DNA from: Rugalucina vietnamica
Lineage: Eukaryota > Mollusca > Bivalvia > Lucinida > Lucinidae
Length of the DNA stretch: 64,000 nt
NCBI GenBank assembly: GCA_964017185.1
Contig: OZ024877.1
Location: forward strand, 692,501 to 756,500
Direction of reading: 5' to 3'
Shown: piece by piece, positions 1-64,000 of the stretch
Position numbering within the stretch: the first letter of the stretch is position 1
Layout of the letters: the number at the start of each line of letters is the position of its first letter
Translations under genes and position numbers: made by a program
The notes under the pieces: model-generated
The model's input: only the letters and a program-made list of their open reading frames with translations
What the model was told of the DNA's origin: nothing
Databases searched by the model: none

Positions 1-179
1 TTGTCAATCCCAAATCACTCCTTCCTGATATGAAATACAAAGTTTGAAGAAAATCGGTCAATAAATGCTCAAGATAGAGCCCTGAAACGAAATTTTAACG
101 TAAATCAAGGGCCATAATTCTGTAGGTATTTGACGAAATTTACCCATCGTCAATCCCAAACCACTCCCTCCTACGAAAT
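1..179. repeat. dispersed repeat R3, fragment
   Basis: AT-rich non-coding sequence with the phrases AAATCGGTCAATAAATGCTC and GATAGAGCC. The same text recurs at about 8480-8830, so this is a dispersed or locally duplicated repeat. The minisatellite/transposon block at 180-8470 separates the two stretches, which suggests one R3 repeat was split or duplicated around it. Confidence 0.6.
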
Positions 180-690
180 CCGGATAGGGACTTCTTATTT
201 CTGACTTCTTAGTTCCGACTTCCAACTTCCGAATTCCAAGTTCCGACTTCCGACTTCTTAGTTCTGACTTCTAAGTTCTTACTTCTAAGTTTTTTTTTTC
301 CGAGTGAAAATTCCTGAGATTGAGAAAGACATACACACACACACATACACGCACTGACGGACACACGCACGTATAAGCATGTATGTATGTATGTACGTGT
401 AACTTGCATAGGTACGTTCACCCGGGCGTGCGCGTGTCCGTCGGTGCGTGCGTGCGTTTGTGTGTGTCTTTCCTAAACTCAGGAATTGCCACTAGGAAAT
501 TAGTACTTAGAAGTAAGAACTAAGAAGTCAGAGCTAAGAAGTCGGGAGTTGGAAGTCGGAACTCGAATCTTGGAAGTCGGAACTCTGCACTTGGAAGTCG
601 GAACTCGGAACTTGGAAGTCGGAACTCGGAACTTGGAAGTCGGAACTAAGAAGTCAGAAATAAAAGTCCCTATCCTTGCCGTGACGTCAC
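180..690. repeat. foldback minisatellite (GAAGTC/GACTTC units)
   Basis: The left arm (180-330) is made of GACTTCTTAGTTC-type units. The right arm (about 465-678) carries the reverse complement (GAAGTCGGAACT units). The loop is CA/TG- and TGTA-rich. The outermost 36 bases from 180 are exactly the reverse complement of the bases ending at 8470, so the whole 180-8470 block is bounded by inverted repeats. No coding potential is seen; short open frames here are repeat translations. Confidence 0.7.
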
Positions 691-837
691 ATGACCTGAC
701 CTATATGTATTTGACTGTCTGAATGACTGTCTGTCTGTCTGTCGGTCTGCATGTCTGTCTGTCTGTCTGTCGGTCGGTCGGTCTGAATGTCTGTCTGTTT
801 GTCTGGCTGACTGTCAGTCTGTCTGTCTGTATGTATG
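691..837. repeat. (TCTG)n / (TGTA)n microsatellite
   Basis: Follows a GTGACGTCACATGACC segment that recurs at about 8215. The (TCTG)n and (TGTA)n tracts are the site into which the TIR element starting at 840 has inserted. Confidence 0.85.
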
Positions 838-1186
838 TACACTCCCGCTTGCGTAAATGTACTCATTAATTACGCGTAACGTACGCGCGTATTACGCACG
901 TAATACGCACCTTATTTATACGCGTATGTTTCAATAGCCAATCATAATTCAATTCCTCTTACACGTATGATGCGCGTAATGTGCGTATATTACGCGTAAT
1001 GATTTTAACCAATAAGCTGGCAATTCATAAAGCCAGTCATTACGCATATTTAAGTATATACGATTATTTTTGTAACCAATCGGGACTGAAACAGTCTTAC
1101 GCAAAGAATACGCGTAACATACGCGTAATGCATCAGCCATTGATGAATGAATATCTTATTCTTTGCTGATATCAACTGACAGTACT

Positions 1187-1460
1187 TCTTTTGCTTGGCT
1201 GTCCATTTCAACTGAAGCCTATGCTTCTTGATGGTTTACGGGGAGAAACAGATGTCCATGTCTTTCTGAAAGAGCTTTTGAATGTCTCTTGCTGCCAAGT
1301 CATTGTTCTGCGACATCCACAAATTCAACACCTTTCTGTAGCCATCAGTAAATTTCCGTCCTCTCGGTTTCCTATCTTTGCAACCAGAGTATGTTCTTCG
1401 AATAAATTTGTACACACCAAATCGGGTAACAGAATATCCGTATACTTCACTTAATGTCTG
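1187..1460 (-). pseudogene. Tc1-like transposase N-terminal (HTH) fragment
   Basis: Read on the minus strand, the frame contains KDRKPRGRKFTDGYRKVLN, then NDLAARDIQKLF, an in-frame stop, then TIKKHRLQLKWTAKQKKYC. This is the paired-like helix-turn-helix DNA-binding region of Tc1-family transposases, where GRxRKLT, LTARDxQ and STIKRxRxKLGWxAKRTRYCQ are the usual phrases. The in-frame stop between the two HTH halves and the absence of any DDE domain nearby show it is a relic. It lies inside the TIR element at 840-4641. Confidence 0.75.
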
Positions 1461-1799
1461 ACTTATCTGTCCACTTGTTTTCCCCGAGACGCTTCAAATC
1501 TAAAACCAGAAGACCAATGATCATGTAAACGCTCACCTGAGATCTGCTTCATATACAAATAAACATATTTGAATATTATGGTATTTAACCCCAGTGCAGG
1601 GGCAGATGAAGCCCTTGGGCCATTTTCGTTTTTCAGAATATTCATTATTCTGTCCATTTGCCAATTTCTTGCTTACTTTCCCCTTCAAATAACATTTTAA
1701 AAGCAGATGAGCCCCTGGGGTCCATTTCTTTTTCAGAATCATTAAATTTCAGTCCTACTGCCCATTTCTTGCAAGACTTTCACTTAAAATGACATTTTA

Positions 1800-4112
1800 A
1801 AAGTTTTCCCCATTCAAATACATTGACGACCTATGTTGACCTTGCCATAAAATAGGTCAAGGTCACCACAGGGTCATGTTATATATATACATTGTAGTAC
1901 TTGAGTCATCCATACTTCATGCAAAGTTTCGTTGAAATTAGTTCACCGGTTCTGGAGAAGAAGATATTTTAAGGGTTTTTACCATATATGGGCATGGTGC
2001 CCATCTTGGTCATGTTACCTAAATTATTTATATATAACTTGGTTCCCACTTCCTATAGATGCTTCATATAAAATTTGGCTTTGATTGGCCAAGTGGTTTC
2101 AGAGAAAAAAATCATTGAAAAATGTGTATGGACGACAGACCGGCCAAGGTCAAGAGATGACCTTGACCTATATTAATCATATACCTTCATCTAATCCATT
2201 AGTTGTTTGCATCTACCACTTTTCAGATCTCAGGCTGCAATAGTTTTCAAAAAATAGCTAATTTCCACTTTTCCCATTATAAGTCTATGGAAACTTAAAG
2301 TTACCATAGCAACCAGAGTTCTTATCTGACTGGAATAAAAAACACAAAATATGTAGAGGCTACTGTCAGGAACATGTATACAAAGTACAGGATTCATCCA
2401 CTTGACAGTTTCTGAGGAGAAGATTTTTGAATGTTTTTTTTTTTTTTTTTTTTTTTTTTTTCAAAATTTTGTCCTTTATGGGGCCCCAGCAACCAATCAA
2501 AATAAAGGATTAGGACAAAACTCGCAAGAAACGTCAAACACTACTCAATAAACATTTCTGCAAAAATAAAATTCAAATGTCTGCAATTTTAGTGGAAAAA
2601 TAGCCGATTTCCACTTTTCCCATTGTAAGTCTATGGAAACTTTAAGTTGCCATAGCAACCAGAGATTTTATCCGCCTGGAATAAAAAACACAAATTATGT
2701 AGAGGCCACTGTCAGGAACATGTATACAAAGTATAGGCTTCATCCCCTTGACAGCTTCTGAGAAGAAGATTTTTGAATGTTTTTCAAAATTTTGCCCTGT
2801 ATGGGGCCCCTATAACTAATCAAAATGAAGGATTAGGACAAAAGTCACATGAAACGTAGAGGACTACTCAATAAACATTTCTGCAAAAACAAAATTCAAA
2901 TATCTGCAACAAGACAGCAAAAACTGGCAATTTTCACATTTTTCCATTATAAGTCTATGGGAAGCATAAAAAGGTACAAGTAGGCAAAGATCAGGAAAAG
3001 GCGCAATCAGAAAAAGATTCCCACTCCAAAATCCGAGGTGGGAAAAAACCAAACTAACAATCAGGTACTTATACCATGAAACATATCGTAAGCCGAATGA
3101 GCAGCTATTTTCCCAATAGGTGGCCACTCAGTTACCTTAACTTAACTAAAAATATGAAAACATACATAAGGCGCCAACAGCACAAAAAAATTTTATACAC
3201 CAAGACATAAAACAAAAAGAACCACCACAGAAGTATCGACTTGGAACGATCAGTAACACAAAGTTACTGGCGGGCTTAAACCGGTTTTACATGGCCATAA
3301 CCTCACCCTCAGCTTCTGCAGTGGTTCATAACATTTAGTTAGTTATTTGGTCCTCGTGGTGAACCTCTAACTAGTCAATGAATCATCAAGAACAAACAAA
3401 TAAATCATGATAAACATCCTGATGAATCAAAAACCAGGACTCACAGACTGAGTAAGCTGCCCGACGATGGAGATCCCTGGGCGCCGAATAACCTACTAAC
3501 TCCGGAGCAAAAGAAAAACACCAGTTGAACCCCGGTGGGCCAAGCAACAGACAAGAAGCTCCGGCCCCAACCAACTAAAATGAATAGCTTTATGTCGGGG
3601 CCATCATAGAGTCTGACGCCCGACCCACCGGCGTGCAATTAAAGAAGGCAGCATAGTTATCAACCATGATTGGGTTAAAAACTAAGCATGCAGACTGTCG
3701 CATAACATTTAAGTTATAACCTATACGTCTGTAACGTGTTATGATTTTTCTGAACTGAAAAGAAAAATCATTAATTCCTTTAAGTTTCTTAAATTTGTAA
3801 ACCAAGTCACCATAAAATTCAGGTTCCGAAAGGCCCTCACTTAAAAGCGTCTTTAACCCAACATTATATTTGGAAATCAATTCATAGTGTCTAAGTTGCC
3901 ATAGCAACCAGAGTCCTTATCCGATCAAAACAAAAAAACACAATTATTCTTTCCCCCTACCTGTAGATGGTGTATGTGTAATATGAGAACAATCGGCCCA
4001 GCGGTTTCAGAGAAGAAGATCTTTGAAATTGTGGACGACGGACGACGGACGGACGCCGGAGCATGGTTATACTATAAGCTCACCTATGAGCCTTCGGCTC
4101 AGGTGAGCTAAT
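1800..4112. repeat. R2 tandem/dispersed repeat block, interrupted by R1
   Basis: Non-coding repeat with phrases AAGGTCAAGAGATGACCTTG, TTCAGAGAAGAAGAT and GGCCATCTTGGTCATG, also found as three ~440 bp units at 26.4-27.9 kb. Two further ~320 bp units (about 2280-2560 and 2600-2900) share GCCATAGCAACCAGAG. The block ends in GGACGACGGACG followed by a strong hairpin (AGCTCACC...GGTGAGCT, about 4078-4110). The same ending occurs at 27906. A poly-T run sits near 2436-2460. Confidence 0.7.
2966..3900 (-). mobile_element. R1 retroelement 3'-end copy
   Basis: The longest copy in the window of a family seen at least nine times. Read on the minus strand it begins with a short conserved coding tail (frame 3590-3907, phrases LSEPEFYGDLVYKFKK, RQSACLVFNP, NCTPVGRASDSM). 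About 620 bp of 3'-UTR-like sequence follows, ending near CCTACTTGTACC. I recall this tail from retroelement-encoded frames in marine invertebrates but cannot assign the family. The copy is 5'-truncated and broken. Confidence 0.55.
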
Positions 4113-4641
4113 AATATTCCTCACTTCGATGTTCATTTTTGTTCCTTTCGCCATCTTGGTTACAATGAAATTTCGATTTATTTTGAACGAAATCTTAACT
4201 CATTCGGAAACTAGTTATAATCTGATATTAGGGTCAGAGACACATGAACGAATTTCACAATATACTTGAATAAATTCACGCCATTAATTTTCATCAATAA
4301 AATCCGTTATACTTGCACATTCTTTATTTTCGATGTTATAATAAAATCAACCGTTAGGTGCTTAAGCTTTTGTATCCCTTATGATACGCGTAAATACGAG
4401 TAAACGTATTGACAATCTGATTGGCCGATCATTTAAACGCGTAATGTCTGAACCTTACGCGTATCGACGCTTTAATCACTGCTTATGAATATTAATTAGA
4501 TACGTTACCCATACATGTACATGCGCGTATGTTACGCGTGAATGCGCGTAAATAGCATTACGTGCATAATACGCGCGTTATAAGCGTATGATACGCGTAA
4601 ATGGAATACATTTATTGAATACATTTACGCGAGCGGGAGTG

Positions 4642-4690
4642 TATGTATGTATGTATGTATGTATGTATGTATGTATGTATGTATGTATGT
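4642..4690. repeat. (TATG)n microsatellite
   Basis: About twelve TATG repeats between the right end of the TIR element and the 3' end of the LINE. Either the original target microsatellite or a tail added with the LINE. Confidence 0.9.
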
Positions 4691-4729
4691 ATGTGATAGT
4701 TCGTCTCTCACTAATGAGAAAGACCATCA

Positions 4730-7655
4730 TTATTTCTTGAATAGTGCTGATGTGTGTTGGTGAGTTCTTTGATGGCTGACTAGGCCAATTCTGGCTCTAA
4801 ACTGTCGGTTGCAAGTAGAGCAAGTCAATGTCATAGAGTCTGATGGTGGCACATTTGTTTTGGCTTTGCGCTCTCTTCGCTTTCTTTCAGCTTCACAGAT
4901 TCTCTTCTTTTCATAAAGAGCTGCTCCTTTGTTGATGAGACCTCGCCACTTTGATCGCTCCTGTGCAGTCTGTTCCCAGGACCCCATTGGTATTTCGAAA
5001 TCCTTCAGAGAGGCTTTGAGGGTGTCTTTGTAGCGTTTCTTCTGGCCACCTTGAGAGCGCTTTCCCTCCTGTAGTTCTCCATAGAAAACTTTCTTTGGAA
5101 GTCGCGCATCAGGCATTCTTATAACATGGCCAGTCCATCTTAGCTGTGCTAGCTTTAAGACTGTATGCATGCTTTGCATCCCTGCTTTCGTCAGGACCTC
5201 TGTGTCTGGAATCTTGTCCTGCCACTTGATTTTTAACAACTTTCTCAAACAGCTTAAGTGGAAATGGTTAAGTCTCTTTGCATGGCGTTGGTATACTGTC
5301 CAGGTCTCACATGCATACAAGAGGGTTGGCAGTACCACAGCCTTGTAGACTTTCAGCTTGGTGTCAAGCTTGATTCCATTTCGCTCCCAGACATTTGCAC
5401 GGAGTCGTCCGAATGCCACACTAGCCTTTGCAATTCTGGCAGTGATCTCATCATCAATATGCACTGCTCTGGAGAGAGTGCTTCCCAGGTAGGTGAACTT
5501 GTCAACAACTTTCAGTTTTTGCCCATTCACAGTGATGGTTGGTTCATTATATGGCTTTCCGGGCGCTGGTTGGTGTACAACCTCTCTTTTTTGTGCTGAT
5601 TGTGAGATCATAGTTATCACATGACTGTGAGACTTGATCCATGGCTCTTTGCATTTTTGCCTCTGTGCTGGCATTCTTATCCATATCATCTGCATAGAGG
5701 AGCTCATCTAGCACATCAGTCTGGACCTTAGTTTTGGCTTGCAACCTTCTGAGGTTGAATATGTTGCCATCAAAACGGTACCTGATTGGAAAACCAGTGT
5801 CACTGTCCTGAAAAGCATCCATAAGCATGGCAGAAAACATCATGCTGAACAGTGTTGGTGCCAGAACACAGCCTTGTTTGACCCCATTTGTTACTTCAAA
5901 TGGTTCAGAGAACTCTCCATCATTTTGCACACGTGCCTGCATGCCATCATGAAACTGCTGCACCATTGCTATGAATCTGGGTGGACAGCCAAACTTGGCC
6001 ATGATTTTCCAGAGTCCATCACGACTAACAGTGTCAAAAGCTTTGGTGAGGTCAACAAACGTCATGTATAGATCTACATTCTGTTCTTGGCATTTCTCCT
6101 GAAGCTGTCTTGCTGTGAAGATCATGTCTATTGTCCCTCTGTCTTTTCTGAATCCACATTGACTTTCTGGGATAAGTCCCGTCTGATCAAGATGAACATT
6201 CAGACGATTCAACAGAATTTTTGCAAGTATCTTCCCAGCAATTGATAGGAGGGAGATGCCTCTGTGATTGTCACAGACTTGAGGATTTCCTTTCCGCTTG
6301 TATAGGTGGATTATGGATGCATCCTTAAATTCTTGTGGGATAGCCTCCTTTCTCCACATACAGTGAAACAACTCTGTCAGTTTCTCTGCCATGGGTAGCC
6401 CCCCAGCCTTGTAAACTTCGGCAGGAATTGCATCTGCACCTGGGGCTTTGCCAGATGATAGTTGTTGAACTGCTTTTCTTGTTTCCGTAACGGTAGGAAA
6501 TTCATCTAACAGAACATTGCACTCTATCTGTGGAAGTCTGTCGATTGCATCCTCATTGATGCTTGATGGTCGATTAAGCACACTATTGAAGTGTTCTGCC
6601 CACCTTTCCAAGATAGCTTCTTTATCTGTGAGAAGAGTGTTACCATCTGCACTGAGCAATGTGGTGGCTCCAGAACTCTTTGGACCATAAATGGTTTTCA
6701 GTGCATCATGAAATTTCTTCATGTCCTTTCTATCCGCAAAAGACTGAATTTCTTCTGTTTTCTTCCTCAGCCAGGAATCTTGCATGTCCCTAAGCTTGGT
6801 CTGGACTGTCTTACAAATGTTGCTGTAGGCTGCTTTCTTTGATACTGAGCTAGTATCATCTTGATGTGCCTTGTGCAATCGGTGCTTTTCTTCAAGAAGC
6901 CTCTGAATTTCGTCATCATTCTCATCAAACCAGTCTTGATGTTTGCGAGATGGATGGCCTAAGGTGCTTGCAGCTGAAGAAAGAACTGTTTTATGGAAAA
7001 TTGTCCAATTTTCTTCGGGGTCCTCTGAACTGAGATTCATTGCATCCAGTTGGTTGCAAATGTCTGTTAAGAAATCTTGTCTCATGCTGTCTTTATTCAG
7101 CTTTGAGACATCCAGTCTCTTAGGAGCTTTCTTGCCTTGAGGTCGCCTCGCAGGCTGTATTCTTAGGTTGAGTTTGCTGACAACCAGTCTATGATCTGTC
7201 CAGCAGTCTGCACCACACATAGTCTTTGTCACTTTAACATCCTGCCTGTCTGTTCTCCGCACTATGACATAGTCTATGAGATGCCAGTGTTTGGAACGGG
7301 GATGCATCCAGGATGTTTTGTTCCTATTAGGTAGACGGAAGACTGTGTTGGTGATTAGAAGGTCATGTTCAGCACACTTCCTGAGAAGCAAGAGACCATT
7401 GCTGTTGCACTTTCCAACCCCTTCTGGACCTATAACTCCTTCCCAGGTCTGGTGGTCTGTACCCACTCTGGCATTAAAGTCGCCAAGAAGGATAAGCTTG
7501 TCTGTGCGGGGTGTTGCAGAAATAACATTGTCTAGGTCATCATAGAACTTGTCCTTGACCTCATCTGGATTGGTCATTGTGGGTGCATAAGCACTGACAA
7601 TAGTTGCATGTTTATTGCCTGACAGAGGAAGTCTCAATGTCATTAGACAATGCTG
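4730..7655 (-). pseudogene. LINE endonuclease/reverse transcriptase ORF, one frameshift
   Basis: The open frame from about 7655 down to 5590 gives the endonuclease and reverse transcriptase. The rest continues in another frame (5700-4730) with the thumb region and zinc finger. Against the copy at 41459-42595, a 2-nt deletion near 5586 (AAGAGAGG here, AAGACAGAGG there) explains the shift. The residues upstream of CLMTLRLPLS in the minus frame are not LINE-derived: they come from reading the inverted 5' piece backwards. The RT catalytic YADD box is intact. Confidence 0.85.
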
Positions 7656-7898
7656 GGTCAGATAGACCACAGCGTAGAACGGCCCTTGTGGGCAGAGAAC
7701 TTGGGAGGTATGATATACAGATAGCTGCATTGAGTGAGACTCGGTTCGCAGATGTTGGGGAGATCAAAGAAGTTGGTGCTGGATACACCTTCTTCTGGAG
7801 TGGACGCAAAAGTGAAGAGAGGCGTGAAGCAGGAGTTGGCTTTGCCATCAAAACAGAACTTGTTGGTAAGCTGTCAGGATTGCCAAAAGGCATTAATG
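7647..7898 (+). mobile_element. inverted 5' segment of the LINE (twin-priming signature)
   Basis: Plus-strand frame DNAGSDRPQRRTALVGREL ... IQIAALSETRFADVG ... GVGFAIKTELVGKL ... GLPKGIN. This is the N-terminal part of the APE endonuclease, which should directly precede LMTLRLPLSGNK in the minus-strand body. The GIN end abuts a TGTA microsatellite, and the DNAGS end abuts the body, with a few bases of overlap at the junction. This is the arrangement expected when the second target strand primes internally on the LINE RNA. Confidence 0.85.
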
Positions 7899-8470
7899 TA
7901 TGTATGTATGTATGTATGTAACCTGCATACGTACGTTCGCCCGTACGTGCGTGCGTGAGTGTGTCCGTCGGTGCGTGCGTGCGTGCATGTGTGTGCGTCT
8001 TTCTCAAACTCAGGAATTGCCATTCGGAAATAAGAACTTAGAAGTAAGAACTAAGAAGTCAGAACTAAGAAGTCGGAAGCTGAAAGTCGGAACTCGGAAC
8101 TTGGAAGTCGGAACTGAGAAGTCGGATTTTGGAGGTCGGAACTTGGAAGTCGGAACTTGGAAGTCGGGAGTCGGAACTAAAAAGTAAGAAATAAGAAGTC
8201 TCTATCCTTGACGTGACGTCACATGACCTGACCTATATGTATTTGTCTGTCTGTCTGTCTGTCTGTCTGTATGTATGTATGTATGTATGTATGTATGTAT
8301 GTATGTATGTATGTATGTATAAAATGTGTCTTTCTCAAAGTCAGGAATTCCCACTCGGAAATAAGAACTAAGAAGTAAGAACTTAGAAGTCAGAACTAAG
8401 AAGTAGGAAGTCGGAACTTGGAAGTTGGAAGCCGGAACTAAGAAGTCAGAAATAAGAAGTCCCTATCCGG
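7899..8470. repeat. microsatellite plus GAAGTC minisatellite, tandem copy
   Basis: Opens with (TGTA)n and a CATACGTACGTTCGCCCG stretch like that at 400-440. Then come CTCAAACTCAGGAATTGCC, GAAGTCGGAACT units, the GTGACGTCACATGACC segment, (TCTG)n and (TATG)n, and a third shorter GAAGTC array ending in CCCTATCCGG. It is a tandem duplicate of the 380-840 arrangement; the TIR element and LINE sit inside the microsatellite between the copies. Confidence 0.75.
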
Positions 8471-8990
8471 CTATCGTACCTTCATGATATAAACTTCTAT
8501 TAAAAGTTTGAAGAAAATCGGTCAATAAATACTCATGATAGAGCCAGGAAACGAAATTTTAGCGTAAATCAAGGGTGATAACTCTGTTCTTGTTTGACGA
8601 AATTTACCCATTTTCAATCGCTGACAGGAATGCCTACGTAAAGTGCGAAGACAATTTGTCGATAAATGCTCAAGATAGAGCTCGGAAACGAAATTTTAAC
8701 GTAAATCTAGGGCCATTACTATGTACTTATTTGACGACATTTACCTATCTTCAATCCCAGACCACTCCTACCTGAGATAAACTACTATATAAAGTTTGAA
8801 GAAAATTGGTCAATAAATGCTCTTGAAATGAAGAGCTGACGGACGGACAGGCAGGCAGACAGACGGACTGACGGACGGACGGACACTCGAATGCATTTTT
8901 GGATGGTATAACATAATATCCCGCACTTTTTCAATTGTTGGGGTATAAAAACAAGTCAACTTGATATTTTTCTTTTCAGATATATAATAC
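8471..8990. repeat. dispersed repeat R3 with GACGGACGG tail
   Basis: Three imperfect repeats of the AAATTTTAACGTAAATC / CAATAAATGCTC text shared with 1-179, then (GACG)n-rich sequence and GGGGTATAAAAAC. This is a common ending in bivalve dispersed repeats. A TTTTCTTTTCAG acceptor-like site ends at about 8980, so a 5'-UTR exon of gene A could start just after it (inference). Confidence 0.5.
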
Positions 8991-9071
8991 ACGCCGGGTA
9001 ATTTGAAGACAAAGAGGAAAATAAAGTGGCAACGGAAGACTCATTCTTGTGGTGTATTGCGCATTGTAGCC

Positions 9072-10392
9072 ATGGATAAGGAGGAAACTTCAGATACAGA
9101 ACATAAAACCCGTTTGAATAAAGGTCTAATTAGTTCTAAGTCGCCAGATGAAATCAAAGTACAAAAATCGCCACTTCACGGGTCTAGAACATTTGAGGCA
9201 AACACGAAGCTCATTTCCAAAGAGCGTGATTTAATTAGGCATGAGGAAAGAAGATTGTTGTCATTTCCTTACCCAGAAAACCCAATTGTTGAAAATTGTC
9301 AAATAGGAGCGCTTAATCTAATGCCATTTTTTCAAAATGATTATTGTTTGCGATGCGGAAGGACGCTAGCGGTTTATAAACATAGTTTTTGTTTGCTATG
9401 CGGAAAATATGAACTCCGACGCAAAGAACCCGTTTGCTTTCCTTGCAAAGAGATGCTGTGGGGCGGTTGTCTGTGCGGAAAATTGGAGGAACCAGAGGTA
9501 AAGCTTGTGAGAAAAATGGAATTGTGTTGTTATATGTGGGATCGTCGCTATATGTACATGTATGATGCGTACCCATTTTTCTTTAGAAAATACCAAAGAA
9601 TGCTTCATCTTCATTGTGGGTGTACTCTTGGGGAATATAGCCAGGAACAGAAACATTTTTGCAGCGTTCAAAACGTAGATGATACGGAAAAGTGTTTGTT
9701 GTGCACAATGTTGCTCGATTTCAAAATAAGAATAGAACTTGAAAATTTCGTTTCTTTAATGTCTGATGAATTCGGTGATGTGTATGGTAGGCAGTTGCCT
9801 GCGATTGCTCCTTACAAAAGAAGAGGTAGATCTGCCATGGATGTACTTATTAACGTGCAGCGCATTCTTTTGAGCAGCATTACACATCCAGTATTGTATA
9901 GATTCGCCGACTGGTTCTTTACCAAACAGATATTCCGAGTTCAACACAATCACACTGACAAGCAGAGTCTACAACAAGAACTCATATGTAAAACGGAGGC
10001 GTTATCTGTCCACGACATCTACAATAATGAGCAAGTCGAAATGCTGCAAAGCATGTTGTTCATTGTCTTAGGCATTGACGAACAATGCAGAAATCTTCCA
10101 CTTTATGACGTTACTCCATATGACATTTCTATTGCAAATTGCATATTGAAAACACTGGAAAAATCTCAGTTAGACCTGTTGCAAAAACTTCATATCTATC
10201 TTGCTCAGGCGAAACTTATGCAAATTTATGGAGACAAATCTAAATTCAACCAGTATCTTATGTCAGCAGAAGCTCTTGCACAGAAGTATCGAGACCGTGC
10301 ATTACGAGATTGGGTTGTGTTTATAAAAACACTTCCTGTAGAGGACCAACGCCATGCCGAACGAGCTGTAAAAGCTTCATTATCACGACAAG
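9072..10392 (+). CDS. gene A exon 1 (Cys-rich and helical region)
   Basis: Encodes residues 1-440 and ends in phase 1 at CACGACAAG|GTATCA. Its second half (FADWFFTKQIF, LQSMLFIVLGID, LHIYLAQAKLM, YLMSAEALA) aligns with gene B exon 1, while the Cys-rich first half does not. The frame stays open to 10508, but gene B and the continuation at 10669 favour the splice. Confidence 0.85.
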
Positions 10393-13300
10393 GTATCATT
10401 AATCCACTCAGTCAAAATGCCGTATATCCACATTTAATTTTATTCTTATTTTCAAATAGTCATTTCAGTTTTCGATTCCTGCAATGTAGGCGCGTCTATA
10501 AATGTTAAAGACATGATACACCTGTGGTTTTTATGTCGCCTGACATCCCTTTTGATAAACGTCTCCATCAAGTGCATTGTAGTCAGGTAATAGAAAATGA
10601 TGATATATTGTTGCGCGTTTAAATTTTCGGATACTTAGATATCATTTCAATTTTCCATGCGTTTTCAGGTACCTTCGTAAGACAATCTGATCCAAGTGAC
10701 ATATTAGATGTTTGGCCGGGATATGAGCAGAAAAATCCATGCCAGAAAGCTTTTATTGTTGATCTCACTTACATCAATATCCAAGGCGAATGGGGAACTT
10801 TGTTGACGGAAGGTGGACATATTCAGAAACATTTAGTGCAACAAGCAACTAAAGTAGCTCTTCAGTCTAAAGACCTACCCATAGCACAAGAACTACGACT
10901 CAGCGTTGCAAAGTATATAAGACAATCTGATCCAAGTGACATAATAGATGTTTGGCCGGCATATGAGCAGAAAAATCCATGGGAACCTATTTTTGTTGTT
11001 CTCACTTACTCCAATATCCAAGGCGAATGGGGAACTGTGTTTGGATTCCGTGTCTTTAAACGGCGCCATGATTTTGTTAGTTCAGAAGCATCAATAATTA
11101 TAAATAGCAAAAAGGTTCAGGAAAACCCGCTCTGCTTTTCAGACTTTGACAAACTGAAAACAGTTACCCAATCAGATAAGTTGATAAAGAAACATAGCAA
11201 CATAACAATCGTAAACGCATGTTCGTGTCGATCGAGAAGGGGCGGGGACGAGATATACGAGGAAACTTGTGTCGTTATTCACTGCCTTGTGAAAGGGCTT
11301 ATTCCTTTTCTAGAGGATCCGTTTCCGAGAAGTATTTCAGGTTTTCCGGTAGATGTCCGCGAAGGTTATGTGACAATGGGAATGAACCGAGAGAATGACC
11401 AGTCTATCGGCTTGAACAGAATGCAACCTGATGTGGCTGAGAATAATGCTGAAGACCATGAAATGGTTGATCAAAGACAACAAGAATACCATTCGTTGTG
11501 CGAACAGGTAAAGTGAGAATAGAAAATACCGTAATTGATAGTGGCTGTTATTCACATTCATGATATAAAGCTAGGGTGTTTCAAATCTACACCAAGTGTA
11601 CAATCTAAAACTAACACTGGTGAGAAGTCTGCCCAGCGGATTTTGACAAGAATGACCATTGAAAAGTATGAGTGCTTTCAATTGAAAAACAAAATCATAT
11701 TACACTTAAGGAATAAAGATACGCATCTGACGTTATTTTGGACGTTTTATTGACGTCTGAAATTTACAGTTTATAATTTCTACAGAACAAAAATTATTTT
11801 CTTGAATAAAAGGCAAGCCGAATAAAATTTTACTGGTTCTAATGCATTTTTTCGATTGACGTTAGTGACGTTAAACGTCCTATTACATAGCCGTATGTTT
11901 CGAACTGATCAATGATTATATCTGCAATCACTTTTCGGTGTTTTCGAAACAAAATATTGGCGTGGGTTCAAATTTGATATTTATTGATCCTGGTTACAAG
12001 GTGTGCTACTGTAGGTCAATGTGGTTACGTGCTCGCCATTAAGCTTACTTCACCGACGTAGTGGCTCAACCTGCTTGATATTGCTCTCACATAATAAGTT
12101 CAGTAACACCACATACTTGCATTACAAAACATGCTTTTAGTGACCCAAAGTGTTTGTTGCGTCTCTTCATTCCTTAAGTATATATGGAAACAAGGATGTA
12201 TACATTATATTCTTCAGATGCACGATCTGGACCTTGTTGGACCTTGCATACAGATAGGTAGTAGATGTACGGATATAAATCCAAATTTACTGATAGGATC
12301 TACAATTAGCAGGACTGGGGCGAAGCCTTTGACTGGGACACTGGGAGGCTTTGTTCGGCTTTCAGAAGAAAATATGGGTTTCCTGACATGCGCTCATGTG
12401 GTTGGGCTAAAAAAGGGCCAGACGGTGTCCCAACCATCACATGCAGAGTTGCCTCCTTTGCACAGATCCCCTAAGTATTTTGTGCAGCTTTTTTATTATT
12501 CCAAGACATGGGATTTAATTCCAGATAATACTTTGAAATTACATGTATGTATGTAATCGTGATTTGTGTATTTTTTGCAATTTGCGATCGGTACAAGTCA
12601 AAGTCTATGGAAGGAGTTAAAAACCTCGCCATGTGTTGATCAGCTGGCTAACTGTCACTCCGCTCCACTTCGGTACCTCGTTCCACTTCCTTGACAGCTT
12701 AGCATAGGTTGCATTGATTGCGGATTTCGTAAGCGACTTGCAGCTGTTATTTTGCTACAATTATATTAATCGTATAATTTTTGTTATGTATTTGTACCAG
12801 TGCCGAAGATCTTCCAGTAAGCACATAGAATTGCCTAAAACGTTTCACTTAATGAGGAAAAATATACGATTTTCGACTTTGAGAGGCTAATTCTACAATA
12901 GTCTCCCCTGAAGTATTTATAGACATCTTTAAAAATTTCCATAGAAAATGAAGTATTTTATTATTCTGCGTACTTTTACAACTAGAATATTTTTAATTTA
13001 TATATGTCATATATGCAAGAAAAGGCCTAACATAAGTTAGAATAACACAGTTCTACAGTTTTGCTGAATTTTCATTTTCGACCCATGGCTGAATATATCC
13101 AATTATTTCCGTCGGTATGGAGAGGTTAAACGAAATACCGATTAAAATATTCCGTCCTGTAGTGGGTTGGTGTCCTGCATATGGTATAGATTAATTAGAT
13201 AAAATAGATAAATTGCTAGTTTCGTCTCAATTAAAACTTACCTCTACCATAAATACATACAACTGTACATACCCTCATTTAGGAAATTCCTAGTATGAAA

Positions 13301-16300
13301 AATATGGCAATTCTTATGAAAAAGCATCTGATATTACTTGTGTAGCGTCATAAACGACAAGCGTCACATAGAAAGGCACATGAAAAGAGGCTGTCCTGTA
13401 TTAGCTTGAGGAACCTGACGAACATAAAATTCGATATAACGTTTCTAATGATTTCTTTCCAGAACAATATGTGGCCATGTTGCGCATGCAGTGTTCACTC
13501 CAGGGAGTTGTGACCAGGCTGGAGTAGATGCCGCTGTTGTTGAAATAACAGATAGAGAACCGACTGGCGGTGATTTTATATGGGTTTCACCAGAGAGTCA
13601 GGAAGCTGCTGGTAAGGGTCAATTGTTTAACGTTTCCCTTTTGGATGCTGATATTTGTTAGTTGATAAAAAGGTTCAAAAGCCCGCCAGTAATTTTATAT
13701 TACTGATCGTTCCAAGGCGATACTTCTGTGGTGGTTCTTATTGTTTTATGTCTTGGTGTTTAAATTTTTGTGCTGTTTGTGCCTTATGTATGTTTTCATA
13801 TTTTTAGTTAAGTTTTGGTAACTGAGTGGTCACCTATTGGGAAAATAGCTGCTCATTCGGCTTACGATATGTTTTCAAGGTATAAGTACCTGATTGTTAA
13901 TTTAGTTTTTTCCCACCTCGGTTTTTGCAGTGGGAATCTCTTTCGGATTGCGCCTTTTCCTGATCGTTACCTACCGTTGTACCTTTCAAGTAGGCAATGA
14001 TCAGAAAGAAATTCCCACTCCAAATACCGAGATGGGAACAACAAAATTGACAATTAGGTACTTATACTTAGAAAACATATTGTAAGCTGAGTCAGCAGCT
14101 TTTTCCCAATAGGCGGCCACTTAGTTACCCGAACTTAAATAAAATGAAAAAAGAGTCAATAAGCAATGCTTATTAAATATCCCCGCAGGGTAGTTGTTTA
14201 CCACAAAATTATTTTGGCAATATAATTTCTTCATGCAAATGTCCAATGGGTGTACATCATGTAGGTATGATATCAAATTGCTCCATCAAAAACTGTGGTA
14301 GGAGTTGATCGGCCCATGAAAGCCCTTACCTGTAAAAAAACTAAAAAAAATTGTCTAAGTTCTCATAGCTGTAATTTTGTCAAAAATTATATTTTCGCAA
14401 TAACATTTCTTCATGCAAATTCCAATGGGTGTACATCATGTAGGCATGATATCAAATTGTTCCATCAAAAACTGTGGTAGGAGTTGATCGGCCCGTGAAA
14501 GCCCTTACCTGCAAAAAAACTGCCTAAGTTCTCATAGCTGTCATTTTGTCAAAAATTATTTTTTTGCAATAACATTTCTTCATGCAAATGTCCAATGAGT
14601 CTACATGATATAGGCATAATATCAAAAAGTTCCAACAAAAACTGTGGTAGGAGTTGATCGGCCCGTAAATGCACTACCTTCACTGTATACAAAAGCCATC
14701 AAGAACTATAAAGGGAAGTAACTCAAAAGGGACTGGCCCCTAGCCCTTAATTTTTGCATGTACATATTTGCCCCATAGATATGCAGATGCCTGCAAAGTT
14801 TCATGAAGTTCCATCAAAGGGTCTTCAAGATATTAAAGAAACAAAACGTTACGGACGGACGGACGGACGCGGACGCACGGACGGACGCACGGATGGACGG
14901 ACGGACAACGTGAAAACAGTATACCCCCCTTAAAACTTCGTTTTGGCGGGGGGTATAAATATAAAAACGTACATAATAAAACGTACATAAGCTATTTCTC
15001 ATTAGATGGTCACACGACAACCTTCACCGAATCATTTATAATCACACATATGTTGAAATTGGTTTCATAGCGAACCCCAACAGAGCGGCTAGTTATAAAT
15101 CATTTCTTGGAGACGCCTTTATTGATCGTACAATGCTATTTTGTCCTAAGCTTCAGAAAACGTTCAAGCAGTGCATTTATATGTTCGTATAATACTCTGA
15201 AAAAGGTAAATGTAGGCAATGATCAGGAAAAGGCACAGTCAGATGGAAATTCCAACAATCTATACCTATACTATAAAACAAGTCGTAAGCCAAGTGAGCA
15301 GCTAATTTCCAATAGGCGGCCAGTCAGTTGCCCGAACTTAAAAAGATATGAAAATGCTCATGGAAGACAAGCAGATGGAGATTTTGAACTATGATGTGGA
15401 CTATGAAAGGATCGAGATAACATATTACCTGATAGCTAAAGATCACTTGGTAAATCATGCATCTCCGCAACTTAGAGCTTAGAACAAATGTATTAAACAA
15501 ACACATATGGACCATCTGAAAGCCATTTATTCTGTACAAAAAGATCAATTCAACTTAGGTTTCAAAGCATGTAATTTAAATTTTGTGCTTACGCAGAGTT
15601 ATTTCGGTTATAAGCAGTAGCGAATTTATGAACATTAGTCTAGGAAAAGGTAAATGTAAAACAGGTAAATGTAAAACCAATGGACCTGGCACCAGTGCGT
15701 CACCTAAGCCCCTCCTTGAGCAATTCCGACTCCCCAAAACAACATTAATACTTTCGTTTGACATTAAAACTCTCTGTGCAGAGAGCAAGATGTCAAGCCC
15801 TTTACGGCGGGATACAATGTTGTTTTGCAACCCTTGTGACACAGGTTAAAGCCACCCAGTAAATTTTTTATTACTGATCGTTCCAAGGCGGTACCTCTGT
15901 TGTGGTTCGTATCGTTTTATGTTTTGGCGTTGAATTTCTGTGCCGTTTGCTCCTTACGCACGTTTTATTATTTTTTGGTTATTTACATTTTCAGTAAGCA
16001 ATTAATTATACATAGAGGATCTTACACGAGTGGTCATTTCATATGAAATTTATTAAACGAGCCTTCGGCGAGTTTAATAAATTTCATGTGAAATGACCAC
16101 GAGTGTAAGATTCGTTTTATCATATGACTTTTAAAATAGGATGTTATCGCCTTCGAAAGGAACATTTTTTCAACGAAAATTTACATTGTTGTTACGGACG
16201 TCGTCAATGACGTTACGTATTCCCGCAAAAGTGTTAATACACGTGTGGTCATAATACGATTTTTATGACATGACGTTATCCACTGGAAACAGCGACGTCA

Positions 16301-16802
16301 TATGATAAATAAACGTATCATTACTTTGATTTGCTGTTAATGTCCTTCAGGTTTTGCTTCTGCTCTGAAGTTTTCGTCTGGAAAGGTCTTGACACGGGAT
16401 GAACTGAGGGAGAATAGACGTACAGGTGTCATCAAGGTTGGCTCTCAGTCAGGATTGACCCGGGGCAGCCTGTATCTGACGGAAACCTTTGTACGTGTCA
16501 GCAACAGGGATATGGTTCTTCCAGGAGGTGACAAGGTGGAGTTCTACACGCAAATGGAAATTCAATCCTATGCTGGATCAAAGGCATTCTTTGAGCTGGG
16601 TGATTCTGGCTCTCTGGTATTTATGCCACTGAAGAATAATGAATTACATTGCATTGGGTTAGCGATAGGAAAAACAAGTTATTCGTCGTGTTTGGTTACT
16701 CCTATAAATGCCGTTCTTGAGAGGCTTGGATTGAAAGACAAACTGGTACAGTTTGGGTGCCCATACGCTGCAGTGAAAAATGGTTTACTTTGGCGAGAGT
16801 GA
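9072..16802 (+). CDS. gene A: Cys-rich / TPR-like / PA-clan serine protease protein
   Basis: Five exons (9072-10392, 10669-11507, 12218-12474, 13463-13611, 16351-16802) join in frame to 1005 residues. The start ATG at 9072 has a strong context (GCCATGG). Residues 92-135 hold Cys pairs (92/95, 107/110, 122/125, 133/135), with more at 182/184 and 208/211, suggesting a zinc-binding module. Residues ~275-405 are helical and TPR-like. Residues 441-720 form a central domain ending in VDVREGYV. The C-terminal protease has H780 (FLTCAHVV), D828 (GVDAAVV) and S941 (ELGDSGSLVF). There is no signal peptide, so it is probably intracellular. Paralogue of gene B (51008-55863, opposite strand). Substrate and pathway are unknown; an immune sensor/effector role is only inference. 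Introns are 276, 710, 988 and 2739 bp. AATAAA occurs at 16806 and 17201. Confidence 0.85.
10669..11507 (+). CDS. gene A exon 2 (central domain, internal duplication)
   Basis: Encodes residues 441-720, from a TTTTCAG acceptor to a GAACAG|GTAAAG donor (phase 0). The first ~124 bp (10677-10800; RQSDPSDILDVWPGYEQKNP) duplicate 10917-11037 (RQSDPSDIIDVWPAYEQKNP) in frame, 240 bp apart. The domain holds NIQGEWGTVFGFRVFKRR, EETCVVIHCLVKGLIPF and GFPVDVREGYVTMGMN. Gene B has unrelated sequence where A has the first duplicate, so that part may be a recent rearrangement. Confidence 0.8.
11508..12217 (+). other. gene A intron 2
   Basis: AT-rich intron of 710 bp. I see no gene, RNA or repeat family in it. 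It ends in TATATTCTTCAG. Confidence 0.7.
12218..12474 (+). CDS. gene A exon 3 (protease, catalytic His)
   Basis: 257 nt, the same length as gene B exon 3. Encodes QIGSRCTDIN, TGTLGGFVRL and FLTCAHVVG; the His of TCAH is the expected general base. It ends in phase 2 at CCCCTAA|GTATTT, a weaker donor than the CCAG|GTTAAA of gene B at the same position. The boundary is fixed by the matching length and phase. Confidence 0.8.
12475..13462 (+). other. gene A intron 3
   Basis: AT-rich intron of 988 bp ending in TTTCTTTCCAG. No recognisable gene or repeat in it. Confidence 0.7.
13463..13611 (+). CDS. gene A exon 4 (protease, catalytic Asp)
   Basis: 149 nt, identical in length to gene B exon 4. Encodes TICGHVAHAVF, GVDAAVVEI and GDFIWVSPES; the Asp of VDAAVV matches the PA-clan triad position. 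Strong TTTCCAG acceptor and CTG|GTAAGG donor (phase 1). Confidence 0.88.
13675..14140. repeat. R1 inverted pair (tail-to-tail) in gene A intron 4
   Basis: R1 sequence in sense orientation (13675-13990, ending CCTACCGTTGTACC) is followed at once by R1 in the opposite orientation (from AAGTAGGCAATGATC). The result is a foldback of about 150 bp arms meeting at their 3' ends. Confidence 0.75.
14170..14680 (+). repeat. ~175 bp tandem repeat, three units
   Basis: Units share ATTTCTTCATGCAAAT, CCAATGGGTGTACATC and AAAACTGTGGTAGGAG, starting near 14200, 14390 and 14565. Non-coding, in intron 4 of gene A. It runs into a dispersed repeat end at 14690-14955. Confidence 0.8.
14690..14955 (+). repeat. 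dispersed repeat end with GGACGGACGG run
   Basis: TTTCATGAAGTTCCATC, then (GGAC)n-rich sequence and a GGCGGGGGGTATAA ending. The style matches 8840-8950, and it is directly joined to the preceding tandem units. Confidence 0.55.
15205..15350 (-). repeat. R1 fragment
   Basis: GTAGGCAATGATCAGGAAAAGG, AGTCGTAAGCCAAGTGAGCA and AATAGGCGGCC match the R1 3' end in antisense orientation. Short decayed copy in gene A intron 4. Confidence 0.7.
15846..15985 (+). repeat. R1 fragment
   Basis: TTACTGATCGTTCCAAGGCG, TGTGGTTCGTATCG and TTATGTTTTGGCGTT match R1 in sense orientation. Decayed copy in gene A intron 4. Confidence 0.7.
16021..16109. repeat. 89 bp near-perfect palindrome
   Basis: Arms of about 38 bp (CTTACACGAGTGGTCATTTC ... 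GAAATGACCACGAGTGTAAG) separated by a short GAGCCTTCGGCG loop. It would extrude as a hairpin 240 bp before gene A exon 5. Probably a small foldback element; an RNA hairpin in the pre-mRNA is possible. Confidence 0.85.
16351..16802 (+). CDS. gene A exon 5 (protease, catalytic Ser, stop)
   Basis: Follows TGTCCTTCAG. Encodes ELGDSGSLVFMPL, with the nucleophile in GDSGS, then IGLAIGKTSYSSCLVTPI and a stop at 16800-16802. About 92% identical to gene B over the first 131 residues; the last ~20 residues differ (FGCPYAAVKNGLLWRE here). Confidence 0.9.
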
Positions 16803-17562
16803 AGTAATAAATATAGGATATTTACATTTTTTGAGGTGAAAAAATACAATTCACGGACATTTTTCTATTCACAAAGCAGGCGGTGAAAATGCAAAAACCC
16901 AAAAATTTTTGAAAACACAAATAATGTTGGTACCACATTGTTCCTAACGTTCTAACTAAGAAAATGAATACCCACACTTTATGTTTTCGTTCGTAAATAA
17001 CGGAGTTATAGGCATTTGAATTTCTGAAGTGAGGCACATTTAATGACGTCAAGTGAATGGAAACGTCAGAAGTAATCCAAACTCTACAGTGAAAATATCG
17101 GCTGTTATCAATCACTAGTGAAAATATCAATATCAATTCTGCAGTGAAAATATCACTTTTATCCATTTTTGATTTACATTAATTGCACTGCTAAGTATAA
17201 AATAAAGTACATGTATTTCCTTTTTACGATATATGGACATCTGTGATTAACAATATTTTGTCTCACAAAACCTTCTATGACATATCTTATTCTCAAACCA
17301 TATCTTGGCACGTAATTTTAAGAATTGCAAGGGTGGGACTAATTCTGATCGGACAAGTTCGCCGTCATTGGTCAATGTTTACCTTAACCATTTTATCCAT
17401 TAAATGTAGATAAAATAATAGCCTTTGAACCTGATTATATAGGTAGAATAGATCTAGGAAAATGCAAATAAGCGGTTATAATATGACTGTATATACGTAG
17501 ATGTTTGAAATAGAGAGAAACACTGGCATAGGAACTAGGGCTGACATCATCGACTTGCAACT
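16803..17562 (+). other. gene A 3' flank
   Basis: No gene. AATAAA at 16806-16811 is very close to the stop; a second AATAAA at 17201-17206 is the more plausible polyadenylation signal. Contains several GTGAAAATATC phrases (about 17080-17160), a small degenerate repeat. Confidence 0.5.
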
Positions 17563-17716
17563 CATTACAAAACATATTCTCAAGTTGTAAAAAATGAAAA
17601 TTTTCAGTAGAAATGTTTTAATAATTTTCTTATTTTTGCTCAAAACACAGATTGTGGGTTCTCGTTAGAACTCCCTCGGCTATGCGGTTCTAATACTTGG
17701 CAGTCCAAATCCAAAA
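17563..17716. mobile_element. left half of a split palindromic MITE (M1)
   Basis: Starts CATTACAAAACAT, then AATTTTCAGTAGAAA, TTTTTGCTCAAAACACAGATTG and GGGTTCTCGTTAGAAC. This is the left half of the M1 family seen whole at 23330-23606, stopping at the centre of the palindrome. The other half is at 21172-21309. Confidence 0.75.
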
Positions 17717-17724
17717 AAGTGGCT

Positions 17725-20700
17725 TAGTTTTGGTTTTGTTGGCATTTTTAGTACATTATTCTACCTATGCTCATAATATTCCTTGGCATGTGCCCAAACT
17801 CGTATGGGTGGATGCCAAGTCTGTAAATGACCCTGGGCCACAGAACAAGGTCAAAGGTCAAACGAGTGCAAAATAGCAAAAATCGGTAAAAATGAAAATA
17901 GACATTATTGTTTTGGAAAATAATGGACTGATTATTGGTAACTTGTACTCATGTCATTCCTTGACATGTCTCCAAAGACATAGAGGTGGATGCCAAGACT
18001 GTAAATGCTCGTGGGTGACAGAATTAGGTCAAAAGTCAAATGAGTGCAAAATAACCAACACCCGTTACAATAATCAAGTATTTCTTAAATCAAACATGAA
18101 CTGACTAAAGGCAACATGTGCTTATTTTATTCATTGATAAATGTTTAAACTCATATGGGTATATTCCAAGTCTGTAATTGCCTCTGGGTCACATAATTAG
18201 GTCAAAAGTCATATGAGTGCAAAAATATCAAAACCCTGTAATGATAACTAATATTATTCTACTAGCTACCCATACCCCCTTCCCCCAGGTGTAATTTTCT
18301 ACACTATGATTTTCTAATTTAAGTACATTGAAAAAAGCTATCAGACCCTGTTTTCTGCCAGTGGAAGCGTCTGCGTTTTATGCTATGTTCTATTAAAGTA
18401 CCATAAATATTCATTTTTTTGCATTTTTACAATGGGGGTACAGATAGAAAATTGAAAATATCTCAATTATTTGTAATCCTAGACCATTGAACTTGGTCTC
18501 ATCTTAAAGCTTAGACATAGCCCTTTTTTCCTATGATAAGTAATGGAAAATATCTAATTTGCATATTCATGAATTTTCAATAAAACTTTAAAATGAATAA
18601 AAAGAAACAATTAAAAATCAATTATCCCATAAAAACTAATGTCATGCCTAAACTATCATTTTGGCTTATTGTTATTGTACCAATAATACTATTTGATAAA
18701 TTTGTTGATGACTCATGGGCCTAAATAATAATTATCTCATTTGAATTTTCATGAATATTAATGAAAATGACGAAAATCAAGATATACAAAGGGAAAATCT
18801 ATTGCCATTTGAAGGGTTAAGTGTGGAATATCTACAGGATGTACCTTGCACCCTTAGAACAAATGCTCATGGGTGCCAGTTTGGTCAGAGGATCTCTTTA
18901 TTGCCCATGTGTGTCACGTAAAATCATTGAGTGTTCACCCCCAGCTCTAATAAGCAGAGGAAGTAGTGTGGTACACCTATATTACCACATGTTTCTTGGC
19001 TACTGATAGACCTTGAGAGAGCAGAAATAGGTATCAAATGATTGGTTTGACAATGCTTGATAACCACGTAATAAGATATAAAGAATTCCTGGTTTTCAAA
19101 TATTAATGCGAACTTTATATATTAGAAAAAAAATCACAGAAAAACGGAGTATACCAGCACAATTGCTTATATCTCGTCAACCAAAAGCCCTAGAGAGCTT
19201 AAATTGGTACCAAATGATTGCTATGACAATGTTCTATAACTCTGTAATAAGATATATAAACAAACTGGCTATCTTAGTGCTCAATATTAAAGAGAACATC
19301 AGATATTAGAGAAAAGTAACAGATAAATGAAGGGGGTCTACCAACAAAATTGCTTATATCTCAGCAACCAAAAACTCTAGAGGGCTGAAATTTATATCAA
19401 ATGATTGATATGACAATGGTTTATTATAATATGATAAGATACAGAAAGAATGTAACTTTCTTGGGGTACAAATCTTGATGATAACTTTCAATATTAGAGA
19501 CAAATCACAGAACAATGGAGGGGGTATACCTACAGAAATGCTTATAAGCTCAGCAACCAAAAGTCATAGAGAGCAGAAATTGGTATCAAATAATTGCTAT
19601 TACAACATTCTAAAACCACGAAATAAGATATATAACAAAATCAGACTTTCGTGTTGTTCGAATATTGATGGAATCTTAATGAATATAATATTAGAGAAAA
19701 ATCACAGCAAGTGAAGGGGTTATACCTACATAAACTTTTATATCTCAGCAACCAAAAGCCATAGAGAGCAGAAATTGGTATCGAATGATTGCTATGACAA
19801 TATTCTATAACCATATATTATGGTATATAAACAAGCTGACTTCCTTGTTTCTCAATTTTTTTTAGAAAACTTAAGATATAGGAGAAAAGTCACTGGCAAA
19901 CGAAGGGGGTTTACCAATAAAATTGCTAATATCTCAGTGACCAAAAGCTCTAGAGAGCTGAAATAGGTATCAAATGATTGCTATAATAATGTTCTATAAT
20001 AGTATAATAAGATGCATAAATAATCTGACTTTCTTGTTGTTGGATTAATGATGAGAACTTTAAATATTAGATAATAATCTCAGAAAAATAGAGGGGGTAC
20101 ACCAACGAAAATGTATATATCTCAGCAACCAAAAGCCATAGAGAGCAGAAATTGGTATCAAATGATTGCTATGACAATATTCTATAACCAAGTAATAATG
20201 CATATAAACAAGCTGACTGTCTTGTTTCTCAAATATTTAAAAAAAATCTTAAGATATGGGAAAAAATCAGTGGCAAACGAAGGGGGTATACCAATAAAAT
20301 TGCTAATATCTCAGTGACCAAAAGCTCTAGAGAGCTGAAATAGGTATCAAATGATTGCTTTAATAATGTTCTATAATAGTGTGATAAGACGCATAAATAA
20401 TCTGACTTTCTAATAGTGATGAGAACTTAAATATTAGACAATAATCTCAGAAAAATAGAGGGGGTATATCAACGGAAACGTATATATCTCAGCAACCAAA
20501 AGTCATAGAGAGCTGAAATTGGTATCAAATGATTGTTATGACAATAATGTATAAACATGTAATAATATAAATGACCAAGCTGACTATACCGTTGCAAAAA
20601 ATTAAGAAAACTTAAGATATAAGAGAAAAAACACAGACAAATACAGGGGAGTGTACCAATAAAATTGACAATATCTCAGCAACCAAAAGCTGCAGAGAGC

Positions 20701-21150
20701 TGAAATTGATATCAAATGATTGCTACGATCATATTCTATACACATTTGATACAAAATGTACATAAAAGAACTTTATCCCCATCAGAATACCACTGACACT
20801 TATGTTTTTTCCAGGCAATTGTAAAAGGGCATGAAAATAAGCATTTTTTGTACTAAAGTGACCTTTGACCTAAATCTGCATTACTTTGTTGTAACAATTG
20901 TAACTGATTACATCATACAAATGCATCAGATGTAATTTGGGGCTTTTTTACAAAAAAAAAAGAAGAAAATATTTCATAAGATACTGCCATAATGTTGAAA
21001 AATCTCAAATTTTGCACTTAGTTGACCTTTGACCTATTTTTGGGACTCTGGGGCATTTTCAGACTTGGCATCCACCCTAGCGTGTATTGTTACACATTAA
21101 GGTACACATTAGGCATGGATGCCAAAATGTACTCAAAAATGCCAACAGAA
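17725..21150. mobile_element. 3.4 kb TIR element inserted in MITE M1
   Basis: The left end has GTTGGCATTTTTAGTACATT, then GGTGGATGCCAAGTCTG and AAGGTCAAAGGTCAA. The right end has the reverse complements (TTGACCTTTGACCT, CAGACTTGGCATCCACC, AATGTACTCAAAAATGCCAAC). The arms are imperfect over about 150 bp. It interrupts the centre of an M1 palindrome. The interior is non-coding: degenerate TGAGTGCAAAA repeats (17820-18240) and a satellite array (18990-20780). No transposase was seen, so it is non-autonomous. Confidence 0.65.
18990..20780 (+). repeat. ~190 bp satellite, about nine units
   Basis: Each unit carries ATATCTCAGCAACCAAAAG, AGAGAGCTGAAATTGGTATC, AAATGATTGCTATGACAAT and GAGGGGGTATACCAA. 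Unit starts recur about every 185-195 bp (CAACCAAAAG-type sites near 19179, 19360, 19550, 19745, 19938, 20125, 20315, 20497, 20680). Short open frames here are not genes. Confidence 0.9.
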
Positions 21151-21171
21151 AAATATTTGGGGGGCTTGGGA

Positions 21172-21309
21172 GGCCAACTATAACGTGTGTCAACAATCTA
21201 CGTTTTGAGCAAAAATAAGAAAAAATATAAAAAAAATTCAGCTGAAAATTTTCAATTTTTAAACCTAAAACAAAATCTCTGTTTATTGCATGGGCAAGTT
21301 TTCGTAATG
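21172..21309. mobile_element. right half of the split palindromic MITE (M1)
   Basis: CAACAATCTACGTTTTGAGC, AATTCAGCTGAAAATTTTC and GCATGGGCAAGTTTTCGTAATG are the right half of M1, with the expected terminal sequence. It pairs with the left half at 17563-17716. Confidence 0.75.
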
Positions 21310-21389
21310 TACAAGTTTATTCTTTTAATATTTGATCTTGTCTAAGGTACTCCAATGTCTCACAAAGAACTTTTAAAACAGAGCTTAGC

Positions 21390-21513
21390 ATAGCCTGGAC
21401 CTATCATTTGGAATAGCCTACCATCAAGTTTGAAATCACTTGATAGCACTGACAAAATTCCACTCGGCTTTCATCAACAGCTGATAGAAACTCAACTTTG
21501 ACTTCTGTGCATA
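21390..21513 (+). pseudogene. LINE reverse transcriptase C-terminal remnant
   Basis: The frame PIIWNSLPSSLKSLDSTDK ... GFHQQLIETQL followed by a stop is the typical tail of CR1/jockey-type LINE proteins (WNSLP motif). Only the tail is present. The rest of 21310-22200 is AT-rich and unassigned; part may be LINE 3' UTR. Confidence 0.55.
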
Positions 21514-22201
21514 GGTAAATACCGTATAGTTTTCTCTCTATTTTTTAATGTTTGCGTGTGTATGTGTGTGTGTTTATCTGTGTTTATAAGGATCACTGTA
21601 TCACTGTAAGCGTGTTCAACATTCAGTTTGTCTTCCTTAAATAAGTACAGCTCTAACATCTTTTAGGATGCTTGCTTGCTTTATCATTTTCAATCGTTTG
21701 TATGATTTAATTAAATGTAAATTGTGTATGTTTCATGTACATGCATATACTTATTAGAGAGCCTCATGGAAGATTAGGTTTGTAAGTAAATGTGTTACCC
21801 TCTCAAAAAAGACATCATTATAACAGTCATTTGATCTCTGGATTATGTTGCACCAGCAGGTGTCAAATATCGAATAAACAGTGGTAACACTTTATTTCCT
21901 TCAGAAGCTATATACCTTTAACAGGTCATAACACAGATTTACTCAGAAGTTTTAAATATTTATTACAGAGTGTCCTGGGTCTCATTCAGTCGCATTTTTG
22001 GTATAACGAAACTGTCAGCTTTGCACTGCATCAGTACTTGCTAGATTTTGTCGGACAATAGGGCTTAAGATACACTGCCCAAAATATTCAAAGGAATAGT
22101 GCACTATGCTTGCTGGATCATTGTGGCTTCTGTGTCATTGGGAGTCACAATTCAGTGTACGTTAAATATAATTTTATCCCATTTGGATAATACTAGTCTT
22201 T

Positions 22202-22732
22202 GTGTCGAATACCATGTTGAAAGTGCATCCCCTTTCATTAATGTTGCATTTTAAAGGTCTTAGATTTATTTTTTTTTTATCTGTATGCAGTTGCAATGTC
22301 GTCATTCTTATAAAGTTATTCAGCTGCAGTATAATCTGTTCTGCATTGTATGTGTATTTACGTTGTCATAACATTTCTAATAAAAATGAAAACGAATATG
22401 TTATCCCTCTTATCATTAAGCCTCGTATTCATCACAAGAACATGTCCGTATAATAAATACCCCCTTGAACCTCACTTTTATTTAGCAAAACTGGGGTATG
22501 CAGTGGTATTCCTGTTTTGTCACTGACGAGGCTTAAATAGCCGAAACCGCGTTGCATTTTAAAGGTCTTAGATTTATTTTTTATCTATATGCAGTTGCAA
22601 TGTCGTCATTCTTATAAAGTTATTCATCTGTAGTATATCTGTTCTGTATTGTATGTGTGTTTACGTTGTCATAACATTTCTAATAAAAATGAAAACGAAT
22701 ATGTTATCCCTCTTATCATTAAGCCTCGTATT
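22202..22732 (+). repeat. ~315 bp tandem duplication
   Basis: 22240-22450 and 22552-22760 are close copies: CATTTTAAAGGTCTTAGATT, CAGTTGCAATGTCGTCATTC, ATGTTATCCCTCTTATCATT and AAGCCTCGTATTCATCACAA occur twice. The first copy ends in a partial M1 MITE (about 22431-22515), the second in a nearly whole one (22733-22996). So the duplicated unit included M1 sequence. Confidence 0.8.
22523..22547 (+). other. hammerhead-ribozyme-like core motif
   Basis: CTGACGA, then GGCT-TAAAT-AGCC (stem II), then GAAAC: the conserved hammerhead core layout. Matching stem I and stem III arms were not found nearby, so activity is doubtful. Similar cores occur at 56080 and 61524. Confidence 0.35.
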
Positions 22733-22996
22733 CATCACAAAAGCATGTCCGTTTAATGAAACTCCCTTGAACCCCACTTTTATATAGCAAAACTGGGGTA
22801 TGCAGGGGTATATCTATTTTTCTTATATTTGCCCCAAAACATATTGTGGGTACTCGTTAGAACCGCCTCGGCGAGGCGGTTGTGACGTGTACCCATAATA
22901 TAAGTTTTGAGCAAAAATAAAAAAAAATATCAAAATTTTCCAGCTGAAAATTTTCAATTTTAAAGCTCGAAAAATATCCGTTTATCGCACGAATGG
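22733..22996. mobile_element. palindromic MITE M1 copy
   Basis: CATCACAAAAGCATGTCCG start, CCCCACTTTTATATAGCAAA, CTGGGGTATGCAGGGGTATA, then the central inverted repeat GTTAGAACCGCCTCG / CGAGGCGGTTGTGACG, and an AGCTGAAAATTTTCAA tail. Non-coding. Followed to 23329 by sequence with no recognised feature. Confidence 0.8.
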
Positions 22997-23329
22997 AGAT
23001 CTCAGTTATCAACGTTGAAATTACAATGATGCCCGGGCCTCGAGTCTCGAGTCTGTATTCAAATTCACACAGATTGATGATTGCAATAAATTACAAAATC
23101 CTCCGAAATAAACAAATAACATTTGGCATTTTAAAAAATATTTAGTTTCGATCACTTTTCAACCAGTACACATAGTAAGTAGCAACTGGGTTATATTTCT
23201 GCTGTAATAAGTGTCAACGTTGGATTCTGACAAACACTACGCTGATTTTTCTGTATGCGGTTGTCCAATCGATCACAGCACTCAATTTCTTCAAGGGTGT
23301 CGCGTTTTGCATTACTCACATCATGGGTA

Positions 23330-23606
23330 CATTACGAAAACATGCCCATGCAATAAAAAGAGATTTTTAGCTTTAAAAATTGAAAATTTTCAGCTGAAAA
23401 ATACTGATATTTTTCTTATTTATGCTCAAAACATAGGTTGTGGGTACACGTTAGAACCGCCTTGGCAGTTCTAACGAGTACCAACAATCTATATTTTGGA
23501 GCAGAACAAAAATAAGAACAATAGGTATACCCCTGCATACCCCAGTTTTGCTATATAAAAGTGGGGTTTAATGGGGTATTTATTGCACGGGCATGTTTTC
23601 CTGATG
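23330..23606. mobile_element. palindromic MITE M1 copy, full length
   Basis: Runs from CATTACGAAAACATGCCCATG to GGGCATGTTTTCCTGATG (inverted termini). The centre is GTTAGAACCGCC...GGCAGTTCTAACGAG. About 277 bp, no coding capacity, and predicted to fold into a long hairpin. Confidence 0.85.
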
Positions 23607-24324
23607 TGTAATGAAACTATTGTCATATTCATAGAAATTTCTACCATGAAATCAGCCATGAAAGTAAATAGATAACAATATTATAATCAAAACAATACTT
23701 TATTCACAACATGTAAAATGTAACATTCATTGCCGCACGTATACACTTTCAATCATATATTTGTATTTAACAGTGTCGGGAAACAAAGTCCGTGTATGCT
23801 ATCATTTGTGTATACGTCATACGACAGAGCGCGCATAGTACTGCACATAATTTCGAATATCGCGCGTTGCTATTTTCATATTAAAGAAAAATGTTTTACA
23901 TAAATCCTATCATATGCGGCATATTATTATCACTAATTAGCAATATTTTCTTTCTTTGAAACAATTGTCAAAATTTAAAACACTTCGGAACTTAAAAGTT
24001 TCCGAAGTGTTCTCAGAGACCAGATGATGAACTATGAAAGTTTTTACAGTTATACGACCAAAAATGTGTGCTGCATTGATAGGATATTTAAAATGTTTCA
24101 CAAGTAAGTTACGCAAACGGCACCACAAATTTTCTGAACTTAGGTTTCGTCCGATCTGTTAAAATTCTCTGTGACGTCACCGCTATGTGTGCAAATGATA
24201 GCTTACACGGAGTTTGTTTCCCGACAGTGATTTAATGGCTCATCGTCCTCTAAGGGGTCCATGCTTTATATTCGCAGGTCGAATACGTGATGTAGTTTGA
24301 AAATGCATCACTGCCAAGATCTCA
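23607..24324. other. unassigned AT-rich stretch
   Basis: No gene or known repeat recognised. An ACTTCGGAAACTTTTA-type short inverted repeat (CACTTCGGAACTTAAAAGTTTCCGAAGTG, split here as CACTTCGGAAC / GTTTCCGAAGTG) lies near 23980-24010. Confidence 0.5.
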
Positions 24325-24600
24325 CATTATGAAAACTTGCCCATGTAATATACCGAGATTTTTTTCAGCTGTAAAAATGGAAAATTTCATCAGACTTTTT
24401 TGTATTTCTAATTTTTGCTCAAAATATAGATTGTGGGTACACGTTAGAACCGCCTCGACGAGGTGGTTCTAACGAGTACTCATAATCTATGTTTTGGAGC
24501 AAAAATAAGAAAAAAATAGGTATATCCCGCACACCCCAGTTTTGCTATATAAAAGTGGGGTTTAAGGGGGTATTCAATGCACGGACATGTTTTCCTGATG
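24325..24600. mobile_element. palindromic MITE M1 copy, full length
   Basis: CATTATGAAAACTTGCCCATG to GGACATGTTTTCCTGATG. The centre is GTTAGAACCGCCTCGACGAGG and its complement. Same orientation as the copy at 23330, about 1 kb away. Confidence 0.85.
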
Positions 24601-24775
24601 AAGAGCCATGTTAAACTGACACAATTTCCATGTTCGCACGCTCAAAAGGATGCAAACGAATCCTGCATCCTTCCTAAAGCATGTGACAAACTAAACATCT
24701 ATGATAAACACACATCTAAATGTATACATCAACTATACAAATGGAAACGCCCAGTCATTAAACACTGCTCAAAAA

Positions 24776-24993
24776 GCCATTTTGTGGGAAAACCAACAAT
24801 GTGGTTTCCGCACAGTTTCGACACAAACCGAGCTGTACAAACACAGAAGATGGATATTAAACGCTTGAAATTTTGGGGTTAGAAAGTAGAGCAATTGTTC
24901 TGTCTGTGAAGCGAAAACATAGGCGCTGATCAGAGCTGATCTGCGTCTTTTTTGTCGCATATGCAGATTGTTGGTTTTCTCATAATGCGGCTA
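24776..24993. mobile_element. MITE family M2 copy
   Basis: Ends are GTGGGAAAACCAACAATG and its inverted partner ATTGTTGGTTTTCTCAT. The centre has GGCGCTGATCAGAGCTGATC. About 218 bp, decayed relative to the copy at 42962. Confidence 0.75.
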
Positions 24994-26420
24994 ATATGTT
25001 TCTATATGAATACCCAATTTTTGAACCCATGTACAGGCCGCCAATGAAAACATCTAAGATGTCAGCCTCTCTTAGAAAATCAACAGTATTCCTCAAAATA
25101 ATTTGAGCAGTGCATAATGGAGCAGAAATGTTGAATAACTTGCGGTTTCATTATGATTTTGTCAACATTAAACTGAAATGGCAACAATTATTGTTACACT
25201 GAAATTTCCTTTAAATAAACAGTTGCCGTCTGTAAACCATCTTTCAGAAACTGCATTTTTCAAAATCTCACTTTTCTGAAACACCACAAGAAAAATGTGA
25301 CCATGTCATCTTTTTGCAACCCAAAAGTCATAAAAAGTGCCGCAAAAATTTTGAAAAATCGTTTTACTAACAAAATAATAATGCCCAAAAATTATTTTGA
25401 ATAGGCATTTTACATGTGCAGGGGAGGTAATCCAAACACCTTAAAATTGAATATCAAGCAAATGTGTGAGAAAAAAAAAATCAAAGAGTTTGGCGCTCAG
25501 CCCCGGACGCTCAGCTATGTATACAATATAATTATGTTTTGGTTTGGCGCATTTTAAATAAAAAATAACCAATTTAGACTTTTTCCGGGAAAACAGTTAC
25601 TTCCCTTGCTTACATTTTTACATTGGAAAAAGTCCTAATCAAAACTATTTTCTTGAATAAAAGTTTTATTTGTTAACCGATTTTCATTTTTTAAGGCACC
25701 TTTTAAGACTTTAGCATGCGAAATGGTTACATTATAATATTTTATTGAGATCTTTCAGAAAAGATAGAGTTTCAACAATGCAGTTTCTGGAAGATGGCGA
25801 ATAGACAGTAGCACTTTTTCGTGTAGCACTGTATTATAATTAATAATGAAAGCTCACTAGCACCAAACAAAACCCTTACTTACAATCAGGCAAGTTACAA
25901 AAAGTAACAAATATCACGTCCAACTCGGACTTTAGTTGTTTTAAACAATTAAACGCGTCGTGAGAAATGTTATGCTATCCTTCAATAGTGTAAACTTATC
26001 TACATACGATCGTACACCTTCGCGACCAAGATCCGAAACCCTGTCAGTTCTATTTTAATTACGATCGTTATAGCGTACAGCATTTAGCTAGTATAATCAA
26101 ATTATCTTGACCCAAATGGTCCATCTCCATGTACTTGCCGGTTTGGTCTTGGTCAGCAAATCCAAAAGACAGGTGGTAATTAAAACATCTATTTCATAAG
26201 CTATTGTCCAATGCACAGGAAACAATCATATATACATAATAGAAACATCTCCATGTGAACTTGGCTACATAACACCCCAAGTAAATTCCACGAGGTAACA
26301 ATGAACAAGTAGCCCAATGGCAACGATCGCACACCTGAGAGTCAACAAGTACAGTAATCGAAAAAGTGTTTTTTTTACCATTTATGGGTACGACGGCCTT
26401 CTTGGTCATGTTTCATGTCT
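24994..26420. other. unassigned AT-rich stretch
   Basis: No gene, RNA or clear repeat recognised over 1.4 kb. CATCTTTCAGAAACTGCATTTT (25240) and TGCAGTTTCTGGAAGATGG (25780) are a loose inverted pair about 540 bp apart, possibly the ends of an old element. Confidence 0.45.
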
Positions 26421-27907
26421 ATGGCTGCAATAGTTTCCATAGGATCATTGGTCCTGTAAACGCTTACCTGAGACCTGGTTGTCACTTTTTCCCATGTAAA
26501 AGCCTATGTTTCCAAAATTGACCTTGACCTAAATTAATCACATACCTTCATCTACTCCATTAGTTGTTTGCATCTACCGCTTTCCAAGTCTCAGACTGCA
26601 ATAGTTTTCAAAAAATCCATAGTTTTCATTTTTCCCATGTAAAAGCCTATGTTTCCAAAATTGACCTTTCCATAAAATAGGTCAAGGTCATCCTAGGGTC
26701 ATCATTTGATCAAACTATGATGGGCTGGAGTTCCAAATGCTACATACCAAGTTTCTTGAAAATCGGTCTGCCGGTTCTGGAGAAGAAGATTTTTGAGTGT
26801 TTTTTTTTACCATATATTTGCGATCAAACTTTCGTTCCCTTCTATCCATGGATGATCCACATAAAATTTCATTTTGATTGGCCAAGCGGTTTCAGAGATG
26901 ATCTTTGAAAAGTGTGTATAGATGACAGACCGGCCAAGGTCAAGAGATGACCTTGACCTGAATTAATCACACCCCTTCATTGACTCTATTCGTTGTTTTG
27001 CATCTACCACTTTTCAGGTCTAATGCTGCAACAGTTTTCAAAATAATCCATAGTTTTCACTTTTTCCCATGTAAAAGTCTATGTTTCCAAAATTGACCCT
27101 ACCATAAAATAGGCCAAGGTCATCCTAGGGTAATCATTTGATCAAACTATGATGGGCTGGAGTCCCAAATGCTGCATACCAAGTTTCGTGAAAATCGGCC
27201 AGCCGGTTCTGGAAAAGAAGATTTTTGAGTGTTTTTTTAACATATATGGGCGTGGCGGCTATCTTGGTCATGTGACCCGAATTTCGCGATCAAACTTTCA
27301 TTCCCCCTATCCATAGATGCTCCACATAAAATTTTACTTTGATTGGCCATGCGGTTACAGAGAAGAAGAGTATGGATGACAGACCGGCAAAGGTCAAGAG
27401 ATGACCGTGACCTAAATTAATCACATACCTTCATTTACTCCATTAATTGTTTGCATCTACCACTTTTCAGGTCTCAGGCTACAATAGTTTTCAAAAATCC
27501 ATAGTTTTCATTTTTTTCCCATGAAAAAGCCTATGTTTCCGAAACTGACCTTACCGTAAAATATGTCAAAGTCATCCTAGGGTCATCATTTGATCAAACT
27601 ACGATGGGCTGGAGTCCCAAATGCTACCTACCGTTTCGTGAAAATCGGCCTGCCGGTTCCGGAGAAGATTTTTAGTGGTTTTTACCATGTATGGGCGTGG
27701 AGGCCATCTTGGTCATGTGACCCGGATTTCGCGATCAAACGTTCGTTCCCCCTACCCATGGATGCTCAACATAAAATTTCATTGATTGGCCAAGTGGTTT
27801 CAGAGAAGGAGATCTTTGAAATTGTGGACGACGGACAGACGGACGGACGCCGGACTGATTGGTATACTATAAGCTCACCTTGTGAACCTTCGGCTCAGGT
27901 GAGCTAA
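26421..27907 (+). repeat. R2 ~440 bp tandem repeat, about three units
   Basis: Units share CATCTACCACTTTTCAGG, CCCATGTAAAAGCCTATG, GATGGGCTGGAGTCCCAAAT, AAAATCGGCCTGCCGGTTC and GATTGGCCAAGTGG, spaced 430-455 bp (CACATACCTTCAT at about 26540, 26968, 27424). The array ends in GACGGACGGACGCCGG and the AGCTCACC...GGTGAGCT hairpin, exactly like the block ending at 4110. Confidence 0.85.
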
Positions 27908-28854
27908 AAATACATGAAATCATCGTTTTCTATGCCAGTATTGACATGATTAACATTCAAATTTGTAAAACTGTTTGGAAAACAAAAACGTGTATTTCGT
28001 CTTTTAATTTAAAATATATGAGGATACCAAAGTGAGTACGGAGATGTTTCTGAAATGTATTTACGCTTAGATACTAAGCAACTTAATATCATCAACTACA
28101 TATGTTTAATTAACTGGATTCTTTAATGTACCAGGTATAGGTACGAGTATATTGCCATAAGCAATAAAACACCATATAGGTTTCAAGACAAGTCTTGTCA
28201 TGTCGTATTACTTGTGTTCATCATAATCCGATGAGTGTATAAACAACTCCATAAATTAAGTTGCAATGCCCAAACCCTTCCATCCAAATAACGGATAAAT
28301 TTTGTGTATCTTGAAATGGCTGGCTTTACCGCACCAATCATTCCATTTTCAATAGAGCATGTGCTGCAAACCATTGATTGAAACCCTTGCATTTTACAAA
28401 TGGTTTTAAAATGCACAAAAAAATTTAACCTAGTCACACGCTACGTTTGATCATTTAAAATATTACTCACAGATTTGACTTGGAGAGACAAAACAAAGCA
28501 AAATAATAACAAATACCGACGATACAGAAATCAAACGCGGTCTCCAATATATTTACTTAACAAAACCAAAAATAAGACTGCTACAAATCTGACAATAAGT
28601 GACGTCGCATTTCATGTTCAAACTGAGACACGTCTATGCAGTTACCGCGTTTCTTAACCCAAGCGCAATTAGCGTTTGCAAACGATCCACTAAAACGTCT
28701 TTACAAATCACAGAATTTAACATGCCCAAATCAACCGTTACTGTTTTGAGTGAGATTAAGAATGGTAATCGGTATCACTACAATCCCAACGTATACTAGT
28801 GGTTGATTAAGGGGTCGTACATCCATATTAAGTAGTGTTAGCAGCAACAGTCTG
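27908..28854. other. 3' flank of the UNC93A-like gene
   Basis: AT-rich; likely includes the 3' UTR of the minus-strand gene that stops at 28855. No other gene or repeat recognised; short open frames look random. Confidence 0.5.
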
Positions 28855-29096
28855 TCAGTTGGCCGTTATTTCAATGTTTTGCACCTCTTTCTGTCGTGGA
28901 CATAGTTTCTTCATGATTTCCATGACGATGTACATCGCCACGCCAACAACACACGTCACCATTGTAATGATGATCTTCGCCATCATACAGAGATTCTCTG
29001 ATAGGGTAAACACCAGGATACCTGCCACGCCCTGGGCAAGTCGACAGCACCCGAAAGCCTCCTCATATCTGTCCGCAAACACAGAGGAAATCAAAC
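28855..29096 (-). CDS. UNC93A: UNC93A-like, last exon
   Basis: 242 nt after a TTCGTTTCAG acceptor, to a TGA at 28855-28857. Encodes SLISSVFADRYEEAFGCCRL, two hydrophobic segments and a basic tail ending EIMKKLCPRQKEVQNIEITAN (last part KEVQNIEITAN). Confidence 0.87.
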
Positions 29097-32000
29097 CTGA
29101 AACGAACAAATATTTCTCTAGAACAAAAATGCTTTCTTTTGGCTATACGCCATTATAAAACCTTTGTACTAAGCTAAACCATATAGTATATGAACAGGAA
29201 CGATAAAGATCTCTAGAGCCCTTCTCGAGAAACTCCAGCCTTGGACTTGACCTCTGGCCTTACAGATGATGTGGCACGGTCTTATACATACTATTTATTT
29301 GTGACTGCCAGATTCCTTCAGCAAACCCCCATAGTCCCAGAAGCACCATAATCTGCTGTGTGTCCTCTGACGTTGGGCTCCATGCCATCATCCAGATCAA
29401 ACATCCTACATTCGTGACCATTGCTGAAAATAATAATATCTTTAGTTGAGATTAGATTATTCTAAGGTTTGAGTCAATTTACTAACAGCTGAGCTCAATA
29501 AATGGCAATTCTGCAAGAAGCTGACTTTGAACTTACCTTTTGAAATACTGAAATGTGCAATCCAGTGGAATTTAGCTAAGGCGTGCATTTGTATTTCCGT
29601 TACTACGATTTGCCATTTCTTACAGAATTGCCTGTTTAAGGAGCTCTGTGGAATGATAGGGCCTATGCATTGAAAATGGGTCTCATAAAGCGCACTGTTT
29701 TGTTAAGTAACACACTAGTCATGCATTTGTTATACATCACTGAACAGTGTGTACCCAAACATTTGTAGCCAGACTACCGATGTGCAGACCCATTTTCAGC
29801 ACACATCGCTAATTGACAACCAAGTATTCAGCGGTCTTGAGAACGGTTCGTTTACAGAGAAAATTTATAAAATAATAAAGGTCCGAATCCCTTTAAGGTT
29901 TTAGTGTCTAAGACGATTGGCATTCAAGCTTTAAAACTACTGAAGTGTAAGTTTTAAAACTATGCTGATACTTAATTTAATACACAGTTTAATGCATGAT
30001 ATGATATTACATTTTCAAATTTATCCAGTTTCTCACCTACACTTAGAACTGGGGTTTCAAACAGAAACTGTGATTTTATGAGGATGTCATTCTTTGGTTT
30101 TTGAAAGACGCATATATAATAATTGTTGTAATTTGACTTGAAATCAAAATGAACCTTGAAGTTACTGTCTAATGGCTACAATTAGACTGCGGATATCAAG
30201 ATTTGGAGTTTCAGTTCTGTAGAGGACTGTATAGTAGACTAAACAAAAAGGGTTTCCTCTAACCGTTAAGATGCAAATCACTTTGAAAACAGTTTCTATT
30301 TCAAACATCACCAAATGCTTTTCATCAGATTCAAAGACGGTTATAAGTTTCAGTATTCGTCTCGGTTCGTCGTGGTTTGGATAAACGTATCGTAGATTAA
30401 TTTTATCAGGTTATCTGGAAATTTTAACCATAGCAGTTGGACATCAAAAAAAAGTCTATTTAAGTTTTTCAACCTGTATTTCATTTACCACATAATACAT
30501 TAGCTTGCTAAATGCAAACTGAACTGAGTCGACAAAAAGTGAAACTTTAGACCCTTAAACAAAAAGTTTCTCAATACAGATGTTATGCATGAACATTGTG
30601 CAATGTGTTTAAAATTACATTGCTACCCATTGTAAAATGTGATTATCAATATACTTTTACACCTTTTGTTGCTATATTACAGAAAGTATATTAAACTTAT
30701 TTAGAACGAACTGAACAATTATCGAAGTATATCATTTAGGCAAATGTTCATAGATAACTTCAGCTTTCATGATTTCGTACATCTACAGTGTACCGTAAAA
30801 CAGACAATAATCCGGTTTCTAATTAAACCATCTAAAGCTTACAGCAATTGTCATGGGGACCGGCATAAAATCTTTGTTTACTATCGACAACACCCATTAT
30901 CTGCTTTACATAGTTTCATGACACCATCTAAGCGAGTTCCTTTTGCGACAAGAAACATGACTATTTACATTTCGACTACAGAAGAAGTTATTTTGCTAGA
31001 CAGCATTTGGTACGATAGCTTTTCTGACTTATCCACAAAAGGAACCGTTAAATTACCGTATCCCCGGAAACTTGCTTCAAACCTGAAAACTTAAAAGGAC
31101 ATTAAGCATTAAATGAGCTAGCATATGACAGAAACGTGTTCTACAGAGACTTAAAAGCTAAACAACTGAAGGCTTTCGTCTAGTCAGAGTTTCCTCGGCT
31201 TTCGCCATGATGACTGACTGGCTCTCAATGAATTTGAATTCTACTGGGTTTCCTGTTTCTCCCTTTGAATTTTTACTGCTTCCAAAGGATCAAACCTTTA
31301 TCTTTTATTTCCTGTCATGTGCAGCTAAAACAATAGCTTATGATTCATCAATCACAGAGCATATTTATGGTTAATACTGTAATCAGAGGCTGAAATCAAA
31401 CAAATTTAAATTATTCTACCAGAAACGCGCAACCATGATTTCAATCTCTCATGTGTCGTATGGGTAATCAAAACATTTATTTGAGGCTAACAGTAAGCTC
31501 TTTAGTAATTTTCCCATCACCTGGAGAAAAGTCGTCGGGTAATTAAGAAGCCCAAAAGGCAACCTCAATAAAAACAGGTGCTCTAAAACCTCAAGGATTA
31601 TTACTAAGTACTGAAAATTAATTTTCTATCTTGCAAGCATGGTGTGCAAAAATATAAAATAGTTAGAGATTTTCTTGCGTTGCATAGAATTATGTATGTA
31701 TCAAGCAGGCGAAATAATCAGTTTAATGTAATTAATCACAATTCATATTATCTGAAAACAAAGTGTATAAATGTCATATAAAATATATATATATATTGTA
31801 TAAATGAGAAACTGGGTAATATATTACATTTAAAACGATGACTAAGTCGCAAAATTCAGCACTTGGTCCTAAACCTACACAAACAGATCTTCCTTTTGGA
31901 GATCATTGCTCCCACACCAAAGAAAACACTATTCTTGAAATTTGGAAAACATTGAATATGAATACCAGGTTGTCAAGGCGCGGACTGTTAGGGGTTAGGG

Positions 32001-35000
32001 ACAGGTCGGGTTAGATACAATTGTGTAAACTTTTCTACATTTGAAAAGTTTACAAGTGTATACCTACCTTTCCATGATGAAATTAATTTCAACTTACCTA
32101 ATCCAAAGTTATTTACTACTCGCGGCGGGCCCCCAATACAGTTAAATTACAAGTAATTTAACCATCCTTATCATCTTAATGAGTATAAATACTCAGTCGT
32201 GGACTTGCTTTCCCATATTCTTATTGATGACTGTTTAAGTATGGTAAGTTTTGACATAAAATGTCAAACTACTGAAACGAAAATTAGAGTTTTATGACAG
32301 GGTCTTGTACAGACAAAGCTGGACCGTGTTTGTTCCATGGAACTCCGTCTGCTTCTGAGGTTTACATCTGTAAATAAAGCATCTATTATATTGATTAAAC
32401 AATGTTATCGTTATCGTTATTAAAATGATTGCAAAAACAGTTTGTCTTAAGGTTTAATTATTCGCGATTGATGATTGATCATTGCGTTGGTTTGGAACTA
32501 AAAATCTACCTAAAACAGTATTAGCATTTTATGCTCCTAACCGGATTATTTGAACACAAAGTAATTTGCAAAATCACTGACAAAAATAATCAGTTACCAT
32601 AATAATACATACCGGTAACGTAGATGACAATTCTACCAGTGTGCTTGATGAGCTTTCCAGATGCGTACGAGCTCACAGCACCAGTAAGACCAAAGCATAT
32701 CATCGAGTATCCGACCATGTGTATACCGAGTGGGCAGGTAACAAAAGCCTAAAATAGCCAAATTTGTATTGCTGTGTATGAAGATTCAGATAGATTTAGA
32801 GCATTTGTAAAACGGGTTTTGCACCGTCTGGGTTGAAATAACGGATACTATTTTCTTTATTGTTCCACTTTCAATTCATTGCTTACTTTCCGGGTCTGGC
32901 GTCAGACTCTATGATGGCCCCGACATAAAGCTATTCATTTTAGTTGGTTGGGGCCGGAGCTTCTTGTCTGTTGCTTGGCCCACCGGGGTTCAACTGGTGG
33001 TTTTCTTTTGCTTCGGAGTTAGTAGGTTATTCGGCGCCCAGGGATCTCCATCGTCGGGCAGCTTACTCAATCTGTGAGTCCTCTTTTTTGATTCATGATG
33101 GAATTTATCATGATTTATTTGTTTGTCCATGATGATTCATTGACTAGTTAGAGATTCACCACGAGGACCCAACAACTAACTTAATGTTTTGAACCTCTGA
33201 ATAAGCTGAGGGTGAGGTTAGGTACCTGTAAAACCGGTTTAAGCCCGCCAGTATTTTATATTACTGATCGTTCCAAGGGGATACTTCTGTGGTGGTTCTT
33301 ATTATTTAATGCCTTGGTGTTTAAACATTTTTGTGTTGTTGTCGCCTTGTGTGTGTGTAATCAAATTTTTCGTTCAGTTTGGTTAACTGAGTGGCCACCT
33401 ATTGGGAAAATAGGGAAAATAGCTGCTCATTCGGCTTACGAAATGGTTTTTGGTATAAGTACATTTTTGTTAGTTTGGCTTTTTCCCGCCTCGGTGTTTT
33501 TTTGTTGTTGTTTTTTATTTTTTGTTTTTTTTTGTGAGGAATCTTTTTCTAATTGCGCCTTTTCCTGATCGTTGCCTTCTTGTACCTTTTTGTTTTGCAA
33601 TTCTCTGTTCCGTTAGACGTGGTAGTTTGATGGCACCCTGAGGTTTTGTTTTATACTTTATGTGCAGGTCTAAGTTTTTCTAGATGAAAAAGGTATTAGC
33701 TTATTAATCACTAGGCATTATCGCCCACACTATAACGATCAAAGTCTATTTAAATGAATGATTACATCAATCTGAAACATTATGCTCTTTCTAACAAATA
33801 ATGTTTCATAACATCTTTAAGTACACATGATGTGATGTTGTAAGACTTGCAAATAATATGATATGACGAAAACAAGACAGTTAGTTATTAGTTATTTGTA
33901 CGCTGAATTAGATTTTATATGAGAAAAAGAGGAAAATTAACATACCTTTAAGATGTCAGCTACAACAAACCCATTACATACAATAGTATACATGCACATC
34001 ACCAGTAAGAGGAGGAATTGTCCATCAAACAGCATTGTGAAGGTGTTTCTTGCTTGGAAGTACACGCTCTTTATTTCTATGAGTGTGACAGCATAATTCG
34101 GCAGTGGGTCCAGAAATATTATCATAATGACTGTCGAGGCTATGATACAAAGAGAGTAGAGTCCGAGTAATATCGTTTTCCTCACGTCGTCGATGTCATT
34201 TTGAGATCCTATGGTGGCAATGTTATTGCAGTACCCTGAACCACAGACTGAGGTAGTGTTTATGTGTGGAGTTGAGACTTCTATGTCCGTCATGCTTATA
34301 TTGTATAGTATATCTGTGTCAAATGTATCATTCGTTCCGTTAAAAGTCAGACCTATACCGTGGTTTTTCATTGGCTGTGGCACCAGTACAAGGGATGAAA
34401 TCAAGTTTCCGAAGACAAAAGCCAGTTGCAACAGTAGAAAGAATATACCGTAGTATTTGCTGATGACATTGTCCGCTGGTTTACCTTTACGATCAGATTC
34501 TTCAACTCCGATTTCAGATATATAAGTAGAAACTGCATTCCAGAGGATAACTTTACTCAGTCCGAGAATGAATGACGCGGGTAGAAAGAAGGCAAAGGTT
34601 GGGTGAAAATTCACAAGTACGTAGAACAGCGGAGCCAGACATCCAAATACGAGACATGGCTTAGGTTTGTACCGTTTCACGACAACAGGACTGAATAGAC
34701 TACCGAGTAAAAAGGCAACAAAGCTCATAGCTATTGAATATACACCGATTCCTCCCTCACTGTTCATACTACTCTGAAGATTAGTCAAACCAAACATTGG
34801 TATAAACATGAGCGTTACAGCGGTGCTAACTACTAAAAGATTTTTCATGTTATTGTCGCAACACAATCGCTTATCAGTCTGATAATCTACATCCACCAGA
34901 GATTCATTGGTTGGCAACAGAATCAAACTGGGTTCTCTAATATCTCCTTTCCCAAGTTCAATACTTCCAATAGCGTTTGATAAGACTCTTGCCAGAAGTC

Positions 35001-35747
35001 TGTTACTTCCACCATATATGTCCCTCCTTGATCCCGAGTATGACCTCTGATCGAGTGTGCTCGTTCGACTACGAATAGCAGGTAATTCTCTATGTGAATT
35101 GTAAACGCTGGACAAACTACCGAATTCCCAGCAAGCTCCGATGACAGGAAGCGGTGTACTGGTGACTTCGTATACTTCAACGTAGTCAATATCGTTAACA
35201 TATAGCGGCTCGTGTTTTCCAAAATATGGCAGCATTTTCCTTGGACTTTTAGGCGTTACTTGGTTAGAGTTTGGTTCAAAACTGTTTGGTTCGATGTCCA
35301 ACGAAAGTCTTTGATTGTATGAATGAATGGTATCCATTGTCACGACCTGATTAGTGAAATTATCATCAACGTCTTCAGTATCGTGATCGTAAAGCTTCTC
35401 TTGTATCGTTTGATTAACATTATCACAGACAAGTAAGTTTTCAGCAACACAGTCGCGACTTTCAGCTAATGGTTCATCTGGTGTTCTAGATGGTTCAAGT
35501 AAAGGAACGTCACTACTGTATGTAGAAACCGCGTCTTCACTTTCTTCTGGACTTTGTTGAACTGCAATGAGTTTGCCTTTAATTTCCCCATAAAACATAC
35601 TGTCATCTATATGTCCCTGTTCTTCACAGTGATTGGGAGTTTGGACCAGAACATGCCGGTCTGTTTGAAGAACGTGGTCTTCCTTGTCGGTGTTATAAGT
35701 AGAGATTGCTTCGCCATCATTTGCTGTTATTCCTCCAGGTTCAAACA
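28855..35747 (-). CDS. UNC93A: UNC93A-like multi-pass membrane protein
   Basis: Four exons on the minus strand (33946-35747, 32613-32748, 29292-29423, 28855-29096) join in frame with GT-AG borders to give about 770 residues. After a ~290-residue polar N-terminal region come the UNC93/MFS-fold hallmarks: MFGLTNLQSSMNSEGGIGVY near the first membrane segment, further hydrophobic segments, then GIHMVGYSMICFG in exon 2 and GLWGFAEGIWQSQI in exon 3. N-glycosylation-type Asn sites (NGTNDT, NISMTD, NTTS) lie in one loop. Vertebrate UNC93A is poorly understood; UNC93B1 ferries Toll-like receptors and nematode UNC-93 regulates a potassium channel. The true start is upstream: the first visible exon begins at a TTGTTTCAG acceptor. 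UNC93A proteins are usually near 450-600 residues, so the long N-terminus is unusual. Confidence 0.88.
29292..29423 (-). CDS. UNC93A: UNC93A-like, exon 3 of those visible
   Basis: 132 nt between TTTTCAG and AATA|GTATGT. Encodes TNVGCLIWMMAWSP and LLGLWGFAEGIWQSQIN, the conserved UNC93 WGxxDAxWQTQ-like segment. Phase 1 in and out. Confidence 0.87.
29424..32612 (-). other. UNC93A-like intron (3.2 kb)
   Basis: Long AT-rich intron. A 116-codon plus-strand open frame at 30744-31094 has no recognisable domain and is probably chance. No repeat family of this window was recognised in it. Confidence 0.5.
32613..32748 (-). CDS. UNC93A: UNC93A-like, exon 2 of those visible
   Basis: 136 nt bounded by ATTTTAG and TTACCG|GTATGT. 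Encodes AFVTCPLGIHMVGYSMICFG then GAVSSYASGKLIKHTGRI, a signature stretch of UNC93 proteins. Phase 0 in, phase 1 out. Confidence 0.88.
32880..33600 (+). mobile_element. R1 copy, nearly full 3' region
   Basis: From GGCGTCAGACTCTATGATGG to GCCTTCTTGTACC, sense orientation on plus. Shares with 2966-3640 and 47280-47945 the phrases GGGATCTCCATCGTCGGGCA and AAACCGGTTTAAGCCCGCCAG. Lies in the first visible intron of the UNC93A-like gene, antisense to it. 5'-truncated and non-coding. Confidence 0.8.
33946..35747 (-). CDS. UNC93A: UNC93A-like, large exon (N-terminal extension and first TM segments)
   Basis: 1802 nt from TTTGTTTCAG|TG to CTTAAAG|GTATGT (phase 0). The first ~290 codons are acidic and Ser/Thr-rich (e.g. 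EDVDDNFTNQ, SLDIEPNSFEPNS) with no membrane segment; membrane segments start at NNMKNLLVVSTAVTLM. The first codon is split with an unseen upstream exon. Confidence 0.88.
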
Positions 35748-35948
35748 CTGAAACAAACAGAATTACCTGATGAAGAAATCAAAGGCAAAGGGCTGTAACT
35801 AAGGTTGGAAGAACTTGTAGCCCAACCCTTTTCCTTGTAAATTTACATGTTTCAAAGCAATAAAATATGTTAAAATCGATCACACACAGTATCATCTTGT
35901 ACAATACACAATGATGGCATTACCGCCGGTAAAGCCAAGAATTGTCTA

Positions 35949-36934
35949 TGACGGGATACCCTTGGAAGAATACGTTGGTGCAACGTATTAGCGGCATCTG
36001 GAGTGCTATTAATATGCAAATTAGAAACTCAAAATTTTGTGAAGCGAGTAAGTGTAGAGTATATAGCACAGTAAACCACCCTTGGTGAGTGGGCATGCTT
36101 TTCTTCGGCTCACCTTATATTTGGTGGCAGCGGTGGGATAATGACAGTTGCCTTACCCATGTAGTGCCCAGGCCAAGCTCGGGACTAGTCTTCTCAGAGG
36201 GGGAAGTAATGTAGCGGTGTACTATAAATAGATATGCAAATTTCCAACTCGGTAGTTGGTGAAGTTTAGTAGTACTGCATATACAGAGCAGGAAACCATC
36301 CTTGGTGAATGAGCATGCTTTTCCTCCGACGTGATTTAGCTGTGGCTTGGCTCAGCTGCACGTTTCATTTGGTGGCAGCGGTGGGATAATGACAGCCTTC
36401 AGACCGGAATTGCCTTACCCTTGTAGTTCCCAGGCCAAGATTCGGGACTACTCTTTTCAGGGGGGGGGGGGGGCGGGGGCTAATGTAGCGGTGTACTATA
36501 AGTAGATATGCAAATTTCCAACTAGGTAGTTGGTGAAGTTAAGTAGTGCTGCATATACAGCACAGGAAACCATCCTTGGTGGATGAGCATGCTTTTACTC
36601 CGACGTGGTTTAGCTGTGGCTTGGCTCAGCTGCACGTTTCATTTGGTGGCAGCGGTGTGATAATGACAACGTTGCCTTACCAATGTAGTCCCCAGGCCAA
36701 GACTCGGGACGAGTCTTCTCGGAGGGGAAAGTAATGTGACGGGATAGCCACCCTTGTGCAACGTATCACTGGCATCTGGAGTGCTAGTAATATGCAAATT
36801 AAATTAGAAACTAGAAATTTTGTGCAGCGAGTAAGTATAGAGTATATAGCGAAGTAAACCACCATTGGTGGGTGAACATGCTTTTCCACTGACAGGGTTT
36901 GGTTTACCGTGGCTTGGCTCGGCTGTTCGTTACA
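35949..36934 (+). mobile_element. TRIM-like array of short LTR units
   Basis: A fossil of LTR-retrotransposon kin with no coding region. Four short LTR-like units (35949-36118, 36210-36367, 36484-36641, 36737-36934) alternate with three ~90-115 bp internal segments. Each internal segment opens with TTTGGTGGCAGCGGTG, a primer-binding-site-like sequence (tRNA-Leu type is my guess), and ends in a purine-rich tract just before the next LTR. The two inner units are TG...CA, 158 bp, about 95% alike, with TACTATAA near the start. The two outer units are a second, longer subtype. This suggests a miniature element that recombined in tandem or nested within a related one. It is not an intact autonomous element; moderately young. 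Confidence 0.7.
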
Positions 36935-37367
36935 TTTTAATAGGTATTTATATTCAGAAAAAAATATGTATGCCACAATTGGAGCTGTTTTCAATTATCA
37001 ATGGTATGCACAGCCCGTAGGGTAACTGAGACTACCAGCACCCACCACTTTCACATGCAGTATTTGTCCTAGTAATGTACTAATCATAGATGAAAATTTA
37101 TGAAAAAGGACGTCTAAATTTTTGTCATGAAAGCTGGTCCAGTTATCCGAGCCAACAAAATCGAATTAATATATTCTAGAGACAGAATAAAAATATTCAT
37201 CGTTGCGATGAAAGTGTGTAGGCGCCAGGCGCTTAAAAATCAATCGTCACATCGCTAAATATCAAATTAATTATGTCACTGACATGTTTATGTTTGTCGA
37301 CGTAATAAAAATAAATGTTATTGCGTATTTTATGCTTTAAAACAGAAAACCAAAGTTCTTGAATATA
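36935..37367. other. unassigned stretch
   Basis: AT-rich sequence between the LTR array and the mariner-type element. Nothing recognised. Confidence 0.5.
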
Positions 37368-38341
37368 CGAGGGTCAGGATTTAAGTTCGTAGACTTTGGC
37401 TACTGATTGAATATTACAACATTTATCCAATATTTGATGAAACAAAGTCTCCTTGATTCGTGTTTACAATACTTTTTCAATACATATTGCGCAGTGCTCA
37501 TAGAATGGTCTCCATAGCAACCTAGGTTTCGTTACCCGGGGCACGTTGATTTTTTAACAATTCTGAAGTTATGTGGCATTGCAGAACACACCAATAATTA
37601 TCATATTGTACACCTAAACTTGAGCTAAATTAGTCTAAGGCATTGTAGTATCATGCTGTTATCTCAGTTTAAATTTCTAAGCATTATGTCAACGACTTAT
37701 ATGTGTGGCCAGTCGCGCTGTTTGGAAAAGAAAAATGGCATTAACAGGCAACGTCGAAACAACAGCATTGATCAAATCTTATGTTTGATTAGCCAAATAA
37801 CCCACAGAAACATTCAAAATAATAAAGATGTGTTGTACAGTTGTGGAATAGATCGTGCACTGGTATTTAAATGGTATGTGAGATTTCAGAAGGACGTACT
37901 TGAATGAGAAATGCACTCGTCTACAAATAGTCCTCAAATGCTATGGCCAACTTTCTTGATTTAAAACACTGATAATTATGCATGATATGCACAGAAAGTT
38001 ATGTATAAGAGCTACATCTGATGATCGCAGTATTTCCACAGTAATAATTAAAAAATCCCTGAAAGAAATCTTGCAAATAAGTAAAGGTATGGCTTGTTGT
38101 TTGGTTCCAAACAAGGTGTTTTAATGTTGACACACTTATTGAAATTCGACTTAGTTTCGACGTCAGAATTACCAGGACGTGCCCTGGGTGATGAAAGGTC
38201 ATTGTGTTTAATTCATTGTTGTGTGAATACCGTATACGATAGGTAAAAGAATGTATTTTCAGATTATAGCATTTCAATTTCTGTTTGACAGACATCTGAT
38301 CTTTTACAAAGAAAGTCTACGAACTTGAATCCCAACCAACG
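37368..38341 (+). mobile_element. mariner-type element, 974 bp, TA flanked
   Basis: The ends are inverted: AAGTTCGTAGACTTT near 37385 and its complement AAAGTCTACGAACTT near 38312. The outermost bases are CGAGGGTC... and ...CCAACCAACG, each flanked by TA. An internal open frame (37653-37907) ends VFKWYVRFQKDVLE, like the HTH end (VFEWFKRFKEGRE) of mariner transposases, so transcription of the ancestor was on plus. No DDE domain was seen, so it is a deletion derivative. Confidence 0.7.
37653..37907 (+). pseudogene. mariner transposase N-terminal remnant
   Basis: 84-codon frame with CLISQITHRNIQNNKDVLYS and ALVFKWYVRFQKDVLE. The second phrase resembles the recognition helix end of the mariner HTH. 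The catalytic half is absent within the element bounds. Confidence 0.5.
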
Positions 38342-38343
38342 TA

Positions 38344-40406
38344 TGTTTGAATCATTTTAATCACGAATATAGTTGAGGGCAGGGGTCTCCTTTTTGGATA
38401 AAAATCCAAAATAACCCTAGGTCAAACCTTGGTAAATTGGCATTTTAAAATTATTTTAAGAAGCCTCGGTATTTGTTAAACATAAATAAAGAGCAGATTT
38501 TCATTTGACTTGGTTCGTTGTATAAATCAGCTGTATTATTATTGATCGTTATTCCTTCGGCAATTCAGCATCAATAGACTAACCATAATAAAGTCTGTCT
38601 TTCAGGTATATGGCAGAGTTCTATGTCCAGACCTCAAGAGTCGGCAAAACTATGGCGCTTTAATGCAAATACAGACAATACTAGTAATCAGATCGTAGTT
38701 CAGCGAGCGCATTCGGACAAACTGATCAATATTTTCATTGTTCACGTAGGTTCATTCGTTCTCTCCGTCTTAATCATGTCTCAGTTCCTTTGAACTGCTT
38801 TGTTGCCATACGATATCGATTTTGCTGGAAGTAACGACGGTGACACTGCTTATGTTAGAGGCTTTACAACGCAGAAGATATTTTCATGTCTGCTGGGTGA
38901 TAATTATATTATCGACGTGCGTGACGTAAAGGGAAATTGTATTGTTTTGTTTTGTTGTTTCTTTAACGCTTGCGTATTATACATTCTATGGTAATGCTCT
39001 CAGCTTCGATTGAGTGAATCTAACACATAAGAATGACATCTCATGTCCTGCACTTTACACCGAAAACATCTGAATAGGAATAGGCCTTCAAATGGTAAAT
39101 AGGTTAATGTGATGCAAAGATGCGAACCGGACTACGCCCTTCCTATAACAACCTATAGACTTAAACACAGTGTTAGGGTTTTACAAATACATCACGTCCA
39201 AATATTGGAACAAGTCATGCCTTAATCGGTCATTGTTTTATCCTGACCGAATCAAAGTATAACATCAAAGTTCAAGTTCATACAAATAGTACATTAGTCA
39301 TACTATAATAGTTATTGTCTACGCGCCAGCGCGTAGACTACTCTAAGGTTTGAGATTGACCTACTTACAAGATAACTCATACACCTCACTACAACTGCAA
39401 CTGCACGTTTGAGTCTAGTGGCTTGACCATCGTGTTAGTAGGATTCCGGGTCGTTTCGCCAAGGACCGTGTAAACACCTCCAAACACCCATGCAAACCTC
39501 CCTTTGGTTGGTAACATTTGTACCAATGGTGCAGTGGGTACCAAAAATGGGGCAAATCGTTAAATTCGTGAAACTGGTGCATGATTGCATTCTATCTAAG
39601 TAACAACGGAATGAAATGAACCGACGGTATTGTGACTAGTCTATGAAAGCTTTGACCGCGCGCCACCTGCCATGTTCTATCCAAGCCACAACGGAATGAA
39701 ATGAACCGACAGTATTGTGACGGTCGATTGTCAGGTATGAATGCTTTCACCGCGCAGCGTTTTATTTCTGTTCAGTCAAATGCACCACGATGAAATGGGA
39801 GTACGGTCAGATTTTTGGACATTCTAGTTTATATATGCGAAGCGTAGACCAAGCTTTTTGTTAAAGCTTATACTTGTAGTAGTTTAGTTGTTAGATTACA
39901 CATCTTTAAAGGAAGTTTATTATCGTTAAGGAAAAATAGTCCCCACTATCAATTTTAAGCTATTTAATTGATACTAGGTCACACCTGTCATCTTCCATAT
40001 TAAGTTCCCTATTTTCACTGTGCCTCGATATCTGCATACCCTATTATACTTATCTCCACATTAAGGACGCGATGACAGCTGTTATATATAGCGACAGAAG
40101 AGTTGTTAGATAATTTATTGCACTTTCAACGTTGTATTAATACTACGTACAAGAACTATTTCTCTAGGTCCCATGACAGTATGAGCGTTTTCAAAGTATT
40201 TTAAACATGCAAATCAGGATGCGCAGCATGTTCGTGAAAACGGGATTTGAAATGATTATTTGCTGGACCCCCTCCTGCAACCAACCCTGAGAAAAACGCT
40301 CTGGGCCCGCTTAATATGTTAAAAACATTCCAATGTACATTACACAGAAAGAATAACAGAAACAACAATACATTGAAATACTCATATAATAAGGAGAATC
40401 ATCATT
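38344..40406. other. unassigned 2 kb stretch with a ~90 bp duplication
   Basis: No gene recognised. At 39590-39660 and 39675-39760 a ~90 bp segment is repeated (ACAACGGAATGAAATGAACC, CGGTATTGTGAC / CAGTATTGTGAC, GCTTT.ACCGCGC). A short perfect palindrome (CTACGCGCCAGCGCGTAG) lies near 39330. Confidence 0.6.
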
Positions 40407-40714
40407 CATTACGAAAACACGCTCATGCAATAAAAAGAGATTTTTTCAACTGAAAAATTGAAAATTTTACTAGAAAAAAAAAAAAACAAAAAAAAAAAAA
40501 AAAAACAAACAAACAAAAACAATTATAATTTTAATATTTTTGCTCAAAACATAAATTGTGGGTACACGTTAGAACCGCCTGGGCGAGGCGGTTCTAACGA
40601 GTACCAACAATCTATAATTTTGGAGACAAATAGGTATACCCCTGCATACCCCAGTTTTGCTATATAAAAGTGGGGTTCAAGGGGGTGTCATTACACGGAC
40701 ATGTTTTCGTGATG
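40407..40714. mobile_element. palindromic MITE M1 copy with expanded poly-A
   Basis: CATTACGAAAACACGCTCATG to GGACATGTTTTCGTGATG. The centre is GTTAGAACCGCCTGGGCGAGG and its complement. An A-rich insertion/expansion at 40474-40520 makes it longer (308 bp) than the other copies. Confidence 0.85.
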
Positions 40715-41020
40715 TACTGTTAATGAGTTTCTAATATATGGATTCATCTTGATTCTGAATCTACCAACAGATGCCGCTTGCTACATGTACTTCTTACCTG
40801 ACTGCCTGTTTTTCTCCATTTTAATAAATCATCAACTAATCTGAAAACGGCGTATTTTTCACAACGCAATATTAATGAACTACGATATTTTCATTTTAAA
40901 CACAAAACCAGATTGAAACTTCTCATTCGGATATCACCGGTTCAGACCAGCTGGTTAAGATCGATCGAAGGCCAATGGTCTGTTGGGGTCATTCAACAAT
41001 TTTCTGTACTGAAAATTACG

Positions 41021-41274
41021 CATTACGAAATGAACAACAATATTTTTCTGTTAGTTTCATATATTTTTTTTATTATTATTTTCTACATTTTTGCTCAAAA
41101 CTATGATTGCGGGTACACGTCAGAACCGCCTCACCGAGGCGACCTAGGCGGTTCTAACGAATACCCACAATCTATTGTTTGGAACTTAATAAAAGAAATA
41201 ATAAGTTACCGTTGTAAACCCGTTTTACTGCATACAAGTGGGGTTTAAGGGGGTATATATTTCACGGACTTGTT
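41021..41274. mobile_element. palindromic MITE M1 copy, divergent
   Basis: Starts CATTACGAAA. The centre is CAGAACCGCCTCACCGAGGC, then GGCGGTTCTAACGA. It ends GGGGGTATATATTTCACGG. More decayed than its neighbours. Confidence 0.7.
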
Positions 41275-41458
41275 AGGATTAGGTTTCATGAAAAAAGGTA
41301 AACGATAGTTCACTGTCGAAAAACAAACAATAGTAAACGATGACTTCACGAGGGCCACCAAACAATAACAACAAACGATGATTTCAATAGAAAAACAATT
41401 TTGGCACTCTTTACTTGGGGTTACAAAACAATATTAGTTGAAATTGCAGTACATTTAT

Positions 41459-42595
41459 CATGCTTATGGATGCTTTTCAGGACAGTGACACTGGTTTTCC
41501 AATCAGGTACCGTTTTGATGGCAACATATTCAACCTCAGAAGGTTGCAAGCCAAAACTAAGGTCCAGACTGATGTGCTAGATGAGCTCCTCTATGCAGAT
41601 GATATGGATAAGAATGCCAACACAGAGGCAAAAATGCAAAGAGCCATGGATCAAGTCTCACAGTCATGTGATAACTATGATCTCACAATCAGCACAAAAA
41701 AGACAGAGGTTGTACACCAACCAGCCCCCGGAAAACCATATAATGAACCAACCATCACTGTGAATGGGCAAAAACTGAAAGTTGTTGACAAGTTCACCTA
41801 CCTGGGAAGCACTCTCTCCAGAGCAGTGCATATTGATGATGAGATCACTGCCAGAATTGCAAAAGCTAGTGTGGCATTCGGAAGACTCCGTGCAAATGTC
41901 TGGGAGCGAAATGGAATCAAGCTTGACACCAAGCTGAAAGTCTACAAGGCTGTGGTACTGCCAACCCTCTTGTATGCATGTGAGACCTGGACAGTATACC
42001 AACGCCATGCAAAGAGACTTAACCATTTCCACTTAAGCTGTTTGAGAAAGTTGTTAAAAATCAAGTGGCAGGACAAGATTCCAGACACAGAGGTCCTGAG
42101 GAAAGCAGGGATGCAAAGCATGCATACAGTCTTAAAGCTAGCACAGCTAAGATGGACTGGCCATGTTATAAGAATGCCTGATGCGCGACTTCCAAAGAAA
42201 GTTTTCTATGGAGAACTACAGGAAGGAAAGCGCTCTCAAGGTGGCCAGAAGAAACGCTACAAAGACACCCTCAAAGCCTCTCTGAAGGATTTCGAAATAC
42301 CAATGGGGTCCTGGGAACAGACTGCACAGGAGCGATCAAAGTGGCGAGGTCTCATCAACAAAGGAGCAGCTCTCTATGAAAAGAAGAGAATCTGTGAAGC
42401 TGAAAGAAAGCGAAGAGAGCGCAAAGCCAAAACAAATGTGCCACCAGCAGACTCTATGACATTGACTTGCTCTACTTGCAACCGACAGTTTAGAGCCAGA
42501 ATTGGCCTAGTCAGCCATCAAAGAACTCACCAACACACATCAGCACAATTCAAGAAATAATGATGGTCTTTCTCATTAGTGAGAGACGAACTATC
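41459..42595 (+). mobile_element. LINE copy 2, 5'-truncated, 8-bp target duplication
   Basis: 1137 bp of the same LINE as 4691-7898, beginning in the RT domain just before LMDAFQDSDTGFP. The flanks are direct repeats ACATTTAT (41451-41458 and 42596-42603), and there is no poly-A tail. The coding frame is intact through YADD and the C2H2 finger to the stop at about 42558-42560. Differences from copy 1 are few, so both insertions are recent. It fixes the true 3' end of the family at ...ACGAACTATC. Confidence 0.92.
41460..42560 (+). pseudogene. LINE RT C-terminal half and C2H2 finger, open frame
   Basis: 366 codons: RT from LMDAFQDSDTGFPIRYRF through ELLYADDMD, the thumb region (VVLPTLLYACETWTVYQRH, LAQLRWTGHVIRMPDARLPK) and the C-terminal finger [21 protein letters not shown] (C-x2-C-x12-H-x3-H type). 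It lacks the endonuclease and most RT motifs, so it cannot move by itself. Confidence 0.88.
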
Positions 42596-42603
42596 ACATT
42601 TAT

Positions 42604-42961
42604 CTGCGTGGCTATCGTCGACAGTGTATAAAGGATCGCTGATGAGGGTTCAGTATAAACAAAATGATAGTTCACTTTCGGGGAATCAATTAACAACATG
42701 CTGGGAAAACAATCGACTGTTTTAAAACTGTTCGGAAATGAATTTCATAAAGTTCCCTGATGCTTGTTTTTACAAATATCTGGCAACTGTTTTATCGACC
42801 CTCTTTTCCATTATATATAATCAATGACTTCAGTCTGCGGTTTAAGATTTCCTGTATTTCTATTTAAAGACACAAAGAAAACATCCTCGATGTTGCAATG
42901 AATCGATAGCGAAAACATGCAATTAGTTCATGATAAACTAGGAGTGCCTACATCATACAAA
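42604..42961. other. unassigned stretch
   Basis: Flank of LINE copy 2. Nothing recognised. Confidence 0.5.
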
Positions 42962-43198
42962 TGAGCCGTCTCGTGGGAAAACCAACAATGTGGTTTCCGA
43001 ACAGGTCCGACACAAACCGGTCTGTACAAGCACAGAAAAGAGCTAGAAGCTTGAAATTTCGGATTTAAGTAGAAGAGGAATTGTACTATCCGAGTAGCGA
43101 AAACAAAGGCGCTGATCAGCTTCGCGGTTACCGCGAAGCTGATCTGCGTCTTTGTTTTCGCCTATGCAGATTGTTGGTTTTCCCATGGGGTGGCTCAT
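42962..43198. mobile_element. MITE family M2 copy, full length
   Basis: Inverted ends TGAGCCGTCTCGTGGG and CCCATGGGGTGGCTCA, 237 bp. The centre is a strong hairpin (GATCAGCTTCGCGG / CCGCGAAGCTGATC). Non-coding. Confidence 0.85.
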
Positions 43199-43589
43199 TT
43201 CATGATAAACTAATGGTGTGCATGTTGCCTAACTTACATCATACAAATACTAATTACTCTACATCTAGTTGCGAGAAAATCCGCTTATTCAGGGTTCACA
43301 ATCTTGATCGACAAAAAAAATGCACAACCAGAGTAAACTAGAAAAATAATTTATATCTTTTTATAATTATCTCTGCAGGAAAGTGAAATGCCAATGAGCT
43401 TACGCGGGTGTGCAATGCAAATGAGCTTGCGCAGGTGTGCAGTGTGATCCGTACTCTCAGAACGCATGTTTTAGACGCGACATACATGTATGTATTTGAT
43501 AATGAATGGTATCAAAAGTTCAGTATGCCAGCTTTGATTCTTTCTTCGAGCAGTTGAAATGCTTGTCTATTAGTATTAATTAAAAAGGT

Positions 43590-43940
43590 ACAAAAGGTAC
43601 AAGTATGCGATGATCAGAAAAAGGCGCCATCAGAAACACACTCCAAATACCGAGGTTGGCAAAAAACTAAATTGACAATAAGAAAACATATCGTAAGCCG
43701 AATGAGCAGCTACATGTATTTCACAATACGTAGGCGGCCACGCGGTAACCCGAGCTTAACTAAAACTGAAAATGTACATAAGGTTCAAACAGCACAAAAA
43801 TTCGACTCCAAAATACAAAACAAATAGAACCACAACAGAAGCATCAACATGGAACGATCAGTGATATAAAATTACGGGGGGGGGGGCTTTAATCGATTTT
43901 ACAGAGCTCTAACCTCACCAGTGCTTCGCAACATTTACAT
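43590..43940 (-). repeat. R1 fragment
   Basis: GGTACAAGTATGCGATGATC, CGTAAGCCGAATGAGCAGC and TGGAACGATCAGTGATATAA match the R1 3' end, antisense on plus. It stops where an M2 MITE begins. Confidence 0.75.
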
Positions 43941-43941
43941 T

Positions 43942-44101
43942 TGATCCGCCTCATGGGAAAACCAACAATCTGCATAGGCGGAAACAAAGGCGCAGATCAG
44001 CTTCGCAGTTACTTTGTTTTCGCTACTCGGATAGTACAGTTCCTCTTCTACTTCGCACCTGGTCGGAAACCACATTGTTGAATTTCCCACGAGGCGGCTC
44101 A
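43942..44101. mobile_element. MITE family M2 copy, shortened
   Basis: TGATCCGCCTCATGGGAAAA to TTTCCCACGAGGCGGCTCA, inverted relative to the copy at 42962. Contains GCGCAGATCAGCTTCGCAG but lacks part of the interior. Confidence 0.8.
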
Positions 44102-45610
44102 TTTAGTTAGTTGATGTTCACCTCGAGGACCGAACAACTACACTGAAAAAAAGTTATAAGAGGCCACCTCATATTTTTCTTCTAGTTCAGAAAGTAAATT
44201 ACGATCAATTAAAATTCATGATCAAATTAATAAACCAATGTCTAACAGTGGCTCTGAGAGTGTCTGCATTCCAAAATGCGTGATATGTCTCACGCAGTCG
44301 AAGCATGAGTAAAGGTACCCTCTTTTCGAAAATCACACTTTATTATCATCAAATTAAATGTCATATTATGACGTTGTGTTTTTCATTTTAATTTATTTGA
44401 AAGTGCTACTGACTACCATGATGCAAGATAAAATTAAGTCAGATGTGTTGCTGCAATAAGAATCTTCGTTTCTGTTTTGTACATGCAAGAAGACAGCAAC
44501 ATGAATAACATGAATTCAGCTTTTTGTATGCAATTTGCATACAAACTTGGTTCATCTCTGGTTGCATTATTATCAGCAGTATGGAATTGAAATTTTCAGC
44601 GAGTATTAAGGTATAATACTAGACTCTTTTAAACTTTGAAAATTAAAAAAATCGTCCATAAATTTTGTTATTTTGTCCGTTAAAAATTGGCATTGAAACC
44701 GGAAGTGTGCGTCAGCCGTGACCTGTTTGTCCTCGAAAATAGTCTAAAATAGCTCACTCGGGTTATATCTCTCATTTTCAGGCTTCATCAAGTGAATTTA
44801 ATAGCGATTAACATGTTTAAGAGGCACATTTATGATTTTTTCAAAAAATCTCAAAATTAGCGATTTTTAAAAATGCACAGAAAGTCTACCAGTAGAGAAA
44901 ATTCGAATGTTTGATGTTTTTCCAAGCCGGAAGGACCCCTTTGATGACACCCGCTCATAATTTCAATCAATGTTGTGCTTTATCAAATTTTTTATTCAAA
45001 AACATTGATTTTTGCATTTTTACTCCAAAATCGCGTTTAGTGAAAGAAAATTATTTTTGAACACTTTGGAACTTTACTTACTTGAAAGACACGTCTTTAG
45101 ACTAAAAATCGTGCAATTTTGAACATGGCTTAGTTACAAAGAATGAGTTTGAAAAGTGGCCTCTTATAACTTTTTTTCAGTGTAATTAAATGTTGTGAAT
45201 CACTGCAGAAGATGAGGGTGAGGTTAGGGCCCTGTAAAACCGATTTTGCCCCCCCCCCCCAACATACACACACCTGTAATTTTATGTTACTGATCGTTTC
45301 AAGGCACTACTTTTGTTTTGATCATATTTGTTTTGTGTTATGGAGTCGAAGTTTTGTGCTGTTTGAACCTTATGTACGTTTTTATAGTTTTAGTTAAGTT
45401 CGGGTAACCGCGTGGTTGCCTATTGTGCTATTTGAACCTGATGTACGTTTTTATAGTTTTAGTTAAGTTCGGGTAACCGCGTAGTTGCCTATTGGGAAAT
45501 AGCTGCTCACTCGGCTTACGATATGTTTTCTAAGAAAATACCTAATTGTCAATTTAGTTTTCCCACCTCGATTTTTGGAGTGGGGATTGCGTTCATTGCC
45601 TACTTGTACC
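44102..45610 (+). mobile_element. R1 copy (sense) interrupted by a TIR element
   Basis: TTCACCTCGAGGACCGAACAACTA at 44118-44140 continues after the inserted element as ATTAAATGTTGTGAATCACTG and then the usual R1 3' region to ATTGCCTACTTGTACC. A short direct duplication (TTTGAACCTTATGTACG / TTTGAACCTGATGTACG) lies at 45360-45490. Confidence 0.8.
44141..45182. mobile_element. 1.04 kb TIR element, TA target duplication
   Basis: Perfect inverted ends: CACTGAAAAAAAGTTATAAG... at 44141 and ...CTTATAACTTTTTTTCAGTG ending at 45182 (27 matching bases). TA stands on both sides. Removing the element and one TA restores continuous R1 sequence, so the borders are certain. No coding frame is seen; it is non-autonomous. 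The TA target fits the Tc1/mariner superfamily. Confidence 0.9.
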
Positions 45611-46385
45611 TAAGTGTACATTAGCTTTAATTGTATTGTAATCATCATAAGATGATAAAAAAAGTTTTTTATCATCATCATTTTTATTATTTCTATTGGC
45701 ATATTCGAAGTATCATTTTACCACATTCTGTGTCTGAAAATAATTCTAGTTTAAATCACTAAACCGTTTCGTTTAGGATGCGTTCGAGCTTTGCATCACT
45801 TACTCCAGATACACTCCATTCTGTAATACATTCATACCAAAAAAGATTACATAATAAATTTTGTTACCACTCGAAAAAAAATTATATACGGAGTCAGTAG
45901 CAGTTCAATCTGTAACTGTCTTAACGGGCAACTTTGCTGCCACCGTCGTGTGTTTTATTACCTGGGATGACCTGTCAAAGGGACTTTAGTGGTTGTAGCT
46001 TGTTATATTTAAAGACTTAGTTCCTGAATATTGGTACCACTGTTTATTCGGTTAATGACCCCTAATGATCCTTAGATCAAAGGACTGTCATAATGAGGTG
46101 ATTATCACATCTCTGCAGGGGGTAAAAAGAGACCCCTAAAGGACAATACATGGAGTTCCACTGTTTATTGATTTTATGGTCCCTGAAGACCTGTGCAATA
46201 AAACTGCCTCCCTCTGCAATCAATACTGATTTTTACTGTTTAGACCCCTACCTGTATTCTAAATAATTGTCAAGCTCTAGTTCCCTGTCCCTTGTCTAAG
46301 GACCCTCAATAGACAGGGAAATAGGTCTTTAATCTCTGATAAGACCTGTCAAAAGCAATATCAAATCAGAAATGGCTTTTGCTAG
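45611..46385. other. unassigned stretch
   Basis: AT-rich. A small inverted repeat (AATCATCATAAGATGATAAAAA / TTTTTTATCATCATC) lies near 45650-45685. No gene recognised. Confidence 0.5.
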
Positions 46386-46415
46386 TGATGCACAGAAGGT
46401 GGACAAAAATATTCA

Positions 46416-46841
46416 TCACAATGGCGGCCATATTGGAAATCCCGCATTTTTGTCGCCTTTTTGAAGGGGTATAACAGAAATCAAATAGTGACTATTCAAC
46501 ACATTCTTACCTAAATACTTTGTTAGGTGTTCCTTTAACCGTATCACATTCTGAATTCTACGGGGAATTGACTTGTAGAGGCTCTGAATGTATCCAGGTT
46601 CATCAGCTGAATTTCTATGAAAGGTCCTTTGAGTTTTTATGTGAAGCACATTGGCATGTAATTTTCTCTTGATGTATAGCCACACATTTTCAATAATATT
46701 CAAGTCTGGTGATTTTGAGGGCCAGCTCATGCATTTCAGTCTGTTCCTGGTACAGTACTGCCTGGTCAAAGCAGCCCGGTGTACGGGTGCATTATAATCT
46801 TGAAATAAGTAAATATTGTGGGGAAATTGACGGGCGATCAC
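46416..46841 (-). pseudogene. Tc1-like transposase, C-terminal DDE fragment
   Basis: Carries QDYNAPVHRA (second acidic residue region) and SPDLNIIENVWLYIKRKL (third acidic residue). Residues 1-110 of the 141-codon frame match Tc1 layout; the tail beyond YLGKNVL is the usual end of the protein. Upstream parts lie in other frames. Confidence 0.85.
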
Positions 46842-47279
46842 GGGCCATATATTATCCTCCAGAATGTCAGTATAGTTCTATGCATAAATGTTGTCATCAA
46901 CTTTGGATAAAGTCCCTACACCACTGTAACATAATATCCCCAAATCATGACCTTCACTGAGTTCTGATTACGACACTCGACCAAGTCGAGTCTCCAACTT
47001 TCCTCGGGTTTTCTCCAGATATAAATTCTTTGATCCTCACCAACAAACACTTGACTCTCGTCGGAAAATATCACATTTTTCCAGAAATTACCCACGGTTC
47101 ACCACCTTTTCCCTCTGCACCAAGAAACCCTGTTTTTTTCCGGTCGGCCCTCTTAACCACTACCTTCTTCCCGTAGACCCCCCACCTGAACTTATGCAAT
47201 TTCTATTTTCTTTTGACAGTCTTTGTACTCACTATTTTGTCTCTATGTTCATTTAAATCCGGCCGTTATTTCCCCGAGA

Positions 47280-48005
47280 GGGGGTACAAGTAGGCAACGA
47301 TCAGGAAAAGGCGCAATCAGAAAAAGATTCCCACTCCAAAAACCGAGGCGGGAAAAAACCAAACTAACAATAAGGTACTTATAGCATGAATACATTTCGT
47401 AAGCCGAATGAGCAGCTATTTTCACAATAGGTGACCACTCAGCCATCTAAACTTAACTAAAATATGATAACATACATAAGGCGCCAACAGCACAAAAATT
47501 TAAACACCAAGACATAAAACAATAAGAACCACCACAGAAGTATCGCCTTGGAACGATCAGTAATATAAAATTACTGGCGGGCATAAACCGGTTTTATAGG
47601 ATCCTAACCTCACCCTCAGCTTCTGCAGTGGTTCATAACATTTAGTTAGTTGTTCGGTCCTCGTAGTGAATCTCTAACTAGTCAATGAATCATCATGGAC
47701 AAACAAATAAATCATGATAAATTCCATGATGAATCAAAAACGAGGACTCACAGAATGAGTAATCTGCCCGACGATGGAGATCCCTGGGCGCCCAATAACT
47801 TACTAACTCCGGAGAAAAAGAAAACCACCAGTTGAATCCCGGTGGGCCAAGCAACAGACAAGAAGCTCCGGCCCCAACCAACTAAAATGAATAGCTTTAT
47901 GTCGGGGCCATCATAGAGTCTGACGCCCGACCCACCGGCGTGCAATTAAAGAAGGCAGCATAGTTATCAACCGTGATTGGGTTAAAAACTAAGCATGCAG
48001 ACTGT
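47280..48005 (-). mobile_element. R1 copy nested in the Tc1 element
   Basis: Antisense on plus, from GGTACAAGTAGGCAACGATC to AAACTAAGCATGCAGACTGTC. Very similar to 2966-3700 throughout, including the NCTPVGRASDS-type coding edge. Younger than the Tc1 element it splits. Confidence 0.85.
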
Positions 48006-48058
48006 CCGTCTGTCACTTTTAATCAGCCTTTCCAGTGACCGGTAGTCTCTCTCCTTGA

Positions 48059-48250
48059 TTAAAAATGGCCTCCAACTTCTTTTGGTGTATCGATTGTTCC
48101 CCATTTTCGAAATTTCTTGATAACATAGCTGATGGTAGTCCTGGATATGCTCAATATTTCCGCGATGTCCTTGATATTTTTGCCCTGCTCATACAAGTCC
48201 ACCGCGACTTCCTTTACCTCTGGGGTCAGATCTTTTCCTTTTCTACCCAA
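48059..48250 (-). pseudogene. Tc1-like transposase, N-terminal HTH fragment
   Basis: MGRKGKDLTPEVKEVAVDL...ISRTTISYVIKKFRKWG is the first helix-turn-helix of Tc1-type transposases, followed by an in-frame stop after EVGGHF. Same strand and element as the DDE fragment at 46416-46841. Confidence 0.8.
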
Positions 48251-48338
48251 ATTCTAACGCTCAGATATCCTAAAAACATCTGTACTTCCGGATGACGCTA
48301 TTTCATATGACGCATTGCCTGTAACTCATTATCACATT

Positions 48339-48410
48339 TTGCCCTCTCCAAGGATCGAACCAGGATCTATTGCGTGCTAATCCAACACTCTACTGCGTCG
48401 CTGTAAAAGC
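48339..48410 (-). repeat. tRNA-like sequence (SINE head or tRNA pseudogene)
   Basis: The minus strand reads GCGACGCAGTAGAGTGTTGG (A-box-like), then GATCCTGGTTCGATCCTTGG (B-box with the GGTTCGATCC T-loop). A matching 5' acceptor strand is missing and the anticodon stem is imperfect, so it is more likely the head of a tRNA-derived SINE or a dead tRNA than a working gene. Confidence 0.45.
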
Positions 48411-49135
48411 CGGCGTATACCGCAAGGCGATACACGTGTGTATAATACCTAGCACAACTACATATTAACTTTTATACCCCAACTGTCCCTTGAAGCACTT
48501 TCGTCTTCCCAAGCTGATGTTTTACATATCAATGAGCTTTGTCATTAGCACCCACCCATTTCATCAGTCATGTAAAAACGAATACATGGGTATTGAAACT
48601 CTTGTCAGGTGTCAAAAAGGATCCATCGCCATTCTCATTAATGTTCTTATTGCTCTTAAAGGGACAATACTTTTGCTTCTATAGCCAAGGTGACCTGTCA
48701 CCATCAACCCCAATAAACAACAGGGAAGAATTCGCTTAACTTAGTGATTATGTGATCATTATGCTCTAACAGACCGAAGCAAATTGAAGGGACACTAATC
48801 AAAAGATACTGATACCTTTCATTGGCCTCTTTCGGTGAGAAAATAATATTTCTCCTTGGGATTCTTAACTGTTATCAGAATTATTAAAGTGTTCTGCAGT
48901 CCAAAATGTGTCTTTGATAAATAAAATAGTCACACTTTGCCGATGGCAAAATGCCCTGTTTGTTGCCTAAAACGATAATCCTACACAAATTGTTCGAGCC
49001 TTTTGGAGGACTTGGTAACAATAACTACAATGTACTTACAGAATAATAAAAGAAGTAACGCATTACGCATTCACTTGCAACATCTTTTCGTAAGAAGTTT
49101 ACCTAATTTGCATGTTCTTCAGCCTTTAATCAAGG
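48411..49135. other. unassigned stretch with a dispersed-repeat fragment
   Basis: 48500-48680 contains CATTAATGTTCTTATTGCTC and TTAAAGGGACAATACTTTTG, loosely like the text after the hammerhead-like motifs at 22550 and 56130. No gene recognised. Confidence 0.45.
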
Positions 49136-49391
49136 CATTACGAAAACACGCCCATGCAATATACATAAATTTTTAAAGTAGTAAAAAATGAAAATTTTCA
49201 GGAGAAAAAATTGATATTTTTCTTATTTTTGCTCAAAACATAGATTGTGGTAAGGCGGTTCTAACAAGTACCCACAATCTATGTTTTGGAGCAAAAATAA
49301 GAAAAATAGGTATACCCCTGCATACCCAAGCTTTGCTATATAAAAGTGGGGTTCAAGGGGGTATACATTACACGGACATGTTTTCGTGATG
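49136..49391. mobile_element. palindromic MITE M1 copy, short centre
   Basis: CATTACGAAAACACGCCCATG to GGACATGTTTTCGTGATG. The palindromic centre is reduced (GATTGTGGTAAGGCGGTTC), giving 256 bp. Confidence 0.85.
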
Positions 49392-50708
49392 AATATCTTA
49401 CGACACATTCATATTCGATTCATTTTTATTAAAAGAGAATGCTCACTAAGAGGTGAAAAATTCATGACAGCTAACTACAATGCAATACCAGGGTATGGTA
49501 AAGTATGGCATTAAAAATTCTGGAATTAACAATAACAAAAGTATTTTTAGAAAATAGAGCAAAGAAACAATACATATGTAGAAATACACGTGAAACAATT
49601 AACACAAATATATCAAAAATTCCCTATAACCATATATGTCAGAACCTTTGTAAATATGCATTTGTTTATTTTCTATAAGCAACTTCAAAGTTAATAAGAC
49701 CTACAAGAACTAAATAAGCTTGTCAACTGAAATGGAACAGCAAAATGCGGATATATTGACTTTTCTCTTAGAATACAATGAAATTATATGGCACAAAATG
49801 GGCGTTTATGATAACCAAAACCTTCCAATAAGCCCTGTACATATCTGTGCAAGTAAATTCTGCCTTTTGTGTTGTGGTATAGTACGGTTATACGTACCTG
49901 GGTATCATTACCATCAAATCTTGGCTATAAAAGGTGCGATGAACCTGCATTTTTAAACTGCATGTAGTAATGTATTTTCAAAAATATGCAAATAAAACAA
50001 TCATTTGTCATTAACAATGGTAAATGAATGATTGGCGAAAATTGCGCTAGTGCAAGTTAATGATGCACTTTACATGTGGTGAATAAACACGGTTTAGATA
50101 AAAAAAAATGTTACCCATTTGCCGCTTTTAATCCAAAATGATGCAAAAACTTGGACTTCAACAATAGCTTGAACTGACATTCTTTGAGAGAAGCGACTAT
50201 ATCCGTGAAAAAAAAAAGATGAGCAATACTTAAACCCCTTCAGTAACCCTTTAGATTTGGCAAAAAGGAGTCAAAGTGAAATACAGTAAAGCATCGCATG
50301 GCTTTTGGAAATAAACGGTTATGAATGAATTTTCTTACATTACCCATAACGCTGCTCATGCTGTAAACCGTCGATTTTGGCAAACTCCTAACCCAAGATA
50401 TTATTTATAAAGATTGTAATTATTAATATACCAATATACACATGTTCTGATAGAGCTATGGACAGATGCCTGCCGTGGCAGAAGTGATTAATACTTGCGT
50501 TCAAATACTTCAAAAGCTTAATACAATCTATCCATTTGCACACTTTCCCTGCTGGCTTTCAATACTTGGTATAGCAATCGAATTAAATTCTAATATGTTA
50601 TGAAATGTTCAACAAAATGAAATAAGGCAAAGTCCATGTTGAAATATATGTGTAGCGCTTTCACTTTTGAGCAGTTATTTCTTCTTTGCACATCATACAG
50701 CAAAGCTA
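49392..50708. other. unassigned stretch
   Basis: AT-rich sequence without a recognisable gene or repeat. A 78-codon plus-strand open frame at 49720-49956 has no domain and is probably chance. Confidence 0.5.
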
Positions 50709-50986
50709 CATCACGAAAACATGTCCGTGTAATGTATACCCCCTCGAACCCCACTTTTATATAGCAAAACTGGGGTATGCAGGGGTATATCTATTTTTCT
50801 TATTTTTGCTCCAAAACATAGATTGTGGGTACTCGTTACAGCGCCTCGGCGAGGCGGTTCAAACGTGTACCTACAATCTATGTTTTGAGCAAAAATAAGA
50901 AAAATATCCAAATTTTTCCGATGAAATTTTCACTTTTTTAAGCTGAAAAAAATCTCTGTATATTGCATGGGCATGTTTTCGTAATG
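50709..50986. mobile_element. palindromic MITE M1 copy, abutting gene B
   Basis: CATCACGAAAACATGTCCGTG to GGGCATGTTTTCGTAATG, centre CAGCGCCTCGGCGAGGCGG. Its end lies only 21 bp from the stop codon of gene B (51008), so the 3' UTR of gene B probably runs through this hairpin. Confidence 0.88.
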
Positions 50987-51007
50987 AAAATGCACATTTG
51001 AACTAAG

Positions 51008-51468
51008 TCATAGTCTTCCATTACGCAAATGAAAACCATTTCTCGGTTGAGCGTTTAAGACGCCAAGCTGCATCAGTTTGTCTTTCAATCCAAGCCTCTC
51101 AAGAACAGCACTTATAGGAGTAACCAAACACGACGAATAGCTTGTTTTTCCTATTGCTAACCCAATGCAATGTAATTCATTATCCTTCAGTGGCATAAAC
51201 ACTAGAGAGCCAGAATCACCCAGCTCAAAGAATGCCTTTGATCCAGCATGGGACTGGATTTCCATTTGGTTGTAGAACTCCACCTTTTCACCTCCTGGGA
51301 GAATCATATCCCTATTGCTTATCCTTACAAAGGTTTCTGTCAGATACAGGCTGCCCCGGGTCAATCCTGACTGAGAACCAACCTTGATGACATCTGTACG
51401 TCTGTTCTCCCTCAGTTCATCCCTTGTCAAGACCTTTCCGGAAGAAAACTTCAGGGAAGAAGGAAAGC
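51008..51468 (-). CDS. gene B exon 5 (protease, catalytic Ser, stop)
   Basis: From TTTTAAG|GC to TGA at 51008-51010. Encodes ELGDSGSLVFMPL and IGLAIGKTSYSSCLVTPI. The last 22 residues (LMQLGVLNAQPRNGFHLRNG...) differ from gene A. Confidence 0.9.
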
Positions 51469-54400
51469 CTTAAAACTGAGATAAATAACGAGTCTTAAGT
51501 ATGCATCCATTGTATCTGAGTAAATGTTAATTGTATTTTAAATAACAACATATATTTCCGTCGTCCGACAACATTTATTTTGGCATAGATCTTTAAATGC
51601 TTGACGAAATTTGTGTTCAAACTGGGTTCCTTGATTAGCAGGCAAATAGAAAGTGTAACACGGCTTCTGTTGTAACTATATTAATCTTTTGCTTACTGCT
51701 GTTTTCGACGTTAGGAAAGACGATGATATTTTCGATTCATTTTTGGGGGAAATATCAGAAGTACATTTCTTTTGAAGCTGACTTCTTGTAACGATTTTGT
51801 CTAGTGCCCCTGAACACTCCCATACATTCGAGAATAAGTACAATTTGTTCAAGGTGTAGAAGAGTTTTGCTGGTATCATTCCAGCAAGTAATAAAGATAT
51901 CGAGAGCGCTTTACCCATTCCAGATCATGTCAGTTATAAACATAAATGTCAATCAAAGTCCTAATACCTGCAGCAGACAGACTCTCTGGAGAAACCCATA
52001 TGAATTGACCGTCATTTGGTTTTCTTTTTGATATTCGAACAACAGCAGCATCTACTCCAGTCTCATCACAACGTCCTGGGTCAAATACTGCCTGTTCGAC
52101 GTGACCACAAATAGTTCTGTAATAAATGTAAGAATTTTTAAAAAGAGAAAACAAACAAACAACTTGTCCTTTTTACTTGCATGTAGGCCATGCATGAACC
52201 GTTCATCTTTTTTATAAAGAAATAATTCTTCCGAGTTAGGCATTCCTTTAAGTTTAACAATGATGCACATTCTTTAGTATCTTTGCTTTTCAGCCAAACC
52301 TTGTGTATTTAAAATGCATAAAAAAGATTAAAATGTTCAAAATTTACGTTTACGTAACTATAAAGTATAGGCTATGTTTGTTTATTTTAATACAGACAAC
52401 GTTTATCTCATTATTATCAGACTGAGAGCGATATATTTCAAACATTTAACCTGGATGATCTGTGTGAAGGTGGTAAATCTGCATGTGATGGTTGAGAAAC
52501 AGTCTGGAACTTGTTTGTGCCAACAACATGAGCGCACGTCAGGAAACCCATCTCAATCCCCGGGAGAGACACAAAACCTCCAAGAGTTCCTGTCATGGGG
52601 TTTAGTCCAGTCCTGCTTATTGTCGTACCCATCAGTAACTGCCGATTTATATCAGTACATCTAGAACCTATCTGCACACTAGGGTCTGCCAGATCTAGCT
52701 CCCCAAACTATAAAATAACAAATTAATCTATATTGCTACATTTACTCCCCAAACTATAAAATAAGTATGAGACCTACATTACTATTAGGCTTTTTACGTT
52801 ATATGTAAGATTATGCGTTAGACCTTTTTAGATTTACTTTGTACATGTCTAATTAAATGTTACATTGACATAGAATAAGCGTGACGTATAAAATTCTAAC
52901 ATAATAATAATGATGACAACATTTGCCATATTATGCGGATAACCTGTTAGACACATACACATGCCTAAAAATCTATTCAAATATACAAAGAAACATATAA
53001 GCGGGAAATGAAATGGTAAAGTTAGAAATGAAATCACATCATGCCTTGATGTGCAGACCAAAGTAAATCAGAGTTCTTTTTAGATGGAGCTGCGTAGTGT
53101 CTATTATATTTTTCAAAAAACCTTGCTGAAAAAGTATAAAGTGTTTGTCACCTTTTCACACACTGAATCTAAGTGATGATGTCGATGAACGTTGTCTACA
53201 ATAACCCAGTCACCCTCCTGCCTCACAGCTAGGCCTGGTGGCGTTCTGTCCATTCTTGTACATTGACCACCCGATGCCTGTCGATTCATTCCCATCGTCA
53301 CATAGCCTTCGCGTACATCAACCGGAACTCCTGAAATGCTTTTCGGAAAAGGGTCTTCTAAGAACGGAATAAACCCTTTAACGAGGCAATGAATGACGAC
53401 ACAAGTTTCTTTGTATATAACCTCTCCACCCTTTTTAGATCTATGTGAACAGGCATTTATGATCGTTATTTTGCTGTGGTCCTTGGTCAGACTTTCTGAT
53501 TGTGTAACAGTTTTTAGTTTATCAAAGTCTGAATAGTCTAGTGGGTTTTCCTTAACCTCTTTGCAGTTTATAACTACTGCGGCTTCTGAACTCACAAAAT
53601 CATAGCGCCGTTTAAACACACGGAACCCAAACAAAGTTTCCCATTCGCCTTGGATGTTTGAGTAAGTAAGAACAACAAAAATAGGTTCCCATGGATTGTG
53701 TTCTTCATAGGCCGGCCAAACATCGTAAATGTCACTTGTGTCGGACTGCCTTATGTACTTTGCTACTTCTAGTAGTCGTTCATGTGCGTTTTGCCTATCT
53801 GTTCGACGTAGAGCTTGTTCAATCGCATGTAGATTGGCTTCAGTCACACACTTTGGAACATGCAATCTGGTTCTGTCGTCTACATCTGTCGAGGGATTGA
53901 TATACTCTTTGAAAAAGCCAAAGACTCCTTCGTTTTGAGGAACCCTGGTGCCTGCAAAATCTGCAAACAATCAACAACAAGGAACAAGTATTTGACACAC
54001 AAAAAAGAAGAGCTTCTGCTGACTTTAGATACTCTGTCGATTTAGAAGGACTTCCATAACCACTTGATAGAAATGCAGGACGTGTCACTGATTTTTTCAA
54101 CAAGGTGTCTGCTACAGAAATGTCCTCACAGAGATTTCGTAATATGAAATATTAACGCCATAGGACTCTTTGCCTGAAACAGTGAACAGCATTCGTTGTA
54201 ATAGTGAAAATAGATGCATTCGTTGTAATAGATGTAATTGTTGTAATAGATGCATTCGCTGTAATAGTGAAACGAAAATAGATGCATTCGTTGTAATAGA
54301 TGCATTCGTTGCAATAGTGAAAATTGATGCATTCATTGTACTGGTGCCAATAGATGCATTCATTGTACTGGTGACAATAGATGCATTCGTTGTAATAGAT

Positions 54401-55863
54401 GCATTCGTTGTAATAGTGAAAACAGATGTTGTATCTTTTTTGGCTGCTGAAAATCGTCACCTTAACTAAGGTCCTCTTAAATGTTAAGGGAGGATTGTAA
54501 TTCTGTGCACTCATTGTCATCATGATTGTTAATTTAGTTTTTTCCCATCTTGGTTTTTGGCTTGGGAATTTCTTTCTGATTGCACCATTTCCTGATCATT
54601 GCCTACTTTTTACCTTTATAAGTTTAGAATTACCTTACCTTTTTCTGGTTGTTCTGCTTGGCATTTGTCTGCATGCAACGTCTCTTTAAACCTTTCAAGA
54701 CAGTCTCTCATCATTTCATTTTTGGCCTTGAAGTCAGTATTTGTTACAAGAGCTTCTGCTGCCTCTAGATACTCGGTCGACTTAGAAGGATTTCCAGTAA
54801 CCAACAGAAATTTAGCCTGCGCTAGATAGAAATGCAGAGCGTGCCATGGATTGAAACTGTCTTTCATCTCAACTGACTTCTTCAATAAGGTTTCTGCTAC
54901 AGAGATGTCCTCATCAGAGATTTCGTAATTTGAAAGATTACAGCCATAGGTCTCTATACCTAAAACCGTGAAGAGCATTCTTTGCAAAAGTGACAGTCTT
55001 TCATGCTCACAACTTTGTGTTTCATCAAAAAGACACTCCAATAATGCCAGCTGAGCCGTTCTCATTGATTCTTTCAGTCGCCTTCTATTTGTCTCATTTC
55101 CCGTGACTTTCAAAAGTTGTTTGGTATAGAACCAGCTTGCAAAACAAAATTTTAACCTATACGCCACTGGGACAACTGCATGACTTAAAGCCATTTTGGA
55201 ACACATAAGCATATCCTCGGCAGATTTAAACATGTATTTGTCGGCGAAATGTACAGCAAATACGCTATAGCATAGGGCGTCGGATGTTAGCGTATTAGAC
55301 GTGAAAGGCACTATCTTTTCAATTTCTCTTATAGTTCTGATTTCTTCTGATTCTGTGAATTCTGCAAATGTGAATCGGCAATTAAACTCCAATAATTCCC
55401 CAAGTACACATATGAGTTTATCGGCCGTGTGGTGTTTGTCTATGGCATGTCTTTGGTCACCAAGACGAGTCCTGTAATAGTTTGCAATACACCTCAACCC
55501 TTTTTCAACGCGTTCTGCTCCGCGATACCAATTTTGGTACAGCAATGCGTCTAGCTCTTCGTAAAAACGTTGTTTGGACTCATCGTTAGCATCGTGACAT
55601 TTTTTAACTTCAGCAGGCAGACTACACCTGTGCAAATATTTGCATATCTGTAATGCCCATTGGGAATTTTCCTCGCGTGAAATGCATGTGTGATCCCATT
55701 CTAGTGAAGAACTTAGTATCCTCCGATGCTCCATTATTGCCTTGAAAACATCGACACCATCTCTCGATATTTCAAATCTAGAGGGTGGTGGTGAACATGT
55801 CACAATTTGATTAAAACAATGGTCACATCGTTCAGTATTTTTACTGTCCTTCCTTGATGCCAT
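51008..55863 (-). CDS. gene B: helical TPR-like / PA-clan serine protease protein
   Basis: Five exons on the minus strand (54639-55863, 53152-53960, 52451-52707, 51968-52116, 51008-51468) join in frame to 966 residues, all with GT-AG borders. Residues 1-25 hold CDHC and C23. Residues ~95-405 are helical and TPR-like (e.g. FASWFYTKQLLKVTGNET, ALHFYLAQAKFLLVTGNPSK). Residues 409-678 are the central domain (NIQGEWETLFGFRVFKRR, GVPVDVREGYVTMGMNR). The protease has H738 (FLTCAHVV), D786 (GVDAAVV) and S899 (ELGDSGSLVF). There is no signal peptide or membrane segment, so probably cytosolic. It converges on paralogue A, with the UNC93A-like gene between. Exons 3 and 4 have the same lengths as in A. 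Function unknown: the triad predicts peptidase activity, possibly controlled by the helical part (inference). Confidence 0.88.
51968..52116 (-). CDS. gene B exon 4 (protease, catalytic Asp)
   Basis: 149 nt between TTATTACAG and GCTGCAG|GTATTA. Encodes TICGHVEQAVFDPGRC, GVDAAVVRI and FIWVSPES. The Asp sits where the PA-clan triad requires it. Confidence 0.88.
52451..52707 (-). CDS. gene B exon 3 (protease, catalytic His)
   Basis: 257 nt between TTTTATAG and TCCAG|GTTAAA (phase 0 in, phase 2 out). Encodes QIGSRCTDIN, TGTLGGFVSL and GFLTCAHVVG. About three quarters identical to gene A exon 3. Confidence 0.88.
53152..53960 (-). CDS. gene B exon 2 (central domain)
   Basis: 809 nt between TTTGCAG and GAAAAG|GTGACA. 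Encodes residues 409-678. The first ~80 codons (DFAGTRVPQNEGVFGFFKEY, HAIEQALRRTDRQNAHERL) have no clear match in gene A, where a duplicated segment stands instead. VAKYIRQSDTSDIYDVWPAY onward is shared. Confidence 0.87.
53990..54180 (-). pseudogene. partial copy of gene B exon 1 inside its own intron 1
   Basis: The minus strand reads LLQRMLFTVSGKESYG, NISYYEISV, then LLKKSV and SPSKSTEYLKSAEALLF. These match exon 1 LLQRMLFTVLGIETYG, NLSNYEISD, LLKKSV and NPSKSTEYLEAAEALV. It has frame breaks, and the ALHFYLAQAKFL part is lost. Same strand as the gene, lying between exon 1 and exon 2, so it is a decayed tandem duplication of the exon end, skipped by splicing. Confidence 0.8.
54185..54430 (-). 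repeat. 18-bp minisatellite grown from coding sequence
   Basis: About a dozen units of GATGCATTCGTTGTAATA, some with GTGAAAATA inserts. The unit is directly continuous with AGCATTCGTTGTAATAGTGAA, the intronic copy of exon 1 AGCATTCTTTGCAAAAGTGAC (LLQRML codons). In minus-strand frames it still reads LLQRMHLLQRMHL, which marks its origin. Confidence 0.85.
54527..54618 (+). repeat. R1 3'-end fragment in gene B intron 1
   Basis: GTTAATTTAGTTTTTTCCCA, TGATTGCACCATTTCCTGAT and CATTGCCTACTTTTTACC. It ends about 20 bp from the exon 1 donor. Confidence 0.75.
54639..55863 (-). CDS. gene B exon 1 (helical region)
   Basis: Codes residues 1-408 from the ATG at 55863 (AATCATGG context) to GAAAAAG|GTAAGG, phase 1 as in gene A. 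The N-terminal ~235 residues have no counterpart in gene A. From FASWFYTKQ onward the two align at roughly 35-40% (my estimate by eye). Confidence 0.88.
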
Positions 55864-56395
55864 GATTGCACAGCCACTTGTTGGTGTTTCTTACTTATTA
55901 CAAGTTAATGGAAACAAGTTGTTTTCCTTTTTTTTCTTCGGGATAAACATACTACTTTCTCGCTTCTCAAGTAACATTTTCAGTTGACCTGAAACAGGAA
56001 ACAGAATAAACTTACAGCTAAACATAAAGCAACTCAAGTCTATTTATCTAGGCTCTATTTTGCCAAATCTACAGTGTCACTGAAGAGGCTTAAGTAGCCG
56101 AAAACGCGGTATGGCCCATCCCTTTCTCGTTAATATTCTCACTGCTCTTAAAGGATCTCAGTTTTATTTTTATCAGCATCTCAAATAGGTTTGCACCAAT
56201 CTAAATCACACAAAAGACATCTGCCATTTTATTCTGAATTCATTGACATGATTCTTCTACTGCACTTAAGTGTCTTATCTGCTTATGAACACATGCATTA
56301 GAAATTTAAAGTTATCAACGGCCAGAAACTGGTGTAATCAAAAAGGAGGGCTCATAGACAGCACAGGAGTTAAGAATTTTAAACATGCAGGTTTT
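55864..56395. other. 5' flank of gene B
   Basis: Putative 5' UTR/promoter region. No clear TATA box. Contains the hammerhead-like motif at 56080 and a dispersed-repeat fragment (TCTCGTTAATATTCTCACTG). No other gene. Confidence 0.45.
56080..56103 (+). other. hammerhead-ribozyme-like core motif
   Basis: CTGAAGA, GGCT-TAAGT-AGCC, GAAA: core and stem II intact. Downstream text resembles that after the 22523 motif, so both belong to one dispersed repeat. No closing stem I was found. Confidence 0.35.
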
Positions 56396-57115
56396 AAAAG
56401 AGTACAAGTAGGCAAAGATCAGGAAAAGGCGCAATCAGAAAAAGATTCCCACTCCAAAATCCGAGGTGGGAAAAAAACCAAACTAACAATCAGGTACTTA
56501 TACCATGAAACATATCGTAAGCCAAATGAGCAGCTATTTTCCCAAAAGGTGGCCACTCAGTTCCCTTAACTTAACTAAAACTATGAAAACACACATAAGG
56601 CGCCAACAGCACAAAAAATAAACACCAAGACATAAAACAAAAAGAACCACCACAGAAGTATCGCCTTGGAACGATCAGTAACACAAAGTTACTGGCGGGC
56701 TTAAACCGGTTTTACAGGCGCCTAACCTCACCCTCAGCTTCTGCAGTGGTTCATAACATTTAGTTAGTTCTTCGGTCCTCGTGGTGAATCTCTAAGCTAT
56801 TTATTTTAGTTGGTTGAGGCCGGAGCTTCTTGTCCGTTGCTTGGCCCACCGGGGTCCAACTGGTGTTTTTCTTTTGCTCCGGAGTTAGTAGGTTATTCGG
56901 CACCCAAGGATCTCCATCGTAGGGCAGCTTACTCAATCTGTGAGTCCTTGTTTTTGATTAATCAGGATGTTTATCGTGATTTATTTGTTTGTTCTTGATG
57001 ATTCATTGACTAATTAGAGATTCACCAATTTAGTTTTTTTCCCACCTCGGTTTTTGGAGTGGGAATCTTTTTCTGATTGCGCCTTTTGATGATCTTTGCC
57101 TACTTGTACCTTTTG
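56396..57115. mobile_element. R1 inverted pair
   Basis: R1 antisense (56398-56795; GTACAAGTAGGCAAAGATC ... CCTCGTGGTGAATCTCTAA) is joined directly to R1 sense (56796-57115; TTATTTTAGTTGGTTGAGG ... TTTGCCTACTTGTACC), with an internal gap in the second. It forms a foldback with arms partly out of register. Confidence 0.75.
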
Positions 57116-57182
57116 ACCTGTCTGTTTTTAAAGCTGCTGACCCTATGAACAAAATTTGTATTTTGTATTCTCAAGACTGTAT

Positions 57183-57183
<1 letters not shown>

Positions 57184-57232
<49 letters not shown>
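57184..57232. repeat. (CA)n microsatellite
   Basis: About 24 CA repeats, at the 3' end (minus sense) of the CR1-like LINE fragment. Confidence 0.95.
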
Positions 57233-57234
<2 letters not shown>

Positions 57235-57235
57235 T

Positions 57236-58040
57236 GAATAGTTTAGTGGTGACACGCCAAATGACATTATTTCACCAGGGGGTTCGGATGGGGGAGAAAT
57301 TAGTCCCTTGAACGCACGAGTGAAGCGAACATGGACACACAATCATCTGACATCTGCTGAAAACAGAGAGTCAGGGAGGTCATTCCAGTCCCTGACAGTC
57401 TGGGGAAAGAAACTACATTTATAGGCCTCTATACTAGCAGATGGAAGCTGAAATGCCTTGGAGTGACTATTTCTACACGCCTAGTCTTCGGGATAAGGTC
57501 ATCTGTAGGTATTCTGGCTTTACCCTTCAGACCTTTGTATAGCAATATAAGCCGATTATCGGCCCTCCTTTTCTTGAGAGATTCCCATTTGAGTTGTTCA
57601 AGAATGCCAGACATACTACCTTCCTCGAAAGTATAATTCCTAGTTACAAAACTAGCGGCACGATTCTCTACCTTCTCCAATTCCTCCTGGAGGCATTAAT
57701 TAAGTATGAGGATTCCAAACAGAACTTCCATATTCCAGGACTGGGCGCACCAGTCCTTTATAAGCTGCTTCTTTACATCTTGGGGGCAAGAAAATAAGTT
57801 TCTCCTTAAGAATCCTAAGTGTTCTGTTGGCTTTAGTAGATCTACATATATTATTGATATGGGTATTCCACTTGAGGTCATTTGTAATTGTTACACCTAG
57901 ATATTTAATGATATTTTTAATTAATGCTATCAACATTTTCCAATAGTATACCGTTCCCTCGAGGGTGTACGAGGCCTCAATTTTATTTATCCGCTTATTT
58001 GTCAGCTGCATCATGCTGCATTTGACAGGTTGAAATCGCA
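57236..58040 (-). mobile_element. CR1/jockey-type LINE 3' fragment
   Basis: Minus-strand frames give KYLGVTITNDLKWNTHINNI, AYKGLVRPVLEYGSSVWNPH, VENRAASFVTRNYTFEEGS, LLYKGLKGKARIPTDDLIP and a WNDLPDSL-type tail. This is the region after the RT catalytic box in CR1-like LINEs. 5'-truncated, with two or more frameshifts. Its 3' end is CTATTCAGATT followed by (GT)n, typical of CR1-like ends. Confidence 0.85.
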
Positions 58041-58072
58041 TGCCCCTATTTTCGGGCCCAGCTCCCTAAAAG

Positions 58073-58077
<5 letters not shown>

Positions 58078-58102
<25 letters not shown>
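58078..58102. repeat. (GA)n microsatellite
   Basis: About twelve GA repeats. The following 58103-58523 is AT-rich with nothing recognised. Confidence 0.9.
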
Positions 58103-58103
<1 letters not shown>

Positions 58104-58523
58104 TAAAAATAAGGTGAGAACAAAACGTTCTCAATACTCACCATCCATACATGTATCTTTAGCTTCTATATTGGTTTTCCCAATACTGTTTATAGCACAC
58201 CATTATATTTATGATAATTAGTATTTCCGCTTCCTGTTTGCTGGTTGCTTGATTATCGTGTTTAAGAGTCATTTCAGTCAGGAGTGATTTGACGGTATAT
58301 CGACATTTGGTTATTATCGCTTATTGTTCGTCTTTATTCTTCCGCATATATGTATGTTTATAGATATTTAATCAATATCTTCGTGTCGTTATCAGCAGGC
58401 CCCAAGCATTTCAACAGGTTAAAACCTTGTCCTACGAATCTATCAAATGATGCTATGTCATACATGTTAGTTAAAAAGTTGTAAAGTTAAAGCCATTGAA
58501 CGTTTGATGTACTCTTGATAATA

Positions 58524-59111
58524 TACTGACCGACAAAAGAAACCCGACACTTAATTTGGGGGGTAAAAATCCGTAAAACAAGTACACAATGGAAATCTGG
58601 TTTATACCACATTTAAGACAGATCATTTTACTACCATTTCATGCAAACATTTATTTTTTTCAATCAAACGACTATCAGTAATTAAGTAAGATTAAAGTTA
58701 GGGGTCGTTTACAAAATTCACAAACCTTATCTTTAGAGTTAATGATGTATTGACTTAAAGAATAACTGTCCCAGGAATGAAATCGCACGATTAGCTTAGA
58801 GATATACCACAGAGAAATGGAGAGCCTCAATAGCGGGTGTGGCCACACCATGCCCGCCCAGTTCAACCACAGACTGTCTGCCAATTGGAAATTGCTCTTA
58901 GGCAGGAATGGGCAGGCATTCCTCAGAACACTGTTCGCCGTTATGTTTTGTCAATGCGACGACGTTGTGTAGCTGTAACTGGTGCTTTAGGTGGCCACAC
59001 CCGCTATTGAGGACTCTATCCATTTCTCTGTGGTGTATCTCTAAGCTAAGCGTGCGATTTCATTCCTGGGACAGTTACATTGTATTCTCCCAGTAGCGGC
59101 TTTCTTTTGTA
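58524..59111. mobile_element. palindromic TIR element
   Basis: 58740-58850 (CTGTCCCAGGAATGAAATCG, GAGATATACCACAGAGAAAT, GCGGGTGTGGCCAC) is the inverted repeat of 58995-59085. The outer ends share ACAAAAGAAA (58533) and TTTCTTTTGT (59101). The core (58860-58990) is single-copy. A foldback MITE, perhaps Tc1-derived; no transposase frame was recognised with confidence. Confidence 0.7.
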
Positions 59112-59193
59112 AATCTAATCAGTGATACAAATACCCGAGAAAAATTTGGCGAAATCAGAGAGTTCTATGCTCCCCGAGAGTAAAATGGACTTT

Positions 59194-59935
59194 GATTACA
59201 CCATTGATTACAGAAAACATTGAAGTTTATCGTATCACTGGAATTAATTTTCTAACCGGGTACAGTTTTATGATATTTTGGTGAAAAGTTCATTTTTGGG
59301 AATAAAATTGCGAATTTCTGAAATTTCTAATTGCCTCAAAATACCAATGCCCCGTAGGTGTTTTCTAATCAAAGTTGTTACTAAAATATTGGCAACATTG
59401 CAGTCTTAGTTTTCAGTATGTTTTCATCCAGCCAAAGAGTTTCAGTTTTGGGGAAAATCATAGTTTTTATGACAAAAATCGTGATTTTTTGAAATTCACT
59501 TTAAAAAGTTTTCTGTATGAAAATTATACAATCGCTTTTAAGTAAAATGGTATAGTCATCATAGACATCATTATTCGGGCTTTTCATTTTATTTGAAATT
59601 GCACTAATATCAAGTTCCAATGAAGCTGGGTACCAGAAATTAGCAATGGGGTGTATTTTCAGAAATATATGACATACGAGTGCGTGGCTGCTTTGCTAGG
59701 CAGAAACTGGGCGTCAAAAGGTTTTTTGAAACCTATAGGGGTTGTAAAAAGCAACTAAAATAGTTTTGTAGGTGTTTACAAGATTGACATTGTGTTTTCC
59801 GGTGTTCAGTTTTGGTGTAAATGATGATATTTTAGCCTAAAATCGCGATTTTTTGTAATCCACCACATAACGTTTTCTGTATATACAATTGCTTTCCAGA
59901 AAAATGAAATACTGAGCCGAACGACTTTTTATTTT
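59194..59935. repeat. left arm of a large inverted repeat
   Basis: GATTACACCATTGATTACAG at 59194 is the reverse complement of the last bases of the window. TAACCGGGTACAGTTTT, CAATGCCCCGTAGGTG and AATTGCTTTCCAGAAAAATG all have inverted partners at 63262-64000. Arms are about 740 bp, imperfect and non-coding. Confidence 0.85.
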
Positions 59936-60039
59936 CAGAACGACTGCATGAAGTGCATTGAGCTATTCTAGACACCTCGGTCGTCCATGTTCTCGTGCAC
60001 ATGCGCGTTCCCGAACCCATGCGTGTCACACTTGTGTTC

Positions 60040-60760
60040 AAGTTTTTAGAAGTCCATAACTTGACAGATACTGACCTGAAAGCATTCATACTTGGACCAT
60101 AGGTACCCTGTTCAGTTAGACTTTTTCCATGGCATCGGGTCTAAGGGTCCATGCCCCGGGGTGGGGCTAAATGTATAAATCTAGAACACCTTCAAAATTG
60201 CCTATTTGCTGTTAAAGTTTTCTAGAAGTCTAAATATTGATAACCCCTTATCAGAAAGTACTAGTATTGATACATGGACCGTTGGTGTGCGGAAGTGTTG
60301 GCTTTTACTTCATGACATCAAAGCCCTGAGTCCTTGCTGGGTTCAAATCAAGAACATCATTGAAATTGTCTTTCCTTTGTTAAATGTGTCTGCAAGTCTA
60401 TACATAGAAAACCAATCATAATGCAGCATTCATAGTAGGGATGTTGGTACCATGTAGGTTTGGTTGCATTTCAGTTTGTGGCATGGCATCGGATCACCAG
60501 GTCCATGCCTGGTGGTGGAGCTAGAGGTTAAAAGCTAGAACACCGTAAAATTGGATGTATTGGTGTGTATGTTTTACAAAGAGACCATATCTTGACAACT
60601 ATCATAAAGCATTCATACTTCATGCACTTTAGGCCCCATGACATCGGACCACAGGGTCCGAGCCAAGGCTTGGGATAGAGTTCAAAATCTAGAACACCAT
60701 AAAATATTGTTTTTTGTTTCTTTTTATTTCTAGATAAAAAAGTAAAAACCACTTAGAAAG
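60040..60760 (+). repeat. ~180 bp tandem repeat, about four units
   Basis: Units share AAGCATTCATACTT, CATGGCATCGG, GGGTCCATGCC and AAATCTAGAACACC (near 60077, 60260, 60425 and 60605). Inside the large inverted repeat. Confidence 0.8.
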
Positions 60761-60769
60761 ATGGTCAGT

Positions 60770-61330
60770 CGTTCACCTTTAAACGAAGTTAAGGCTGGGT
60801 TGACCTAATGTCCATAGCCCAGTGATTTTGCCTTATATCTTGACACTCATTTAGTATACGAGCATACTTTTTACACCATATGAGTAAAAATGACCAGACC
60901 TTTGACCCTAGTGTATGAGCATACTCCTTTCACATTATGAGTGATTGTGACCAGACCTTTCATACCACAGTAGTTATAGGTCGCTGTGACCTAATTTCAT
61001 GGTTCAGTGATTTTACATTATATCTCATCACTAATTTAGTACATGAGCTTACTTCTTTCACTATATGAGTGAATATGGCCAGACCTTTGACCCAAAATAG
61101 TTAAGGATCCATGTGACATTATTTCATGGTTCATAAGTTATTGAACCATGAAATTATGTCACAGGGACCTATATATCCCGACAGATATTTGGTATATGAT
61201 CATACTTTTTCACATTATGAGTGAATATGGCTAGACCTTCGACTCAAAATACTTATAGGTCACTGCGACCTAATTTTATGGTTCAGTAAAGGCAAAAAGA
61301 TATATGAGCATGATGCTTTGGGTTACAAGT
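60770..61330 (+). repeat. degenerate tandem repeat with internal palindrome
   Basis: Repeated phrases GACCTAATTTCATGGTTCAG, GAGCATACT, ATATGAGTGAATATGGCCAG and GACCAGACCTTTGACC, four to five times. A palindrome (GTGACATTATTTCATGGTTC / GAACCATGAAATTATGTCAC) lies at about 61112-61162. Confidence 0.75.
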
Positions 61331-61390
61331 CGAGTTGGTCTTACCGTCTGACAAAGATAGAAGCAGTCGAGCACGCTGTCATGTGACAGC

Positions 61391-61391
<1 letters not shown>

Positions 61392-61427
<36 letters not shown>
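61392..61427. repeat. (TA)n microsatellite
   Basis: About 18 TA repeats next to the left end of the small TIR element; probably the same original TA tract as that at 61660. Confidence 0.95.
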
Positions 61428-61431
<4 letters not shown>

Positions 61432-61624
61432 AAAAAAGAAATGACTTCACATGTTACGCTACGCAACGCATCAAGCCCGTTTGTTACTAAGAAACAGTAC
61501 GCTATGTGCAATGGCGGTTTGCACTGAAGAGCCGTTCTGGCGAAACATGTTTGCTTATTGTTAAAAAACCGTCAATAAAACGAAAAACTGCTGTGACATG
61601 TGAAGTCATTTCTTTTTTCGCATA
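61426..61624. mobile_element. 199 bp TIR element (MITE) in a TA tract
   Basis: Perfect 29-bp inverted ends (TATGCGAAAAAAGAAATGAC... and the complement ending TTTTTTCGCATA). TA repeats lie close on both sides, as for Tc1/mariner-type MITEs. The interior holds a hammerhead-like core at 61524-61546 (CTGAAGA, GCC-GTTCT-GGC, GAAAC). Confidence 0.85.
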
Positions 61625-61659
61625 TTTGTCTTATCTTGTGCCGTGAACTTTCTTCTTTT

Positions 61660-61824
<165 letters not shown>

Positions 61825-62099
61825 GTATTTTATTTCATTTTTAAATGATTGCATCTGTATCATTGTTTTGAGTTGTGTACCAGAAATTAACAGCTGTATG
61901 TATTTTCAGAAATAAAGGTAACACACACGTCCAAAGTATTATATACACAAAATAATATTTATAATATCATTATGCATATTACTAGTGACTGAAAAAAAAC
62001 GCAAAAATTCTACGACTTCAGATATTTTAAAGACAAAAATAAAACAAAAACACACTGGAGTTGATGCATCAAAACCATATCTCAAATTGATGATAAAAC

Positions 62100-62671
62100 T
62101 CCACGACAAGCCTTTCAGTTTTCATTTCTATGCTACCGGATAGTAAAATGACGCTGTGATATACGTGGGTGGTCCAAGAAGTAATGCAGACACGTATTTC
62201 CCAATGTAATCCTTTGGCAGATAGTGACGCCCACGGGGCGGGGCCTGTACGGGGCTCAGGAGCATGGTTGATAGGATATAACAAGGATTACTATTCATTG
62301 CTACACACAAATTATAAACGCTCTGGGCCTTTCAGAGAAGAAGTTTTTTTTTTTTTATGTTTTTCTCATTCTTAGTCTATGGGAACTAATAAACTAATGG
62401 GGCCATCTTTCACCCCAGGGGCATGAATGGCAGGATTTATGTATACCTAATTATAATATTGCTGCATACAATACATACAAGCGTTGTGTATTTTGGCTTC
62501 AAAGAAGAAGATTTTCCCATTTTAAGCCTATGACAGATAACAACACCCCGGGATGTGGTCTGTACGAACCCCAGGGGCACTGTTGGCAGAATTTGCAAAG
62601 ATGGTTACTATACATTGCTACACATGAAATGTAAATGCTCTGGCCCTTGTGGTTTCAGAGAAGACTTTGAT

Positions 62672-62704
<33 letters not shown>

Positions 62705-63070
62705 TTTTTTTTTTTTTTTTTTTTTTTTTTTTTGGGGGGGGGGGGGTCCCAGAGTCGTGATTTGCATGATTTACATTAAGCCCCACATAATAATGCTGCA
62801 TACCAAATATTGAAGCTTTTGGTTTTGTAGATTCAGACTTTTTTTATTTATAGAAGATAATGACGCCCTGGGACGGGGCCTGTATGGACCCTAGGTGCAT
62901 GATTGGTAGGATTTATAAAGAGGAGTAATATACATTGCTACACACATAATATTAAACCTCTGAGTCTCGTGGTTCCGGAGAAGAAGATTTTTTTTTATGT
63001 TTTCCCATTGTTAATCTAGGGGAGCTATATGTTGTCATGGAAACCAGAGTTCAAAGCCTAATGCGACAAT
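62100..63070 (+). repeat. R2-like tandem repeat, about four units
   Basis: Units share GGGGCGGGGCCTGTA, TACATTGCTACACA, TTTCAGAGAAGAAG and TTTTCCCATT, beginning near 62200, 62400, 62540 and 62870. Long T runs (62672-62733) and a G run lie inside. Related in style to the blocks at 1.8-4.1 and 26.4-27.9 kb. Non-coding. Confidence 0.7.
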
Positions 63071-63261
63071 CCCCCCATTATTTTACCTAAACTAGAATTC
63101 TGGAAAACACAAAAAAGCAAAAAGCTAGAGAGCTAGTTCAGTTGCAATTGTATAGTTTTCATGCAGAGAACTTTATAGGGTGATTTGCAATTATTCGCAA
63201 TTTTCTGCTACAAACCATCTTTTTCGTGCAGCCAGGCTAAAAAAGGTAGCTTGAATGACAC

Positions 63262-64000
63262 TTCTTTGGCTTAGTGTTTCATTTTACTGGAAAGCAATTG
63301 TAGTTTTAATGAAGAGGCGTTTATATGGTGGTTTTCAATTATTTGCGATTTTCTGCTAAAAATCATCATTTACCCCCCCCCCCCCCCCCCCCCAAATTGA
63401 ACGCTGGCGAACACATTTTCAATCTTGCAAACACCTATAAAACTATTCTAGTTGTTTTTATAACCATTTTAAGCTTCAAAAAAACACTTTTATAAGCCTC
63501 ATTTCTGCCTAGAAAAACGGTCAAACACTCGTATGCCATACATTTCTGAAAATACACCCCATTCCCAGCTTCATTGGATCTCAATACAAGTGCAATTTCA
63601 AATAAAATGAAAAGCCCGAATTATGGTGTCTATGATTACTATACCATTTTACTGGAGAGCAATTGTGTAATTTTCATACAGAAAACTTTTTAAGGTGAAT
63701 TTCAAAAAATCGTGATTATTGTCATAAAAACCATGATTTTTCCCAAAACTGAAAAGTTTTGGCTGGATGAAAACACAATGAAAACTAAGAACACAGTGCT
63801 GGCAATATTTTAGGCGTGGGTTTGATAAGGAAAAATCTACGGGTCATTGGTATTTTGAAGCAAATAGAAATTTCAAAAAGTCGCAATTTTATTCTCAAAA
63901 ATGAAATTTTCACCAAAATATCAGAAAACTGTACCCGGTTAGAAAATTAATTCCAGTGATACGATAAACTTCAATGTTTTCTGTAATCAATGGTGTAATC
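63262..64000. repeat. right arm of the large inverted repeat
   Basis: Inverted copy of 59194-59935, running off the window end (AATCAATGGTGTAATC), so the outer boundary is not seen. Within the arm, CATTTTACTGGAAAGCAATTG and CATTTTACTGGAGAGCAATTG are a direct sub-repeat about 370 bp apart. Poly-C at 63374-63393. Confidence 0.85.

Follow-up and report, generated by a model that had tools for sequence, protein, structure and literature searches.

The window analysed here, a stretch of 64,000 nucleotides from the bivalve Rugalucina vietnamica (contig OZ024877.1), contains two paralogous genes, A and B. We rebuilt both gene models from the DNA: gene A lies on the + strand, has five exons and encodes 1005 amino acids, and gene B lies on the - strand, likewise has five exons and encodes 963. 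In gene A, exon 1 (9072-10392, +) encodes a helical N-terminal part with a cysteine-rich, CxxC-rich first half that is absent from B, and exon 2 (10669-11507, +) a linker with an internal 127-bp duplication, followed by a probable NAL1_N-like domain. The PA protease begins in exon 3 (12218-12474, +), with GTLGGFV and the predicted catalytic His780 (TCAHVV), continues in exon 4 (13463-13611, +), with Asp828 (VDAAVV), and ends in exon 5 (16351-16802, +), which supplies its second half with Ser941 (GDSGS), a match to the Pfam family Nal1_C and the stop codon. In gene B, exon 1 (55863-54639, -) encodes the helical N-terminal part, in which residues 232-404 are predicted paired helices; exon 2 (53951-53152, -) a linker and then a probable NAL1_N-like domain; and exons 3 (52707-52451, -), 4 (52116-51968, -) and 5 (51468-51008, -) the predicted catalytic residues His735, Asp783 and Ser896, respectively, the last exon ending in the stop.

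All eight introns are GT-AG, their phases (1, 0, 2, 1) are the same in A and B, and exons 3 and 4 have equal lengths in the two genes (257 and 149 bp). A reading made from the sequence alone, before this analysis, had proposed that each gene splices in frame into about 1000 residues, with a complete His/Asp/Ser set and no signal peptide, and all three proposals hold: the triads, with positions read from the translations, are H780/D828/S941 in A and H735/D783/S896 in B, and a hydropathy scan for a signal peptide or membrane segment in both proteins found no 19-residue window that scored 1.6 or more. The genes are also convergent, as that reading had it, but ~34 kb separates them, and this interval includes an UNC-93-like reading frame (Pfam PF05978, E 6.3e-12; 33940-35778, -).

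Exon 2 of A contains a partial duplication of 127 bp, 10678-10804 (+) against 10918-11041, at 89.8% identity, and the duplicated stretch is present as a single copy in exon 2 of B. Of 13 in-frame AG acceptor sites without a stop, the one chosen for the model is the richest in pyrimidines; an alternative start of the exon that would skip the duplication was rejected.

Dispersed elements surround the pair; introns, retroelements and the UNC-93-like gene are in keeping with an animal genome. Three matches to SECIS_1, a selenocysteine insertion element, each scoring 37.4 bits and above the Rfam gathering score, lie at 3548-3615 (-), 32903-32970 (+) and 47855-47922 (-), within three copies of one dispersed repeat of ~700 bp that has related pieces at 56395-57027 and 13679-13989. 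The copy shown in the alignment keeps the AUGA, the AAA loop and the 3' GA; the repeat is possibly a mobile element with a SECIS, or the likeness is due to chance. A retroelement piece occurs in two copies on opposite strands (4691-5829 and 41459-42599; 98.9% identity over 1141 bp), and a frame beside the first (5550-7763, -) has endonuclease and reverse transcriptase domains; this element was probably active recently. In intron 1 of B, part of the helical exon recurs in degraded form (54008-54207 against 54748-54993, 70%), next to a 27-bp minisatellite (54189-54398).

The two paralogues have diverged unevenly. Nei-Gojobori estimates with the JC correction gave dN and dS of 0.148 and 0.863 for the central domain (74% amino-acid identity) and of 0.134 and 0.471 for the protease (79%), that is, ratios of ~0.17 and ~0.28, and purifying selection acts on both of these parts. 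For the helical part the values were 0.636 and 1.77, with dS near saturation and a poor alignment, at 36% amino-acid identity over the stretch compared; exon 1 is 33% identical between A and B. Because the helical part has diverged far more than the catalytic part, A and B probably differ mainly in their choice of target.

Protease domain and its bacterial and viral relatives

The sequence-only reading had left the protease family unnamed and had named Pfam as one place to look. A NAL1-type match was found there: the best Pfam match of the A and B proteases is Nal1_C (PF25819), at 21.3 and 19.5 bits (E 1.7e-4 and 5.8e-4), both below the curated cut-off of 26.1 bits, whereas NAL1_N is silent in both proteins at E<=10. 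Trypsin_2 matches more weakly than Nal1_C (E 0.03-0.04), and HtrA or a plain trypsin was rejected as the best home of A and B since Nal1_C scores higher.

Besides rice NAL1, this kind of protease is best known from uncharacterised proteins of bacteria and phages. A search with a pattern of the type YVLSNNHVLA, which we take to be a bacterial motif typical of the NAL1-type family, yielded 19 bacterial loci (L003-L021); a trial of the same pattern in viral contigs gave one frame, HtrA-like, which was set aside. These bacterial relatives match Pfam NAL1_N and Trypsin_2 as well as rice NAL1 structures, and Nal1_C matches only 5 of the 19 even at E<=1. Against the PDB, bacterial S1 proteases follow closely behind NAL1, and two of the 11 NAL1 rows (8hat, 21.3; 8pn1, 18.0) are tied with or below streptogrisin. 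Five versions of a structure model of one bacterial relative had mean pLDDT values from 75 down to 53.

The A and B proteases are homologous to this family. A profile built from the 19 bacterial sequences detects A and B alike (E 9.5e-9 and 3e-8 when just these two sequences are searched), and hhalign aligns the family with A/B at 93% probability (E 3.5e-7) over the protease only, the N-terminal domain lying outside the alignment. We then added 26 relatives from viral contigs (L022-L047) and left out four sequences, L005 and L012 (N-terminally truncated), L046 (a long insertion) and L030 (the same protein as L029), to give a profile of 41 rows. It scores 27.3 bits in B, over residues 553-939 and thus both domains, and 21.8 bits in A, over residues 759-984, values reached by none of 1000 whole-protein shuffles per gene (hmmsearch scored 323 and 343 of these, and the rest were counted as lower). 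The His, Asp and Ser motifs of A and B are ordered and collinear with the family profile. In the excluded viral-contig sequence L046, a frame of 698 residues against ~345 in its relatives, the insertion directly follows NNHVLA and looks intein-like by eye. A further relative of the NAL1 type, annotated 'putative serine protease', lies in an archaeal virus, Alphaspiravirus yamagawaense (HE681887.1, 10505-11446).

Of the relatives compared, those nearest to A and B in sequence are L010, which comes from an Isosphaeraceae MAG, and L012, from Pseudokineococcus; with the database size set to 1e8 letters, their E values run from 3e-4 to 5e-4. In a single comparison, A and L010 are 29% identical over 240 residues (E 1e-9). 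Out of 500 shuffles, none scored as high as L010 with either protein, 1 (A) and 3 (B) as high as L021, which is marginal, and 11 (A) and 17 (B) as high as L011, which is not significant at that depth. A NAL1 segment was marginal for A (1 shuffle as high) and not significant for B (25). Since the pairwise score is clear for L010 but marginal or not significant for the NAL1 segment, we file the proteases, on these sequence comparisons, as NAL1-type at the superfamily level and not as NAL1 orthologues.

Other routes were less productive. Sequence or profile searches of the PDB with A and B alone returned no protease and only implausible matches. NCBIfam and PADLOC gave nothing useful for three stretches (the A protease, the B protease and exon 2 of B), nor did tblastn of A and B against phages, and a plasmid tblastn match at E 0.5 was rejected on reading as antisense to an apparent aminotransferase. 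Patterns derived from A and B matched 19 stretches in viral_contigs and 71 in genome_contigs, none of them confirmed; this silence does not count as evidence of absence because the patterns were drawn from variable stretches. The words PF25819, PF25608, Nal1_C and NAL1_N were not found in the open-licence papers searched, which does not imply their absence from print, and a search there for a narrow-leaf protease in oyster returned only an unrelated review.

PA-fold serine proteases use the chymotrypsin mechanism. In an ungapped count, A and B have Phe six residues before the catalytic Ser (FFELGDSGS), where trypsin has Asp; this is presumably the position of the specificity pocket, and the Phe gives only a hint that cleavage after Lys or Arg need not be expected.

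Central region and helical N-terminal arm

The motif VDVREGYV, which the sequence-only reading took as the end of a central domain, is present in both proteins; that domain probably contains the NAL1 family's own N-terminal domain and not a separate module, a reading based mainly on the motif. In A and B, the P-x-D-V motif of NAL1_N precedes the protease at the position expected. The probable NAL1_N-like domain of A spans 11199..11372 (+), about residues 618-675, and ends in PVDVREGYV; that of B spans 53299..53472 (-), about residues 569-626. With an N-domain profile of 40 rows after a length filter, and the 215-residue query region shuffled 2000 times, the score of A was reached by one shuffle and that of B by none (hmmsearch scored 1069 shuffles for A and 1255 for B, the unscored being counted as lower). 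The alignment covers only a 14-residue stretch around P-x-D-V in A, and the same stretch with a weak second one in B. With an earlier, smaller profile, at least 10 of 2000 shuffles scored above the best stretch of B, which is not significant. Because the score rests mainly on 14 residues and the smaller profile was not significant, a complete NAL1_N domain in A and B is likely and not more than that.

The N-terminal half of both proteins is an alpha-helical arm, probably built from repeats. The earlier reading had called it a TPR-like block; the helical block stands, whereas TPR-likeness is indicated only weakly, and TPR identity was rejected as established because Foldseek, run with a low-confidence model of exon 1 (mean pLDDT 48), gave no match at E<=0.001, the best being 14-3-3 at 0.035. 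In Pfam, exon 1 of A matched no family at E<=10 and exon 1 of B matched FERM_F1, which is ubiquitin-like, at chance level (E 0.3). The first half of exon 1 of A is Cys-rich, unlike that of B, and its many CxxC pairs at about residues 92-136 may bind zinc.

Proposed mechanism and alternative readings

Taken together, we consider it probable that the paralogues A and B encode intracellular serine proteases with a NAL1-type C-terminal half and a helical, partner-binding N-terminal arm. The C-terminal half would consist of a small alpha/beta domain, probably NAL1_N-like and likely complete, and then a protease of the chymotrypsin fold whose triad is His-Asp-Ser. The arm would bind a partner or substrate and either bring it to the protease or gate the protease; in this way it may pick the target, and an active enzyme would cut selected intracellular proteins. 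An oligomer may form, as NAL1 may do: several NAL1 entries in the PDB have six chains, which would suit an oligomer.

Rice NAL1 (PDB 7y77, 8pmi, 8pn2, 8has, 8hat and 8hau; NAL1_N PF25608 and Nal1_C PF25819) has its H/D/S residues in the same order as A and B and shares with them the motifs GTLG, KVG..SG.T.G and GDSGSL; its two-part fold would be shared by way of the bacterial relatives, as far as modelling indicates. A and B differ from it by an extra N-terminal part of ~400-440 residues, and the relationship is very distant, lying below the Pfam cut-off and, in direct comparison, barely above shuffles for A and not above them for B. One report describes NAL1 as plant-specific and as interacting with and degrading a TOPLESS-type corepressor in maize and rice (PMC12915138); such a substrate is not to be assumed for A and B. 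The bacterial, phage and archaeal-virus proteases of the NAL1 type keep the motif order of A and B, but their frames are mostly ~300-430 residues long, unlike the longer animal proteins.

Likeness to NAL1 could come from the PA fold only, A and B being ordinary trypsin- or HtrA-like enzymes (S1/S1C) or invertebrate proteases of the FAM111 type. According to PMC9798293, FAM111A is filed under Trypsin_2, and FAM111A and FAM111B are, as A and B would be, cell-internal PA proteases of animals with non-catalytic N-terminal domains; most FAM111 members have ubiquitin-like domains, and marine-invertebrate members lack them (PMC9798293). A known intracellular animal protease with such members, the weak Trypsin_2 matches, the chance-level FERM_F1 match in exon 1 of B and the S1 proteases that follow NAL1 so closely for the bacterial relatives all speak for this origin. 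We nevertheless regard it as improbable, given that Nal1_C outscores Trypsin_2 in both genes and thus fits better than FAM111A's Pfam family, that P-x-D-V of the NAL1 type stands upstream in the right order, and that, of the relatives compared, a NAL1-type bacterial protein gives the best pairwise match. Less probable still is that A and B, as members of a mobile or newly expanded gene family, have lost their function or are decaying: they lie among pieces of retroelements and DNA transposons, A has the partial exon duplication and B the degraded helical-exon fragment and minisatellite in intron 1, yet their frames are intact over five exons, with canonical splice sites and retained triads, and dN/dS is low (~0.17-0.28) in the C-terminal domains.

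A and B could act as sensor-effectors in animal conflict or immunity, the arm sensing an invader signal and then freeing the protease, much as in the bacterial conflict systems that contain a trypsin; this role could hold together with the NAL1-type reading, and we rate it as unlikely. Bacterial NucA-trypsin conflict systems are known, and NAL1 is not mentioned in the available portion of their description (PMC7159879); linking them to NAL1-type relatives is our own suggestion. The strongest support for the role is indirect: of 12 plasmid relatives of L010, five carry an annotation as DNA/RNA non-specific endonuclease, and two of these five (L048 and L053), read by eye, have the N-domain motif, a NAL1-type protease and a long C-terminal part; as in the NucA-trypsin systems, the protease is joined to another part, a nuclease by annotation. 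The greater divergence of the arm and the differing N-termini of the two copies would also fit. Non-catalytic arms, however, often diverge faster; in Pfam, neither A nor B, whose extra part is N-terminal, matches a nuclease, a STAND NTPase or a death-type family; and the three stretches submitted to PADLOC fit none of its models. According to PMC8195603, TRADD-N proteins have undergone lineage-specific expansions in marine invertebrates, bivalves among them; its accessible text does not mention genes like A and B.

More speculatively, and with a similar degree of doubt, an animal lineage may have turned a NAL1-type protease into an arm-gated intracellular sensor, with a helical superhelix that binds a peptide or partner and controls catalysis and paralogues that recognise different intruder or host proteins. 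If true, this would be an animal counterpart of bacterial trypsin-type conflict proteins. The NAL1-type catalytic module occurs in bacteria, in viral contigs, in an archaeal virus and, joined to a helical arm, in an animal. An unnamed gene pair thereby becomes a testable member of a broad family of proteases for which structures are solved, and a candidate for targeted protein cleavage in animal cells that would involve neither caspases nor the proteasome.
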